Positions 1 to 64,000 of a DNA stretch of 64,000 nt are shown here, piece after piece (the stretch's first letter is position 1; every line of letters begins with the position of its first letter). The translations under genes and the position numbers were made by a program. The DNA comes from Gracilaria domingensis (lineage: Eukaryota > Rhodophyta > Florideophyceae > Gracilariales > Gracilariaceae): NCBI GenBank assembly GCA_022539475.1, contig VCMS01000253.1, positions 1 to 64,000 of the forward strand, written 5' to 3'. Under the pieces are notes generated by a model. It made no database searches. It had not been told where the DNA came from and saw only the letters and a list, made by a program, of their open reading frames with translations.

Positions 1-489
1 ACTTTCCGTTGTGGTGCGTTACTAACACCCAGCTTCGAGGTTTCGGTTTTGCCTTCGAAGCCGGAGTGCTGACTTCGAACCAGACTTCTTTCCAGTAAGC
101 CCGACACGGGAGCTCGTCGTCGAGTACTTCTTCGGGTCGCGGCAGGCGGAGGTTTCTTGCGCTTAGCGACGCCAATAACATATCGCGGGATTGATTGGGA
201 TCCCTTCGTCTCCCGGTCGTACGCGTTGCTGGACTTCTGTGGAGCTATGATTGCGTATCAGACTCGTGTGAAAAAGAAGGGATTATGTTCGGATTATGGA
301 GTGGGGAAACGGAAGCTTCTGGAGTTCTGCTCGTAGTGTGGGGTGAAAAAGCGGAAGGGGGGAAGCTTTGAACCCTTTGCAGCAGGTGTTGGAGACCTTC
401 AGTGGTTCTTGAGCCCTAAGTGAGCTGGTCCATTCCTGTGGCAGACATTCATACCAATTTTCCACATTTCCCATGGCCGTATTTTTCAT
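1..489 (-). CDS. Partial basic-tailed ORF cut by window edge
   Basis: On the minus strand an open frame runs from about 265 to base 1 and leaves the window. It is rich in Lys/Arg/Pro and contains RRSTRRRAPVSG, like the basic tail of the ParB-domain protein at 8.07-8.12 kb (RRSTRRSRRRRK). A second open stretch (489-283, starting MKNTAMGNVENW) lies just upstream on the same strand. A CACAG acceptor-like site near 248 makes a two-exon reading possible. I recognise no family. The similarity of the basic tails may only reflect low complexity. The product would continue to the left of base 1. Confidence 0.3.
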
Positions 490-796
490 TGGCTATGTTC
501 TATGTGCCAGGTCCGTCTGTCAGGTCCCCTCATGATGAAGGTCCTCTGTTCCTTGGTTCAACCTCCTGGGGGTGAGGTGTTAGTTCTGAGGTGTTACTTT
601 TGAGTTGGTAGTTCTCATCGCCGTGGAATATTCTTAGTAGCTCTTTGCTTAGCGCGACAATGCGTCCTTGTGCCACGTTGTCGATTCCTGCAATAATAGG
701 TGTACTGGAATGATGAATGCATTCAATAAATGACGCAGAAGTTATTAAATACACTACAGCAGCTTGTACTACGTCAAACTATAATGCATGGGAGAA
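490..796. other. No confident gene
   Basis: A 74-codon minus-strand ORF (754-530) lies just downstream of the SET region. It could be a further exon of that gene or chance. I see nothing else in this stretch. Confidence 0.3.
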
Positions 797-1494
797 TTAC
801 AAATACCTCTCCCATGGATAGCTGGGTCCATAGTGTACGTACAGTTCGTCGTGTTCATTAATATCCCTTGTAGCCGTCACCAACAATAGTCTATAGCTTG
901 CGAGTGTACCCAATGTGGTAGCTTGATGCTCGGAGGGCTGTCGAATAATAACGTTTGGTAAGCGGCCTTGGTAAGGCTCCATCTCCGCCAAATTCTTCTC
1001 TTCGTCCCCATCCCGGTACGAAGCATCATTGATGTAGCCCGCTATACAGAAAGGAGCGGGTACTACTCAGGCAATCGCAGTATTGATTTCGGAATCATAG
1101 TGAGGAAGCGTCCTGTACATCTGCCCTTTCAGCTTCACTTCCATGCAATACCTCCTGAAACGAGAAACGGTGGCACCGAGCACTCCGCTTCCGTATTTCA
1201 TCTGTTTTGCATTGCTTCGGCTTATGTCATGATATACTATCCCATAGAAGTACCCAACAACTTCTCCTTCCGAGAACGATCTACTACTGAACACTCCATC
1301 TCCACTTATGGGGTGTTTGATATTTGATTTCTTCCTGTACAACCATAAACCTGCTGATTCAGCGGCGAACAAACTCTGTACATCCATCGTCTCCAATGTG
1401 CCTTGGAGATTCAGAGGCCACTCGTGCACCGGTTTCTCCTTGTGCTGCGCGATGAGACTCGGTTCTCTGCAAAAGTTGCGATGTAGGAATTGAT
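797..1494 (-). CDS. SET-domain segment (C-terminal part of MTase-SET gene)
   Basis: This is a SET-type lysine methyltransferase fold, expected to transfer methyl groups from S-adenosylmethionine to protein lysines, classically histone tails. The N-SET signature is visible (GDGVFSSRSFSEGEVVGYFYG). An AGYINDASYR stretch stands where the family has its R-F-I-N-H-S motif. The C-terminal signature is ATRDINEHDELYVHYG, followed by a short aromatic tail (YPWERYL), as in many SET domains. The INDAS variant of NHS is unusual, so activity is uncertain. An in-frame TGA lies at 1067-1069. A pyrimidine-rich acceptor (CTCCTTTCTGTATAG, ending near 1043) follows at once, so this may be an intron rather than a real stop. 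The segment follows the DNA methyltransferase on the same strand with no gap, which suggests one fused protein. No post-SET cysteines are seen. Confidence 0.68.
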
Positions 1495-2419
1495 ATGAAA
1501 CGGAAACATTGGTATGGAGGGAATCCTTTCGGTGCGGTCCATATACGCGAGGTTCTTTGCTTCCCTTCCGGGAACTTTGTCTGTACTAAATACGAGGCTT
1601 GAACGACCTCATTACTGACAGTTATTCTTGCGTTGAACTCGTTACCCCAAACCTTCCTCGCATACATCACTACAGCATTGTGTTCAGCATGAGCGAAGCA
1701 CTGCTCATCCCTCTCACATCCAATGAAGCGTCGGGGCTCTTCCATGTCCATGCACGCCAAGGCACCGGAAAATGTTCCACTATAGGGATCAACCACAACG
1801 TCCCCGGGATTTGAGAACCTGGCAACGAGTTCCTTTAGCATTGCCCTCGGTTTCTGTTCGGGGCGAACCTGAACCCAGTGTATTTTGGAACGCTTCTTTA
1901 CCCTCCAACGGAGTCCTTCACCAGCCTCCAGATGCGAAACCTGATCGATAATGGAGTAATGCCCGGGGTACTGCGTCGGAACGTAGTTGAAAGTTTTGTA
2001 GTCCACCATCACCTTCTGCTCCTCGTACGCGTTTCCATTCCGGACTCCGTGTACGGCATACTCGGTTGCAGAACACAACAGTGTTGTGTTCCTTCCGGCG
2101 TTCTTCAAAGTGTGCGTACGAGAGCGAATGAATTGCATGGGGTGGGGTCGACTAAGAACGAAGCACTTTGCCTCCCGACTGCATTCTCCGATTTGTGCTC
2201 AAGTAGAATCTCCTCCCAGGCCGCGAACTGTTCGATAGTACAGAACACTATAAAATGACCGCCAGGGCGAAGCATTGCGGCCATCATTTCTGCAGTATTA
2301 ACCATATCTTCGTCGAGAAGCTCATCATGCTCACTGTCACGTATATCATAAGGTGGGTCCGTGAGTACGAGTTGAACATTGATCTCTAGGGAATTATCGG
2401 AAGGGGAACAGTGTACCAT
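1495..2419 (-). CDS. Beta-class DNA N6-adenine/N4-cytosine methyltransferase domain
   Basis: Catalytic motif IV, LVLTDPPYDIR, is encoded near 2360. It is followed by a variable region and then by motifs X and I near 1840-1750 (EQKPRAMLKELV, then GDVVVDPYSGTFSGALAC and RRFIGCERD). The order IV then I is the circularly permuted beta class that makes N6-methyladenine or N4-methylcytosine in DNA. The DPPY motif fits amino-group methylation rather than 5-methylcytosine. The frame changes once around 2105-2140, where two open frames overlap, and again at the upstream junction (2394-2419). This points to mutation or sequence error in one long gene. It sits between a 537-residue upstream region and a downstream SET domain. 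ParB-methyltransferase pairs are familiar from phages and plasmids, and a ParB-domain gene lies divergently next door. Confidence in the family is high. Current function is doubtful. Confidence 0.8.
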
Positions 2420-4007
2420 GAGCCTCCACTAACTCTTCATAACCAACGCAATGCATAGAGAACTGTTGCTCCATGTTCTTTCTGACCACACCGAGAGCCT
2501 TCGTCGTCCTTACATCGCCAAAGTCGTTAGGTGGAAGAACACCATCAGGAACATTAGAAAGGGGGTGCGCTCCACCGTCATCATCATCCGTGTCGTCTAT
2601 GACAATGACGTCCAACGGACCCGGGTCTGCACCGGATGTTTTACTGGATGTTTTACCCACCGCCCTAGCCATTGGCCTGGAGGAAATGGTTCTCTGTGCC
2701 GTAACCGTATCCTCAATCTTCACTGTGACCGTGTTGCTTCCTTTCTGACGTCCTGACAGAGTGGCCCGGGATGGCTGCTGGGAAGGTCTCAGGTTCAGCT
2801 GGACAAAAGCGGTAGGAAGAGTAGCCAAATACTCATTGGAGAAAGCATCAAAACGAGATGGAACCCGTGTCCGAAGTCTCCTTCGAAAGCCTTCCAGCAG
2901 TTCCCACTTGGTAGTAGCGGACATTTTGTACAGAAATCCGTTTAAGAAAACCTTGTTCAAATCGGACAGGAACTCTTTTGACAAATCCCTCAGTTTGGTA
3001 TCGATATCATCCGAAAGGGTGTGAACACAAGGCACAGTAGCGTTGACCTCTATGGTTGGCTTCACTTCGATCCCCAATGTTTTGAACACCGATGCTGGGC
3101 TGTATCCGGAAGAACGGGACTCAATTGCGCTGAAAGAAAGCGTCGCTTTCTCCATGGCAAGAAACGGTAACAGCATTTGTTCGGCGTCACGAAATCTAAG
3201 ACTGGAAGCAAAGGAATCCCATCCTAGACATATCATTTGCACAGCATAACCCATCCGCCTTATGTGCGCTTGGTTTGACATGACGAAACCATCCACAAAC
3301 GGCACATGTCTCCGAGAACCAGTTGCAGTCCTCGCCTTCTTCGCGACTGGGAGTCGCCTCTCCATAGTGATACGCGTCACTAGGGATAGATAGAGCAACT
3401 GCTGAAAACGAGTAGCAGGCTCAATCCGGAAGGTAGTTTTCTTCGTCTGCTTGGATCCGGGACCATGATCTTTGAATAAGTCATTCCAGAACACACGCTC
3501 CCTAAAAGAATTCGCTCCATCCACATTCTTATCCAAACGCCATTCGAAAAGATCCCTCACCCGACGATCCTGACTCCAGTCATCCACGTCAATGATACGG
3601 ACATACTTGTAGACCCGACTTATAAACCTAACATTGGTACTTATCTTCACCAGCTCCTGCGGCGTATAGTTTGCGTACGTGCTCTTCGTAACCTCCGTGA
3701 GAAATTCCCGTGCACAAGCCAGACTGGCACGGTTTGCGAAACCGTACTCAACCAGACCCGTGTATCCAACCTGACGAGGGGAACCAATGCCGCCTCGAGA
3801 CGCCGCAAACGAGTCTCTCAGCTCGAGAAGTATGCTGAACAAACGAAGAAACCGCGTCGCCATAATATCCTTCTCACCGGAGCTAGACTCCGTAGATGCC
3901 ACAGAAGATGCGGTAGTCGACATCGCTCTGCTGTTAAGACCACAGGAGGGTCTGTTTTCGATGGGCGCCATGTAATTCTCGCAAGAATTCGCGAAAGCGG
4001 AATACAC
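2394..4007 (-). CDS. Unknown 537-residue protein upstream of, probably fused to, the MTase
   Basis: A clean 537-codon ORF that I cannot assign to a family. It has a Ser/Thr-rich start, a mostly alpha-helical region (residues about 50-370), and a disordered basic/Ser-rich region. It then has an acidic stretch with a hydrophobic core, DVIVIDDTDDDD, at about residue 460. That stretch matches the SUMO-interacting-motif pattern: a hydrophobic core followed by acids. Its last codons overlap the methyltransferase frame by 25 bases, and a one-base shift would run one into the other. I therefore infer an N-terminal module of a single protein with MTase and SET parts. It reads away from the plus-strand ParB/oxygenase gene across a palindrome-bearing intergenic region. 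Confidence 0.6.
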   Translation of the reverse strand: MYSAFANSCENYMAPIENRPSCGLNSRAMSTTASSVASTESSSGEKDIMATRFLRLFSILLELRDSFAASRGGIGSPRQVGYTGLVEYGFANRASLACAREFLTEVTKSTYANYTPQELVKISTNVRFISRVYKYVRIIDVDDWSQDRRVRDLFEWRLDKNVDGANSFRERVFWNDLFKDHGPGSKQTKKTTFRIEPATRFQQLLYLSLVTRITMERRLPVAKKARTATGSRRHVPFVDGFVMSNQAHIRRMGYAVQMICLGWDSFASSLRFRDAEQMLLPFLAMEKATLSFSAIESRSSGYSPASVFKTLGIEVKPTIEVNATVPCVHTLSDDIDTKLRDLSKEFLSDLNKVFLNGFLYKMSATTKWELLEGFRRRLRTRVPSRFDAFSNEYLATLPTAFVQLNLRPSQQPSRATLSGRQKGSNTVTVKIEDTVTAQRTISSRPMARAVGKTSSKTSGADPGPLDVIVIDDTDDDDGGAHPLSNVPDGVLPPNDFGDVRTTKALGVVRKNMEQQFSMHCVGYEELVEAHGTLFPFR

Positions 4008-4198
4008 GGTGGCGATGAAACTCGCTGGAGGAGTTCTCGAAAGAGTAGTAGACGGTGGTGATGAACCGTTATTCTAAATTCGTATTTGAGCGGGTATTAG
4101 TCGTACACAGGAGGGTGTGAACAGGGTTGCGAGAGCGGATGTAGTACGCAGACTTGTGTAGAATCACCTAGTAGTGACCCCCCTGGTGGCCGGATGCG

Positions 4199-4312
4199 AC
4201 GTGTTCAGACCGCGGTCTGGACCGCGGTCAGCCGAGTTCATAGCCGAAATCATGGCCATGATCCCGGCTATGAACTCCGCTGACCGCGGTCCACACCGCG
4301 GTCTGAACACGT
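4199..4312. repeat. Giant palindrome, copy 1
   Basis: 114-bp inverted repeat with 57-bp arms, no loop and about 4 mismatches, centred on atcatggccatgat. Each arm contains two copies of the palindromic decamer gaccgcggtc (CCGCGG core), so the whole has nested dyads. The flanking ggtggccggatgcg on the left matches copy 2, but the right flank does not, so this copy looks truncated on the right. Confidence 0.9.
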
Positions 4313-5332
4313 TGGAAGCAGGTATCAGGCCACGTGTAGAGGGGGTTGTAGCGCGCATGGGGCAGATGAGATATGCTCCTATACGACTCAGAATCGCCGT
4401 TTTCCGCCACCGACCGGCTCCCACATCATTATGTGCATCATCATCATAGCCGCCATCATGGGGCTGCATACAAATCTCCTGTACGCTCTCCGCCTCTACT
4501 CTCGCCGCTTGCGCTCCAACGTCGACGCGCACCCAGAGAGCGGTTGCATTGCGCAGGCGCAAGGCGTTCAGACGCCATCGTCATCGCAACATTTGACCAC
4601 CCCATCCGTCGCACTCAACAACAAGAGCGTCCGGAACAACATGCAGCTTAGGTCTTCCCACTTTCCGTACTGGTAACAGCAATGTAGTAACAAGCATGAC
4701 GTTTTACAGCGCTCACATTCCTTTTCGCCAGGCGTCCGCTGCGCCTTTGACGTAATGAAGGCGACCGTCGCAAGGCGCAATCACCCATAATAGCGCTGCC
4801 TTGACGACTGCAGCCGCCGTGGCCCAAGCGGCTGATCTCGGTATGCCTAATGACTGCGCTACACACCCACCGCCGGGCTGGATGTCTGTCTCAGGCGCTT
4901 AGTTTGATACGAGCTAGCACATATTGCGTGGGTTGCACTTTCTGGCTCACACCGTGTTGATGATGCAGCGCCAACACGCTTCTTAGCACCCACACCAAGA
5001 GCAGAACACGTCAATGACACGATCTGTACAGTCGCCGCCCGCCACTGAACGTGATGAGGGTCCTTCTGAGACTGCTTTCACGACAAACAGCCATGATCAT
5101 AATACCCGTACAATTGCGATTGGTGCTGCCATAACTACCCTAATTCTCGAATGTCTCTGCTCTTCGGCATTCAAACTCAACATCGAATAAACTTAATCCG
5201 CGCGAAATTGTTTCTTGTCTCTGTGTAGATACGTATAAACTGCGATGTGAAACGACAAATGTGCTCTGCGTGGCTCTACTCAGCTCTACGTTGTACCCTA
5301 CAACCTGCTTTCCTACCCCCGTAGGGTGGCGG

Positions 5333-5474
5333 GGTGGCCGGATGCGACGTGTTCAAACCGCGGTCTGGACCGCGGTCAGCGGAGTTCATAGCCAAGATCA
5401 TGGCCATGATCTCGGCTATGAACTCGGCTGACCGCGGTCCAGACCGCGGTCTGAACACGTCGCATCCGGCCACC
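5333..5474. repeat. Giant palindrome, copy 2
   Basis: 142-bp inverted repeat with 71-bp arms and about 3 mismatches, no loop, from ggtggccggatgcgacgtg to its complement. It is the same family as the palindrome 1.14 kb to the left and is more complete. It could be a fold-back MITE, a replication or resolution site, or a cluster of protein-binding dyads. Near-perfect arms suggest recent origin or maintenance. Confidence 0.9.
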
Positions 5475-5793
5475 ACAGGAGGGTACCAGGGGGGAAACCA
5501 TGAGGGTTGATCATGCTGTCTGGTATGCATCTAAGCCTTCTACACCCTCTCTAACCGCCTGTACCACTCTTTCAAAGTGACGCGAATGTTCACACGAGCA
5601 TTTCCGCGAGCTGCACTACAAGTATGCGATACGAACGGGTGCGACACTTCAACCGACAGCGAATCGTGTACCGTGTTCAAACCGAGCGGGTGCTCCGTTT
5701 GCTGACGTGATCAGAGCATTATACGATTACCGCTTTGTTCTGCATTCAACCTTTATAGGTGTTTGACGAAGCTAAATTCAAACACGCTATATA

Positions 5794-8595
5794 ATGGAGC
5801 CAAGAGGATTGGGGAACCGGCAGATGAGGCGCTCCCGAAAGCCGCTGAAAGTTCGCAGCCCCATGGCGCCGCATCTTCGAAGTGCGAAGAAGACAAAAGA
5901 AGGAGGGAAGAAGAGTAATGAGGAAGCACAGAATCCGGAGACGAGTGTGAGCTCTAACCCGGGAAAAGCGATACCAGCACCGGGGGACAAAGTGACGCTT
6001 CTTATCGCGGGGAATGGAGGGGACAAGGTCCCAATTGGCACGGCTGATGTGGTGGCCATCGAGTCTGCCGGCGACGGAAAAGACTATCGAAGAGAAATGC
6101 ATGGTCACACACTGGAAGGGAAACCGGGAGAGGATATAGTCGGTATATGGCGAGCTGATGTATCTAAGGAGCTCCATACACCGTACCCGTATCCCTTTAA
6201 GTGTACGGATGAAGACTCCATTCCGAAGACAGTTGCGGACTTAAACAAGATGGGTTCTTATGCTTGGGACTTGAACTTCATGGCTTCGGGTGAGACCGTT
6301 CAGAACACCACGGCGCAGGTGCCCGGTGAGAAATCAGAGCATACCAATGCGGCGTCCACGACAGGAGGGAAACGAGTGCGTATGGCGGAAACACCGAAAC
6401 CCCCGCGTACACCGAGTGGGAAGCGGTTGCCACCTCAGGTAGCCCATGGCAAAACATCAGGCAAACAACAGAAGAACAAAAGGGGGAAGGAAGTACCGCC
6501 CCCAGCGCCTCGGCCTGTGCCTAAAACTCCATCTAAGCGAGACCAGGATGGTACAAAGGTATGAACTGCACAATTGACCGCAACTCCAGAGAGTGCGGTC
6601 TCTGCATTACGGAAGCAACCAGCGATGAATGTACAGTCTGGGTCGTCCAGAAATAGCACTGCTGAAGCGATTGCAATTGCTGGGAGTCGCAGTGGAGCTA
6701 GGATCGAAGTTGTGGATGTGGATGAAGTGGATGATGATGACGTTGTCTTGGTGAAGGAGAGCTTGGCTGGAAACGTCAATGAACTATTCGACGAAGGTGA
6801 TGAATTACCTTCGGATGACGTGGATATGAGTCTGGCGTCGCTCAAGTTCACCCTGGACCATTATGAGTACGAGTCCGTGAAGGTCGACATCGACCTAATC
6901 GAAATCCCGGACGCAACTGTGAGAGGGACAGTTCGGGAGCATGTTGAAGCTCTGAAGGCGGAGATTCGAAGGAAAGGGTTTCTTCAGGCCCTTGGAACGA
7001 TTAGTGTTGCATTTTTGATCACGGGTAAGTCCGAGAAGGAGATGGTGGAGGCCAATCGCGTAAACGTTACGTGTATCCTCATAGATGGGGCTTATCGTCT
7101 TGTGGCACTCAAGGAACTATGTGCGGAGGATGCAAAGATAAGGAAACTGTGTAAAGGACTTACCGCTTCCTTATGGAGGAGAAAGGATGGACAAAAGATG
7201 AAAACGAGGGAGCTTCTGAGCCTGGGTAATGCTTTGAACGATGGACTAAAGCAGGGCCGACTTATGAACTTCGCTGACAAGGTTCATTCCATTGTATCCT
7301 TTATAACCGCGATGGTTGAAGAGGAGAAGAAAGTGTTGAACAACACGACAATGACCGCTGTAGCGGGTGCCTTAAGTGTATGCGGAATCATAGGTCAGTA
7401 CCATATCAGGCATCTATCGAGGTTTGCGGAGATGGGTTTGAAGGTGGCCAAGAGTCCTCGATTACTGAAGCATTTGGAAAGTTTGTGTCGGGAGTATAAT
7501 GAAATTGGTATTACATGTATCTCCAGTGATGAGTTCTTTTCTATGGATGAGGACACAACCGATTTCACCCTGGACGCCCTGGCAGTATATTTTGCGAGAA
7601 GACGAGAGTCCAAACTGAAGGGCCGCTTTGAAGATATACGAAAGTATTTCTTTATATGCTGCCGGTCCCTAAATGGGCTGGCCGTTGAAGTATCGAATAG
7701 AAAGAGACTGTCTCTAAAGGAAGCGTACGAGATGCAGATTGAAGTCACTAGGTTTGAGAAACTCAGCCTTCGTGAGTATCTTGCCACACAGGCCGCACGC
7801 CTGGAAACCGCAGCGACAAAGAAGCTTTGGGGCGGAAAGATATCGAGAAGGGTAGTTTATGCTCTTGAAAAGCTGAAGAAGTCCGCCGGGGTGGATTTCA
7901 ATTCGACTGTGGCGCCGTCTGCTACGGCGGGAGGGGGAAAAGCGACCACGCTTAGGACCCATGTCACTAAACCGGATACTCGGGCGTCGCGTTCTAAACT
8001 TGTTAAGGCGAAGAATGCCGGGGAAGACGTTCAGGAAGTGGTAAGTAACGTGGTTTTAGAGGAGCCAAGTGGTGCGGGGTTGAGAAGGAGCACCAGAAGA
8101 AGTCGTCGACGAAGGAAGATGACGAGCGATAACAACCCCAGAGCTCAGAAGAAGGCGAAAGTAAACGAAGTGCCCCAAGATGAAACATTTGTTATCAATC
8201 ATCTGCGTAAGCTCGGAGGGAAAGGGGTCAGAAGCTTCCTCAAAGCTCATCGAATCTCCTTCAGCAGCGACACGGACTCTGACTCAGCGCCGAATGTTGA
8301 GACGCGAGGAGACGACACGGATCCTTTCGACGACACAGTCCCGGAAATTCTACCGCCGGGGCTGAAGAAAGCAGACGAAGGACCTTACGAGGGGGGGCAT
8401 TCGCGGTTGAAAGTGTTGAAAGTAGTTCCTACCAAGTGGCCTGCTAGAGTAGACGGGATTAAGTCGGTATATCTGTGGATGGATGCGATACATCTCCAGA
8501 AGGAGCACCGAGGCCGTTTTTCGAGCCGAAGGACTTTAAAGGAGTACATCAAGCTGTGTTTTGGCATGCTGCGTATAAGGGTCAGAAGCTTCTAA
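5794..8595 (+). CDS. ParB-like domain protein with En/Spm-like N-terminal region (two exons)
   Basis: Exon 1 (5794-6558) starts MEPRGLGNRQ. After a basic region comes a segment (KVTLLIAGNGG, IGTADVV, GIWRADV, PYPYPF, TVADL, GSYAWDL) whose pattern resembles a domain (DUF8039-like) of plant En/Spm-associated proteins; this is a weak inference. An in-phase 78-bp intron removes the only stop (TGA at 6562-6564). Exon 2 has an acidic SIM-like stretch (VVDVDEVDDDDVVLV) and then a ParB/sulfiredoxin-type fold: IEIPD, REHVEALKAEIRRKGF, and ILIDGAYRLVALKEL near 7078-7122, which matches the ParB GxxR box with A in place of the second residue. Helical and highly basic tails follow. ParB folds bind nucleotide and DNA or act as nucleases. 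No HTH was identified with confidence. The frame ends 53 bases before the oxygenase ORF, and the two may be one gene with a frameshift. Confidence 0.68.
6559..6636 (+). other. Spliceosomal intron, 78 bp, phase 0
   Basis: Donor AAG|GTATGA and acceptor TGTACAG. Removal joins codon 255 of the upstream frame in phase to the downstream 673-codon frame and eliminates the in-frame TGA. This is the only acceptor nearby that keeps the frame: the alternative CAACCAG at 6622 does not. Confidence 0.7.
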
Positions 8596-8599
8596 CGAG

Positions 8600-9679
8600 G
8601 CGGTAGGAGAAGGGGAGGTTGATGATGGGACCCTATGGGCGGAGGCAGTGAAGAACGATTCCGTCGCCTATATGTATTTTGTGAATAAGAAGGCTGAGCT
8701 TCGGGAGAGAGGTTTCTGTATTTTGGAAGGCTTTGATTTTGACAACGACCTTTTGAAAATGGCTGAAAGTCCCAGCAAGCTCATCGATGGGGATGTAAGC
8801 GTCGCGTTATTGGACTTCTTCAAAAAACGTTTCGAAGAAGCTCCAGACCTCAGGGTACCAGAGAATCGAACTACATGGATTTATATAATCAACGCGGACA
8901 ATGGGAGGTATATGACGACGAGAAGAGGTATAGTGGACGAGCTGGAGAATAGACCGGAGACGCATTTGCTTGTGAAGAAGAGGGCGTTGTTCGATGCTCG
9001 GCTTGGTCAGATATGTGCGGCGTTGGGGCTACAAGACAACAAGCAACCGAATGAGAGAATGTATGCACCGAAGACCGGAGGGAGGATCTTATGTACCGGA
9101 GTGGCTTGCCAGCGACAGCAACTACATACCGACTTCGAGACCTTGACAAACGAAGACAAGCTGGAGGGGAAGAACCCGGGGTACTTTGTGATGGTCTCTG
9201 GAACTGTTTCGTTCCGACTTTGGATATGTGAAGGATTCCACAGTCACTTTGCTGTAACAGCAAAGGCATTTGAAGGATTGGCACGAGGAATGGTGGTGAG
9301 AAAGTTCTTTTTCCCACCTATGTCTGTGTTTATTGGGAGGGGGGATGTATTTCATGCCGGTGCGGGCACTAAAGATGGAAGATTTCCGGAAAACCCACTG
9401 TTTTGCTACCATATGTATATGGTACCAGAGAAGTACAGTTTGCCGGATGCAGTTCATCTGAATCACCATTTTCGACCGACTTTTGTGGAAGAAGATGACC
9501 TCATGAGAATGAAGGACAACACAGGTGGTCCTGCGGTGGACATAGAATTGGTAGAGGATGGGGAGGACCAGCACGAAGAGGATGAGTTGACGGTCGAGGA
9601 AGAAGACAGCGACGAAGAAGACGAGAACTATGAAGCGCAGGGGATGGAGGAAGAGACAGAGGATGGGGAGGAGAACTGA
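8600..9679 (+). CDS. 2-oxoglutarate/Fe(II) dioxygenase-like protein
   Basis: The displayed ORF begins at a GTG (8648), but the same frame stays open upstream to the end of the ParB gene, so this is probably the C-terminal module of that gene. It starts with an oxygenase-like ERGFCILEGFDFD. The iron-binding pattern is visible: H-x-D in QLHTDFE (residues 160-162), distal His in GDVFHAGAG (236), and an Arg nine residues later (245) where 2-oxoglutarate is usually held. Between them lie strand-rich segments of a double-stranded beta helix. The tail is very acidic. Such enzymes hydroxylate or demethylate proteins or nucleic-acid bases. The substrate here is unknown, but the methyltransferase and ParB neighbours make DNA a plausible one. 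JBP/TET relationship is not proven. Confidence 0.66.
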   Translation, partial: AVGEGEVDDGTLWAEAVKNDSVAYMYFVNKKAELRERGFCILEGFDFDNDLLKMAESPSKLIDGDVSVALLDFFKKRFEEAPDLRVPENRTTWIYIINADNGRYMTTRRGIVDELENRPETHLLVKKRALFDARLGQICAALGLQDNKQPNERMYAPKTGGRILCTGVACQRQQLHTDFETLTNEDKLEGKNPGYFVMVSGTVSFRLWICEGFHSHFAVTAKAFEGLARGMVVRKFFFPPMSVFIGRGDVFHAGAGTKDGRFPENPLFCYHMYMVPEKYSLPDAVHLNHHFRPTFVEEDDLMRMKDNTGGPAVDIELVEDGEDQHEEDELTVEEEDSDEEDENYEAQGMEEETEDGEEN

Positions 9680-9913
9680 ACGAGCCATGAATTTATGATT
9701 TTACGATATTGTAGTTGACGAGTGGATATCCAGAGATGTCGTCACCATGTTTTGTTGTTGTTGAAGATATTGATTGTTGTTTTGCGTAAAAACCTATGTC
9801 ACAAGTGCTATATATATGTTCATATGTTTCCACAAAGGGAATTCATTAAGAAAGAGTTCAATGTTTGTTCTTTATCTATGTACTACTAATAACTATCGTA
9901 GTTAGTGTTTCAA

Positions 9914-11231
9914 TTACTTCTCCAATAGATGCCGAGTCTGGGGTCTAGGATGCTTTCCGAGTGCACACAAGTACCTCTTGAGGTTGACCCGTGGTTCGAG
10001 CTTGACGATACCCGCACACACAAGAAGTGCAACGAATAGGGTGTTTGTAAGAAGAGGGGGGATGCCTCTGTACATACGAAAGGCTGATGGTTCTAGCGAC
10101 TCAGAAAGCGTGTGGGCGAAGAATACTAGGACCACTCTGTTGAAAAACATTCTGATGGAGAGCAATACATCATGGAAAAAGAGAGACTTTCTGAACGAGT
10201 GTGGGACACAACCGATGTAGAGACAGAGCCTTTCCCATCGAGTTCCTTCGCGGTGCGAGAGGGGTACAATGTTGTTAAATGTATTGCCTGTAGATTATAA
10301 GATAGAGAGTGCGTTCACGACGATAGTGAACAGCCCGAATAGAAATCCACCTGGAAAAAAAGCTATAGAGGCCGTTCTGACAGAATCAATAAGATTGGAC
10401 GGGGATGGACGGAGATGATAGGTGACGAAGATGGAGAGATTGAGAGCGAAAAGGCAACCGACTGCTATACCCAAGTATTTATTCCTCAATATGGAGGAGG
10501 TGCTCGTCATGTGCGAAGGAATCATCGGTCCGAGAGCTAGGGTACCGTATCTTGCGGCATGTAGGGAAAAGGCGAGGTCGAAGAGAATAATGTGTAACAT
10601 GGTCTCCAGAATGCTATAGAGAATGGTGAAACCTAGCTGAGCATAGCGAGAGGAGCGCTTGAATAGAAGGGCTTGGGCCAAGACGGGCTTAATGATACCG
10701 TTAAGCGCGCCTATGGCTACCGTTAACAATGAAGCAATTAACACCATTGGAGGTGGCGAAAGCATGCTGAGAGGATTCCGAGAGTAGAATCTTGACTGAT
10801 ACATATAATTTGAAAGCTCTGGGAGATTTCGAATAGCGTGAGTAAAGGGTGGGTGCTCCAGAATACTTTCGTGACGGGGTGTGTCATGTAGTATTTCATA
10901 GAGGTCATTGAGCTCATTCTGCAGTGCGGTAGTGATGAGAGTTTTGCACCCCACGAATGTGAGCTTCTTCAGCATCGAGGTCGTACTGTAACTGAAGGCA
11001 GTTGTTGAAAGTGATGTACGTTGCATGTGGGAAAGCATCCAGCTGGATACGTACAGAACGCAGTCGATTGTTTAGCGGGATTTCCCGTACTTGGTGTGTA
11101 TTGCGAAAGACCATTGCGGAACAGTTTCGTTTTCGAATTCGTAACAAAGGAGAAAAGGGGGCTTTGGATGGCTGTAGAGATGCGGTAAATTTATTTGTTA
11201 GAACTTGGACTGTTTGTGAGTTACAATACAT
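9914..11231 (-). CDS. Multi-pass membrane protein, unknown
   Basis: Three overlapping or adjacent minus-strand open frames (11231-10914, 11038-10295, 10220-9914) together look like one membrane protein of roughly 400 residues, interrupted by one frame change near 10920 and by a stop or intron near 10295. About five hydrophobic segments are seen, for example MVLIASLLTVAIGALNGII, LETMLHIILFDLAFSL, GCLFALNLSIFVTYHL, FLFGLFTIVVNALSIL and PPLLTNTLFVALLVCAGIV. A soluble N-terminal region of about 150 residues precedes them. A late REGTRWERL box followed by a His-containing helix vaguely recalls MBOAT-type acyltransferases (wax synthase group), but I would not rely on that. It lies convergent to the oxygenase gene. 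Confidence 0.45.
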
Positions 11232-11584
11232 AGGAAAACAGCTCTACTATTACGATTCTTTAAAAGTGGAGGCTACTGACATGTAGAGAACATGGTTTTC
11301 ATAAACGATTGATTAGACTGGTTGCTTTCATACAACACTATGAGACGAGAAAGTGATATACGTAAGGAATGAGGTACATGGATGATGAAGAATTGGTAAT
11401 ATGAAGAGGGGGAGACGGTTGAAAACTGGGGAATTGGGCTAGAATTTATGAAATTATTTTTGAGAAACAACTTGTTTCACAGGGATAAGAACGGTTTCTA
11501 GACAGTGGTGGTGAAAGCGCGTACATAAATGACAGTGTTTTCGCCCCTTGATAAGTTCACGGAGCGCCTACGCACGAATAGAGT

Positions 11585-11723
11585 TTCGTCATCTCCCTTT
11601 TCGGATCCCTTCCGTTTCGGATCCCTTCCGTTTCCGTTCCCCTCCGTTCCCGTTCCCTTCCGTCCCTTGTCGTTTCCTTTCCCTTCTTCCTGCCGATACG
11701 TTCCCGCTCATTGAAATCTGATC
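11585..11723 (+). promoter_or_regulatory. Pyrimidine-rich leader with short repeats
   Basis: A T/C tract with repeated cttccgtttcggatccc and ccttccgttcccgttccc units ends just before ATG 11724. Such tracts are common in core promoters and 5' leaders of compact eukaryotic genes, so it supports 11724 as a real start. Confidence 0.45.
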
Positions 11724-12547
11724 ATGAGCGGCAAGTCTTATTCGAACGTGAAGTGGCCGTGGGATCCCAGCGATGGGGAGAGGTCTCATAAGAAGATTAA
11801 GAGATTTTTTGCGGAGGAAGATGAAGGGGAGGACAAAGATGATCTGGACTGGTGGTCGATGGCGATGTTGGGGTGCGCAGGGGCGATGGGGACCTGCATT
11901 GGTGAGGACGTTCGTCGACTGACGAAGAAGGTCACAGGATTTGTTGCTAGGGAGCTAAGGGGATTGAAGGATGGGCAAAAAAAGTTGATGGGTCGAGTGC
12001 AGGAGCTGGAGGGGAAGCTGAAGGATCTCAGGGAGAAGCGGGAGGATGTACGTCAAGTCCGAGATACTCCGGTGACTCCTGCGCTGAGGATTGTGAACAG
12101 GGTCGGGGTCGGGGTCGGGGTCGATGGGGCTAGTGTGGATGCAGATGAGGATGTGAGGGACTTTGTGCCGGCTACGGAGAGTGTGGGTGAGGATGAACTT
12201 GTGGCGGGTAACGAAGGAAAGAAGAGGGGCCGAAAGAGAAAGTAAGGGGAGAAGAGGACAAGTGTGGCGAGGAAACTAGAGGTAGAGCAGGATGAAGTGA
12301 GGCAGAAGGTTGGAAAGGAGAAGGAGAAGATGGAGAAAAAGAAGAAGAATAGGGTTGGGTTCAGGTGTGTTCCGAAGCCGGTGTGGAATGGAAGCAGCGT
12401 TGTGGGATATCAGGAGAAGTGAAGCTGGAAGGATGTGCAGGAAGAGTAAAAAGAGGAGGAAGGGGGGATGATGTGGCGAAAGGGTTTGGGCCGTTGTCTT
12501 TCGGAGATGCGGAGATAGAGGAGGGTGGTGGCGGTGGGCTCTTGTAA
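11724..12547 (+). CDS. Basic coiled-coil protein, interrupted
   Basis: The first 173 codons start MSGKSYSNVKWPWDPSDG. They include a short hydrophobic segment (WWSMAMLGCAGAMGTCIG) and a long amphipathic coiled coil (about residues 70-115, KKLMGRVQELEGKLKDLREK), and end in KKRGRKRK. After a TAA at 12243-12245 the same frame stays open with Lys/Glu-rich coiled-coil sequence to about 12420. A shifted frame then continues to a Gly-rich end at 12547 (GFGPLSFGDAEIEE). So the gene is probably longer than its first ORF and is broken or spliced. The family is not recognised. Helical charged proteins like this are common in transposon cargo. Confidence 0.45.
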
Positions 12548-13144
12548 GTAGAATGCAACTTGAAATGGTATGGGGTTGGCGAGATGCATGCGCGCGGTTC
12601 CATAAGATGAATGTTGTACTAGGTAGTCGTAGTAATGATGACTATTCTAGAATATTTGCAGAAAATTAGCGAACGTAAATATGGCGCAACAGGTGGACAT
12701 CACATGATGTCCTCAGACGAAGACAAATAATACGTCTGATACTTTCATTTCGTGAACATGTAATAGCAATCGTGGCGTACGTTAACTGTTCTGCATTGAA
12801 TGGAGAAAAAGCCCTAGTACATGAAAGCGTAGTATACAAAAAAGTGAAATTAATTGCTTGCACATAGCCCTATACGCAATTTTTGCAGATTTTTTGACTA
12901 ATCTCGTCCCATAATCGTGTTCTAGTGCACCTAATTAGCAAAACGAGAACACAGACGATGTTGTGCTGTAATCGTTGAGAAAAGGGTTCGACTATCTCAA
13001 ACCGTTAGTGCGTTCAACAGCTACGATTTGATTTAGTTTACAAATGAGTGGCAATGAACGGCCTCGATCAGCTGCTGAAGACATGTTCACGATGAGCGAT
13101 CATAAGCGGATACTCAGGGCACAAATTGTGCACTGAGTACAGTA
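12548..13144. other. No gene seen
   Basis: AT-rich sequence with only short overlapping ORFs on both strands. I see no motif, hairpin or repeat of note before the MITE that starts at 13145. Confidence 0.5.
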
Positions 13145-13550
13145 CAAATACTTTTTGGAAAAGGGGAGTGCAATTTGAGCCTGATTGGCGCTCGTGGATG
13201 ATACTAGATGTCAGATGGACTTCATTTGGCCCAAGTGCGATGTTCGTTCGCAGCTCAATTTCGAGTTGTGCAAATAGAGGACATGCGCCACACCGATGGA
13301 GGGCATTATGACTGCCAGAGATACACTTTGCACTCCATCTGCGTCGAAATTGCTCACATGTTGCACCCCGCGTTGTCAGGTTGCACTCCAACGGCACTCC
13401 GAATAATGAAATAAACTATTAAAAAAATTGATTGCCGTTGGATAGGTGTCCAAATCGAAGGCGAATGGCGCGCACAGAAAGTGCACTCGGAGATTTAGCA
13501 GAGCGAAATTTGCACTCCAAATGCGCGCACAAAAATGAAAAATATTCTTC
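13145..13550 (-). mobile_element. 406-bp MITE, copy 1
   Basis: Non-coding repeat rich in the motif TTTGCACTCCA and its complement TGGAGTGCAAA. The whole length is matched in inverted orientation by 22258-22665 (408 bp). Ends are of the form (C/G)AAGAAATT, degenerate here, flanked on both sides by TA (13143-13144 and 13551-13552). This suggests a Tc1/mariner-type MITE with TA target duplication. No coding capacity. The multiple GCACTCC dyads inside may be transposase-binding sites. Confidence 0.75.
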
Positions 13551-13758
13551 TACGGTATCCGGACCTAGGTTTTCATGAGAGACTTGCCGAAGTCTGCTGT
13601 GTAGATAGATATTGTAGTCAGATTCTTTTGGTAATTAAGGTCCTGTTTAAGGCTTTACATTCCTGGAAAATGGCGACCGGACAACCGTCCGGTTAAAACT
13701 CTATTTCCAACCGCTGGTCCTGTACGACCTATGGTTGATGCAATTTTTGCTTCTGACA
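13551..13758. other. Short inverted repeat in spacer
   Basis: Contains the hairpin accggacaa/ccgtccggt (about 13676-13694). Nothing else is seen. Confidence 0.4.
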
Positions 13759-14155
13759 GACCCTATAAGAAATTTTTTCAATTTTGGGGATCTAAAATGA
13801 ACGAATTTTGATGTGCTGGACCCTCACATTACACTCGTTCAGACTTCCACGCGACCTCCATTTTGAAAGGGTGCTTATTAAATTTTCAATTTTTTCAATT
13901 TTGTGAGTGTCATTGGATGATGCATTGTGGTTCTCGTTGCACGTTATGCTTTTGTGAGCGTGATGTACCACCAACACTATCCTTCAACATTCTATCAATA
14001 TTCTTATCGCCTTCCCTTTTGACACCCTAGATGGGGCCGTATGGCGCGATTTTATTGATCCATTCCACTACCAAGCGCGCTCCAAATTTTGAAAAAGCGT
14101 CCAATTAATATCCGGGAGTGCTGCACCAGCGGCAAAAATTTTTTATATGGAGAGG
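13759..14155 (+). repeat. About 395-bp direct repeat, copy 1
   Basis: Matched in the same orientation 743 bp downstream (14502-14893), with shared landmarks gaccctataagaaa, gatgtgctggaccctcac, atggggccgtatggcgcgat and gcggcaaaaatt. Divergence is high, roughly a fifth to a quarter by eye. The two copies flank about 345 bp of unique DNA, so this could be a miniature LTR-type element (TRIM) or an old segmental duplication. No coding content. Confidence 0.7.
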
Positions 14156-14501
14156 TCGTAACTCAATATCTGCAATTGATTATATCAATGATAGGCTTGG
14201 CGCGACGGGACTTGAAAGCCACAAACGCATTTGCGACTATCCCTGTGTTTGGAGTGTAGGACCAGTTCCGAGAAAAACATAACGGTATGGTCACAGGCGA
14301 GTGCGGAAGTCGGGCGATATACAGCGCTAATCAAAAGCCAACAACGGCATCTGGAGGAATGATTGAAAGCGCAGTATGTCGTGGAAGTACTAGTGGAAGA
14401 ATCGCCGCCGTCTACCATGACAATACACCCCTGTTTTCGGCAAACAAATTTACCCTAGTAAAACGGTCTAGAGAGTTCGCGTTAACAATGCTTTTGAGAG
14501 G

Positions 14502-14893
14502 GACCTTATAAGAAAATTGTTCAAACTTTTGAACGTAATATGAAGGAAGTTTGATGTGCCGGACCCTCATACTACACTGTTTCAGCTTTCCACGTGACCT
14601 TCTTTTTGACACGGTGCACATTAAATTTCTAATTTTATGAGTTTCAATGGAGGGTGTATTATGGTTGTTCATGCTGCACGTTATGCTATTGTGAATGTTA
14701 TTTATCACCAAACCTATCCTTCAGCAGTCCTTCCATATTCTGTTGCCTTCCCTTTTAAGACCCTACATGGGGCCGTATGACGCGATTTTATTGGTCCATT
14801 TCACTACTAAGCGCGCTTCAATTTTTGAAGAAGCGTCCTATTAATATCCGCTCGTGCTCTCCAAACGGCAAAAATTGCTTATAGGGGGAAGTC
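14502..14893 (+). repeat. About 395-bp direct repeat, copy 2
   Basis: Partner of the repeat at 13759-14155, colinear over its full length. The spacer between the two (14156-14501) contains no recognisable gene. Confidence 0.7.
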
Positions 14894-15038
14894 TTTCATA
14901 TTGTCTTTGAAATGTATTTCAACGCCGAAGTGAGGGGCGAGGACCGAATTTCCAGCCATAAGACCTCACCTCCAAGAATGATGATTTTACTGAGCTTAAT
15001 AAGAGTTAATGTAATTACTCTACTACAGTCAGAAGACC

Positions 15039-15827
15039 GTGGATGGTTCCTTTCTAGGGATTTCAAGTTCACTTCTAGAACGCCTCAATTATTGGTACGC
15101 TCTTACAGGGGATCTTGAAAACAGTATTGAGGGCCTTTCATCTCTTGTCGTTGGCAAACCTATCAATCACGTCCTCCCAATAACTTTTGCATCCAGTGAA
15201 GAAACTACAAAACGATCTTCAATGTCTCGGATGGCAATACTCTGTTATAGTCTGAGTGTAAAAGCGATAAACACCCCTTCGGAAAGAGAAAGACAAGTAG
15301 CCCATTTTATGTCCATGGTCGCCAGGCAAGCATTTCTTCAGCCGATGACGATATATGAAATATTGTCCATGATGATAGCTATAGTACATCCACTCACACG
15401 TAACATGAGGAAATCACAACTGTTTGCCAAAATACATCAAACGCAGCAGCGTGTAAACGATTGTATGAATACGCTTTCATCACCAAATGGGGAAGCAAGT
15501 GAAGAGGAGCAGAGCGAACGAAGGAAAATTGAGCCTTTGCAACACTTGCATAAAGCATCTCTTACATCTCGGGTAATGAAACCTCTTGCTAGTACCGCGG
15601 GGATTAGAGAAGGAAGGTTTAATGAAGCACAGGTATTGCAAGCACTGCCAGCCTTCTTTGACCACCATGACGCAAATAACGTAGCTTACTTTGCGTCCCA
15701 TTGCTCCTCATACACTGGATTCCAATACAGGGTGGATTTTATACAAACTGAGTGCTTGGTAGGCTCTCTAATTGAACGTCCTGTGGCAGATTCTCCAGAT
15801 GCTCCTTTGCGCGTGGCGCGAATATGA
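15039..15827 (+). CDS. Unknown 262-residue protein
   Basis: Uninterrupted ORF with an even, protein-like composition and several predicted helices (for example QVAHFMSMVARQAFLQPMTI, KIHQTQQRVNDCMNTL). There is no signal peptide, membrane span or motif I recognise. The first ATG may not be the true start, because the first 40 residues are less convincing than the part after MSRMAILCYSL (about 15222). The gene lies between two repeat-rich stretches with no partner gene nearby. It may be a host gene or a transposon-borne one. Confidence 0.45.
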   Translation: MDGSFLGISSSLLERLNYWYALTGDLENSIEGLSSLVVGKPINHVLPITFASSEETTKRSSMSRMAILCYSLSVKAINTPSERERQVAHFMSMVARQAFLQPMTIYEILSMMIAIVHPLTRNMRKSQLFAKIHQTQQRVNDCMNTLSSPNGEASEEEQSERRKIEPLQHLHKASLTSRVMKPLASTAGIREGRFNEAQVLQALPAFFDHHDANNVAYFASHCSSYTGFQYRVDFIQTECLVGSLIERPVADSPDAPLRVARI

Positions 15828-15949
15828 ACAAGCACTATGTCTGTGCAGTCGAAATGAGATCTATAACTGCTCTGAACACAATCAAAACTGCCCAAAAGAA
15901 TGGAGCAGACTCTAAGAAAATCATGTTTTGTCCGAAGGTGAGTACGGGT

Positions 15950-16060
15950 TGTGCACGGGTTTGTTTAGAAAATTGATATTCAATTACGAGGTGCGCAGGG
16001 CACGCGCACCGGATAGATTGCAAGTTTGAACACCCAAGTTTCTCAATAAACCCGTGCACA
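15950..16060. repeat. 111-bp hairpin/MITE-like element
   Basis: Terminal inverted repeats of about 25 bp (tgtgcacgggttt... and its complement at 16035-16060) with about four mismatches enclose about 60 bp. It is short enough to be a MITE or a structured 3' end. It lies 120 bp after the 262-residue ORF. Confidence 0.7.
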
Positions 16061-16421
16061 CCACGTATTTTCTCTTATGATTCTACTGGGGAGAGTATGC
16101 ACCAATTATTATACTGACCAACATCAGCCTTAATAAGATTTCTTCGCAACAATTTCATACCTATGCTCCTTCTACAGCCCAGGCAAAACTTGTTAGAGGA
16201 AAGGTTATATTGTTCCCATTAGATTTGCGATGAGAAGTAATCGTGTAATAAGTGTAGTATGACGAATGTCATTGAAAAGCAAGCAAGGCTTTTGCTCACT
16301 GATGTTTCCATGACTGCGATTTTTTGAAAAACTTAACTTCGTCAAAAGTGCCATGACATTTGTGAAAGCAAAAGAGCGGGAGAAACGCAACTTTAATGCA
16401 CGAAAGAAGCAACGAAGGAGG

Positions 16422-16870
16422 TTAAGAATCTAGAGGGCGACCCTCCAGAGCCCGAATGAACCGGCGGAGGATCCGAAGGATGCAAACTGTCACCGCATAA
16501 TTGATCCCTCTCGGGCGGTGCCTGTTGAGGAACTCTTCTACGCAGCGGTAAGCGTCCTGCCACCCCGCCAGATAGGTGCGCGTGAGGTGGAAAGACGCTC
16601 CCGCTAAAAAGCTCGGTAACGAACGGGCAGCCAGGCCCGTCACAGAGGGTGCCGCTACTTGATACTATGCTACAAACTCCAGCCTCTGCGCGTCTTTACT
16701 TTTCACGTCGGTACGTGTGCCACGGCACCTGGCGAAGCGTCATCGAACTAAGCGGCAGCAGGCGAAGCCGTACGAGGCGAAGCGGCAGCGGGCGAAACGG
16801 CAGTGGGGGGTGGAGAGAAAGCAGCATTAGGAGGATGAACGCAACCCGAAGGGATTACGGGGACCATGGT
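16422..16870 (-). other. GC-rich, coding-like fragment
   Basis: GC-rich island in AT-rich surroundings. On the minus strand, 16643-16422 encodes a protein-like 73-residue stretch (YLAGWQDAYRCVEEFLNR, ILRILRRFIRALEG). Upstream, a Pro/Ala/Ser-rich frame (16969-16748) is in another phase. It is probably a fragment of a gene, perhaps a retroelement gag, but there is no diagnostic motif. Confidence 0.3.
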
Positions 16871-18439
16871 GAGCGGCGGAAGTAGCACGCTCATACGGCG
16901 AAGTATAGTGGGGAATTCACTCGTGATATATGCGCTTGCAAACATTGACTTTGTTTGACGACACGTCACACCTCACGCCTCCCGGTCGCCAGTGCCTGGA
17001 TGATAGTCTTTTATCTGCTGCACCGTAAGCAACCGTAAGCAGAGGCCTCAAATAATTGGGGGCGCTTGAGAAAGATCTGGAAAGCTCTAAGTGTTCCTAG
17101 AAAATTCTTGAAAGCTCTGAAAGAGCCCGAGACGTCTCATCACCGCTTCTCAGCGTCAATATTTAAGATATTAGGCGCTTCTAGAAGTTACGTAACAATT
17201 TGTTAGAAGTCTTTATACTAGTCTAGAAATTCTAGAAGCTCCATAACAATTTTGTACAGAAGAATAGATTCCAGTAAGCTTCAGAGGAGGGCCTAGTAAG
17301 GGATTAATATGGCGACAAAATGTCTCAAAATCTCTTGTCAACTGCTTAGGGGTGCAAGAGCGTAGAAAAAGCATCTACGGTATTTTACCCTCAAACAAAA
17401 GCTATAATCGAGGCTAGAATCGTCTATGTAAGCTAAATGGTGGTAGAAAAACCCTATCTTCGGTCCTCTCCAACCACCCACCAACCCCCACACCCCCACA
17501 TGACCATCAACAACTGCTCGTCAACCTTCCCTTCAACCCTTTCCTTCTTCTTCTCTTTTGTGTGGTGGGCTTCCCTTAATCTTCTGCCCCGTTCTCTCAG
17601 CCGCTTGGTCGTTTCGGCCTTCCCTTCGTTTCTTTGCTTTTCGCCTACCCATGAGGATTGGCGCCCGATTTCCTATTAATCTTTTCAAGCTTAAGTCTGA
17701 AGTTCGGCACAAGCTTTAGACGTTGGTTTCCGAACTCGCGTCTGAAGTTTGGCGCGGATTTTAGCCGTTTCGTTTTTTGAATCTGTGTCTGAAGTTTGGC
17801 ACCAACCTTTACCGTTTATTATTCGGGCATCCATCCGGAGTTGTCGTGGGCTTTTGCCGCTAACACTTTTCTTGTTCTTTTTGTGCCTCAGTGCAAATTG
17901 CCATTCTTGGCTGGTACCCCCTGGCATTTCTGCTTTCTGTTGGGTTTACCACCACCCGTTTCATTGCTGTGGAACTAAAAAAATGAACGTCCACAATATT
18001 CCAATGAGAAAGGTTGATTTCATTTACCGCCTCATGATTAATCCATGTCAATGAGGTTTGATAAGGCCGAGTACCTAACGCAAAGTGTTCACACGCTCTT
18101 GCTCTGGAACTTACTTGGGTCGGGCTTGCTGCGGCAAATGGTAGCAATTGTGGGAGGGGAGAAAAGATATATGTAACTCTTGTAGAGATTCGTTTCTGCT
18201 TGAAAACCACGTATGGTTATACTTTGGTGGCAGTTGCGTAACGGGCGTTTACCTGGATTGGAAGGAGCGGTTCATATATACCATATGCCTATTACCCTCT
18301 ACTGAAAGGATCCAATGCATCTGATCTTCATTCGTGTGCTTCATTTTACAGTCTCAGTGAGGCACAGAAGTCCTTAGTGAAACTGAATGGAACTCTATCC
18401 CAGTGAAAATGATAGGGCCAACGGCGTTAGTATATTGGA
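16871..18439. other. No gene; short tandem repeats
   Basis: Holds a twofold imperfect repeat around 17178-17263 (ttctagaag..taacaattt), a C/A-rich then T/C-rich tract at 17455-17660, and three units of about 47 bp at 17692-17832 that each contain tctgaagtttggc. ORFs here are short and in low-complexity sequence. I credit none. Confidence 0.45.
17692..17832 (+). repeat. Three tandem units of about 47 bp
   Basis: tctgaag recurs at 17696, 17741 and 17788, each followed by (t/c)ggc(a/g)c and a ttta(g)ccgtt-like segment. The units are diverged. No function is evident. Confidence 0.6.
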
Positions 18440-18805
18440 ACTAGTGTCATTCCCAATCTTTCTACGACAGATATGCCAGGTGACCATCTGGGTGGTGTGT
18501 GTGAGCTTCATATCTGATATAGGGGTTCATGTGACTACGCTATGCCTGGTTTGGCACAATGTCGTATGTAATTCATATCTAAGTCAAACATGTGTCGCAT
18601 GAGTTTGTAATTCATGTCTAATGATTGAAAATGCAACGGAATAAGAAAGGGTAACTTTTTAGATTGGCATTGTGCCTGTTGTGTGGGAGTACCACCCGTA
18701 AACTAACCATGTCCATGCCTTTTAAGCAACAAAGATACGTCATAAATCAGATTATGGCCCAAGACAGGCACAGAATAAGTACTTGAACCCCTTCACCAGA
18801 CTTGG
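18440..18805 (+). repeat. Repeat family B, copy 1
   Basis: Found again in inverted orientation at about 55425-55830. Shared landmarks include ggtggtgtgtgtgagctt, tgactacgctatgc, ttttagattggcattgtgcc and acaaagatacgtcataaat. It is non-coding, strongly diverged and lies outside the Copia nest on both sides. Confidence 0.65.
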
Positions 18806-19499
18806 AAAGTACACATACCCCCCAAACGATCAGCAGGAAATTGTACTTATTCTTTTCTCAAGTTGCACTCCATGCAAGAGATTGTATCAGTTGTGATATA
18901 TCCTGGCTTTCGAGATGGGAACAGTGGTCTCTTCCTGGAACACACCAAACGTACTCGGCAATGTCGCCAATTGAGCAGGTGCTTCTTCTATGTCCATTAC
19001 TGAACTGAAACACTGAGTTCTTCTAGGAGCAATACGGTAGGGATCAATAAGAGATTTTCGACGTAAGAGAACACGGGTCTGTTTGAGCTATAGTGAGCAA
19101 GCAGAAGAGTATAAATACGGCCTTATTAGAAGAAACCTATCAAAAGTACCAAACATGCCATATTTGCAAAGTTATGTTAAACGACTGTAGGCATCCAGCA
19201 GTACCTTAAAGTCCTTATTGTGTCAACAAAAAAGTTTCATATGCCGAGACCATGCGGATCTAACTGCCTTCTTTCGGGCTATAATTTCCATCAATCGTAA
19301 TCCAAAATGAATGACAGCACCACCTCCCACAACGAGTATACTCCGCGAAAAGACATTTTCTGTGCTCGTTTCTGTCGGCACCAACTTTTTTCTCGAGCAG
19401 CAGCTTAATTCTCGACTGTAAGAGGCAGCATGCAGGAACGCTTAAGAAGAAGGACTTGTTCGGACTTAACGTTTGGTCCTCTTTCAGAACGCAAAGTTT
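18806..19499. other. No gene seen
   Basis: AT-rich spacer between repeat families B and C. A minus-strand ORF of 98 codons (19556-19260) has no recognisable feature. Confidence 0.4.
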
Positions 19500-19775
19500 C
19501 AATACGCACCCCATCCCAGCAATAACTCGCGCAACCATATTTATTTCGAATATCATACGATTTTCATTTCCTGCTCTGTCAATTTTTATTTGGCAAAGTC
19601 GTGCGTCGTTATGTCTTCATTGTTTCAGAATCCAAGGATAATCAATTGAAAACAATTTTCCAAAAATTTATCTATTGGAAATGACTTGAGTATCTCAGAA
19701 AAAGTGTTTAGATCCAGAAAAGCATACGAATATTCAATGACCGAAAGTTTTGCGTGGGCATCAGAGGTGTTGTCT
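19500..19775 (+). repeat. Repeat family C, copy 1
   Basis: Matches 54425-54690 in direct orientation: ttcgaatatcatacgatttt, tcgtgcgtcgttatgtcttc, gaaaagcatacgaatattca. It is a diverged non-coding repeat. The ORFs crossing it on either strand are not conserved between the copies. Confidence 0.65.
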
Positions 19776-19987
19776 AAATTGAGAGTTAATCTAATGAAAG
19801 AAATATGTTCTAAAAGCGCATCCGGCGTCAAATTCGTTTTTAGAGATATGCAGCACTGCGATGGTTTTGATTGGACCTTGCGCAAATTGTGACAAGTGTC
19901 AGGACAACGACCTGGAGATCTATGAGCGATTTCTTAGTTTAGATAGCCATCCAAATCGCTCGTTAAATCTGCTTGAGTTTGGCAAGG

Positions 19988-20440
19988 AGCCCAGAGAGGT
20001 GAATTGATGTGCGGATGATATCCTCCAGATAACCCATATTAGAATTACGAAACCTGAAAATGTCCATTTGAACTTCTTGAGATGTCTATATGATATACGT
20101 AAATGATGCTCAGATGATGCATGAAGTATAACCAAATGACAAACGCCCGATATGCATATGATGTACGAAGAGGTATCCAATGGATTTCATGATGTCCACG
20201 TGATGCACCGTGGATTTCCGGACATCCATGGGACATCTCTTCGTGCATGATATGAATGTATTTGGAATAGTTTTCGTACATCCAAAAGACATGTAAAGGG
20301 CACCAAGTTGGCGTATGCGACAGGGTACCCCAACATATCATTCGGGTATCCTGGATGCGCAGAAGATATCCAACTGATATCCCGTACGAGTCCCAAATTT
20401 TCATCCGATGGACATCCTCTGCACATCTCTTTATCCCATA
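19988..20440 (+). repeat. Repeat family A, intact copy (453 bp)
   Basis: Rich in gatgtcc/gatgatatcc motifs, with loosely inverted ends (gatgtgcggatgatatcc versus gatgtgcagaggatgtcc on the complement). It is colinear over its whole length with the second copy at 20876-21096 plus 53198-53436, which it proves to have been split by the Copia insertion. Confidence 0.8.
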
Positions 20441-20875
20441 GAGGAGTTTTGGTCGCTCCCCAGATGTGTTAGGTTTGGCCATTTGATAGGGTTGGGCTTT
20501 TTCCCGCACCGCTCAATGCTTAGGATTTTGAGACGAAAAGCTTATGTAGAGATGCTTTTACAAGATCTAATAAGCGCGGGGTTTCGATATTCAACAGTAC
20601 GAGTCCTATCACTGCTTCTTCATCATTGCCATCTGTCCTCTAAATTGCATTTCAAATGTGAAAACGGACAGAATACTGAAGCGGCATGATCCGATGATCA
20701 ACAGCGCTATCTTTTCGTAGCAGTTTCACAACCGCCATGATATGCGTGGACTACCATCAAGTCATCGTAGATTGTGATAAATGATTGGGATACCAGTAGC
20801 CATGAGCACAACTCCGTCAAATGACCAGTTCACAGAACCCGTGCATATACATTATTACTCAACCTTGAAATGCCA
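20441..20875. other. No gene seen
   Basis: Spacer between the two family-A repeats. One weak 93-codon ORF overlaps it; it is not credited. Confidence 0.45.
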
Positions 20876-21096
20876 TCCCAGCGAGGTGAATTGATGTCCG
20901 GATGATATCCCCGAGATGACGCAAATTAGAATTATGAAACCTGAAGATGTCCACTTGATGTGCTTAAGATGTTCATATGATATACGTAAATGATGCTCAG
21001 ATGATAAATGAAGTATATTCAAATGAGAACCGCCTGGTGTGCATATTATGTACGAAGAGATGTCCATTCGATTTTGTGATGTCCAGGTGCTGCACC
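20876..21096 (+). repeat. Repeat family A, left half of split copy
   Basis: Aligns to the first 220 bp of the intact family-A copy and stops exactly at gcacc (21092-21096), the target duplication at the 5' LTR. Confidence 0.8.
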
Positions 21097-21460
21097 TGTT
21101 GCAAGACTGTAACCGCGCACAAGATCCGAATCGGAGCCTTGCAGTCGTTTGTGACAGTGGGACAAACGGCTTGAGAGCACCACTGTCGTCAGAGCAGTAC
21201 AGCCATATGCTGTGCTTGTGCTGTCAGAGAGGTAGGTTCACATCGCAGCAACGTTCCAAATCTAGTCAATAAAACGCAAGCCCAAACGAATTTTTGAAGC
21301 AAACAAAGTCACAGAACCAAAACATTGAATGTGTTCTGTGACTATTGTGCTGGAAAATGGTAGGATAAAAGTAGTACGCGATCAGTAAACATCTATAGGG
21401 AGAGAAATCCTCTCCAACCTTCCTTGACTCGAGCCGAGACGCCTGTACTATCTTTGAATA
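21097..21460 (+). repeat. 5' LTR of Copia fossil
   Basis: Begins TGTTG and pairs over its length with 52833-53197. Shared blocks include ccttgcagtcgtttgtgaca, gcagcaacgttccaaatcta and gagagaaatcctctccaacc, the last two near the middle and the end. Confidence 0.9.
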
Positions 21461-22257
21461 GATTATCGGGCCCCCTTACGCAACAATACCACTACTGAAC
21501 GCCACCGTGAACGCTCGTACGGGCAGTTTCAGGATGTCGGACACTTTGTTTGACGCCGGAAGGCTACGCATACCGCTCTTGAAAGCAGACAACTACTTCA
21601 TGTTGTCACACAAGATCAGCTTGTACTGCGTTCAAAGGGTGTGCGGCAACTGGTTGCGAGTACGGAAGCAAAGCCCGAGACAGATGAGGCGAAGCTGAAG
21701 TACGAAACGCGTTGCGACACTGCGTTGTTTTGTATTCTGCTATCGGTTCATAAGCCCTGCGTTGCACCAGTCATGAAGATGCCAAACCTTGCCGATGTAT
21801 GGACAACCCTAAAGACCAACATCGAAATGGTTTCGCAGGCAAGTATTGACATATTGTTGGAACGCTACCATGAAATGCGGATGGACGCATCCGGGAGCGT
21901 CTTGGACTCCATCAACCGCCTGGTCGTGATTGAGATGAGGTTGAGTGGTATTGGGCATACTTAATCCGATGCTGAGAAGCTACGGGCTTTCCTTGGAGGT
22001 GTAATTAAGCACTTTGAAGTTACAGCCGAGGTAATTAGTCAGACTGGGGCTTGTCTGAAAGATGCCGTGTCGCGATTGAATGCCGGAGAAGGGCAACTTT
22101 CTAAGCAAGAGAAAGAATCTCACGCCGATGTTTCTCAGACGATAGCTCTCCAAGTGCCCACGAAACGTTCAACGCGTGAACAGAAATGTTTCTTCTGTAA
22201 GAAGGAGCGACATCTGAATAAGAATGTCTGAGAAAATCCTGAGAGCAAGAACTCCTA

Positions 22258-22665
22258 GAAGAAATTATTTCATTTTTATGAGCGCATTTGGAGTGCAAAT
22301 TTCGCTCTGCTAAACCTCCAAGTGCACTCTCTGTGTACGCCATCCGCGTTCCATTTGCACACCCCTGCAACGGCAAATCATTTTTGTTATAGTTCATTTC
22401 ATTATTCGGAGTGCGCTTGGAGTGCAATTTGACAACGCGGGGAGCAACATGAAAGCAATGTGAGCGCAGATGGAGTGCAATGTGTATCGATTGCACTCAT
22501 GGTGCCCTCCATCAGCATAGCGCATGTCCTCCATTTGGATACGTCAAAATTGAGCTGCAAACAGACATCGCGTGCGCTCCAAATGAGGTCCAGCTGGCAT
22601 CCAAGTACCATCCATGAGTGCCGGGCAACCTCAAATTGCACTTCTCTTTTTCCAAAAATTTCTTG
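22258..22665 (+). mobile_element. 408-bp MITE, copy 2, inside the Copia fossil
   Basis: Reverse complement of the MITE at 13145-13550 over its full length. Ends are GAAGAAATT and AATTTCTTG, flanked by TA on both sides (22256-22257, 22666-22667), which fits a TA target duplication. It interrupts the gag end of the Copia element, so it is younger than that insertion. Confidence 0.85.
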
Positions 22666-25399
22666 TAGGGAACTACAAGGGAAAGAGTTCTGCTCGTGAC
22701 AGTTAGAAGTTTGGTGATGATGATGACTCAGATGAGGTAGCTGGTCTCATCGTAGCACAATATGAAGACCATGAAGACCACATAATGGAGACAATTGACC
22801 TTACTGTGGTTGACATCGACAGTTCTGAAGTTGTCACACTGGATGAGACTGCATTTGTGGCCAACCATAAGGTTCAGAAGGGACAGGACTACCGCTGGTA
22901 TCTGGACTCTGGCGCTATGAGGCATATGACCAACAACAGAAAGTACTTCATCACTCCCATACAATCATCCGTGATGAAGACTGTGTCGGTTGGCGATCGA
23001 AACGTGGTCAGTGCAGCAGGAGAAGGTCTCGTTCAATGCTAGGTCCGCAATGAAGACGAGAAGCCAGTGAAGGTCAATCTCTACAATTTGCTCTACGTTC
23101 CCAACCTGATGTGGAGCTTAATGTCCGTCAGCTCTACTCGTCGAAGGGCTACATGACGAGATTCATAAGTGACACTACTGGATCTGGTGTGATGGTGGTT
23201 ATGAAGCAGGACACCACGGAGATACTCACCGTTGGGTTCGAACTCGGAGAAGGACTGTATGAATTGCAACTATTCCTTACCCCTGAAGACACAGGTGCAG
23301 CCTTGCTTGCTCGCGGTAATGAAAAGTTCACGAAACTGTGGCATCGTAGACTTGAACAAACTAGTCTTGACTACCTTCGGAAAACGCTGGGAATTCTTGA
23401 CCGGGTCTCTAAGACTACCTTGAGTGAAATGGGGCACTGCGAACCATGCGTAGATGGAAATTCCACACGTGCGCTGCGATTACCCATCGCCGTTACCACT
23501 GTCAAGGAGATCATGGACCTTGCCCACTCCCATGTTCTTGGACCAGTGGATGTTCAAACTTTTTCAAATTCAAAGTACTTTGTTTCCCTCTACGATGATA
23601 AGAGTCGTATGTCTGCGATCAGGTTTCGGAACAAGAAACAGGCACCTGAACGCGTGAAGAAGATGATTGCATTGTTTGAAACGCAGTCCGGACGGAAGTG
23701 GAAACGAATCCGCTTTGATAATGGAGGAGAGTACATCTCAGAGAACTTTGCGGAATAGTTTCACCGTAGAGGCAGACTTGTTGAACCTACTGCTGCTTAC
23801 AGCCCCGAGTCGAATGGGAAACCTGAAAGGTTGAACAGGACCCTCAATGACAAGGCAAGCACGATGTTAAGGATGCTGGAAGGAACTCCGAGAAGTAGCC
23901 AGCTATGGGCTGAGGCTGTCGAAAGGCTAACCACCTCAGAAATAGAACATATGTTCGAAGAGAGAGAGAGAGAGCCAGATATGACCCCGATCGAGGCCTT
24001 TACTAAGAAGAAACCAGGTTTCTCCCATTTGAGGACCTTTGGGCCGCAGTGTTATGTTCATATTCCTAAAGCACGGCGTAAGCGAAGTGCCAAGTACAAG
24101 AATAGAACAATCAAGGGCATTCTTGTCGGATATGAAAACGAATCTTGAGACAGAGTCTATGTTCCTGATCAGAACAAAATGCTTGTGTCCAAAGATGTCA
24201 CCTTCAATGAAAGCGCTATCGGATGGTCACCATGCCTGCCCCTACAAGAAGTCGAGGTAGATCTCTCCGGGATCCCTCGCATCGCAGAAGTAGAAGATGA
24301 AGAACTGAATGATGATATGGAGATTGAAGAAGTGGACACGGAAAAAAAGATGAATACTATGGAAACGGAAGAAGATGGTTCGCACTAAGAAGAAGAAGAT
24401 CAGGTTATTTATGTCGGCGCTCACGGAGAATACACATATGATCCGGAATTGGTTGCGCACTACCCTCACGAGCCCAGAAGGTCAGGAAGAACTCGCAGGA
24501 GGCCTGAGAGAAAAGAAGCCATGAGTAGCAACCATGCCCAGCAATGGAAGTCTGCTATGAGCGAGGAAATAGATCATATGCGCAAACGAGGAGTACGGGA
24601 ACTGGTACCAAGCCCACCAAGCTGCAGATCCAGCATCAACCGTTGGTTATTACTGAGAAAGCGAGACCAATCAGATCAAATCGAGCGATACCGTGCACGA
24701 CTGGTAGCTCGGGGATTCACGCAGGGCGCTGGAGTAGACTACGCTGAACTTTTTTGCCTGTCGTAAAGTACAGCACCGTTCGCGCAGTCTTAGCGATGAT
24801 GATGGCACATGATATGACGGCTATGCAGTTTGATGTTGGCGCTGCATTTCTGTATGGTGATCTTAGAGAGGACTTGTACATGACTCAAGCTGAAGGTTTA
24901 ATAGATGCCACGAAACCGGACCATGTGTACAAGCTACGCAAAGCTATCTATGGTCTGAAGCAGGCTGAAAAAGCCTGGACAACAGAGTTCAAGTCCATCA
25001 TGCAGGCAATGAGATGTAGCCTATCAGAGAATGACGCTGGACTATTTCTTTTGACAAAGCGGAGAATTGGGTGTTGATTCTAGTCTAGGTGGACGACTGC
25101 ATAGTTGTTGGAAGATCTAAGGCCCACCTATATGATTTCGGCAGGATGCTACAGGAATGTGTAGAGATTCGCATCTACGATGAATCACGAAATTTCCTAG
25201 GCCTGAGCATGGAACGCAGTGCGGATCAGCGAACACCTCGACTCCACAATGCACCAATGCTCCAGCGACTAGCAAAGCAGTTCAATGTGAGCATCGCAGC
25301 GAGCGTTAATGTCCACTTCACTTCCACAGTGATCACACCAGCTTCGAGAAAGCGAGAGAACCCCAAGAATATTCCATTTCGCGCCTTACCCAGGCGGAA

Positions 25400-27060
25400 A
25401 AAATGTACATTTGCAATAGATTAACAATGTATATACTAGATAAGATTTCAGTTTTTTGATTTTATTTGATTTGCCAAAGTTCAATAGATTTTTCAATAGA
25501 GCTCTCAATACACCTTCAACAGACAGCTGGAACCCGTCTATGAATTGAAAATGTATTGAATTTACAATTGTCAGATAATGATGGAGGCATTCACCTATCG
25601 CAAATCCAATGAATGAGCGTCACGGCACAGAGTAGTCAGTATAGTTGATCGAAAGACGTCTGTTCGGTGCAGTATGGGAGATGTATCAAGCAGAAATACA
25701 TAATGTATTGATTGTAGTCACTACATACCCGTAGGTGAAACAACATAACTTCATGAACACATATTTTGGCAGAGCGGGAATCATTCCCAACTGTGTGGTA
25801 TTGTGGAGAAGTGTTCGTTATCATGATGATAACGAACACTTCTCCACACTACTACACAGTTTTATTGAAATGGAACCTGGTTTGCAGTTGCATGACTATT
25901 GATTGTCTACCAAGAACGCATACCGTCAATGTAATGTAGTCGTCGATACTTTCAATGCAACCTAATGAACGCATGTCGGTGATCCATCGCTTTTTAACGA
26001 CAGTCCAACAGACCGGCTATTATGAGAACCATGAAACCTTTTGGCATCGAAACCCTTTTCCAAGTCACTTTCCGGATGATGCCTGTCGATTATTGATGAC
26101 TAGTAGGTACTCATTCACTCTTCGATCTTGTGTATGATGTCAACATGTTTCCAAGTCGTCCATTCTTCTTCTCTGTGCACCTTTTGGAGCACGATCATGA
26201 ACATGGCACTAAAACTGCTCTTCTAAGCCGTCTCTCCAATGCCCACGTAAGTTCCTTGTCGCTACGGAACAAGAAGATATGGCTGAACGCCACTTCTTCT
26301 ACGCTGGGCGCTTCCAAGGCTCAATAACAAGAGCAATCTGCATCTGCGCCTTCTCCCACCAGTCCTTCTTTGATAACTCGCGATCGAGATTGTCGCAGCA
26401 CAGGAATCCGAATACGTCCGGAACGAAGATCCTGTAAAAGCCATCCATCTACAGGCCGCATTCCACAAGATTGCAAATGTTATTCCAGCAGGAGGAGACT
26501 GGATCGACATGGTTGCCCTTGCCACTCCAACAAGGATGCAGATGGTCAGTATTCGTCTCGTCGGCGATCTCGATCACTCTTCAATTCTCAAACAATCGCT
26601 GCTATGGATGTGCTCTTGTCTTCACCTTGGAGAGAAAAGCTCCCACTACTAACGGCAAGAGATGAAGGAGCACGTCCGTAACATTCTCCAATATGACCTC
26701 TATTGTCAGTCCCACCACCAAGGACAGAGCTCGCACACCCGCATCGCTACTCGCCCATCGAAGAAGCACAATATTCAGGTCAGCTCCATCCATCTTTCTC
26801 CTCTTTCAGCTGAATGTAGAGAGCGGCGCCCCGGCTTCTCACGATAAAGTTCGCGTACTTACCATCATTCCGGTGAGCTCTTCGAAGGCGCTGAATATCA
26901 GCCATTCTGACGAAGGCTGAGCCAGAGTTTCCATCAGTGCCACTCTTTGGCCCATGTAGGAATCTGCTTCATCTCTTTTGATCACCTACCCATGCTTTCC
27001 ATTCAGTGCCCAGGGAGAGGATTTGAGATATATAAATCTGGGTTCCATCGTTTGCCAAAA
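25400..27060. other. Left subterminal region of giant transposon
   Basis: AT-rich subterminal DNA with repeated TCAATAGA-type octamers and a 73-bp palindrome, then (26.1-27.0 kb) sequence with short ORFs in all frames and no recognisable protein. I credit no gene here. Confidence 0.5.
25789..25861. repeat. Near-perfect palindrome in transposon left end
   Basis: Arms of 36 bp with two mismatches and a single-base spacer. The inner 23 bp of each arm (from tgtggagaagtgttcgttat) are perfect. It is placed about 400 bp inside the left terminal inverted repeat, so it may form a cruciform or be a transposase or regulator site. Confidence 0.9.
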
Positions 27061-27073
27061 AACTTGATTATCT

Positions 27074-30000
27074 TCACAGGCCCTTCAAGAACACAAAGGG
27101 TTTTTCCTTCAAATTCTTCTGCTGGTTGTTCTGGCTGCGATACACTTCACGCATGTCATCAACAAAGTACGTCCTTTCTTGGTTACGGTTGCCAACCACA
27201 ACAATTTGCTCCACCAAGTTAACCTGATGAGAGATAGTTGTCACGCACTCGACCGAGACGTTTTGGAAAACGATCTGATTCTCTGCAGAAGCATATCCCC
27301 TTTTGTAAAGCTGCCCTTGCTCTCCTCGCAGAAGCCCCTTCGTTACCCAGTCCGCTACAAAAAGCATGCTGCTCTTCCCCTCCAATGTATGCTCGAAGAA
27401 GAACAGAATGCGGCCATAGAAATTGTCGATCACAAAAACATCTTCTTCATCGGAATGACCCCGATACTTTCCGACAACAAAACAAGAAGGACGGTGGATA
27501 CTTTTTTCAAGAGCTCTAGTAGGATCACTTGAGCCCACGAATGTCGTTATGTACCCGTTTTCGCATTGTGAAATCACTAGCCGACTCCAGAAACTTACGA
27601 GGTCACTCTCAAGAAACGATATTCACTTGCATCATCAAAGTGGTCCGGCTGCGAACGCTGGTAGTAGTCGAGTAGCAAATTGCCCATCTTCATATTATGG
27701 CTGTCTCCAAAACTCCTTAAAGACACCAAACACTTCGGATGTCTGAACACGTGAGATGGGGAATTAGATTCCATTTTAGTGCGTTGTAGGTTGGGTCTAT
27801 CAAATTCTCGATCGTCTAAGAAAGGTATTACCAGCCCGTTTCTGATGCAAAGTGTCAGAGTTGACTCACGGAGCTTGATATTCTCTACGAATGACTCGGC
27901 AAACAAAACAGTAGCATTGCAATTTCTATTTTGTGATCCCACAAAGTTTTCGACAGCCCATTGAGAGAGTAGAGAGACAGGACCACAGTCCTGGATCGAC
28001 TCCGAGGTGTGGAGTATAAGGTGGTACGTATATCTGCAAAGGTTGACTCGATCTGGTCGGTACTGATAGTAGTGCTCTTCATAATGGGCGTAGAATCTCC
28101 TCGAAAGTCGAGATATATGCTCCACGTCTCTGCTACTTACTGACCAGCGGCATAGAAGCTCACAAAGATCCACAAAATTTTCCAGCCATCCATGATATGA
28201 GTTGAAAGCATTCCATCAAGTACAACTAAACTCATTTCCAGTACAAAAGATTTCCACTCAGTTTCCTTCCATTTTCCTTTATCTTCGATCTTCCGCGGTC
28301 TTCTTATCGTGGAACTAAAACTACGTCCAGCTGTAACCAACCGCTCATTTAGTTGCTCTTTCTTCTTTCCATGGGAAAGAAAATGTAGATCTTCGCATCC
28401 TGACACATCACCACAGCAAATCGCAACAATGTGAGACGCAATGTTTTCAAAGAGGAGATGCATGAGGTCGACGGGGAAACTACGAAAAGGAACTAGTAGT
28501 GAAGACCTAGAAATGAATCTCCTAGATTGATTCCTCGCACACCGAGTTGTTTGCAACGATCTTCAAGTTGAGCCTTTGTCATGCTAGAACTGTCCCTCTC
28601 GATTCATTGTAGCTTCTGCATTAACTCTGAATCTGAACGAAGTGGCTGACTGTTTGGGTTCCATAACCTTTTCCTTCTGATCTCCCCGTCGTATTTGAAT
28701 ACGCTTGGATAGTATGCATGGTTATGTGGCTTGGAAAATACGCCATGAATCGAGCAGAATCTGCATGGAAGAAGAGCATTATAACCGCGGAGGTTACCCA
28801 GATTACTCAAAGCTGCTAAATCAGACAATACGAAAAGCAGATGAACCCTGACCACAATGGTCTTCCCATTCCATAAGCGAACTAAACACCCTTTACCGAG
28901 ATCTTCGAGCTCTGCCAACATTGGGTGCAAGAAAGAAGTTAAGTTTGCTGGTGCGTTTGGACTCGGAATTACTGTTAGAGGCATGATGTTCTCGAGCTTG
29001 AATCTTTCCGATGGAGCCAAGTTCAGTATGAAAAGAATGCAGGGCCAATAGCTGTAATCCACGCTCTTGAAAGATGATACGCCGTCGGTTGAGAAACTGA
29101 GAAAATTATCATGCTGGATACGGTTGCATCCACCGAGCTTATGTGCAGCTTCACGAAACAGCTTTCCGGAGAAGAAGTCCCGGTACCGCGCTCTGTGCTT
29201 CTCTTCAGTTCTTAGTTTCCGCAGATTGGCTTGGAAATACTTAAAGAGCTTCGGGCCTCCCTCCTTTGATCTCAGTCTTGCCTGCAACCGTTCGCAAATA
29301 CCAATATAGGTAAATGTAAAGACTGCAGCGGGTGTCTGTTGGCACTAGATGTTTGAGCAAGGAAGGAAGGATCCATCCTGAGTTCGGGAAAGGGCCTCAT
29401 GAACTTTAGAGCAGTAGGTAAACGTCGTCACAAATAGTCCTGAGCAATCTAAAATTGCCTTTCTCAATCCGTTCCACGATCGATACCCAGTACTAAATTG
29501 GCTCAGAAAATCATCCATCATCGCTCTAGTTACCAAGGAATGTTTCATTGCAAATCCAAGTAGAAATTTGTGATTCCTCATGAACTCACTCAGTTTTGGG
29601 TTCGTGATCGGCTGCGTTTGCCGACAGTGATGCAAATCGAGGTCTGAATCGGACGCAGAACTATGAAGAATATCACCAACTCTTATTCGGCTGCATGCAC
29701 TGTCGTCATGAATTTCGCTCAGGTCAACGATATCAGATTCCCTCTCCAGAGGAAACCCAGTTGGATCTGGACTGTCAATGAACTCATTAAATTCAGCTGC
29801 TCGGACACCCACCTTATCGTCTTCCATGAAGTGCGATACAATGTCGTTCTAGCGAACTTCTTCATCTGAAGCTTCTGATGCAAATCCAGACTGCGATATC
29901 AGAATATGCTCTGAGGCCCCAGAAATAGAAGGGTTATTACTTTGAGAGTCCGTTTCATATCCTTCGTCATCACCTTGTACATCAGGTGTCTCCGGATAAC

Positions 30001-30238
30001 CAAAGCATATGGTTTCACCCGGTTTCTCTTCCTCGACATCCTCAGTTGAATTATGTTGGGGCTGAGACAGAATTAGAGAAGATGGGAGATTGGTAGAGCC
30101 AGTCTGATTTGGGAGATATTTCATATCATCAATGACTTCTGATCTAGTACTCAGTGTTGGTACAGCTGGAAAAGACTCGTTCTCATAAGAAACCTGAAGT
30201 GGTTTTGGAACCACTCTGGAATTGTTGGACTGGGACAC
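27074..30238 (-). pseudogene. Tnp2-like (CACTA/Plavaka-type) transposase
   Basis: Expected to cut and paste the giant element by DDE chemistry. Reading from 30238 down: an acidic, disordered N-terminus; a Tnp2 core (FLSFSTDGVSSFKSVDYSYW, ILFILNLAPSERFK, LLFVLSDLAALSNLGNLRGY, LPCRFCSIHG at 29.1-28.75 kb); FPVDLMHLLFENI, the usual D-x-M-H box (about 28.47 kb); and a DUF4218-like segment (YTYHLILHTSESIQDCGPVS, about 28.02 kb). The last is a C-terminal beta-rich part (YGRILFFFEHTL). Interruptions include in-frame TAG at 29849-29851, TAG at 29345-29347, TGA at 28604-28606, a frame change near 28500, and further frame changes near 28.15 and 27.58 kb. All three stops would be CAG or CGA before a C-to-T change. 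It is inactive unless stops are bypassed. Confidence 0.8.
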
Positions 30239-30953
30239 CGCCGTTCTCCAGTGCCGGAATGCCGTAGCCCTCGTTACTATTCTCCCAGGAATTCATTTGC
30301 AATGAAAGCATGGAAAGCAAAGAAAACCAGCAGAACCCATATTCAGATCTCTTGAAAGATTCCGCAAAGAGTAGTTCTATGTTGCTTGGAACTGCGAATG
30401 GTAGAGGGTTAGAAAGAAACAGGCTCCAACTTCTTCAGAGATACTTTTGTGCAAAAAGATGAACTTTGCGACAAGAAGTAGACAATTTTTCGTTTCATCT
30501 TCTCCGGTTTTCAGTTGAAGTCTCCCCTTTCCATTCGATGGATGCCTCTCTGTCGGCATCGACACTGCAAATAGGAATCGTAAGAGCTTATTCTCCTCGC
30601 TTCATATCGTCCTCATCTCTACCCACCAGTTATGGTCGAACCCTTCGCAGTCGAGAGGCCCTTGAGTCAGGCCTCAACTAGGATAATCGCCTCTCCCCTT
30701 TCCCTTTCGCTTTGACGGCCACATCTGAGAAACCGTTTGCTCCAGTCAAGCGAAAATCGCTGGTTACCTCTTGACACCGCACCACGAATAGGAGCGTTCT
30801 CAGAAGCTTCATCCTGGACATCATCTCTTGTTCTACTCATCGGAGTCATATCAATCCCCGAGTTCACGTGCAACGTCTGGTTTGGAGCGTGCAACTCTAT
30901 TCCTCTGTCTGCTTATCCCATCTTTGCTACTCTTACTTCCGCAGTGCAGTGAT
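30239..30953. promoter_or_regulatory. Divergent spacer between transposase and helical protein gene
   Basis: Head-to-head intergenic DNA of about 0.7 kb that must contain both promoters. Short ORFs on both strands are not credited. Confidence 0.35.
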
Positions 30954-32084
30954 ATGCAGTCGTATAAGCGGGGTATAATCAAGCATCCTCACTCCGAAGG
31001 CAAATCTGGGAAAGTATATATTGGAGATACTCTGAAGGCTGCCATCGATGAATATAACGAGAAGAACCCCCAGAACTCCATGCCTCCTATTGCGTGTTCG
31101 GGAAAGACCTACTCCTACCGCTCGTTAGCAGCGGCCGGAAAGAAACTGGAGTCGTCTGAAATGCTGCATAAGTTTTATCGTAGGCGATCCTTCCATGAGA
31201 TTGAACTCATCATGTCCAACAAGAAGTACGAATTTCAACAAGAGATTCGCAGAATTTGTGAGAGTTTGGCGGAAAAGTTCCCGCATATTGTCGTCACGGC
31301 AGACCTCTGGGCTGCACATGAGGCTGTAAAGAGCAAGGTTTGCAACCGAAAGGCAGAGCACAAGAGAGAAGTTCGAAAGCGTGAGGGTCAGTCGACGGGT
31401 TCGGCTGAGATGAATGCGAGAATGCGTCAAATGCAAGAGATGGCTGCCAAGAAAGCCCAGCATCTAGTAGAAGCACGTCGCCGAAAGGCTCAGTCGAGGA
31501 AGGCCGCCCGACGAAGTGAAGCAGGAGGTGTACGACATAACAACAAGACCGCAAACGCGCCAAGCAGCGCAGATTTAACCAATTCGCGTCCACTTTCACC
31601 TCAGCTTCGTAGTCGGGAAGGGGTAGAGGAAAGTCGCCTATCAGTTCCTTCCCAGGTGCAGTCTTCAGAGAAGTCTGAGTTTTCGGAAGAAGCCACTACT
31701 CCACTCTTTGACCTGCGGGAGGATCCAAATGTCCTATCTGTTACTCGTGATAAGAAAATTGCCCCGAATGAGACCGTTTCCAGAGACACGGCCCAATCAA
31801 TTCACACAGAGAATGATGGAGATCGACATGAACGTTCGACTACTGGCGGTGTCCCAGCGAGCAAGAAGCGTATTGGGAAACGCGAATCCAACAGTAATGA
31901 TGCAATTAATATTGTGCTAGACGACACTTCTATGCCATCCAAGAAGCACAAGAAATTTCAAGCTCCAAAGAAGAATGCTTCTGCCAAGAGGAAATGTACC
32001 GAGACAAATGTAAGCTTGACTGTAGATGATTCACCTGCACGTAAGCGCAGGAACAGAATGGTACCCAAGCGGTACAGGAATTAG
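30954..32084 (+). CDS. Basic, helical protein divergent from the transposase
   Basis: Intact 376-codon ORF from ATG 30954 (the frame is open further upstream but less protein-like). The N-terminal about 110 residues look folded (GDTLKAAIDEYNEK, TYSYRSLAAAGKKL, HKFYRRRSFHEIELIM). Then come a Lys/Arg-rich coiled coil (MRQMQEMAAKKAQHLVEARR) and a long disordered tail with basic clusters (KKHKKFQAPKK, ARKRRNRMVPKR). It reads divergently from the Tnp2-like gene over about 0.7 kb. It is unrecognised. By position it could be a TnpA-like DNA-binding accessory protein that recognises the subterminal repeats, which is inference only. Confidence 0.55.
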   Translation: MQSYKRGIIKHPHSEGKSGKVYIGDTLKAAIDEYNEKNPQNSMPPIACSGKTYSYRSLAAAGKKLESSEMLHKFYRRRSFHEIELIMSNKKYEFQQEIRRICESLAEKFPHIVVTADLWAAHEAVKSKVCNRKAEHKREVRKREGQSTGSAEMNARMRQMQEMAAKKAQHLVEARRRKAQSRKAARRSEAGGVRHNNKTANAPSSADLTNSRPLSPQLRSREGVEESRLSVPSQVQSSEKSEFSEEATTPLFDLREDPNVLSVTRDKKIAPNETVSRDTAQSIHTENDGDRHERSTTGGVPASKKRIGKRESNSNDAINIVLDDTSMPSKKHKKFQAPKKNASAKRKCTETNVSLTVDDSPARKRRNRMVPKRYRN

Positions 32085-32543
32085 ATTCTGGACTACGTTA
32101 TACAGTACGAATACCTTCAGCTTGTAAGTGATGAAAGGCGCGAAACCAGTCTTCGACGGCATCCTGCAATTGGCTGCAGAAGATCCATGGGTTGTCGTGC
32201 TTCTATTTGGGGGTTTCAGCAGGTTTTTCTTATCTCATTGACAACAAAAGTAAACAAATGCATTCCGGAATGAGTTTGTAAACCCGGGTGGATATAAAAT
32301 GGTTATCGCGATCACCTCTCTTTGATATGTATGCATTGTAGGCGAAACAGGATATGGAAAATATGAAAATGGGTTTCGGTCTCTTTGCAGAACCGTAATA
32401 CACCACCTTGTTAATCGCTAAACAATAAACAACCCCGTTTCGGCTGCCAACTGACTCATAAGAGTCATCAAAGCGGTATGGATCCAGCGGTGTTGACGTC
32501 ATGATACCGCAAAATGGGATGGGTGACGGAACGCCCCAAAGAA
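32085..32543. other. No gene seen
   Basis: AT-rich stretch. A 90-codon minus-strand ORF (32502-32230) has no recognisable feature. GC content jumps sharply at about 32590. Confidence 0.4.
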
Positions 32544-33107
32544 TTAGGAAATGATTTCATTACATGCATTTTGAACTTCTCTCAAAACGCACAGCTTGAA
32601 CAACAGCTCGCGCCAGTCTCCTTCGCGCAGCTCGAACGCGTCCGGCAGCGCCTTGAACGAATCCACCCCGCACGCCTCGTCAAAGAAGCCGACGGCTGGC
32701 CACTGCGCGGCCACCAGCAGCCCGTCGCGCGCGCCGCGTGGCAGCGCGCGTGGCAGCGCGCGATGCTGCTCGCTCCAGTTCTTGCTCAGCAGCGCCAGGC
32801 TGCGCTCGATGTCGTAGCCGACGCTGGCCGTGAGGGTGGCCGGCACCAGCGCCGCCGGGTCGAGTCGTGCGCAGCTCACAACCTCATGGCGCACGCTCCA
32901 CACGGCAGCGAGCCCCTCGCAGAGCATGGTCTTGAGCTCTTGCAGCCCGCCGCACAGCGCGTGCATCTTGCCGGTCGGCATATACGCCTCCAGTACCGAG
33001 AAGCGCCGCTCCGCGCAGAAGAAGTGTACATGGGGTCGATGCCCCAGTTTGACTGGCGCAGCACGTGCTTCTCGCTCATAAGCTTGCAGCGCCAGAATCA
33101 ATTTCAA
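32544..33107 (-). pseudogene. GC-rich captured gene fragment
   Basis: About 500 bp of markedly GC-rich DNA in an AT-rich element. The minus strand encodes a protein-like sequence (FFCAERRFSVLEAYMPTG, HALCGGLQELKTMLCEGL, SVGYDIERSLALLSKNWSEQ, ELREGDWRELLFKLCVL). In another frame the start reads MSEKHVLRQSNWGIDPMY, which would precede it naturally, so one frame change near 33025 is likely. A duplicated gcgcgtggcagc unit at about 32740-32760 is present. Several frames are open because of the GC richness, so the strand call rests on composition. I do not recognise the family. It is probably a host gene fragment picked up by the transposon. Confidence 0.45.
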
Positions 33108-33862
33108 GAGATTTCGAAATATTATTTTTGAAATATTGAAAAGCGTAACGCGAAGCAGACATTTTCATTGGTCGAGTAGCGTCATCGGAACTCCTAGTTG
33201 CTCCAACCCAATCTCTAAATATCCCTATTCTTCTCGTTGCGGTCATCTAATGAAATCAAAGAGACACACAGAATACCACATTTGATCTCATCGCAATAAC
33301 CATAAACGTGTGAATTGGGGGTCTAGAGGAAACGTAGCTCTTCATATTGAGTTGTTCATATTGAAATCTTGAATACCTTCTGGGTGCGGTTTGATGTGAA
33401 TCTCACACTGCCAGGATAATTGAAAACGGCAGAAAGTGAGTAAAAATGTGAAGCTGTTGGATTTACACGTTGCAGATTTGGAATGTATGCTGCAAGAAAG
33501 CATTAGAAGCCTGAGACACGTGTCATTCTGCGGTAATTTTTAGCTGTTCCTCTTCTCTATCTGCCTTCCCTTGTCTTCCGTGCATGACGTCTTCCGCACC
33601 GACCTGAAATATTGCCTTTCATCCTTTTCATGGTTTTCAAAACGATTGATTGTTCTTCTAACTCTAGTATCTAGAGAAAAGCGTAATCGTCAATTGTTAC
33701 GAAGCATTATTTGCTCCCAAACCGGGCTGAGCGATCTGTAATCCCGGATATTAGAAATTATATAAAGCCATAATGGAGACGGGGAAAAGCGTTCATCAGA
33801 AGAGAGAACTAGAAAATTGAATTTGTGTTGAGTGGAAAAGAAATAATTGTTGCGTTGCGGAC
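33108..33862. other. No gene seen
   Basis: AT-rich spacer. A possible leader with a TATA-like ttatataaag (about 33757-33766) lies about 100 bp upstream of the next ORF. Confidence 0.4.
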
Positions 33863-34657
33863 TTGGCTGATCATGATCTTTTCGTTACTTTTGTTTCATG
33901 TGGCAAAGATATTCACGTTGTTTGTGGAACATGTGCTCCGGAAACGAACACAGTAGAGGCTTACGATGATCAAAACAGTTTAGGAAACGATACCACTGCA
34001 CTTGACTCATTGTTGTCTTCATTGCGAATATTGTGTTCGCAGTGCAATAATATGAAAACAGCCAACCGAAAAGCAGCGCCTGAAGACATATTGAAGGTAT
34101 TGGTACACGGTATAGTTCCGGAGAATTTGAGAGCTTTTAGAGCAACAGAAGATGTGGCCAAAGGCTTCCGATACTATAACAGACGAGCGGCGCATTACAA
34201 AAGACATGTGACGAGGCCATTGAAATGGTCCCCACTGAATTCGAGCTCTAAACAGTCTTTGGCTCAATCTGCTGGTGCAAGACGACAGCGTAGGTATCCA
34301 AAACGCCATAAAGCGTCGATTAATCAACGTGCTCGTGCCAGATATCACTCACAAAAATTATCTAGAAAGGAAAAGGCAAAGAGTATCGAAGAACAACATG
34401 AATTGAGTACGGGTGAGGAAAGCGCATATTTATCTTCTGATCTAGATGCAAAGGGTACAACAGAAGATGTTTGTTCGACAAAGATGCAAGGTTTATATAG
34501 AATCAAAGTTGTCAGAGACTTACACGAATTAAGAAGTTATTTTCATACCTTTGAGGGAGACGAGAACGATGGTGTCGAAGACTCCGAGGCTATCGCTGTA
34601 AAAGTGGTGCAAGATAACCAAGGAAAGAAGATCTTTTCTATTTGGGAAGAGCAGTAG
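33863..34657 (+). CDS. Unknown protein with CxxC pairs
   Basis: An open frame of 264 codons without an early ATG; the start shown is a TTG, so the 5' end may be in an upstream exon. The first 60 residues hold paired cysteines (VVCGTCAPE, ILCSQCNNM) spaced like a zinc ribbon. They are followed by an Arg/Lys/Tyr-rich helical region (GFRYYNRRAAHYKRH, RRQRRYPKRHK) and a C-terminal domain (IKVVRDLHELRSYFH, AIAVKVVQDNQGKKIFSIWE). The pattern suggests a nucleic-acid-binding protein, but I cannot name the family. It stands upstream of, and in the same direction as, the coiled-coil gene. Confidence 0.45.
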   Translation: MADHDLFVTFVSCGKDIHVVCGTCAPETNTVEAYDDQNSLGNDTTALDSLLSSLRILCSQCNNMKTANRKAAPEDILKVLVHGIVPENLRAFRATEDVAKGFRYYNRRAAHYKRHVTRPLKWSPLNSSSKQSLAQSAGARRQRRYPKRHKASINQRARARYHSQKLSRKEKAKSIEEQHELSTGEESAYLSSDLDAKGTTEDVCSTKMQGLYRIKVVRDLHELRSYFHTFEGDENDGVEDSEAIAVKVVQDNQGKKIFSIWEEQ

Positions 34658-34914
34658 GATGTACTGTCCTTATTGATATGTCCTCTCTAGATTATATCTA
34701 CCTCGTGCGGGACTGTATTCAAAGGCTTATTTCTTCAGCAACTTTGAAGGCCATTTTGTACTGGTTGGGCCTGATTTATATCACATTTGTGCTGTCAGAG
34801 AGGACTTCGCTCTCACCCTTGCCCGACTTGGGATCCCTAACAAGCTCTATCCATTGTCCAATTGCTGCTGTCATGCTCAATGCTGAGGTCGTCACAAACG
34901 AATCCCTGTGAGAA

Positions 34915-36545
34915 ATGCCCGTCGCCGTCAAGAACCTCACCGGCCAGACCGTCTTGGCCATCGAGCAGATTTCAGCTGCGTCAATCGCCGACATGGACGC
35001 CTCAAGACCAAGTGCAGAGCTGCATCGACGTCTCGGAGAGGTTTCCAATCATCTGGAGCGTTATGCCGAACGAGATAAGCAAAGCCTCGTCTCCTCCGCC
35101 ATCTTTCGGTACGAATATGGTGATATCCGTGCCGAATCCTCTCTGCAGCGTCGCAAAATACTTGCTCTTGAGCTCAAGTTAAAAAGAAAAGCAGGCGGCT
35201 CTCAGCTCAACCAAAGTCGATGACTCAAAGAGTGGCGACGACACTAATGCCTACTCCAGGTCTGACGCTAACAACGCAGATGACCCAAATACCTCTATTT
35301 CTGCTCTAGTTGTTGCTTATGATTCAAAAGCTCTGAAAGGAGCCAACGCACTCAGTGATAAACGCCTCGAAGAACTCATTCAGCTTCAGCAAAAAAACAA
35401 ACGTCTCATATCCGAAAATGAAGCTCTGAGAGCTGACGTTTCTGAACGAGATGGAGGCATTGTACCCATTAAAACCATTCTCAACACAGAACTATACCAA
35501 ACCATGGAGGTCAACTTGCAACAGCTATACCTAAACGAACGCTCATGGCAGATGGAAAAGGAGGCCCAGAACGAGCAACAAGAGGAGGAGAGAAAGCACG
35601 CCCTGGAGCAGCTGGCAGAAGCTAAGGCTAGTGCTGAGAAAACAATAGAAGACTTGCGACGCCAGATGAATGAGCTGCCCTGGATTGCGGACGCTGCCAT
35701 GGTTGAGAAAGATAAAGTGTTGATGACATACGAAGCTCGAAAGATGGACGCCGGCGCCGCTGCTGCTGTGATAAAGGCTGCTGAAAAGCGAACCAAGGTG
35801 TGTGAGGAGATGCGAAACAAGCTCTAGAAAGCGAACAAAGGGCCCTTAAGCGATGTGAACAGTTTGCGTGCAAGAGTAGCAGAATACGAAGCGAAGACAA
35901 CTGAGAACGCATCGGTAAGTATTTGGTTTCCGAATGCTTCACGTCTCTTAGCGGTGCACCTTCCTCTCCCGTACGGCACCAATTTGAGTATCAGAAATCT
36001 AACTGGCTTCCTCCTTTCCTCACAAAAATTTCGAGGTGGATACTCATGAGCTACTATCTAAGCTACGCAACGATATCGAGGAGGGGACGTTGCGGTCTGC
36101 TGGGTTCATACAAGAAGTGGAATAGTTGTCCACGATGTTTGGCCAGCCGAAGAGCGAGAATGAGAAGCTCGTTTGACTGTTGACGGAGAAAGAGCAAGTT
36201 CTTTCTAAAGTCATGGCAGAGCGTCTGCGCGGGAGGCAACTTGCCACTGTAAAGGAAGAGAATCGAGTTTTGAGCCAAGGCCGAGAGGTGGATAATGATA
36301 AAATCAAAGCTCTGACCCAGGCTGTTGCCGCAAGTAAGAAAGCCATACAGGAAGCGAGTACAGCGTCTCTGAGAGCCCAACAAAAAGCTCGCGAACAAAC
36401 GTCTGTGCTTAAGAAAGGAAGGAAGATCGCAGACGATGCAATACTATCAGCTAGGACAGCGAATGCGGAGAACGATGAGATGAAGCGGGAGAGAGATGGT
36501 TACCTGGCTATAGTGGAAGAAATACCAAGCTTTGTAATAGTGTAA
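34915..36545 (+). pseudogene. Long coiled-coil protein gene with an intron
   Basis: Starts MPVAVKNLTGQTVLAIEQIS. Most of the rest is heptad-like coiled coil (RLEELIQLQQKNKRLISENE, HALEQLAEAKASAEKTIEDL, ENRVLSQGREVDNDKIKAL). A 121-bp phase-0 intron (35915-36035) is well defined. There is a frame change around 35170-35225, and in-frame TAG at 35825, TAG at 36123 and TGA at 36174. Each of these stops fits a C-to-T change in CAG or CGA. A further GTAAGTGAG donor-like site at the end (about 36542) suggests that the gene continued. It is probably structural or motor-accessory-like, but coiled coils give no specific family. Cargo of the giant transposon. Confidence 0.55.
35915..36035 (+). other. Spliceosomal intron, 121 bp, phase 0
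   Basis: Donor TCG|GTAAGT, pyrimidine-rich tract (ggcttcctcctttcctcac) and acceptor TTCGAG|GTG. Coding periodicity resumes in frame on the far side. Confidence 0.75.
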
Positions 36546-38240
36546 GTGAGGATAAATTGGAATCCATTAGCAAAGATGGTGTACGGAGTGTGTTCTTCTA
36601 CCTATCAACTATTGCAATGTATCGCAATGTCATATTCACATTTTGACATGAACGCTGGCGTATTACAGGAAATGAGGCGCCCATCCTGTGAGAAGAACAT
36701 TGGCTCATTCACATCTCTTTAACGTACAACGCGGGATCAGCAAAAGGGTTCGATATTGCTGCTTCCTCAAACACACTGGTTGGGAAAAGGCAATAAGCAT
36801 GGTTCGAAGAAGTCGGGGACGACAATTTAAACTTTTTGCATGGACCTAAAGCGAGAGTTCAATTACTGCCCTTGTGAGACGCGGAGAATGGTAAGATGCA
36901 TTGACTTCTGAGTTTGGTGAGAAAGACGAGTCTGCCATGATTCATAACTTTGTGTAGATTCAAGCGTTATTTTGCGAACTCATATGATGTACAGTTTGCA
37001 GCTTTTTGATCTCTGAAAGGCAATTATTTCTGGTATGTTGCTCGACCATGATGCTGGGACGCACAGACCTCTCTATTAGTATTTACAGAAGGGTTTCGAT
37101 GTTCGAGTTGTAGCACACATGTTGTTATATTGTCTGTCATATGAAACTTCGAAGATGTTGAATGCGTTCGTTGAATAGAAATGCTCTGCAATCGAAGTGT
37201 TTGAATTCCTGATCGAATTGTCATTGAGGCTCAATGCCTCACTCCGTGACGCAAACTGGTTTCTTCGCGACCAATTTTCTTTCGCAATGAAGGTTAAAAC
37301 TTTCCAAAAACGTGGTTGAGCCATGTACCCGACTAACGTTCGGTACATTCGTTGATAGTAAGGGAGCTACGATCTTTTCTGCTACCAGAATCAGATCAGA
37401 AACGAGTCTGGAGTTTACGAAATCAGTTTTGGCATAATACGTTGGCGAGAAATCGTTTTCAAAGGACGAACTGCTCCTAGAAAAGCCGACTGTTTGTACT
37501 TCTGACTGTCTATGATGCATGGCCTGATTTCGTTTGTACTAAAAAAGAGGGTTACAAAGACTTGTATTGCTAAGCGGAAGTGAGAATAGGCTAGGGTATG
37601 AAACTTTTATGGGGTTTGCTGCTGATGATTGGGTTCACTTAGGCCGAAGTATATATGTAGCACAATTCTATTTGTAGCGCAATGGAGTACAACGCGATTT
37701 GAGGACATGCAAACCCTGATTTTTGGCGATCCATTCGTTTGGGTTTGCAAGTTAGAACCTTCCAACTTTCATCGTGAGGCATGTACAGCTGGTACAAAGC
37801 TCTGTGCTTTGGAAGCACCGCAGCATCAGTCGGACAACTGCTATGTAGCTGATTGTTTGCGATTAAGGTTAAGAAACGCCGGGGAACAATATTGGTATTT
37901 CAAGGCACGCAGAAACTGTTTTATTTGGCTGAAAAGTGCGATACCTTTTGTGTATGACGGTGGCCGATCTACAAAAGTCTCTCGGAAGCAGTGAGTGCTA
38001 TCGTATGGCTGCTTCCCTCGCCTCTGCTTAGGCCCTGAGCACAACTGGAATGAAATCGCTTTTCTGCACTCTCCGATTTGTTTCTATGATGATCGTTTCA
38101 AAATGATCGTTTCAAAATGATGATCGTCCCAAAAGACATTCGACCGTTACGTCATCAATAGGCGTAAACTAGCATTCTCTTCTCCAAGCGTTACGATAAT
38201 GACTTGTTGAAGCATTTCCGACACACAGAAGATTGCCTAC
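36546..38240. other. No confident gene
   Basis: Contains a plus-strand ORF of 121 codons (37629-37994) and minus-strand ORFs (37224-37520) without motifs. A small tandem atgatcgtttcaaa unit lies at about 38088-38118. I see no element end with confidence. Confidence 0.4.
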
Positions 38241-38249
38241 ATCTTGCAG

Positions 38250-41200
38250 TCTCCGTAACGGTCAAATTGAGCGGAAGCGCTATAACAATATACAGACTTC
38301 TCTGAGCCCGCTGTGTTCTCTCAAGTTAAACCTCTTCAAGCTCCTCCGGCATTGGCATCCAGCGAAAAAGGTTCTCCTGCGATTCGTGACATACTTGAGA
38401 CATACCTACCTCATCGCATATCCACACCAATTTCTACTAGCAACATGTCTGGAGATAATTTGTCACCTTCTGTCCCAACCGAACAGCTTGATTCTCCCCT
38501 AGATCTGTTTCAGTGCGGCGTGGAAAGCAATTTTGCAGCATCGGATAGTACCCTGCGACATGCAATCACAGCAGTGAATCCGAGTGCAATTGTGGCCTGC
38601 TTGCAGAACAAAGAGCTTATTTTAAAAGCGCTGCAGATCAAAGAAACAGTTCAATCCGAAACCCCCATTCAACCAGCAGAGGCCATGCAATATGTCCTTC
38701 AGTCACCACTGCAGACCATTTCGAAAGACGATGCCGAAAACCCACCCAAATTCGGGACCACTCTACTTGCTGCGCATCAATTCGATAGCGCTTTGCCCCC
38801 CGTCCCAGACGCTGCGGACGAAAATTATCTTCTACTGACTGCCCTTACATGGAAGGTCACACTGCAGCAGAGACTGCAGACCAAAAATGCTGCACGACTA
38901 GTCCCAGATGACCATCCTCCGGACCCAACATCAGGTTCTCCTACTGTATCCATTCCGGGCCGTACAGGTATGGAAGGAGGCTCTCCCGGGGACGAAAGTT
39001 CTGCCAAGAAACAAAGAATCTCTTTTGTGGGCGGCATACAAATTGTAGATGAGAAGGGAAAGGACACCACAAACAGACCTTTAAAGCTCGGTCCGTACCC
39101 GGGAAAGACTCACGCAATTTCGTCTCTGTCAGTAACAAACCTTATGGGGTCCAAGATCTTAAGGTCTCTCCTCCAGAAAGGGACCAACCTGGAGACAGCG
39201 GTGGCAAGCATGAGGTGGTGCAGAGGTGTAAACGGGGATCTAATGGCAGCGGAGTCGGAAGCGTACAGTTTAGCACGCATGATTCACATAGCAAACCTGT
39301 CATACGACACAATGGATAAGGCTCTAGAGGAATCCCCGTGGATGGAGATCGGTTTAACACGTCTGTATGCCTTGATTCATGTCGAAAACGCTATACTAAC
39401 CAAGAGCGCAACACGTGCAGCGGCGTGGAGGGCTGCCTCTCAATTCCTAGAATCGAATCCAGGAACCCCAGGTCTGCTGGCGGAATACGAGAATTCAGTC
39501 GCAAAGCAGTTTGCCCTGGAAGTGAAAGCATCCAACGCTTTCAAAAGCATGCAGAAAACATGTCAATACGGCCGATACCCGCGACAGGACCGCCTACCGC
39601 AGCAGCGCGACCGATCCCCGCAACGCCGCGACAACAGAAACTAGTATCCTCACCTTACAGAGATGTCATACCCCGCCACCCCTCTCTCGTTCCCTCCCTT
39701 ACCCCCTCTCCCAGTTCGAAGTAGAGTGACCCTGTCTGTAACATATCCAATGCGCTGAGAAATATGTTTAACGGCATGAAGTCTCTAATCTTTTTGCATC
39801 AAAAGCAAGCCGCATGCACGAAACCACCGCCTCATTATGAACCAACAGTCGCGCAACGAACAGTAACATCCTCTATCTCCAAGCGAGTAGCCGAGTTTTT
39901 CTGGGCACCCAAGGATGAAGCCAAGAACTTCAGAAACGGTGTGAAAGTCAACCTACACTCACCACAATCCTGGGAGTCACTCTTTCAAGAGTTCCAGAAA
40001 GAATGTGACTCTAGCTTTCACGTGAAAGGCCAATTCAGGCCAAAAGAAACCGCAAGGATAGATCTGCTTCAAACACCATGGCACACTTTACGCTTTGTTT
40101 GGGAAGCTGAGCTCGCCCACCCAATACGACGCATGTTCACCATAGACCGCACCAAAACGTTTGTGTTGCCTCTCAAAAAAGCGCTAGTCGCACACAAGCC
40201 TAAACCAGCAAACGTTTGCTGCGATCAGAAGGAGTATGCACTGCTTCTCAGAAAGATGCAGTTTTCCGGTCTGCTTTGCTGGTAAAACGTGGAACAGGAA
40301 GCGCCAGACCTTAGGAAGCTGAGAGATTTTCTCACCATGACCAGCTTTGCTGCTACCAAAGATGGCGACAGTGACCGGCTAATCAGCTGGCCCAGATCTC
40401 AGAACGAATTTATGCCGGACCCACCACACACAACCCTGCCTACCCCCGATATGCTGAAGCGCATTTTTCAAACGCAAGAACCATTACGAGCCTTTTATCT
40501 CGATATCTCGAACATGTTTCACAACATTGGGCTTCCGCCCTGGATTGCATATCTTTTTCCACTGAAACCAGTCTGCTTTGGAAACCTTCCCGGGGACTTG
40601 CAGCGCAGTGTAGCAGCCGCCTTACAACGGCGTCCAAAGCAGAAAGAACTGGTGCGCCCGTTCCAACAAACTCTACCTATGGGCTTTAAATGGGCTGTAA
40701 TCATCGCCCACTCATGGGTCTCAAAATGCTTTCTGGATGTGCTGCAAAACTTTACAAAGACAAACACCAATCATCTGCCTCAGAAACCCATGATTCTTAC
40801 GCATCAATCTCCATGTTTTATGATGAGAAGGTTTGCCTCACTGCTTCTCCATATTATCGACGACGTAAACGTGGTTCTAACTCATTGGAAAACGGCACAT
40901 ATTCTTGGGTTACAGGCTGCCTTCACAGAGGCCTTGGCAGGACGCGGCCTTCCCATCAAATCATCCAAATTTTCGTCGCCTCTCAAACCCGAAGATACCT
41001 CAATTACATTCATAGGATGGTCCTGGAATTTGCGCTCCGGAACAATATCGATTCCGCGTCGAAAAGCCCTCACTCTGTTACACGAAGCCAGACGTATCAT
41101 TAGTAGCGAAGTCTTATGCCTTCAAGCCTTGGAGCGCGTTACTGGAAAGCCTGTCTGGGCTGCTCTCGGAATGAGGCCCTTGCTTTTCTGCTTGCACCAA

Positions 41201-43250
41201 ACGTATGCTGTGTTAGCAGCGCCTCATCCGCCATCGCACGAACACTCTCTGCAAGTACGCGAAGAAATATATCGAATGTCGACTCTCATACCCGCTGCTA
41301 CCATGAACAGCACAATGCCCTGGTGCGATATCGTCGTCGCGGTGGATGCCTCTCTCCGCAAAGGAGCCGTGGTGTACACGACAGTCGCGCCCGACGTACT
41401 CATGAATCTTTGGGAGGCTGGAGCGTTCAACAAGTGCCCTCTTGTCACTACCCAAGTATCTTCTACCCCTGCTGGCAGACGGAGCAACCACAACGCGTAC
41501 AAATGTCACGAACTGTTGCGATCGTTTGTCCTTGACGCAGAGTGGACAACAGCGTTCTCCTTTCCATGGAAGAACGACGCTCACATCAACGTTTACGAAA
41601 GGTGGACCGCATGCCTTGCCCTTCAATTGATTGCCTCGCGAAAAGTAACAAGACAGCGCGTTCTCGTCCTGTCCTACTCCCAAGTCGTTATAGGAACTTT
41701 CACGAAGGGCCGGTCATCAAGCCCAAATCTGCAATTTCCAACCAAACGGTTTGGTGCCGTCTGCGTCGGTTGCGACCTGCATACCCTCCTTTTCTACCTT
41801 CCGTCGCACCTAAACCCTGCGGACGGACCCTCAAGAGACTGAACGTGAGCACAACCGAGTCTTCCCCCCCTGTTGCTAAGCCCCCTGTTGCTAAGCAATG
41901 GGAACCCTCACGCGCTCATTTGGATAACAAGACTTCTCCAACCCCTCGGTACCCATCGTCCCTACCGCCCTTCCCTGACACACCTGCTGTTCGAATGCTC
42001 AAGAAGTTATTGAGCAGAGCATCGAACTGTCCCCACGATTCGCCAGCCTTAAGAATGTGGGAATCAATACAGTGCTCCGCCCGAAACGCACCAGCAAATC
42101 AAGTGGCCGCAAAATCTGGCCGCTCAAAAGCAGGCCAATTGTTGCACAAAGGTTTAAACGAGAGAAGCCAATATTGGCTTGGCCAAGAAAAGGCTACCGT
42201 TGTGATTCCTAGGCCAGCGAGATCATTCTTTAAACACCACCCCCTGATTGCTGATAGCGTGAATCGCAGCACAGAGCTACTGTACTCCAAGGCTTTAGAT
42301 CGATTTACCGAAACGGTAGCGCCTTACTTCAATAACGTTGAGCATCTCGATGAAATACTTCTTCAGTACATTGAAGCGAATCATGAAGACTCGCCTACAC
42401 CAGGGCCAAAACAGGAAATGAGCAACTTGATGTGCGGGCTGTTCAAGGTCTTACCAAAGACGAAAACGTCGCTCGGACTTTCGCATTGTGCCCTGAAAGG
42501 GTGGGAAAGAACACAAAAGCCCGCATCTGCCACTCCCATGACCAAACAGCTAGCGCTAGCTATAATATACAGAATGATCGAAAGGAACAAACGCAGTCAG
42601 CCGCTATCCTCACGTTCGCCTGGGGAGGTTACCTCAGGGCGTCAGAGGCAATTGGACTCAACAGCGATGATGTCGCCTACCCCGGCGATTATCGTCTCTC
42701 TGCCTACGTGAGAAGCGTCACATGCGTCGCAATCAGAAACGCCAAAACTGGGCCCCTACAGTTCACGCCCATCTATGACGAAAATATCGTTTCTGTAGTC
42801 CGTCGTTTGCAAACAATGCTGCAGAGCAAAGTTGGAAAGATGTTTTCAATAACATACGCGACTTATGCGAAGCATTTACGAGAGGCCTGTAACTTCTTTG
42901 GACTGGATGATCTGAAAATGTCAACTCATTTGGCTCGAGTCGGAGGAGCTCTTCATTCTTTCATGTCAGGGAAGCCAATCGCGGATATTACAATTGTCGG
43001 ACGTTGGAACTCACGTTCTTCTCTCAGGCATTATTTGACTACTGGAAGATCATGGCTGCTCAGGATCAAATTGAGTGCAGATCAAGAAAGTCTTCTTCAA
43101 GAATATAACCGCAGCTTGAAATATTATACATTACCGAATGCTAACGCAGCACAAGAACGACGAAGTTCTATTGCGGGATTTTGGGGAAGCAGCTCACACA
43201 AGCATGGTGAGCTGTGAAAAAGAGAAAAGCTCTCTTTGGACGCAACAAGC
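38250..43250 (+). mobile_element. DIRS-like tyrosine-recombinase retroelement fossil
   Basis: Parts in order: a gag-like protein (about 38.4-39.65 kb); an RT-upstream region (39.76-40.3 kb); reverse transcriptase with IIDDVNVV at the catalytic box (about 40.85 kb) and RNase H ending in LNPADGPSRD (40.3-41.84 kb); and a tyrosine recombinase (about 41.85-43.2 kb) with YLRASEAIGL, HLARVGGA and GRWNSRSSLRHYL, the R, HxxR and Y boxes. The combination of RT/RNase H with a YR and no DDE integrase defines DIRS-type elements. Terminal repeats were not identified, so ends are approximate. It looks nearly whole, with a few breaks, and is younger-looking than the Copia fossil around it. It lies inside the giant DNA transposon. 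Confidence 0.85.
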
Positions 43251-44093
43251 ATGTGCGTCCTTTCCTGAAGTTTGTAAAGAAAGCAGTTTCTTCCCGAGCA
43301 CTATCAAGTCATAATAAGCACGTAATAAAGTATGTGTTGCTCATGGCAATGTGGTATGTGGCTGCTCGTCGAGAGTTGGAAGAATGAAAGAGCGAACGAA
43401 GCCAGCTCTCGCAATTGCTATCGAAGCGTTGATGATCGCGTACTTGATGTGTTTTCTTGTTAGCTGCGCATCCCACGTATCTATGACCTCAAATTTGTTT
43501 TTGAAACGGTTGTTTACGTTTCCATTCTCCGAGCAAACGATGCTTTTACCGCTAGGTCAAAGACAACAACTGCACAAAGGCCGAGGTCCACCGCTAGTCT
43601 TGGCGCATCTTGCGCAAGTCCGAGCAGTCAAACTATTAACACCGCCACGAGGATAAGGCGTGTGCACTCTTTTCTCTTCGAATCATAGATTTCTGCGCGC
43701 AATCTTCTTAGAACCTTCAACAACAAAGCTCACGCCGCTGCAAGCGTTTCGGACTGGGGACGTTCACCGCACACGATGGTGATAGCTAAAACTATCTTCC
43801 CCATCACCAGCATGGCCACCACCAATCCAAATGGGCCCGATTCTACCTCGGCTTCAGTCAAGGCCTTTCCAGGCGACAGCGCCATCGACAACGGGCTCGA
43901 CGCGAGTCACAACCATTCAGAAGAAGACGTAATTGTACCCTATGCTTTTTAAGCAGGGTTCACTTCTTCAAATCTGATCTACACCAAAACAACTGTTTGC
44001 CAAATCCAATGATGTTGAAACGAGTGCGTCTACCCTTCCTACAGCTTCGTATCTGTCGAATTCGCAAGCAAAACATATGTGGCTCCCCTGACT
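43251..44093. other. Spacer with short ORFs
   Basis: After the YR gene there is a 101-codon ORF (43351-43656) without motif and a short ORF starting MATTNPNGPDSTSAS near 43810 that could be a 5' exon of something lost. The DIRS right terminal repeat may lie here but I could not find it. Confidence 0.35.
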
Positions 44094-46626
44094 TCAGCTG
44101 TTTGGACGATTCTGTTCATGATGGATACGTTTCAGCGCTTTCACTGTCCTTGGTCGTCTAGTCAGTGAGGTGCAGTGAGGAAGGAAACCCTGTTCATCGG
44201 GATCCAATCTCTCTCTTCCTTTCGCAGGATTCGCCCGGGACAGGTACATATCGAGCAGAAACTCCGCATCTTTTCCTAATGTTGGCTTCCATAGCTGACA
44301 CGGCGAGCGATACTCTCCTTGCAGCAACCGCTCAAGCAGATTCGAATATGGCTGCTTCAGCATCTTTTAAAGCCCTGGAGTCGGCATAGACAAACACTTT
44401 GAATCCAGTGTCAAGCACATGTACGGCGTCGTATTTCACGAATTTCTTTTCTAGCTGTACTTCTGCTATCAAGCCCGTCGCATCATCCGTCATAACATTT
44501 GTAAGCAGGCGAAGTGACATCAGAAGCGACGCCAATGAGCATTCAGCCCGCAAGAAGAACGAACGCAAAATCAACGAAATGTTGGGGTGTATATGCTCAC
44601 CAAGAAGCAAACCGCGACGGAGTTCATGCATCAGTCTCACAACTCCTACAGCCTTCTCCGACCCAAGCAGTAACCGTTGTAAAGTGACATCAAGCGATCG
44701 ACAAGCGATGGATGGTTTCGTGAGAGCACCGTCTAGAAGCACACACGCGTTTTCAAGTATGAGAGCTCAGATTCCAGCATCCAAAGAGTTGAAGTAGTCT
44801 ACCCCGTTTTGGTCAGTGTTATTCTCACTGTTACTGCCCTAGTAACCTTGGAAGATTTAGCCGCCAACTGTAGGACAGCAGAGTGGGGAGGATCTGCTTC
44901 AGCCTCGATGTTGAAATTCGGCTTGAGCATGGCGGAAAATCCAGTTATGGGATCAATGCCTGGAACAACATAATTCTGCGGCCAAGCTGTAGGAAAAGCT
45001 GGTCCAATGACTCTTGCGACGCTTAGCGGAGAAGAAACACGAATGGATACAACACCCGGAATTGTGGATGTTCGGACCAGAAATACGGCAGCTTCGGCAA
45101 GAGCAGACGCCGCCGAATAGCTATGTGCAGCCGAATACACTAGACGTCCTCTTGACACTTTTGCAGTGCCAAGAAGAATTTCTCCTGCGAATCCTTCGGG
45201 TGGCGCAAAGCACATACAGTGTAGGGCAATGCGCGTATCCCCTGCTTTTCAACCTACCTGCTCATCGAGCTTTGTAAGGGCCACTTTTGCTTGGGTTAAT
45301 CACTGGAACCCTGTTCCAGAATCTAGAAATTCGCTTGGGAAACGACTGGAGGCATGGCATGTTGTGCAAGTGCTGGTGGTCCAGTAACCAATGACAGAAT
45401 GCGAGAGCTCTCGCTCTCAACCACGTCTTTGATGAGTTCAAATGCAACAAAGCGGGCCACATCGAGCCTCCTAGATTCCGCTTTGAAGGAAGTGGCACCA
45501 CGTGTTTCTTCCTTTGAGCATCTTCGCCCAGCTCATTATCAGGCGTAGTTTCCAGGTTCCCTGCAAAGGCTGAAGGTGCTCGTGTTGTGATGAAAACATC
45601 TGTAGGAGCTCTCTGCAGCTCTGCATAAGTTCCAGTCATATGAGCTGTGCCGTTCACGACAGATGATGGGGGATTGAGAAAGAATCGCTCTTTCTCTTTC
45701 GCGGTGAGGTTTGAAGCCCTTGCCACGCTCATCATTTTCAGAGTGGGAATCGTCTTGTCATCACCATTTCTGACAGCAGCTGAGCATCCAGAATCTGAGG
45801 TAAGCAGAGCGAAGCGAAGGCCACTTTCGACAGCAGCGATATGGGCTGCGGCAGTGGCTGTGCGCGCCCATTCTGCTTCTTTACTCTCAAGATTTTCATC
45901 CAAAATAAGAACGATGGCACCTCTACGACTTCATACGGCATTGACAGATTGAGGATGCTCGTACTCTACGATATCAGCATAAAACTCTGGGTATGATGAA
46001 GGATCGCTGAGAGTTTTGAAAGAGGTTTTTCCAGCTTTTTTATCGTTCCGGCCGCAGAATTGACATGTCCATTGGGACGACCCTTTCAATAATCCTTCTG
46101 CGCCGTAAGCTTTAGCCACGAATCATCCTCACGTTCCGCATCTGTGCGGTGCACGGGAAACGCGGTTGGTTTCGCGCAGTTCACCAAACGGTGACCATAC
46201 GAATCCAAGCGGTAGTTCCTGCGTTCATTCAAAGCGATTAAAGCAACAGTTAGCCATAATGGAATGAGAGCAACGGGTTTCAGGCTATGGACAAACCTAC
46301 AGATTGCTCAAGGGCATCATGGGAACGAAGAGCATTGGCTGCAGAGAAGAGAAGAATAGAATAACCAGGACGACCCTCAAACAATTGAGACAGCTCTTCA
46401 GTCTTGACGCGCATTAAAATGTATTCTTCTTCATCTGCTACTTGTTCCGGTTTCTTTTCCATGGAAAGCGATTGTTGCTCAGTTTTGTTCTTGGGGGGGG
46501 GGTTGGGGCTTTGGGAGTGATCTTGTTACCGTCTCGTTCAAATTGGGTAGGTGCAACGTTACGTGCACGTGGCACTCTCCGGGACTTGCTGCACTTTGCT
46601 GTCTTCTGACAGTCGCAGGGGGCCAC
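44094..46626 (-). pseudogene. Divergent Sec23/Sec24-family (COPII coat) gene
   Basis: COPII coat proteins form the inner layer of vesicles budding from the ER. Visible in Sec23/24 order, reading down from 46.1 kb: a zinc-finger half (QWTCQFCGRN) and SSYPEFYADIVEYE; the trunk (vWA-like) opening GAIVLILDENLESKEAEW; a beta-sandwich part (VARVIGPAFPTAW to VTRAVTVRITLTKTG); and helical FNSLDAGI then ALILENACVLLDG. Last comes the gelsolin-side segment (LMHELRRGLLLG, HPNISLILRSFFLR, AVHVLDTGFKVFVYADS). In-frame TGA at 45931-45933 and a second near 44776, and a frame change near 44800, break it. The 45.26-45.2 kb junction may be an intron. The upstream part (46626-46280) is poorly defined. It is far from canonical Sec23 and is cargo of the giant transposon. 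Confidence 0.65.
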
Positions 46627-47839
46627 CGCAGAGGTATATTCTCTGCTGGACGTGGCTGAATTTTTGAGTCAGACTTTGACGTGTCTTGCTCCTCTGATTT
46701 TCTCTAAGTCATGCGAGTCGGTAGAGTAGTAGAAGAAAGGCTTCGACCAAGAAAAAGAGCCAAAAAGGACTGAGGTGTTTTGTTTGTGACAGCTGTGTCG
46801 GAGACGTGTGAAACAACGGGGGATGCTGGTGTTTGAGTTATCGCTTTTTGGCGTATCCGGAACACAGTAACTCGTTGGGGAGAATTCGAATGCCCATAGA
46901 TATTGGTAGCAGCGCGATGGATACGCGAAGGTACGGACGGGACGACGGCAGCTCGGCAATGACATGCAGCTTCGAGTGTTGGGTTGCAAAGGTAACCGTT
47001 CAACATATAATTTGTAACTCCTTTCAGGGACTTCGTTTTCGCGTTTTCACGCGGCCATATCTCTTCCAATCTTGCTCCAATTCACAAACCTCTAAGTTGT
47101 CTACAAAGCCATATGTCTTAACTTGCTACGGCCTGAGTTTAGCAGGAACTGGCTCCCTGCTTGTAGAGGAAGACAAATGTTTGTACACCTCGCCAAATGC
47201 ACCCAAAAACAAGGTTGTATATAATTCGCAACACGTGCTCCGCGCACTTCAATAAAACAAAGGCTCATAGACTTATTGAGAAACTAATCTCCTTGAGCTG
47301 AAGAATGACAAAAGAGTGCTACTGTTGTGCTGCGCTGACGGCCATAATTACTGGCGTCGAGAGGTTACCAACCGTTTCCACCACGACTTCTTAGTTTTGA
47401 ACATTGTGCTCTAAACCGGTGGTGACATCGTTGAGCTCTAAAGTATGCTCTGGGGGGGTGTATAATATGATTACAAGCTTATTGTGAAGCCGAGACATAG
47501 GGATCATATATATATAATCTGGGAAGAAAGTAATTAAGTGCAATGCGCAGGAGAGAAGTTGTGCGCTAAGCGTTTGACTTTCTGAACGCCCTCTTTGTCG
47601 AAAGTGGGGCTGGGAGCATCAGTTTTGAAACTCCGATCTATATGCAAAACTGCAAATTATGTGTTGAACAGTTACAAGTAGTTGCAGCCCAAGCTTACAC
47701 CACGGCGAGACGTCAGTTTCCCATCATACAGAAAAATTACACGTGGATTCCTCGAGGTTTAAATTATGGATCCATCCTTTTCATGTTTCTGGTCACCATT
47801 CTACACCGATTCTGCTCGAGGTGATAGTCTGCACAGGAT
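46627..47839. other. Divergent spacer between Sec23-like gene and next gene
   Basis: A 121-codon minus-strand ORF (47069-46704) could be a 5' exon of the Sec23-like gene. A G9-10 run lies at about 46492-46502, just before this stretch. Otherwise AT-rich sequence with a tatatatataat stretch near 47508. Confidence 0.35.
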
Positions 47840-48784
47840 GTGTCATACTCTCGAATGTCGAGTCGTTATGCGGTACTCGATATACCATTGGTACGTCTAT
47901 CCAAGTGCATTGAGAAAGCAACAGTCTGGTTTCTTGGACTTCTTTATGGAGAACAAGATGATGGAGCTCAACGCACTACCATTTTGCCCAAGCTCGGTGA
48001 AATAATTCATCTATGGGTCAGTGATTTATTGGCGGTCGATTATCCGGCCGAAGAGGCTGAGGACATTTTTTCCGCCTTCTCTAAACTTGTTCAGGCGGAG
48101 GATGTCCCTAAATTAGTCAACTCGTCTGTGGTACCGATTTCAGATGTGGACAAACTCATCCATGCTCACTGGGTTCGGGCTGCCCGCAACATGATTGATC
48201 TTCCTTTACTTCCGGCAAAACCAATGGAGACAGCTATTGATGCTCTCACTGTAACTCTGAAGCTTCTCGACTGCATTGCTGCCAAGGACAATCGACGTTC
48301 TGCAGCTGCAAATACAGCCCCTGGGCATCTCATCTTCTCTACATTACGTGTCATGATTTCCACAGATAACCAAAATCAGCATCCTTCAGATATTCGCGCT
48401 CTATGCGAACAGTCTATATCTCATTCGCGTCGTACCGGACGGTCTGAGAACGAAGCAAAGTTATTCTCATCTGTTGTCAATCATGTGTTGCCTTTGATTC
48501 GCGCCGCTATCAAGGTTGAACTCAGCTCCTTTAATGTACCTTACAGCGTACATGAAGTAGCTCCAACTTCGCATGTGTTACACAGCCTGTTGTGTGAGGT
48601 AAATGAGGACAAGCTAAATGAGACAGCTGAAGAAGTCCTTCCGATCTTGTACGACCTCGTTGAGAGTGTCAAGGAATCAATACGAGTACAGTCTTTTCAT
48701 TCCGTATCCTTTCTATCTTCCCGTTTGTCTTTTTCTGTCATGGCACCGGCACGTACTTCAAGATCGCTCCAAGTTGAAGACTAA
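47840..48784 (+). CDS. Unknown helical protein (314 residues)
   Basis: Uninterrupted ORF of helical, Leu/Val-rich segments such as PKLGEIIHLWVSDLLAVDYP, ETAIDALTVTLKLLDCIAA, NHVLPLIRAAIKVELSSF and ETAEEVLPILYDLVESVKES, which suggests an alpha-solenoid (HEAT/ARM-like) or helical-bundle protein. No catalytic motif and no membrane span. The last 40 residues (after about 48690) look less natural, so the true 3' end may use another frame or an intron. It is transcribed away from the Sec23-like gene and is cargo of the giant transposon. Confidence 0.5.
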   Translation: MSYSRMSSRYAVLDIPLVRLSKCIEKATVWFLGLLYGEQDDGAQRTTILPKLGEIIHLWVSDLLAVDYPAEEAEDIFSAFSKLVQAEDVPKLVNSSVVPISDVDKLIHAHWVRAARNMIDLPLLPAKPMETAIDALTVTLKLLDCIAAKDNRRSAAANTAPGHLIFSTLRVMISTDNQNQHPSDIRALCEQSISHSRRTGRSENEAKLFSSVVNHVLPLIRAAIKVELSSFNVPYSVHEVAPTSHVLHSLLCEVNEDKLNETAEEVLPILYDLVESVKESIRVQSFHSVSFLSSRLSFSVMAPARTSRSLQVED

Positions 48785-49240
48785 GCCGATCCATTCGCGA
48801 GGAGAAGCCTACTTCAAGTCGGTATCCAACGTGAAAGAAGTCGTAGTGCGTCATATGCAGGCTCGATGTGGCCACTCAGTTTCAAATGTCCAAGGCCAGT
48901 CACGGATCATTGATGCCAAGGCTGCTATAGAGTTGTCAACATTTGTTTCACCTCTTTAATTAATTTTCAAAGTGAGAAAACGTCAATCAAAAGTTATCCT
49001 AATGGCGCCAACGCGCCATGCATTCGCGGACGCTGCCGCCGCTGGCACGCTACTGCTCAGTGAGCGCCCCAAATGAGCAGATCCGCATTTGGCAAAGCCG
49101 TTCCCCTGTCTACGTCGCCAATTTGAGCCATAGTGGTCTTCTATCAAACTCAAGTGGCAAGCCATTTTCCGCAGTGACCAGCGCTTATTACTGTCGAATA
49201 TATATCTTTTTATGCCTACATCTTCCGGCCTGGACATATG
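48785..49240. other. No gene seen
   Basis: Short overlapping ORFs on both strands. A GC-richer patch at 49.0-49.1 kb may be another captured fragment, but nothing is recognisable. Confidence 0.3.
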
Positions 49241-51860
49241 AAATGGCCAATGGTTCATCACAACGGACTTCAACGAAAGACCTGGACGATAGCGCCGCCG
49301 AGCACATGGAAGGCATTACTGCTCCTCCAAAGTCACCAGCGGATACGAACCCTTCGGCAGCAAACACAGCTTCCGATAAAGAAATGGAAAAATTGGCGTG
49401 GAATGACAGCACTACACTGAAGCAACATGAAATTACATGACCCGACACTAATGCTATGCCTCCTGGACATTTACAAGCGCCGTCTACCATGGTTATACAT
49501 CCTAAGCAGGCAGCCATAATAACCTCTGAAACCAATTCCTACTCTTGTGATAAACCAACGCTGGGCACAACACCCAGCAAACCATCCGCTGCTCCATCCC
49601 AAACACCGATGAACAAGCAAAACAGCGACTCGGCGGAAGATAACCGCAATACGGCAGCCGTGAAACCACCTGCACAGGAACTACCAAACGATGAACACAA
49701 TTCACGTCACCAAAACGACGACGAACAAGCCAAACAACGCCTCGAAGAGACCGACAACGAGCGAGCGTCATCGCACATTTTAGTCGCCATGATCGAGGCA
49801 GAGGGTTCTGTTCTAAATTAAGCTCCCGATTCTTCAAATAGTACGGAACGAGAGCACCAACCAGCGTCTAATACTGCTGCCTGTCTTTCCAGTTCTGATA
49901 AACCAGAACCCAGTTCAACGGAGCCCCAAAGCATGAAAAGGTATGGAAACCTAAGAGATGCAGAAGGCCCTGCAGATTACTTTAAGCACGTTGAATGACG
50001 AGAAAGAGCCACCACTTGGTCAAACGGGAACCACTGCTAGCGGGAGGCAACACTCTGGGAGCAAAGCAAACCAGAGCGCTCAACAGGAGTTTCCGAGTTC
50101 TCCACAACATTCATCGAAGGGCCAGGTTGAAGACCTTATGAGAACAGACTCAATACCTGAAAAGGATTCCGGGACGCGTCAAGGGCAAACTGTGGTCAAA
50201 GATGATGTAGAAGACACACAGAAAGCAAAGAAAATTGAAGATGGTTTGTCAGAAGCAAAACTTGCTGAGAAAACGGAGTATTTGTTTTCAACTGAGCACG
50301 GGGAGGATATCGAATAATGAAGACGGCACAAGGGAAGCTGGTGCAGTTGGAAACGCAGAGAGCTCCAGTAATGAGGAGCCAAACAATTCAGGAAAAGAAT
50401 CCGTTGCAGACGTTGACAATCCTCTTGTTTTAGATCCCAAGCTCCATGACATGAACGCAGGCAATACAAAAACTGGAGACCTGCAAGACGGAGTCGAAAA
50501 GAGAGAGAATGATGGAGGCATGCCGGCAAGCGCTGGAGATGAACCGTCTAATTCGAAACTAAATGCAGTACCCGCAGTTGAGAAAACAGAACCCATGGAA
50601 GAAGCACCAGCTTCAGAACAAGCTGCATCGCTAATAGAGATAGGTTCAGCTAACCAGGAAACGGAATCGATCGCAAAGGAAGTAAAGGCGGGAGAGAGGA
50701 AACACTTTTGAAAATATTAAGACACTTGCTTGAAAGATTCCGATAGCGGTAGTAAGACGGGCAACAAGATTTCTGAAGATGTTGAATGGCAGGAAGTACG
50801 CCATCGAGGGATTATATTGGTCTAGAGAAAAGCGGAGAATGAGAATACGGCGAACAACAAGAAGTCGCGAAAGAATGTTCGCAAAGCTTTACAATCCCGG
50901 TTTCTGAGGACGAGGAGCACGAGTAGAGGACGAGCACCCGATTCTTCGTTTGATTCTAGCGGAATGCAAGATTCCACACCTCAGGAAGTCGGAAAGGCCC
51001 CTATTCAGAAATCGTCTGATACTGCCTCTCAGGCTTCAAAAGGAAAGGAAGGTGGTGTTCCAGAGAGTGATGGCCTCCGTCCTGTCATGGAAGCCAAGGA
51101 GTTGACAATGAGAGTAGCAAACGCCGTGTTTGTGACCGAATACCAGCTTGGTGAGCCGAAGATTGCTAGACTCAAAGAAAAGGAATTGCTTCCGTTCGCG
51201 CGTCTGACTTTCAAGGATAAGAACTTACAATCGAGATCAGCTACGGGCCTACTGTTTCGCCTATGGAGTGGAGCGGAGAAAGAAGACGGAGATGGAAGTT
51301 GATATGGCCCACTATCTGTCATATTGGAATCGCGGAAAACCAGGATTTGCTCTACACGAATATGTGCCCTCTAGCGGTCGCATTATTGATAAAGACGAAT
51401 TCTTCGTGAATCGCAGCTCGCAACCGAATCAAAGTGCAGCCTCCTTGGCAGGGACTTCGTACGGTGGAGTCGATGCAAACAGACGTTTCGATCCCTGGGG
51501 CAGTCGGCGTCTGGTAAATACGCAGACAAAGAAAGTGGTGCTAGGATGCATGGAGGCGGATCTGGGAATCTCCAGACGTCTCCGTCGACTCCATCAGCAG
51601 CGAACGAAAACAGAAGTGCATGACCTCGAAGCACACCTACAAGGCTACCGAGAGGATTTGGCACGTCCTTCAAGCAAAGAGTGCATGCAAGACAGGCAGG
51701 TGCAAAGTTCAAGGCGGCAGACAACGGGGTTGGCGGTACTATCGTAAACTTTGTCGAGAATGCAGCCGCATACTTTGAAAGAAAGGATACAGCGGAGGTC
51801 ATAGCGGACCAAACTAAGTCTTTTGAGACATATCAGTTCAACGTGGACCCCCTCAGGTGA
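49241..51860 (+). pseudogene. Long disordered protein with a folded C-terminus, interrupted
   Basis: Starts MANGSSQRTSTKDLDDSAAE and runs through about 1.6 kb of Glu/Lys/Ser/Thr/Pro-rich disordered sequence with stops and frame changes (for example near 49440, 49820 and 50317). A more ordered C-terminal region follows: AKELTMRVANAVFVTEYQLG, LLPFARLTFKDKNLQSRSAT, FALHEYVPSSGRIIDKDEFF, and finally IVNFVENAAAYFERKDTAEV in another frame, ending near 51860. I do not recognise the family. It is the last gene before the right end of the giant transposon, a position where CACTA elements can carry an accessory gene. It may also be cargo. Confidence 0.4.
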
Positions 51861-52832
51861 CAATGCTGGATTGAAAGCCTATTGTCCAGAAACCAGAACA
51901 GGGTCAGGTTAGATGTGCAACGAAACTGCATCTATCAGCCCGTACCGCCCATGTCTTTGACACGTAATAGAGCGTCAATGCGATCCTGACGCATCTGCAG
52001 ACTACCCAATATGAGTTCATATTTCTATTGAACTCAAAAAATTAGAATTATTCGCCTTGCACGAGCTATAGAAAATTTATTCAAATTATACTAAAAATGA
52101 TGTACTTCTTGACATTCTATTGAGAAATTAATGAGAAATAGTTCCGCCTGGGTCAGTAGGCTCTCTTATGCACTTGTCAAACACTGTGCGCCCTGACATT
52201 ACTTTCTCGGTCTCCTACCTTGCACAGTTTATGCAGCACTATAATCCGTAACACTGGAGAGCCGCCAAGAATGTTCTGAAGTATGTGCTTAGCACCTCGA
52301 AGACAGCGGATGTGTACCGCTATGTAGAGGAAACTAAGCTCGAAGAAGCATCTGATGCGGACTTTGCAGGTGACAGGGAGGATAGAAAGTCTACTAGCGG
52401 CTTCGTGTTAACATATGGTGGTGGCTCTATTTCATGGAGTTTTAAGAAGCAGACCGTAGTTGCTCAATATACGCTTAAGGCAGAGTATGTGGCCATCTCA
52501 TTCGCAGTTCGAGAGGGAGTATGGCTCCGAAGGCTTTTTAACGAACTGCTTGAACGTGACGATAAGTCTTTGGACATACTCGGGGACAATCAGGGAATGA
52601 TTACGCTAAGCAAGGATGAAGTCATCAACGAGCCCACGAAGCATATAGAGGTGAAGTACCATTTGGTGAAGCATGTAGTTGATTGCGGTCAAGTCTCGAT
52701 TGGCTACCGCAAGAGCAGCGAACTGGCAGCGGACCTCTTTACGAAGGCGCACGTAGGACATAAGCACAGGCGACTTTGCGAAATGTTTGGAATGATGATA
52801 CTTAGTCGTGATTAGATCGGAACGAGAGGGAG

Positions 52833-53197
52833 TGTTGTGAAACTTTAACCGCTGATAAGATCCGAAGTGGAACCTTGCAGTCGTTTGTGACAGTAGGGAC
52901 AAACGGCTTGGGAGCACCACTGTCGTCAGAATAGTACAGCCACATGCTGCGCTTGTCCTGTCAGAGCGGTACGTTCAAATCGCAGCAACGTTCCAAATCT
53001 AGTCAATACAGCGCAAGCCCAAACGAATGTTGGAAGCAAACATAGTCACAGAACCAAAAAATTGAATATGTTCTGTCACTATTGCGCTGGAAACTGGTAG
53101 GATAAAAGTAGCACGCGATCAGTAAACATCTAGAGGGAGAGAAATCCTCTCCAACCTTCTTTGACTCCAGCCTAGACGCCTGTACTACCTTTCAACA
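52833..53197 (+). repeat. 3' LTR of Copia fossil
   Basis: Begins TGTTG, ends CAACA and is followed by the gcacc target duplication. It directly follows the RNase H part. Confidence 0.9.
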
Positions 53198-53436
53198 GCA
53201 CCTTGGATTTTCAGAGATCCATTGGACATATCTTCGTGCATCATAGGAATCTCTTTGGAATAGTTTCTGTATATCTAAAGGACATGTAAAGGGCATCAAT
53301 TAGGCGCATCCAACGGGTGCCACGGCATATCACTCAGGTATCCTGGATGCCCATAAGATATGCGATTGATATCTCATAGATTTCTTAAGTTTTCATCCGA
53401 TGGACATTCATTGCGCATCAGTTTATCTTGCAGGGA
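53198..53436 (+). repeat. Repeat family A, right half of split copy
   Basis: Starts with the gcacc target duplication directly after the 3' LTR. It then aligns with the second half of the intact copy (tcttcgtgcat, gacatgtaaagggcat, ttttcatccgatggacat). Confidence 0.8.
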
Positions 53437-53841
53437 TCTTCGGAAACAATGTCACGAAGAGTGGGCCGCTGTTCACTCTTCGCAGACAGTGATGAGCTGA
53501 TAGTTGTACGCAAATTAGTCGTTGCAAAAGCACCAAATTCAATAAATGACTAAACCTGGAAAAGATATAAAATAGCACGCGCTGAAGCTAACGCGACAAT
53601 AACGTCTACATGTAATGTGACGTGGAAGTCACTTCAGCACAGGTCAAAAAGATAGCTACAGCCTTATGATGATAAGAACATTCGTGAAATGAAGATGAGC
53701 GCTTTGTGGGCGAGGGCGTGGAGATGAACGAGCTTTTGAGTGTTAAGACGGACGAACGAAAGGATTTAAAAGTTCAAGCTACTACGTCAAGTACTAAGTA
53801 GTGAGACAGAGAAACGAGAGAACCAATTTCAGAAGAATCAG
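53437..53841. other. No gene seen
   Basis: AT-rich spacer between the split repeat and the Harbinger relic. No repeat partner or ORF was noticed. Confidence 0.45.
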
Positions 53842-54080
53842 CTAAAGGAAAGGATGGGTGCCTTCCTCCAACCGAAAGAATAAAAAGATGCCATCCGGAG
53901 AAACGAATGCTTGGGATTTAAGGCAATGGATCCCTATATGTCCACTGCAGACACCATTCGACATACCATGGTCACTTGAACATGCTATCTTGACGTTAGC
54001 GCCATCAATAAAGCCAATGTAGTTATCGAAAGCATCTGCTTCGTTCGTTGTGGTCAGCGCAAACATAGCGGCTTTTCCAG
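53842..54080 (-). pseudogene. PIF/Harbinger (DDE_Tnp_4) transposase fragment
   Basis: A 74-codon stretch contains NYIGFIDGANVKIACSS, the IGfiDGTnv box with the first catalytic Asp. It is followed by GHIGIHCLKSQAFVSPDGIF, matching the family's kgr(k/r)gysQnvq..cD-type stretch (SGHKRvHCLKfQ, PDGlf). Only this core piece survives. The start of the domain and the later Asp/Glu residues are absent nearby. It is a relic of a separate DNA transposon. Confidence 0.7.
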
Positions 54081-54424
54081 AAGTATGCTAGTGGAGCAAT
54101 CGGAACATAAAAGATGCGGTCTTCTATCCGAACACAGATCAAGGGTTTCTTCTTATATTTGGCTTAAATTTTGGTGCGTTATTTTTTAACAATGTTTTAT
54201 TTTCCATACTTTAACAGGTTGTGATAGGAATAGAAATAATATGCATGTAATGAGCGGAGGTTTTATCATATGCCTGTTTCGATCTATGTTAAAAAACGAA
54301 TTACACTGGCTTGTAGACTTGTTCCCCTTCTTATATCTTGTTTTAAACGAATTTCTGACATGCACCGCATGTCTCTCAGGTTGAAAAATATATATTCCAA
54401 GCAAGCGGATAATATAAGCTGCTT

Positions 54425-54690
54425 ACCCAGCAAAAACTCATGCACTCAAATTTAATTCGAATGTCATACGACTTTCACTTTTTGTTCCGTCAACTTTCAT
54501 TCAGCCGGGTCGTGCGTCATTATGTCCTCATTGCATCGAAATCTACTGAGATTCTATTGAAAGCAAGGTTTCTAAAAAATTCAATCCATTGAAGATGCCT
54601 TGAGCATTTACAAAACTTTGCTTAGATACAGAAAAGCAAATGAATATTCAACGACGAAAACTTTTCCCTGGGTTATGGTACAAGAGAACG
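54425..54690 (+). repeat. Repeat family C, copy 2
   Basis: Direct-orientation partner of 19500-19775, with shared ttcgaatgtcatacgacttt and gtcgtgcgtcattatgtcct. Confidence 0.65.
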
Positions 54691-55424
54691 TTCATGTTTC
54701 GGCGATGATGAGAAATTTTCAGGTGCGAGGACTTTAGAATTTCACAGATAAATTTTGTGCTGAAGTACTAGGTTAGTAGAAGAGCAGAGATCTGTCGCTA
54801 CTTTCGAATGTAGCGTTTGATAACTGTAAATGACTCTCTTTTCTTGCATCTCTACGATTCATGATCTGCGCCACATATGTTCGCGGTTGATGAGTCGTTT
54901 TCACGTAGCGAGCGTACACGATTCCTTACAAATTGCAATGACCTCAGCTTCTGTTTTGAGAAAAAATAAGTTTTCATTTTTGTTTACAGAGAAGGAGAAT
55001 TCTGTTGTTTGCTTTCCCTGTTTTTGCATAAGAAGCCTATTTTGGCTATGGATCGCGTCGTATCAGCTATCGCATTACGCAATCTCTTGCCATGCACTCG
55101 TGTTTCCAAATTTCTCTACGCATATACTAGCGAATAACAAGGTAAGAACTACGTTTCTGGTGTCACCGTTATCTGCGTGAATGGTAAAATGATCTTAAAA
55201 GATACGGGGCAAATGAGAAAATGCGCACAGACGGAGAGCAAAAGACCACGAACAGTTCAAGGTGCTTCTAAAGCCGCATTACATGGGTTGGAGTGGATCA
55301 GCCGTGGGCCTTGAGGAAATTCCTGTCAATAAGACTTGCTGTGGTGGGTTCTAGAACAGCTAGGTTTTTACCAGGTACGGCAACCATGGTGATTTGGGTG
55401 CGCTATGTATTGTATGTCTCTGGT
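54691..55424. other. No gene seen
   Basis: AT-rich spacer. A 116-codon plus ORF (54830-55180) is Phe/Ser/Ile-rich and not convincing. Confidence 0.4.
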
Positions 55425-55830
55425 GCACGATTTCAAGTGTTTAATTTATCCCTGTTTCGTACCAAATTCTGATGTATGCCTTATCTTTGTAATATCTAAG
55501 TCGTTTGCATGGCTGGTTTATGAATGATGGTTCAGATACAACAGACACAGTGCCAATCTCAAAAAATTACTTTGTTTTGTTATGTTACATTTGCCATCAA
55601 CAGAAATACATTAGGCCCTGATGCGATACATTTGCGCTATATATATGATTCATATACTACATTGTGTCGAACGAAGCACAGCGTAGTCACCCAAACCCCT
55701 ATCAGACATAAAGCGTACACACACCATCCAAATCCTCACCTGCGCAACTAATGTAGTGCGAGAGAGGTGTAATAACAATGTTGATAAGGATTTACACCAC
55801 TGGGTGGGAATGATCAACACTGGCTTTATA
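55425..55830 (-). repeat. Repeat family B, copy 2
   Basis: Reverse-complement partner of 18440-18805. It shares acgctgtgcttcgttcgaca-type and ttgagattggcactgtgtct-type segments on the complement. Confidence 0.65.
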
Positions 55831-56599
55831 TCGAACTGCATCGAGTCTCAGAGATGAGGGAGCGCTATAGGAACCGCACTGGTTACGGGGTAATCATATC
55901 CCATGGAAACTCTTTTCCGCACTTCTCGTTATTTTGAACGTTCTGGGAATTTGATTCGCAATTGTTGGGTAAACTGGACTGAAGACCATGAAGAGAATGA
56001 AAAAGCTTCAAAATCAGGTTAGACATTGTGGCGACTTCAATCGTTTTTAACACGTGTACTTTTCATCCCCGGTTTAAAGAACTTTCCAAGTGGTTGCACG
56101 TTTGAAACGTGTTCGTGGTTTTGAAGGAATGAAAGCCAACTTCATCACCCTACAGCTGCTTCATGGTTTCAGACGCAGCAGCTAACACTAACACGTCAGA
56201 GAAGTCTCGACATACTTCTACATTCAAGCCAATACCGTGATGGTCACCGGTGTCAATCAGCACCCTCTCCGTGCCACACAGCCTCCATAAAAACTGAAGC
56301 CTCACAACGAAGTATGACGCGCCACGGTGAACATTTGGGTGGTCATCGGATGTTGGTATGACGGGCGTTTATCTTTCTCTACCTTGTGCAGTGCTTCGAT
56401 ACAAGACGTCAACATGCCCTACAAGCGTAACTGGACTCGCAACCTCAAACCGACGCGCTAATAAAGGAAGCGCAGAACTGTCCAAAAATGAATGTAGAAC
56501 ATTTCTCTTCTTCGTGCATTGGGCATGCGCGTGACGCTGGAAAAGAAGCATGCTTTTTTGTCGTTAACGAAGGACTCTTGTCTTTTCACGAAGCCAGAG
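55831..56599. other. No gene seen
   Basis: Spacer before the pogo-type relic. It may contain that element's left end but I found no inverted repeat. Confidence 0.35.
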
Positions 56600-57640
56600 C
56601 TTAATTCAACCTCCCAGTTTCTTCAACATCTTACTGGATCCATCGAATCAAATGTTTCCACCAGACTGCTGGATCCAAACGACTTGCATTGACCGACACC
56701 GAAGAAGAGCATATAGTAGAGTCCTCAACCATTATTGCAATACTTGAAAGCAAATAACAAGAAACGACTTAAAAAGTCGCAGTTCAATTCTTGGTTCAGT
56801 TTTCCCCACTTCAATGACAGCAGGAGCTGCGCTTCAAGAGTAGGCGTCCAGGTGACGATTGTTGTCGGGCCTTTCAGGCTCTACATGAAAACGTAATCAT
56901 GTATCGCAAGGTGCCCGTTCCAGATTCGCGGATACATATAATGAAAAATGCAGAAGTACTCAAAACTTATCTCGAAAAGATACCAGAAGCGATACAGACT
57001 TACAACATAGACCGTCGCAGACTCCTCAACGTAGATGAGACATGCGTTTTGCTTGGAAAAGGAGGCAAAGAAATACTGAGCACTTAACATTGAGTTTCCA
57101 TCGGAGATATTCCCGAAAGTCAGGAAGCTTCTTTCAAGAACACCTCTCGCGTTTCCTGTCTTCCCTGGATATCTAGAGAGGGTACTGAAATTAATCCAAT
57201 GTTAGTGTTAAAAGGATCCAGAATGCGCACGCATACAACAAGTAGGGCGGCCAGAATGAACCCATTCATGAAGTATTGCGTCGTGGTACACTACTTGCGG
57301 CTCAGAAAGATGTTGCCGGGTTTGACGCGAACAATTTCTATCAGTGAGTGACTCAAGTTGTCGCCAACGTGAAAGAACTTCGAGCGCATTGGCGCCATGT
57401 TATGCTCATGTATGATGGCTACCGTAGTCATATGTCCGTTATTGGTTTTGAACTCTTCAGATGCAAACTTGTTATCAACTACATTCTGCCTGTGGATGAA
57501 ATATACTTCTCTTAAACTGCTCGCGTCATGCGTGTCTCTCCTGCCGGTGTTCAACAGAGATTTAGATGTCTTTGACATTTCTAGATGTCTTTGACATGTG
57601 CCATTTGATACCTTAGCCTGTTGGAAGTCCATGATTCGAG
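56600..57640 (+). pseudogene. Pogo/Tigger (DDE_1) transposase relic
   Basis: Segments in family order: LALTDTEEEHIVE and SRRPGDDC..AFQALHENV (CENP-B/HTH end); EAIQTYNIDRRRLLNVDETC, the NxDET box with the first catalytic Asp, and LLGKGGKEIL; INPMLVLKGSRM; and MLMYDGYRSHMS, standing for the D-G-H-x-S-H box with the second Asp and Tyr replacing His. The frame is broken, including TAA and TGA just after the first Asp region (about 57085-57093), where CAA and CGA would fit. Dead element. Confidence 0.7.
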
Positions 57641-57646
57641 AGAATA

Positions 57647-58072
57647 TTAGAAGCAGTTTCGTGCAAACATATCTTGGTCCAGTAGATCAAACTCATTAGA
57701 TGGGAGACAATGAAAGGCGAACTGAGTGGTGCACTGTATGATGTAGATCCGGAAATCGGATTTAGCGTTTTCGAGGGAATAGCTGTCCGAGGACGGACAA
57801 AAGCTAAGAAGGGGGTTCTGTAAGATGTTGAGTCGCTCACGTTGGAATGGCGGCACTGTAAGAGAACCCTTTCTACGGAAAGTGTCGTTGTAGTAGACAA
57901 AGTAGCAGTAGTAGTCTAGTTGTATGCCAGTGGCAACTAGTGCCCAGCGATCGATAAGTCGTAAACGTGTATTTAGGCGCCAGACTAGATATTGTTTTCT
58001 GCAATCTCGGCCCTGACCACCACGACAGGAAACAAAGGTCCTTTCTATTAGGTTCTTCATCTTGTTTGCCAT
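57647..58072 (-). CDS. Hypothetical 141-residue ORF
   Basis: Minus-strand ORF starting MANKMKNLIERTFVSCRGGQ and ending LLDQDMFARNCF. Composition is plausible for a protein, but there is no motif, and a second open frame overlaps it. It may be chance or the remains of an element. Confidence 0.25.
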   Translation of the reverse strand: MANKMKNLIERTFVSCRGGQGRDCRKQYLVWRLNTRLRLIDRWALVATGIQLDYYCYFVYYNDTFRRKGSLTVPPFQRERLNILQNPLLSFCPSSDSYSLENAKSDFRIYIIQCTTQFAFHCLPSNEFDLLDQDMFARNCF

Positions 58073-59193
58073 GGCACGGATCCTAAGTCGTAGTATGAGA
58101 GCAGTCTTTCTAAGTCTTGTTAAGGTTGTATTATGAGGCTTCCTTTACTGTCACGCCGGCTCCCTGGTTATGCACGTGATACCTTCCTGGACTGCGGGGG
58201 CAGCGTACTTGGTTTCACCTCAGAGTGCCGTGGACCACTCCGCACTTTCAACAACCGACTTTCCCCACTTGGCAGCGCACACGGCCTTACATCCCGTGTT
58301 CCGCATATCCATACCACCGTTCCCGGACATTCTCTTGATTAAACGTTCGCGCGTACAATCTTACACCCAATGCGACCATCTCGGCAAAAATATCCATGAA
58401 TCGGGCGCCATAGTGGGCGTGCGGCTGCCCTTGAGTCCTGTTAAGGTCATGAGGGTCCAGCTTCTGCGCCTCCAGCGTACCGGCGACTGCTAAGGGGTTC
58501 AAGTTGCTCGGTCCGGCGGCGGCGGTGTATAGGTCATAGCCGCCGCCACCGTATGGGTCTTGAGGAGCGCCGGAGCTCACCCGAGTGCTTGGTTTGAAGA
58601 TACCGCTGCAACGGCCGCGAGCTACTCCAGGTGTCTTTCCAGGCATCTTCGAGGGGCAGCGGCAACTTCGCGAACCGAACAGTTAGCCTCTGGTGACAGG
58701 GAGACCTCTGAAGGTAAGTAGCTCTTTATAGGGTTGTAGTGCGGCTTTTCAGTTAGCAATTGGTCTTCTACGCCCGGAGCTCGGCGCCCGACGAAGGCCA
58801 AACGGGCGTACCAGTTTGGGAGGGAAAAGAGCGCTGCGAAGATTCGACCACGTGGTAACTAGGCGCGTATGATGCGGTGGCCTCCCCGTGATGCACCACA
58901 CCCGTAGGGACGGGATACATTCGCTCCTCGATTCCATCATCACGGTGTCGGAAGACCGCTCAGGTGAAGGGGTAACAAGGCTGCACCAGATGAGTCAACG
59001 TGCACCCTCTTTGGACACACGAGACTCCTCTGGTGTTAAGACGACGGGACAAGCGAGGGCGCCCCATCGCGCCATCACGAAGCGCTTCGTGCGCCTGGCG
59101 ACGGAGATACAGATGAATATTCGGTGAAAAGGCGGCAGATGCCTTGGGGACTTAAATAATGACGAGGCGTGCCTGTCGGTAGAAGAGTTGTCT
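58073..59193. other. GC-rich, coding-like relic (both strands ambiguous)
   Basis: A 119-codon minus ORF (58646-58287, MPGKTPGVARGRCSGIFKPS..., Gly/Pro/Ala-rich then helical) and an 80-codon plus ORF (58888-59127, ending LATEIQMNIR) lie in a GC-rich island. The plus strand leads straight into an LTR-like block at 59194. The island is probably the remains of an LTR element or captured gene, but no diagnostic domain is visible. Confidence 0.3.
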
Positions 59194-59607
59194 GTAGTAT
59201 AGCATGCCCAATCAACGGGGGCTTTACTCAACCCAGTAGTGACGTCACGTACCCCAAGGAGCGTGTGTGCACTGTACCACCTGGGTTCGCTTGCGCGTGC
59301 ATGACAGGGACTAATTAGTTCATTTCGTTAATTTAGAGTTAGTATCACCTAATTACTATATAAATGCGTCCGGGGCGGTGCACCACACATTTATCTCTCG
59401 GTAGCCTACGGAGCAATAGGCCCGTGAGAGCCCGAGGGGCCCTCGGGGTTACTAGACCCGCGAGACGCCATCCTCCGGCACCAAATGGTAATTTCGAGCT
59501 CCAAGTAGGCTAAAAGGATACCAGTTCGTTTCTGTAATCACCAATTCGTAAGTCTAGTCGTCCGTTATTATTTTTGGTAGTCTTGAGGTTATACGTGTCT
59601 GCCGCAC
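59194..59607 (+). mobile_element. Candidate solo or terminal LTR
   Basis: Begins TGTAGTATAGCATGCC and ends near CCGCACA. It contains a strong TATA box (tatataaatgcg, about 59358-59369), followed about 35 bp later by a leader-like segment and a GC-rich hairpin (gagggccctcgggg region, about 59428-59446). The layout is that of U3-R-U5. No partner LTR is in the window, so this rests on architecture only. Confidence 0.35.
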
Positions 59608-60334
59608 ACCAGTGCAGGAGTATTTACTACTTGATCACCATGCACTATAGGAAACGGTGGGTGCTGTGAACTTATTAGGTTTCACGTATTTCAACCACAA
59701 CCAGCTTGAGCCCATTCGCGCGCTCCCCACTGATAATTCGTACCGACCGGTTATACTGCAGTGAGTCCCAAAAACAAGGTAAACAGCATACAACAGTGTG
59801 AAACGTCTTGAAAGTATAGAAGATATTAGAAATGTGTATATCGTCTTAAAACGATTTGGAAAAAGTTGTAAACTACTGAATGAATTAGACAAATTTCGCT
59901 TCTGTAAGTCTAATCACTGTTGAAAATTCCACTTTTCCCAACTGCTATCTTCTCCATTGAGAGATCATGACACTTTGAGCAGCAATGGAACATCAGGCAT
60001 TTCTTGCAAAGTTTCTCTAAACTAATTCATTCAAGATAAACTTCTCTTGAAAGAGAAAGAACACTATCAAAGCTTTGGCTCTGTTTCAAGCGCTACTACG
60101 ACTAGAAAATCATGCTCTTTTTGCAGCAAGACAGTTTTTACGACAACTAAAAACATATATACACACTAAAATAGCTGGGTTTATGCTTCAAAAACTATTG
60201 CCGTTTTATAACTTGGTTCAAAACCACATCTAGTCCAATCTCATTAGCATCACTTGATTTTGGTGCCACGATTTCTGGACTGTTATCGTCTTAACGACGA
60301 GAACGTTATGCTACATACCTTCAAAGAGATCTAG
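59608..60334. other. No gene seen
   Basis: AT-rich stretch with scattered short ORFs and no recognisable structure. Confidence 0.45.
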
Positions 60335-60760
60335 ATGCATCTTTGCCGATGGCTATTCATAGAGGTTTATCAACGTTTTTCATACTTAGGCACCCATACT
60401 GCGTTAAGTTATATGTTAGAGCTTTGTTTTGTTTTCACCAGGTTTTTGAAATCATTTGTACTGTTTGAACTGCAGCGCTTCAAGCTGTTCGTATCTAGTG
60501 ACGCAAAAGCAACTGCAACAGAGCTTGTCATTAACAGTATTGCCTTGGCTGGGTTTTTGGCAGCATTGGCGAAGTAGAAGGATGTCGTGAAAGACGGTAT
60601 TGATGACGAACATATTGCCGCATTTGTGAAAGTGTTTTGAATTAGGGCGTTTGAAGGACAGAGTGACACTCGCAGCCCCCTGGCGCTGCCGCGATCGCTG
60701 CCGCAGAAAGGGCCACCGACAAGGCCTTGTCCATTTACGGCCGCTTTACCGGGGGCGTGG
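60335..60760 (+). pseudogene. Degraded unknown ORF
   Basis: A frame reading KLFVSSDAKATATELVINSI and LAGFLAALAK continues in phase past TAG at 60575-60577 (KDVVKDGIDDEHIAAFVKVF) and past TGA at 60638-60640 (IRAFEGQSDT). Both stops would be CAG and CGA before C-to-T changes. No family is recognised. Confidence 0.3.
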
Positions 60761-60810
60761 CGTTGGCGGAGTCGCGTAGCGCCGGGAGGACATCAAAGCA
60801 ACCCTCATTT

Positions 60811-60889
60811 GTTTCGGACCAATCCGAAAAATCCGAAATGAACTTCTTTTCGGATAAACTTTCAAACCGATTTCGGACTAGTCCGAAAC
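60811..60889. repeat. Cluster of six TTTCGGA/TCCGAAA sites with outer inverted repeat
   Basis: Seven-base site TTTCGGA, or its complement (or a six-base match), occurs six times in 79 bp. The outermost copies form an inverted repeat (gtttcggacc... and ...tagtccgaaac). It looks like an operator cluster or the ends of a tiny MITE. No gene start is obvious beside it. Confidence 0.65.
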
Positions 60890-60959
60890 GACAACTATTC
60901 TGGAGGTAAACCTCGAGTTTACGTCGGCTGCCGTTCAAAAAGCGCCAAACTGGAAATAA

Positions 60960-62277
60960 AGCAGCAAACAGTTGCGATAGCGCTTCGAAGCTAGATCTAA
61001 TCGTCGCCTTGGGAGCGCAGCTTGGATCTGCCCAATCTGCTCCTCTCTCTTCTCCCACTCCAGCGGCTTTACTTTCCTCTCTGTCTCCTCTGTATCGGTG
61101 TTACTTCTCTGCCGACCTGCGCTAGTTCAACAGCAAATTCGCTCCTTGGACACAAAGCTACAGCACTGCATTTGCAATCGCCCGAAAGCACAGCATTGAC
61201 TGGAGTGGCTGTTAACTCATCGTTGCTTTACGCTGCCTCTGCAACAGCATAGCTCTCAAACGCCGCTCCGGCCGATGTATTTTCTGCCGCAGCTACGGTT
61301 GCCTTGCTTCGAATTGTCGTTGGAGCGGCGCAGCTACGAGAAGCCGCTGCGAAGAGGTGGCTGTGGGCCACCACTCTTGCGCTATCGCGTGAAGCCCCAA
61401 CTAAAGGGGACCAGCTGAGGTGGATTAGTTGGTTATATCTGGGTGAAGACTCTGTTTTATGCTTCGTCTACGCTACTTCTAGGCTGATTTCCGCAGCTGC
61501 CTTGGCACCGTGGCCTTGCTTCACCGCGGGAGCAGGAGACATTTCTTCGACGACGCGGTAGACGCGTTGTATGCTGCGTTTTTGACGGCGCTGCTTCCTT
61601 CTTCGCCAATGTGGGGATTCTGGTTCGGGGCGCTGCAGACAAAGCGCTATTCTTGCCATTGCGGCGACGGCATTGCTGTGCTAGCGAAATTGTTGCATGC
61701 CGGGTATTACTACCTGTCGCCGATGGAGCGCCTGCTTCATTCCGCCAATCAGGAGCACTGATCTATGCAGCTGATCTGGTAGTGCTGCTTTCTGGCAGAA
61801 TCTCGTCGCTCCAGCAAGCCGATGATCGTTGCCAAATCTTTGCAGTGCGCCGAAGGCGACTAAAGGAAGCAACGTGGCCAAATCGTGTCGCCCAGTTATC
61901 TCCAAACTATCCTGCCGCACCAAAGGCACCACATCTTCCCGTGGTTAGAAAAGCACTTCACTTTGAAGATGCAAAACAGGTCTACATTACGCAGTTGGTT
62001 TGGCCTATCTACACCATTTCTTGGTTCCACAAGCGCTTCACAGCCGGGTATTGAACGGGTGTGATAGACGACGTCCTGCGAATGATGTCACTGATCCTTT
62101 CTCTGTCTACATTCCTGTACGTTTCTCTGTGAACAAGAGCAAGAATATCTGGGCACGTGCAAGAAGCAAAAGAGTCTATCGCACAAGAGCATCAAAGCCA
62201 CATATGCGTGATTCGCGTTCGTTTACGAAGAGATTAATGTCAGTTCCAAACCCATTGAATGACGCAGCATGGAGGCT
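60960..62277 (+). other. GC-rich region with several overlapping ORFs
   Basis: Ala/Leu-rich open stretches in all three plus frames (61022-61252, 61304-61561, 61510-61761, 61611-62054) and in minus frames. They share little sign of one gene. The 61611-62054 frame is the most protein-like (PHLPVVRKALHFEDAKQVYI). It may be the remains of a gene or a GC-rich repeat. The sequence from 62060 on leads into the hAT gene's 3' end. Confidence 0.25.
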
Positions 62278-63826
62278 CTACTTTGTGAGAGAAAGTAGCA
62301 CTTTGTGCTGCTTAGGCTGAAGGATTCCTTCAAGCGATACGTCCGTCAGGCTCTTACGGTATTCGTCCTTCTCCCAGTTTATTATCGAGAAGTCTGATTT
62401 TACATTGGCTGTTCCAGGAAATACTGTAGCTAGACCAGCTGAAAAGTGATAGAGCTCCGCGTACTTTCCGCGGAAGCTTCGCCAAGAACTTTCGAAGGAA
62501 TTTAGCTTTCTCGCAGCAGCAATTTTGTTCGCACCGCTTTCCGTCGAGGAGAGGTACTTGCGGAATTGAGCGAATCCTATTTGGATGAATTTCTCGATAT
62601 TGCGCCTACTGTTGGGACCCAAGCTCTCCTGTTGGTTCTGAACAAGCTTGTTAACCACCATAGGATGAAGAGCGGCTAATTCGAGCGGTAGCACAGGAGG
62701 GGTCATTTTCTCTGCCGGAGCGTTTTGTCCATCCCTTTCTGCTCGCAACCCAGAGACTCGAATGTATGAAATTGTGAGCAGCTTCGTCAGAAAATGGATA
62801 ACAGTTTGCTGTTCTGTAAGGATTAGGTAATGAAACTCCTTGCACGCCTCAAACTCTTGGTCCTCGCTGAAAGCGCAGAGTTTGGACTTGTGAACTCCAT
62901 AACATCCTTGCGTACAAATGTGGTTCTCGTCTGAGGCTACGGAAAGAAGCTCCATGCCAGACAATGACCCAATCAATCCAGGACACTCTTGAGTAGTTGA
63001 AGCTAGCTGCTGGAGTTTTCCGTTCTGTGTGGACAGGAGCACATCCTTCCCCTGAAAAAACTTAAAGCACTCGTGCACTGCTTGCAGAAAGTCTTTAATC
63101 CCTCCGACAGTACCCACCATCGAAAAGTAGGCAACGTATAGTTACGAGATACAGCATACTCTGTAACTTCCTCGCGGTGTAGGTACAACCACGAAAACGC
63201 CGATCCCAGAGAGAGCCATCTGGTAGAGGAAACAGCCGGACAAGTTGAGCGCATCTTATCTCGGACGGAGTATTGGCGTCGAAGACAAGCAATTATATCA
63301 ATCAGTGCTGTGTAGAATTCAAGATTGTTCCAAAAACATCTTGAAGAACAAGATCGAGTTCGTGTGCCACACACCATACTCGATAGAAGCCAGGCTTGGC
63401 GCATTGATGGAGTCTACTAACCGCACTCTGAAATGTCCTTGTCATGTTTCTTGCACCATTGGTTCTTACTGCAATTAGCCGATCGTTATAACTCGTTCCA
63501 CACAGTGAGGAAAGTACTAAGGGCACCACACGAAATAGAGCCTTCCCAGTGTGAGATTGGTAGAATGGAATAGCGACGATATGTAGGTTTTGAATAGAAC
63601 GCTTATACAGAAATCTTACCCTGACATCCACAAACTCTACACCTCGGTTTGTGGAACTATCAAAGACAATTGCAAAGGCCCATGCATCATTGGTAGTCCT
63701 GCTTCTGCGTAAAAGTTCAAGATTAATACCGACATAAATTTGTTCGTGTTCACACACCTTTTTTTCAAATACTTCAGAAAAATGAGACACTATAGTGTGC
63801 TGCTTAGCTAGCTGAAGAGATTTCAT
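62278..63826 (-). pseudogene. hAT-type transposase, frameshifted
   Basis: Reading from 63826 down: AWAFAIVFDSSTNRGVEFVD (first catalytic Asp region); RLIAVRTNGARNMTRTFQSA (the usual D-N/S-A-xN box with T-N-G-A); and YRVWCVAHELDLVLQDV, the C-x-x-H box. Then comes SSTRWLSLGSAFSWLYLHRE in a second frame (63404-63003), and the C-terminal dimerisation region in a third (63120-62278), including TANVKSDFSIINWEKDEYRK and SLEGILQPKQHKVLL. Two frame changes (around 63300 and 63100) break it. The C-terminal SDFS..W..DE..SLTD.SLEG pattern recalls a lineage of hAT-like proteins also known in oomycetes. The BED finger and terminal repeats are not seen. Confidence 0.75.
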
Positions 63827-64000
63827 TATCTGTCAAAAAGACATTCCCATGGCAGCATAACCTAGAACAAGGTATCATCGTTGGGTTTGTCCCATAGATA
63901 AGACATTGTCTTCTGTATTCAGCCTGTGCACAAACATGTTTAGAAGTCTGCCATCATAAGTTCTGCTGTCAGTCAAAACCAGCAACTTCAGTATCACTTG
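63827..64000. other. 5' flank of hAT relic at window edge
   Basis: No gene is visible; the 5' part of the hAT gene, including any BED zinc finger, could lie here or to the right of the window. Confidence 0.35.

Follow-up and report, generated by a model that had tools for sequence, protein, structure and literature searches.

A DNA transposon of the CACTA kind, 26.8 kb in length, was found within a Copia retrotransposon of the red alga Gracilaria domingensis. It lies in a 64-kb stretch of contig VCMS01000253.1 (positions 1 to 64,000; the window), measures 26,764 bp from outer end to outer end (25389–52152) and carries several extra open reading frames (ORFs) in its interior; the present copy is degenerate, and its transposase is dead. 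With a probability of about 0.82, a single giant transposon of the EnSpm/CACTA superfamily, with a Transposase_21 transposase and CCC-type ends, moved by cut-and-paste into an older Copia element and landed in its polymerase gene. A preliminary description of this DNA had already proposed a single giant DNA transposon with Tnp2 inside Copia, and this is still the best reading. The ends, the subterminal repeats, the interruption of Copia, a Tnp2 pseudogene and a mannosylglycerate synthase (MGS) fragment were observed directly. Since both ends, the mirrored subterminal repeats and the insertion point in another transposon are readable, this very large CACTA-type element is clearly delimited, which makes it possible to measure how large it is and what it contains.

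The two halves of Copia are one insertion, as indicated by a pair of LTRs, a GCACC target duplication and an uninterrupted copy of the target nearby. The 5′ LTR (21097–21460, +; its end set by the GCACC duplication) and the 3′ LTR (52833–53197, +) are identical at 328 of 366 aligned columns (89.6%), and the 5-bp duplication stands at 21092–21096 on the left and at 53198–53202, immediately after the 3′ LTR, on the right. The uninterrupted target, a nearby duplicate at 19990–20435 (+), was recognized by separate alignments to the 5′ flank (186/220 identical, 84.5%) and the 3′ flank (185/232 columns, 79.7%), which meet at GCACC, the alignment to the joined flanks giving just a trivial self-overlap. 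The left part of Copia (21554–25388, +) contains gag, Pol_BBD, integrase, SH3-like and RVT_2 pieces with intervening stops. Pfam matches above cut-off were obtained for Retrotran_gag_2, Pol_BBD, SH3_retrovirus and RVT_2 (24748–25074), and matches below it for gag_pre-integrs, rve and RVT_2 at 24389–24763 and at 25089–25388 (E 0.011). The right part (52156–52812, +; VGSLMHL...) appears RNase H-like by eye and has one in-frame stop; its ORF at 52252–52812 gave no Pfam match at E 1, and it was therefore named from the LTRs and by eye. The Copia frame breaks at the element (...NIPFRAL / insert / (S)VGSLMHLSNTVRPDI...), and continues across if one 3-bp copy of the duplicated target is dropped.

Both outer ends of the element adjoin this frame break, and consist of an exact 11-bp inverted repeat, CCCAGGCGGAA, at 25389–25399 (+) and 52142–52152 (−). 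These are the only two exact matches in the 64 kb, against 0.03 expected, and none of 100 shuffles contained two. When one mismatch was allowed, the same two sites only were detected against 0.85 expected (at least two in 22 of 100 shuffles), and with two mismatches 13 were found in the window against 12.8 expected; because these tolerant counts are near chance, the weight of the ends rests on the exact match and on the placement at the Copia break. The left subterminal region (25414–25500, +) carries CAATAGA at 25414 and TCAATAGA at 25481 and 25493, and the right one (52024–52123, −) carries TCAATAGA at 52024 and 52116. The octamer is thus found twice on each side, mirrored and less than 150 bp from the ends, with one more copy at 54553. 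A total of five per window is unremarkable, being reached in 9 of 100 shuffles. An 8-mer present at least twice in both ends was found in 0 of 3000 shuffles for the first 150 bp and in 1 of 3000 for 200 bp, the corresponding numbers for 7-mers being 14 and 15. The perfect inverted ends at the Copia break points and the matching subterminal octamers of the preliminary description were therefore both confirmed, the latter as a clustering beyond chance. Ends occurring at random frequency, one of the two findings that would have spoken against that description, were rejected, as far as one window allows, by the 0 of 100 shuffles for the exact pair and by the subterminal clustering. A pattern scan of viral contigs, with CCCAGGCGGAA and TCAATAGA 65–95 bases inward, picked up three contigs (L001–L003), within chance by rough estimate.

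The 3-bp flanks, TTA on the left (25386–25388) and TCA on the right (52153–52155), agree at two of three bases. Members of EnSpm/CACTA duplicate 2–3 bp of target; the 3-bp duplication previously called plausible is imperfect here, and removal of 3 bp preserves the Copia frame. The 2-bp flanks differ (TA left, TC right). As the element ends in CCCAG and not in CACTA/CACTG or CAC, it was not filed as a plant-type CACTA; CCC is known for animal members (PMC1636069, in excerpt). Plavaka/KDZ was not favoured in view of the CCC ends and the 3-bp flank; Plavaka termini are TGT or CATCA, and Kyakuja and Zisupton make 7- or 8-bp duplications (PMC12730594).

Near the left end, a Tnp2 (Transposase_21) transposase pseudogene was located at 27077–30292 (−), with outer limits set by eye, in agreement with the Tnp2-like transposase reported earlier at one end. 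The domain tested, at 28607–29344, matched PF02992 with 45.1 bits against a cut-off of 28.6 (E 8.7e-12). The gene is broken by TAG at 29849, TAG at 29345 and TGA at 28604, plus frame changes; this breakage was absent from the preliminary description. The sequence carries DG-X3-F-X7-WP, CxxC and a VDLMH stretch, departing from the published motifs by C after WP in place of [ILV], and by EN in place of LG at the end of the DxxH motif. The Tnp2 transposase, the short terminal inverted repeats and the subterminal repeats at both ends are features of EnSpm/CACTA. Pack-type (gene-capturing) CACTA elements contain recognizable pieces of host genes, and the MGS fragment inside would be such a piece if it came from the host's own gene.

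The interior contains the MGS fragment, a probable DIRS-like retrotransposon, a possible Sec23/24-like pseudogene and other ORFs; part of the cargo is gene fragment or pseudogene. The MGS fragment (32562–33047, −, within ORF 32547–33164) comprises the end of the GT domain and the C-terminal domain. It matched PF21967 above cut-off (E 2.7e-19), PF21969 just below (E 4.3e-6), and residues 189–348 of PDB 2y4j/2bo4 at E about 2e-24; GC around it reaches about 74% (200-bp windows). MGS in red algae has been mentioned (PMC4052329). Against genome contigs, the fragment gave 254 pattern matches and 0 confirmed; as such a scan is limited to close relatives, this is silent on where the fragment came from. 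A basic 430-aa ORF with coding-like codon use (30792–32081, +; codon score z +5.2) had no family match. The ORF cluster at 33821–36542 (+; 33821–34654, 35183–35824 and 36177–36542), partly coiled-coil-like, showed z of +1.9, +5.9 and +4.0 and sub-threshold Pfam matches only. A 318-aa ORF (47828–48781, +) had only weak Pfam matches, and its predicted structure, mostly helical, was of low confidence (mean pLDDT 41) and unusable. Several low-complexity ORFs in different frames at 49003–51744 (+) are perhaps one decayed gene, as judged by eye. Unconfirmed ORFs formed part of the training set of the codon score, which is a weak guide in both directions, since it was low for the confirmed Tnp2 domain (+1.3), the reverse transcriptase (RT) ORF (+1.9) and the recombinase ORF (+1.5).

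The segment at 38286–43214 (+), with a gag-like ORF, an RT plus RNase H-like stretch and a tyrosine recombinase, is probably the remnant of a nested DIRS/Ngaro-like retrotransposon. All its matches are below the curated cut-off (RVT_1, E 0.0054; DNA_pol_viral_C, E 0.0077; Phage_integrase, E 0.008), and no terminal repeats, which in DIRS/Ngaro are split or inverted, were found for it. Against PDB, the RT ORF matched no RT but only poxvirus D5-type proteins at E 0.16, taken as chance. A stretch in several frames at 44335–46098 (−) is possibly a Sec23/Sec24-like pseudogene, judging from zf-Sec23_Sec24 (E 0.058) and Sec23_BS (E 0.0073) in correct order, both below cut-off; the joined pieces scored E 0.062, worse than the E 0.0073 of the single ORF, and a PDB search gave no Sec23 and a sole match to Pvc3 (E 0.0052), taken as chance. 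Of the many non-transposition genes claimed at first, one stands above the curated cut-off, the MGS fragment, while the 38.3–43.2 kb part looks like a DIRS-type retrotransposon and the rest are ORFs or weak matches. The Pfam scan took in 119 of the 193 element ORFs of at least 60 aa, 74 ORFs of 60–74 aa being outside it; six further families (E 0.012–0.042) came from scanned ORFs without ORF placement. When the ORFs of the window were compared with one another, no cargo ORF was linked to a flanking gene, and searches for Rfam families, tRNAs and phage records gave no match. Scans of viral contigs, which see close relatives only, gave 4 pattern matches for the joined Copia peptide, 3 for the Tnp2 domain and 10 for the 430-aa ORF, with 0 confirmed in each case, and 0 matches for the DIRS-like RT.

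This composition bears on an alternative that we regard as possible but not favoured, namely that a smaller CACTA-like element with Tnp2 and a few genes of its own was inserted, that much of the cargo came by later nested insertions (DIRS, retroposed pseudogenes), and that the 26.8 kb was never one moving unit. It concerns the cargo only and is compatible with the core of the preferred explanation, so that the odds of the two overlap. Removal of the 4.9-kb DIRS-like coding part leaves about 21.8 kb, the Sec23/24-like stretch is decayed, and no other copy of the element was seen in the 64-kb window, all in favour of later nesting. Against it, the element contains no LTR pair or repeat of at least 40 nt, and from 22 nt upward its repeats amount to a single direct pair of 25 nt and three inverted ones of 28–36 nt. 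Moreover, nested insertions in Ectocarpus are fixed among copies that still transposed (PMC12477816, in excerpt), indicating that nesting is compatible with mobility. That the element belongs instead to PIF/Harbinger or to some other superfamily that targets TWA (TTA), with Tnp2 as a passenger gene only, would fit the left duplication TTA but is very improbable, because Tnp2 is the sole DDE transposase among the Pfam matches of the 119 of 193 ORFs of at least 60 aa, and the clustered subterminal repeats suit CACTA. Even less credible is the close landing of two short elements with the same ends, the DNA between being trapped genome sequence: two separate insertions, possible in principle and the other finding that would have spoken against the preliminary description, are, within the limits of a single window, contradicted by the single Copia insertion flanked by GCACC with its uninterrupted target copy, by outer junctions at one point of the Copia frame, and by the lack of any inner end with 0–1 mismatch, the inner 2-mismatch matches (32064, 40533, 42614, 43748) being 4 of the 13 in the window and at chance level.

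Several observations weigh against the single giant transposon: the flanks agree at two of three bases only, the ends are CCC and not CACTA/CACTG, TRC elements make 2-bp duplications, two published transposase motifs are partly kept, the viral-contig scans for close relatives confirmed none, the right half of Copia has no Pfam match, and the DIRS and Sec23/24 readings are sub-threshold and found no backing in PDB. For this transposon, we propose that Tnp2, encoded by the present copy while still intact or supplied in trans by a sister copy, would have bound the 11-bp ends, that the TCAATAGA repeats probably served an accessory protein as binding sites, and that insertion into the Copia polymerase gene would have duplicated 3 bp of target. 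The DNA between the ends would travel passively, and the element could therefore pick up gene fragments, of MGS and perhaps of a Sec23/24-like gene, and put up with a DIRS-like retrotransposon. We infer that the element was mobilized in trans and that the cargo moved together with the ends. It is quite improbable that the whole is or was a trans-mobilized giant vehicle carrying genes of metabolism and secretion as a unit, among them MGS for osmolyte synthesis, and able to spread them inside one algal lineage or from one to another. Should other copies share this interior, they would show that such large elements move captured gene fragments, in this case part of a gene for osmolyte synthesis.

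The element is a new, degenerate example of an already published kind. The suggestion that it would represent, for its lineage, a new class of gene carrier is not supported, since giant EnSpm/CACTA elements that carry several accessory genes have been published for red algae (PMC6431247, PMC12477816; this and the following comparisons refer to excerpts of the sources). The Chondrus crispus EnSpm/CACTA families are 16–20 kb long with 4–5 ORFs (Kojima et al. 2013, via PMC6431247), and giant EnSpm with accessory genes are described for red algae in Bostrychia moritziana (Petroll et al. 2025, via PMC12477816). Likened by description, the present element is of the same type, with unusual length and several extra ORFs; it is longer, its transposase is dead, and an MGS fragment and a probable DIRS-like remnant lie inside. 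Transposons Related to CACTA (TRC), including SmTRC1 and members in Tribolium (5.2 kb) and Aedes (9.2 kb), make 2-bp target duplications, shown by 7 of 14 SmTRC1 copies, and have terminal repeats starting with CCC, such as Aedes CCCAGTCAAC (PMC1636069). Our element shares with them Transposase_21 with DG-X3-F-X7-WP and CxxC, the VDLMH stretch and the CCC core (CCCAGGCGGAA versus CCCAGTCAAC), but differs in its 26.8 kb, in the imperfect 3-bp duplication and in keeping two published motifs only partly (PMC1636069). The giant EnSpm/KDZ elements of Ectocarpus exceed 10 kb and contain nested unrelated transposable elements, accessory genes and often a pseudogenized transposase (PMC12477816). The present element resembles them in these respects, its nested element being a probable one; EnSpm there reaches up to 15.2 kb and the host is different (PMC12477816). 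Among soybean CACTA elements, Tgm-Express1 (5.7 kb) carries five host gene fragments, and Tgmt* (20.5 kb) has a 3-bp duplication and subterminal repeats (PMC1947982, PMC2613891). The likeness is to the inner gene fragments of the former, and to the large size, the 3-bp duplication (imperfect in the present element) and the subterminal repeats of the latter; both differ in having CACTA-type ends, and the subterminal repeats of Tgmt* are more numerous and longer (PMC1947982, PMC2613891).

The 26.8-kb element (25389-52152) lies within a Copia retrotransposon (21097-53197), between a left part at 21554-25388 and a right part at 52156-52812. The Copia LTRs (21097-21460 and 52833-53197) were identical at 328 of 366 columns, GCACC was found directly outside each LTR, and the outer flanks aligned at 84.5% and 79.7% to the two adjoining halves of a copy close by (19990-20435), joined at GCACC. 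These observations altogether indicate that both Copia halves originated from one insertion, and thus that 26.8 kb was added inside Copia. Pfam matches in the left part were above cut-off for Retrotran_gag_2, Pol_BBD, SH3_retrovirus and RVT_2, and below it for gag_pre-integrs and rve; the right ORF (52252-52812) was without Pfam match, and this part looks RNase H-like as judged by eye. The Copia frame reads ...NPKNIPFRAL to the left of the element and, past three extra bases, VGSLMHLSNTVRPDI... to its right, R-x-x-V-G-S-L presumably being the usual Copia spacing. Searches of viral contigs and phage records yielded no Copia relative. The triplets flanking the element are TTA (left) and TCA (right), so that the 3-bp target duplication proposed in the preliminary description is likely present, but inexact, with one changed base.

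The 11-bp terminal inverted repeat CCCAGGCGGAA was detected as exact matches at 25389-25399 (forward strand) and 52142-52152 (reverse strand), 26,764 bp from outer end to outer end. Two exact copies were thus present in the window against 0.03 expected, and none of 100 shuffles carried two. With one mismatch the same two sites only were recovered (0.85 expected; 22 of 100 shuffles reach that number), and with two mismatches 13 sites, against 12.8 expected. The subterminal octamer TCAATAGA occurs five times in the window, a count reached by 9 of 100 shuffles. Four copies are located within 150 bp of the element ends in a mirrored arrangement, at 25481 and 25493 on the forward strand and at 52024 and 52116 on the reverse strand; the fifth is at 54553. 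When dinucleotide shuffles were made of the end sequences, each excluding the inverted repeat, an 8-mer present at least twice in both ends was obtained in 0 of 3000 for the first 150 bp and 1 of 3000 for 200 bp, and a 7-mer in 14 and 15 of 3000, respectively. The perfect inverted ends and the matching octamers of the preliminary description were both borne out. Some 400 bp inward of the left end, a hairpin was observed (25789-25861; 36-nt arms, 94% complementary, 1 nt between).

The Tnp2-like transposase claimed for one end was confirmed by Pfam, the ORF 28607-29344 (reverse strand) matching Transposase_21 (PF02992) at 45.1 bits (cut-off 28.6; E 8.7e-12). The gene, with limits set by eye, extends over about 27.1-30.3 kb on the reverse strand. 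DG-X3-F-X7-WP, CxxC and VDLMH, motifs of CACTA-related transposases given in PMC1636069, are present, two of them incomplete at the edges. The same paper describes inverted repeats starting with CCC, such as Aedes CCCAGTCAAC, with 2-bp duplications, indicating that the unusual start is already known for this transposase family. Stop codons (TAG at 29849 and 29345, TGA at 28604) interrupt the gene, and its recognisable parts switch frame downstream. Introns could explain some interruptions; the in-frame stops and the frame change immediately before the stretch ...SLLVPFRSFPVDLMH, however, resemble decay, and the gene looks decayed. We conclude that one giant CACTA-superfamily insertion, now decayed, is real. 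Its 26.8 kb may once have moved in one piece, or part of this length may have been gained by nesting once the element had inserted.

Of 193 ORFs of at least 60 aa inside the element, 119 were compared with Pfam. In tables with a printed cut-off, only Transposase_21 and MGS_C exceeded it; one table, of 98 members, prints none, and its mannosylglycerate synthase (MGS) hits were placed by separate scan. By PDB alignment, 32562-33047 (reverse strand), within ORF 32547-33164, corresponds to residues 189-348 of MGS chains of 382-397 residues (2y4j and 2bo4, presumably Rhodothermus proteins; E about 2e-24). The first half was seen neither by eye in three upstream frames nor in the upstream ORFs scanned, and GC over the stretch rises to 0.74 (200-bp windows). 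As judged from sequence, this is a fragment and no working gene.

At 38286-43214 (forward strand), matches to RT (E 0.0054), DNA_pol_viral_C (0.0077) and a tyrosine recombinase (0.008), all below Pfam cut-off, follow in an order that suggests a DIRS/Ngaro-like retrotransposon; a PDB search gave no support for the RT, and terminal repeats were looked for and not found. At 46098-44335 (reverse strand), matches to a Sec23/24 zinc finger (E 0.058) and beta-sandwich (E 0.0073) were detected. Their order is correct and their frames are broken, which suggests a Sec23/24-like pseudogene, an identity unconfirmed by PDB search. Coding-like codon use was observed for ORFs at 30792 (z +5.2), 35183 (+5.9) and 36177 (+4.0), a weak guide as the Tnp2 domain itself scores z +1.3; Pfam assigned no family to these three. 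Of the many non-transposition genes first described, the MGS fragment is the one match above cut-off, the others being matches below cut-off or ORFs without family.

The proposal of a new class of gene carrier was not upheld, because the main structural features already have parallels in print. Chondrus EnSpm/CACTA families of 16-20 kb carry 4-5 ORFs (Kojima et al. 2013, as stated in PMC6431247), and red algae have giant EnSpm elements with multiple accessory genes (Petroll et al. 2025, as stated in PMC12477816). Ectocarpus giant KDZ, EnSpm and Sola-1 elements carry accessory genes and often pseudogenised transposases, their nested elements being generally fixed among copies (PMC12477816). In soybean, one CACTA element carries five gene fragments and another is of 20.5 kb (PMC1947982, PMC2613891). 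In contrast, the Plavaka and KDZ ends in PMC12730594 are unlike those of the present element. MGS is mentioned in red algae (PMC4052329); no report of its fragment inside a giant CACTA-type element was met in a literature search not aimed at exactly that. Mean window GC (47.0%) is close to the 46.6% given for Gracilaria gracilis in PMC10388701, in itself a weak indication. Together with the mention of MGS in red algae and the enlarged EnSpm families of Chondrus, it leads us to infer a red algal host.

Elsewhere in the window, the ORF 1362-2198 (reverse strand) is DNA adenine methylase-like, with a match to PF01555 that exceeds the cut-off (E 5.8e-12) and a CcrM-like match that does not (E 3e-9). 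Since ParB-methyltransferase proteins are described in red and green algal transposons (PMC12477816), the left side of the window may contain a further giant element. The stretch 5776-9676 (forward strand) holds three long ORFs next to each other, of 262, 676 and 366 aa, for which neither Pfam (at E 0.01) nor NCBIfam (above cut-off) gave a match; the 676-aa ORF is ParB-like by eye only. ORFs within 62281-63832 (reverse strand) resemble a hAT-type transposase by eye, and neither 62281-63141 nor 63305-63832 matched Pfam at E 0.01. The inverted pair 13207-13552 and 22256-22601 (82% over 346 nt) may reflect another fragment with similarity to the Copia interior, lying in the opposite orientation. 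Palindromes at 4182-4329 (74-nt arms, 84%) and 5333-5474 (71-nt arms, 96% complementary) are also duplicates of one another, at 95% over 128 nt, and look like fold-back or MITE-type elements.
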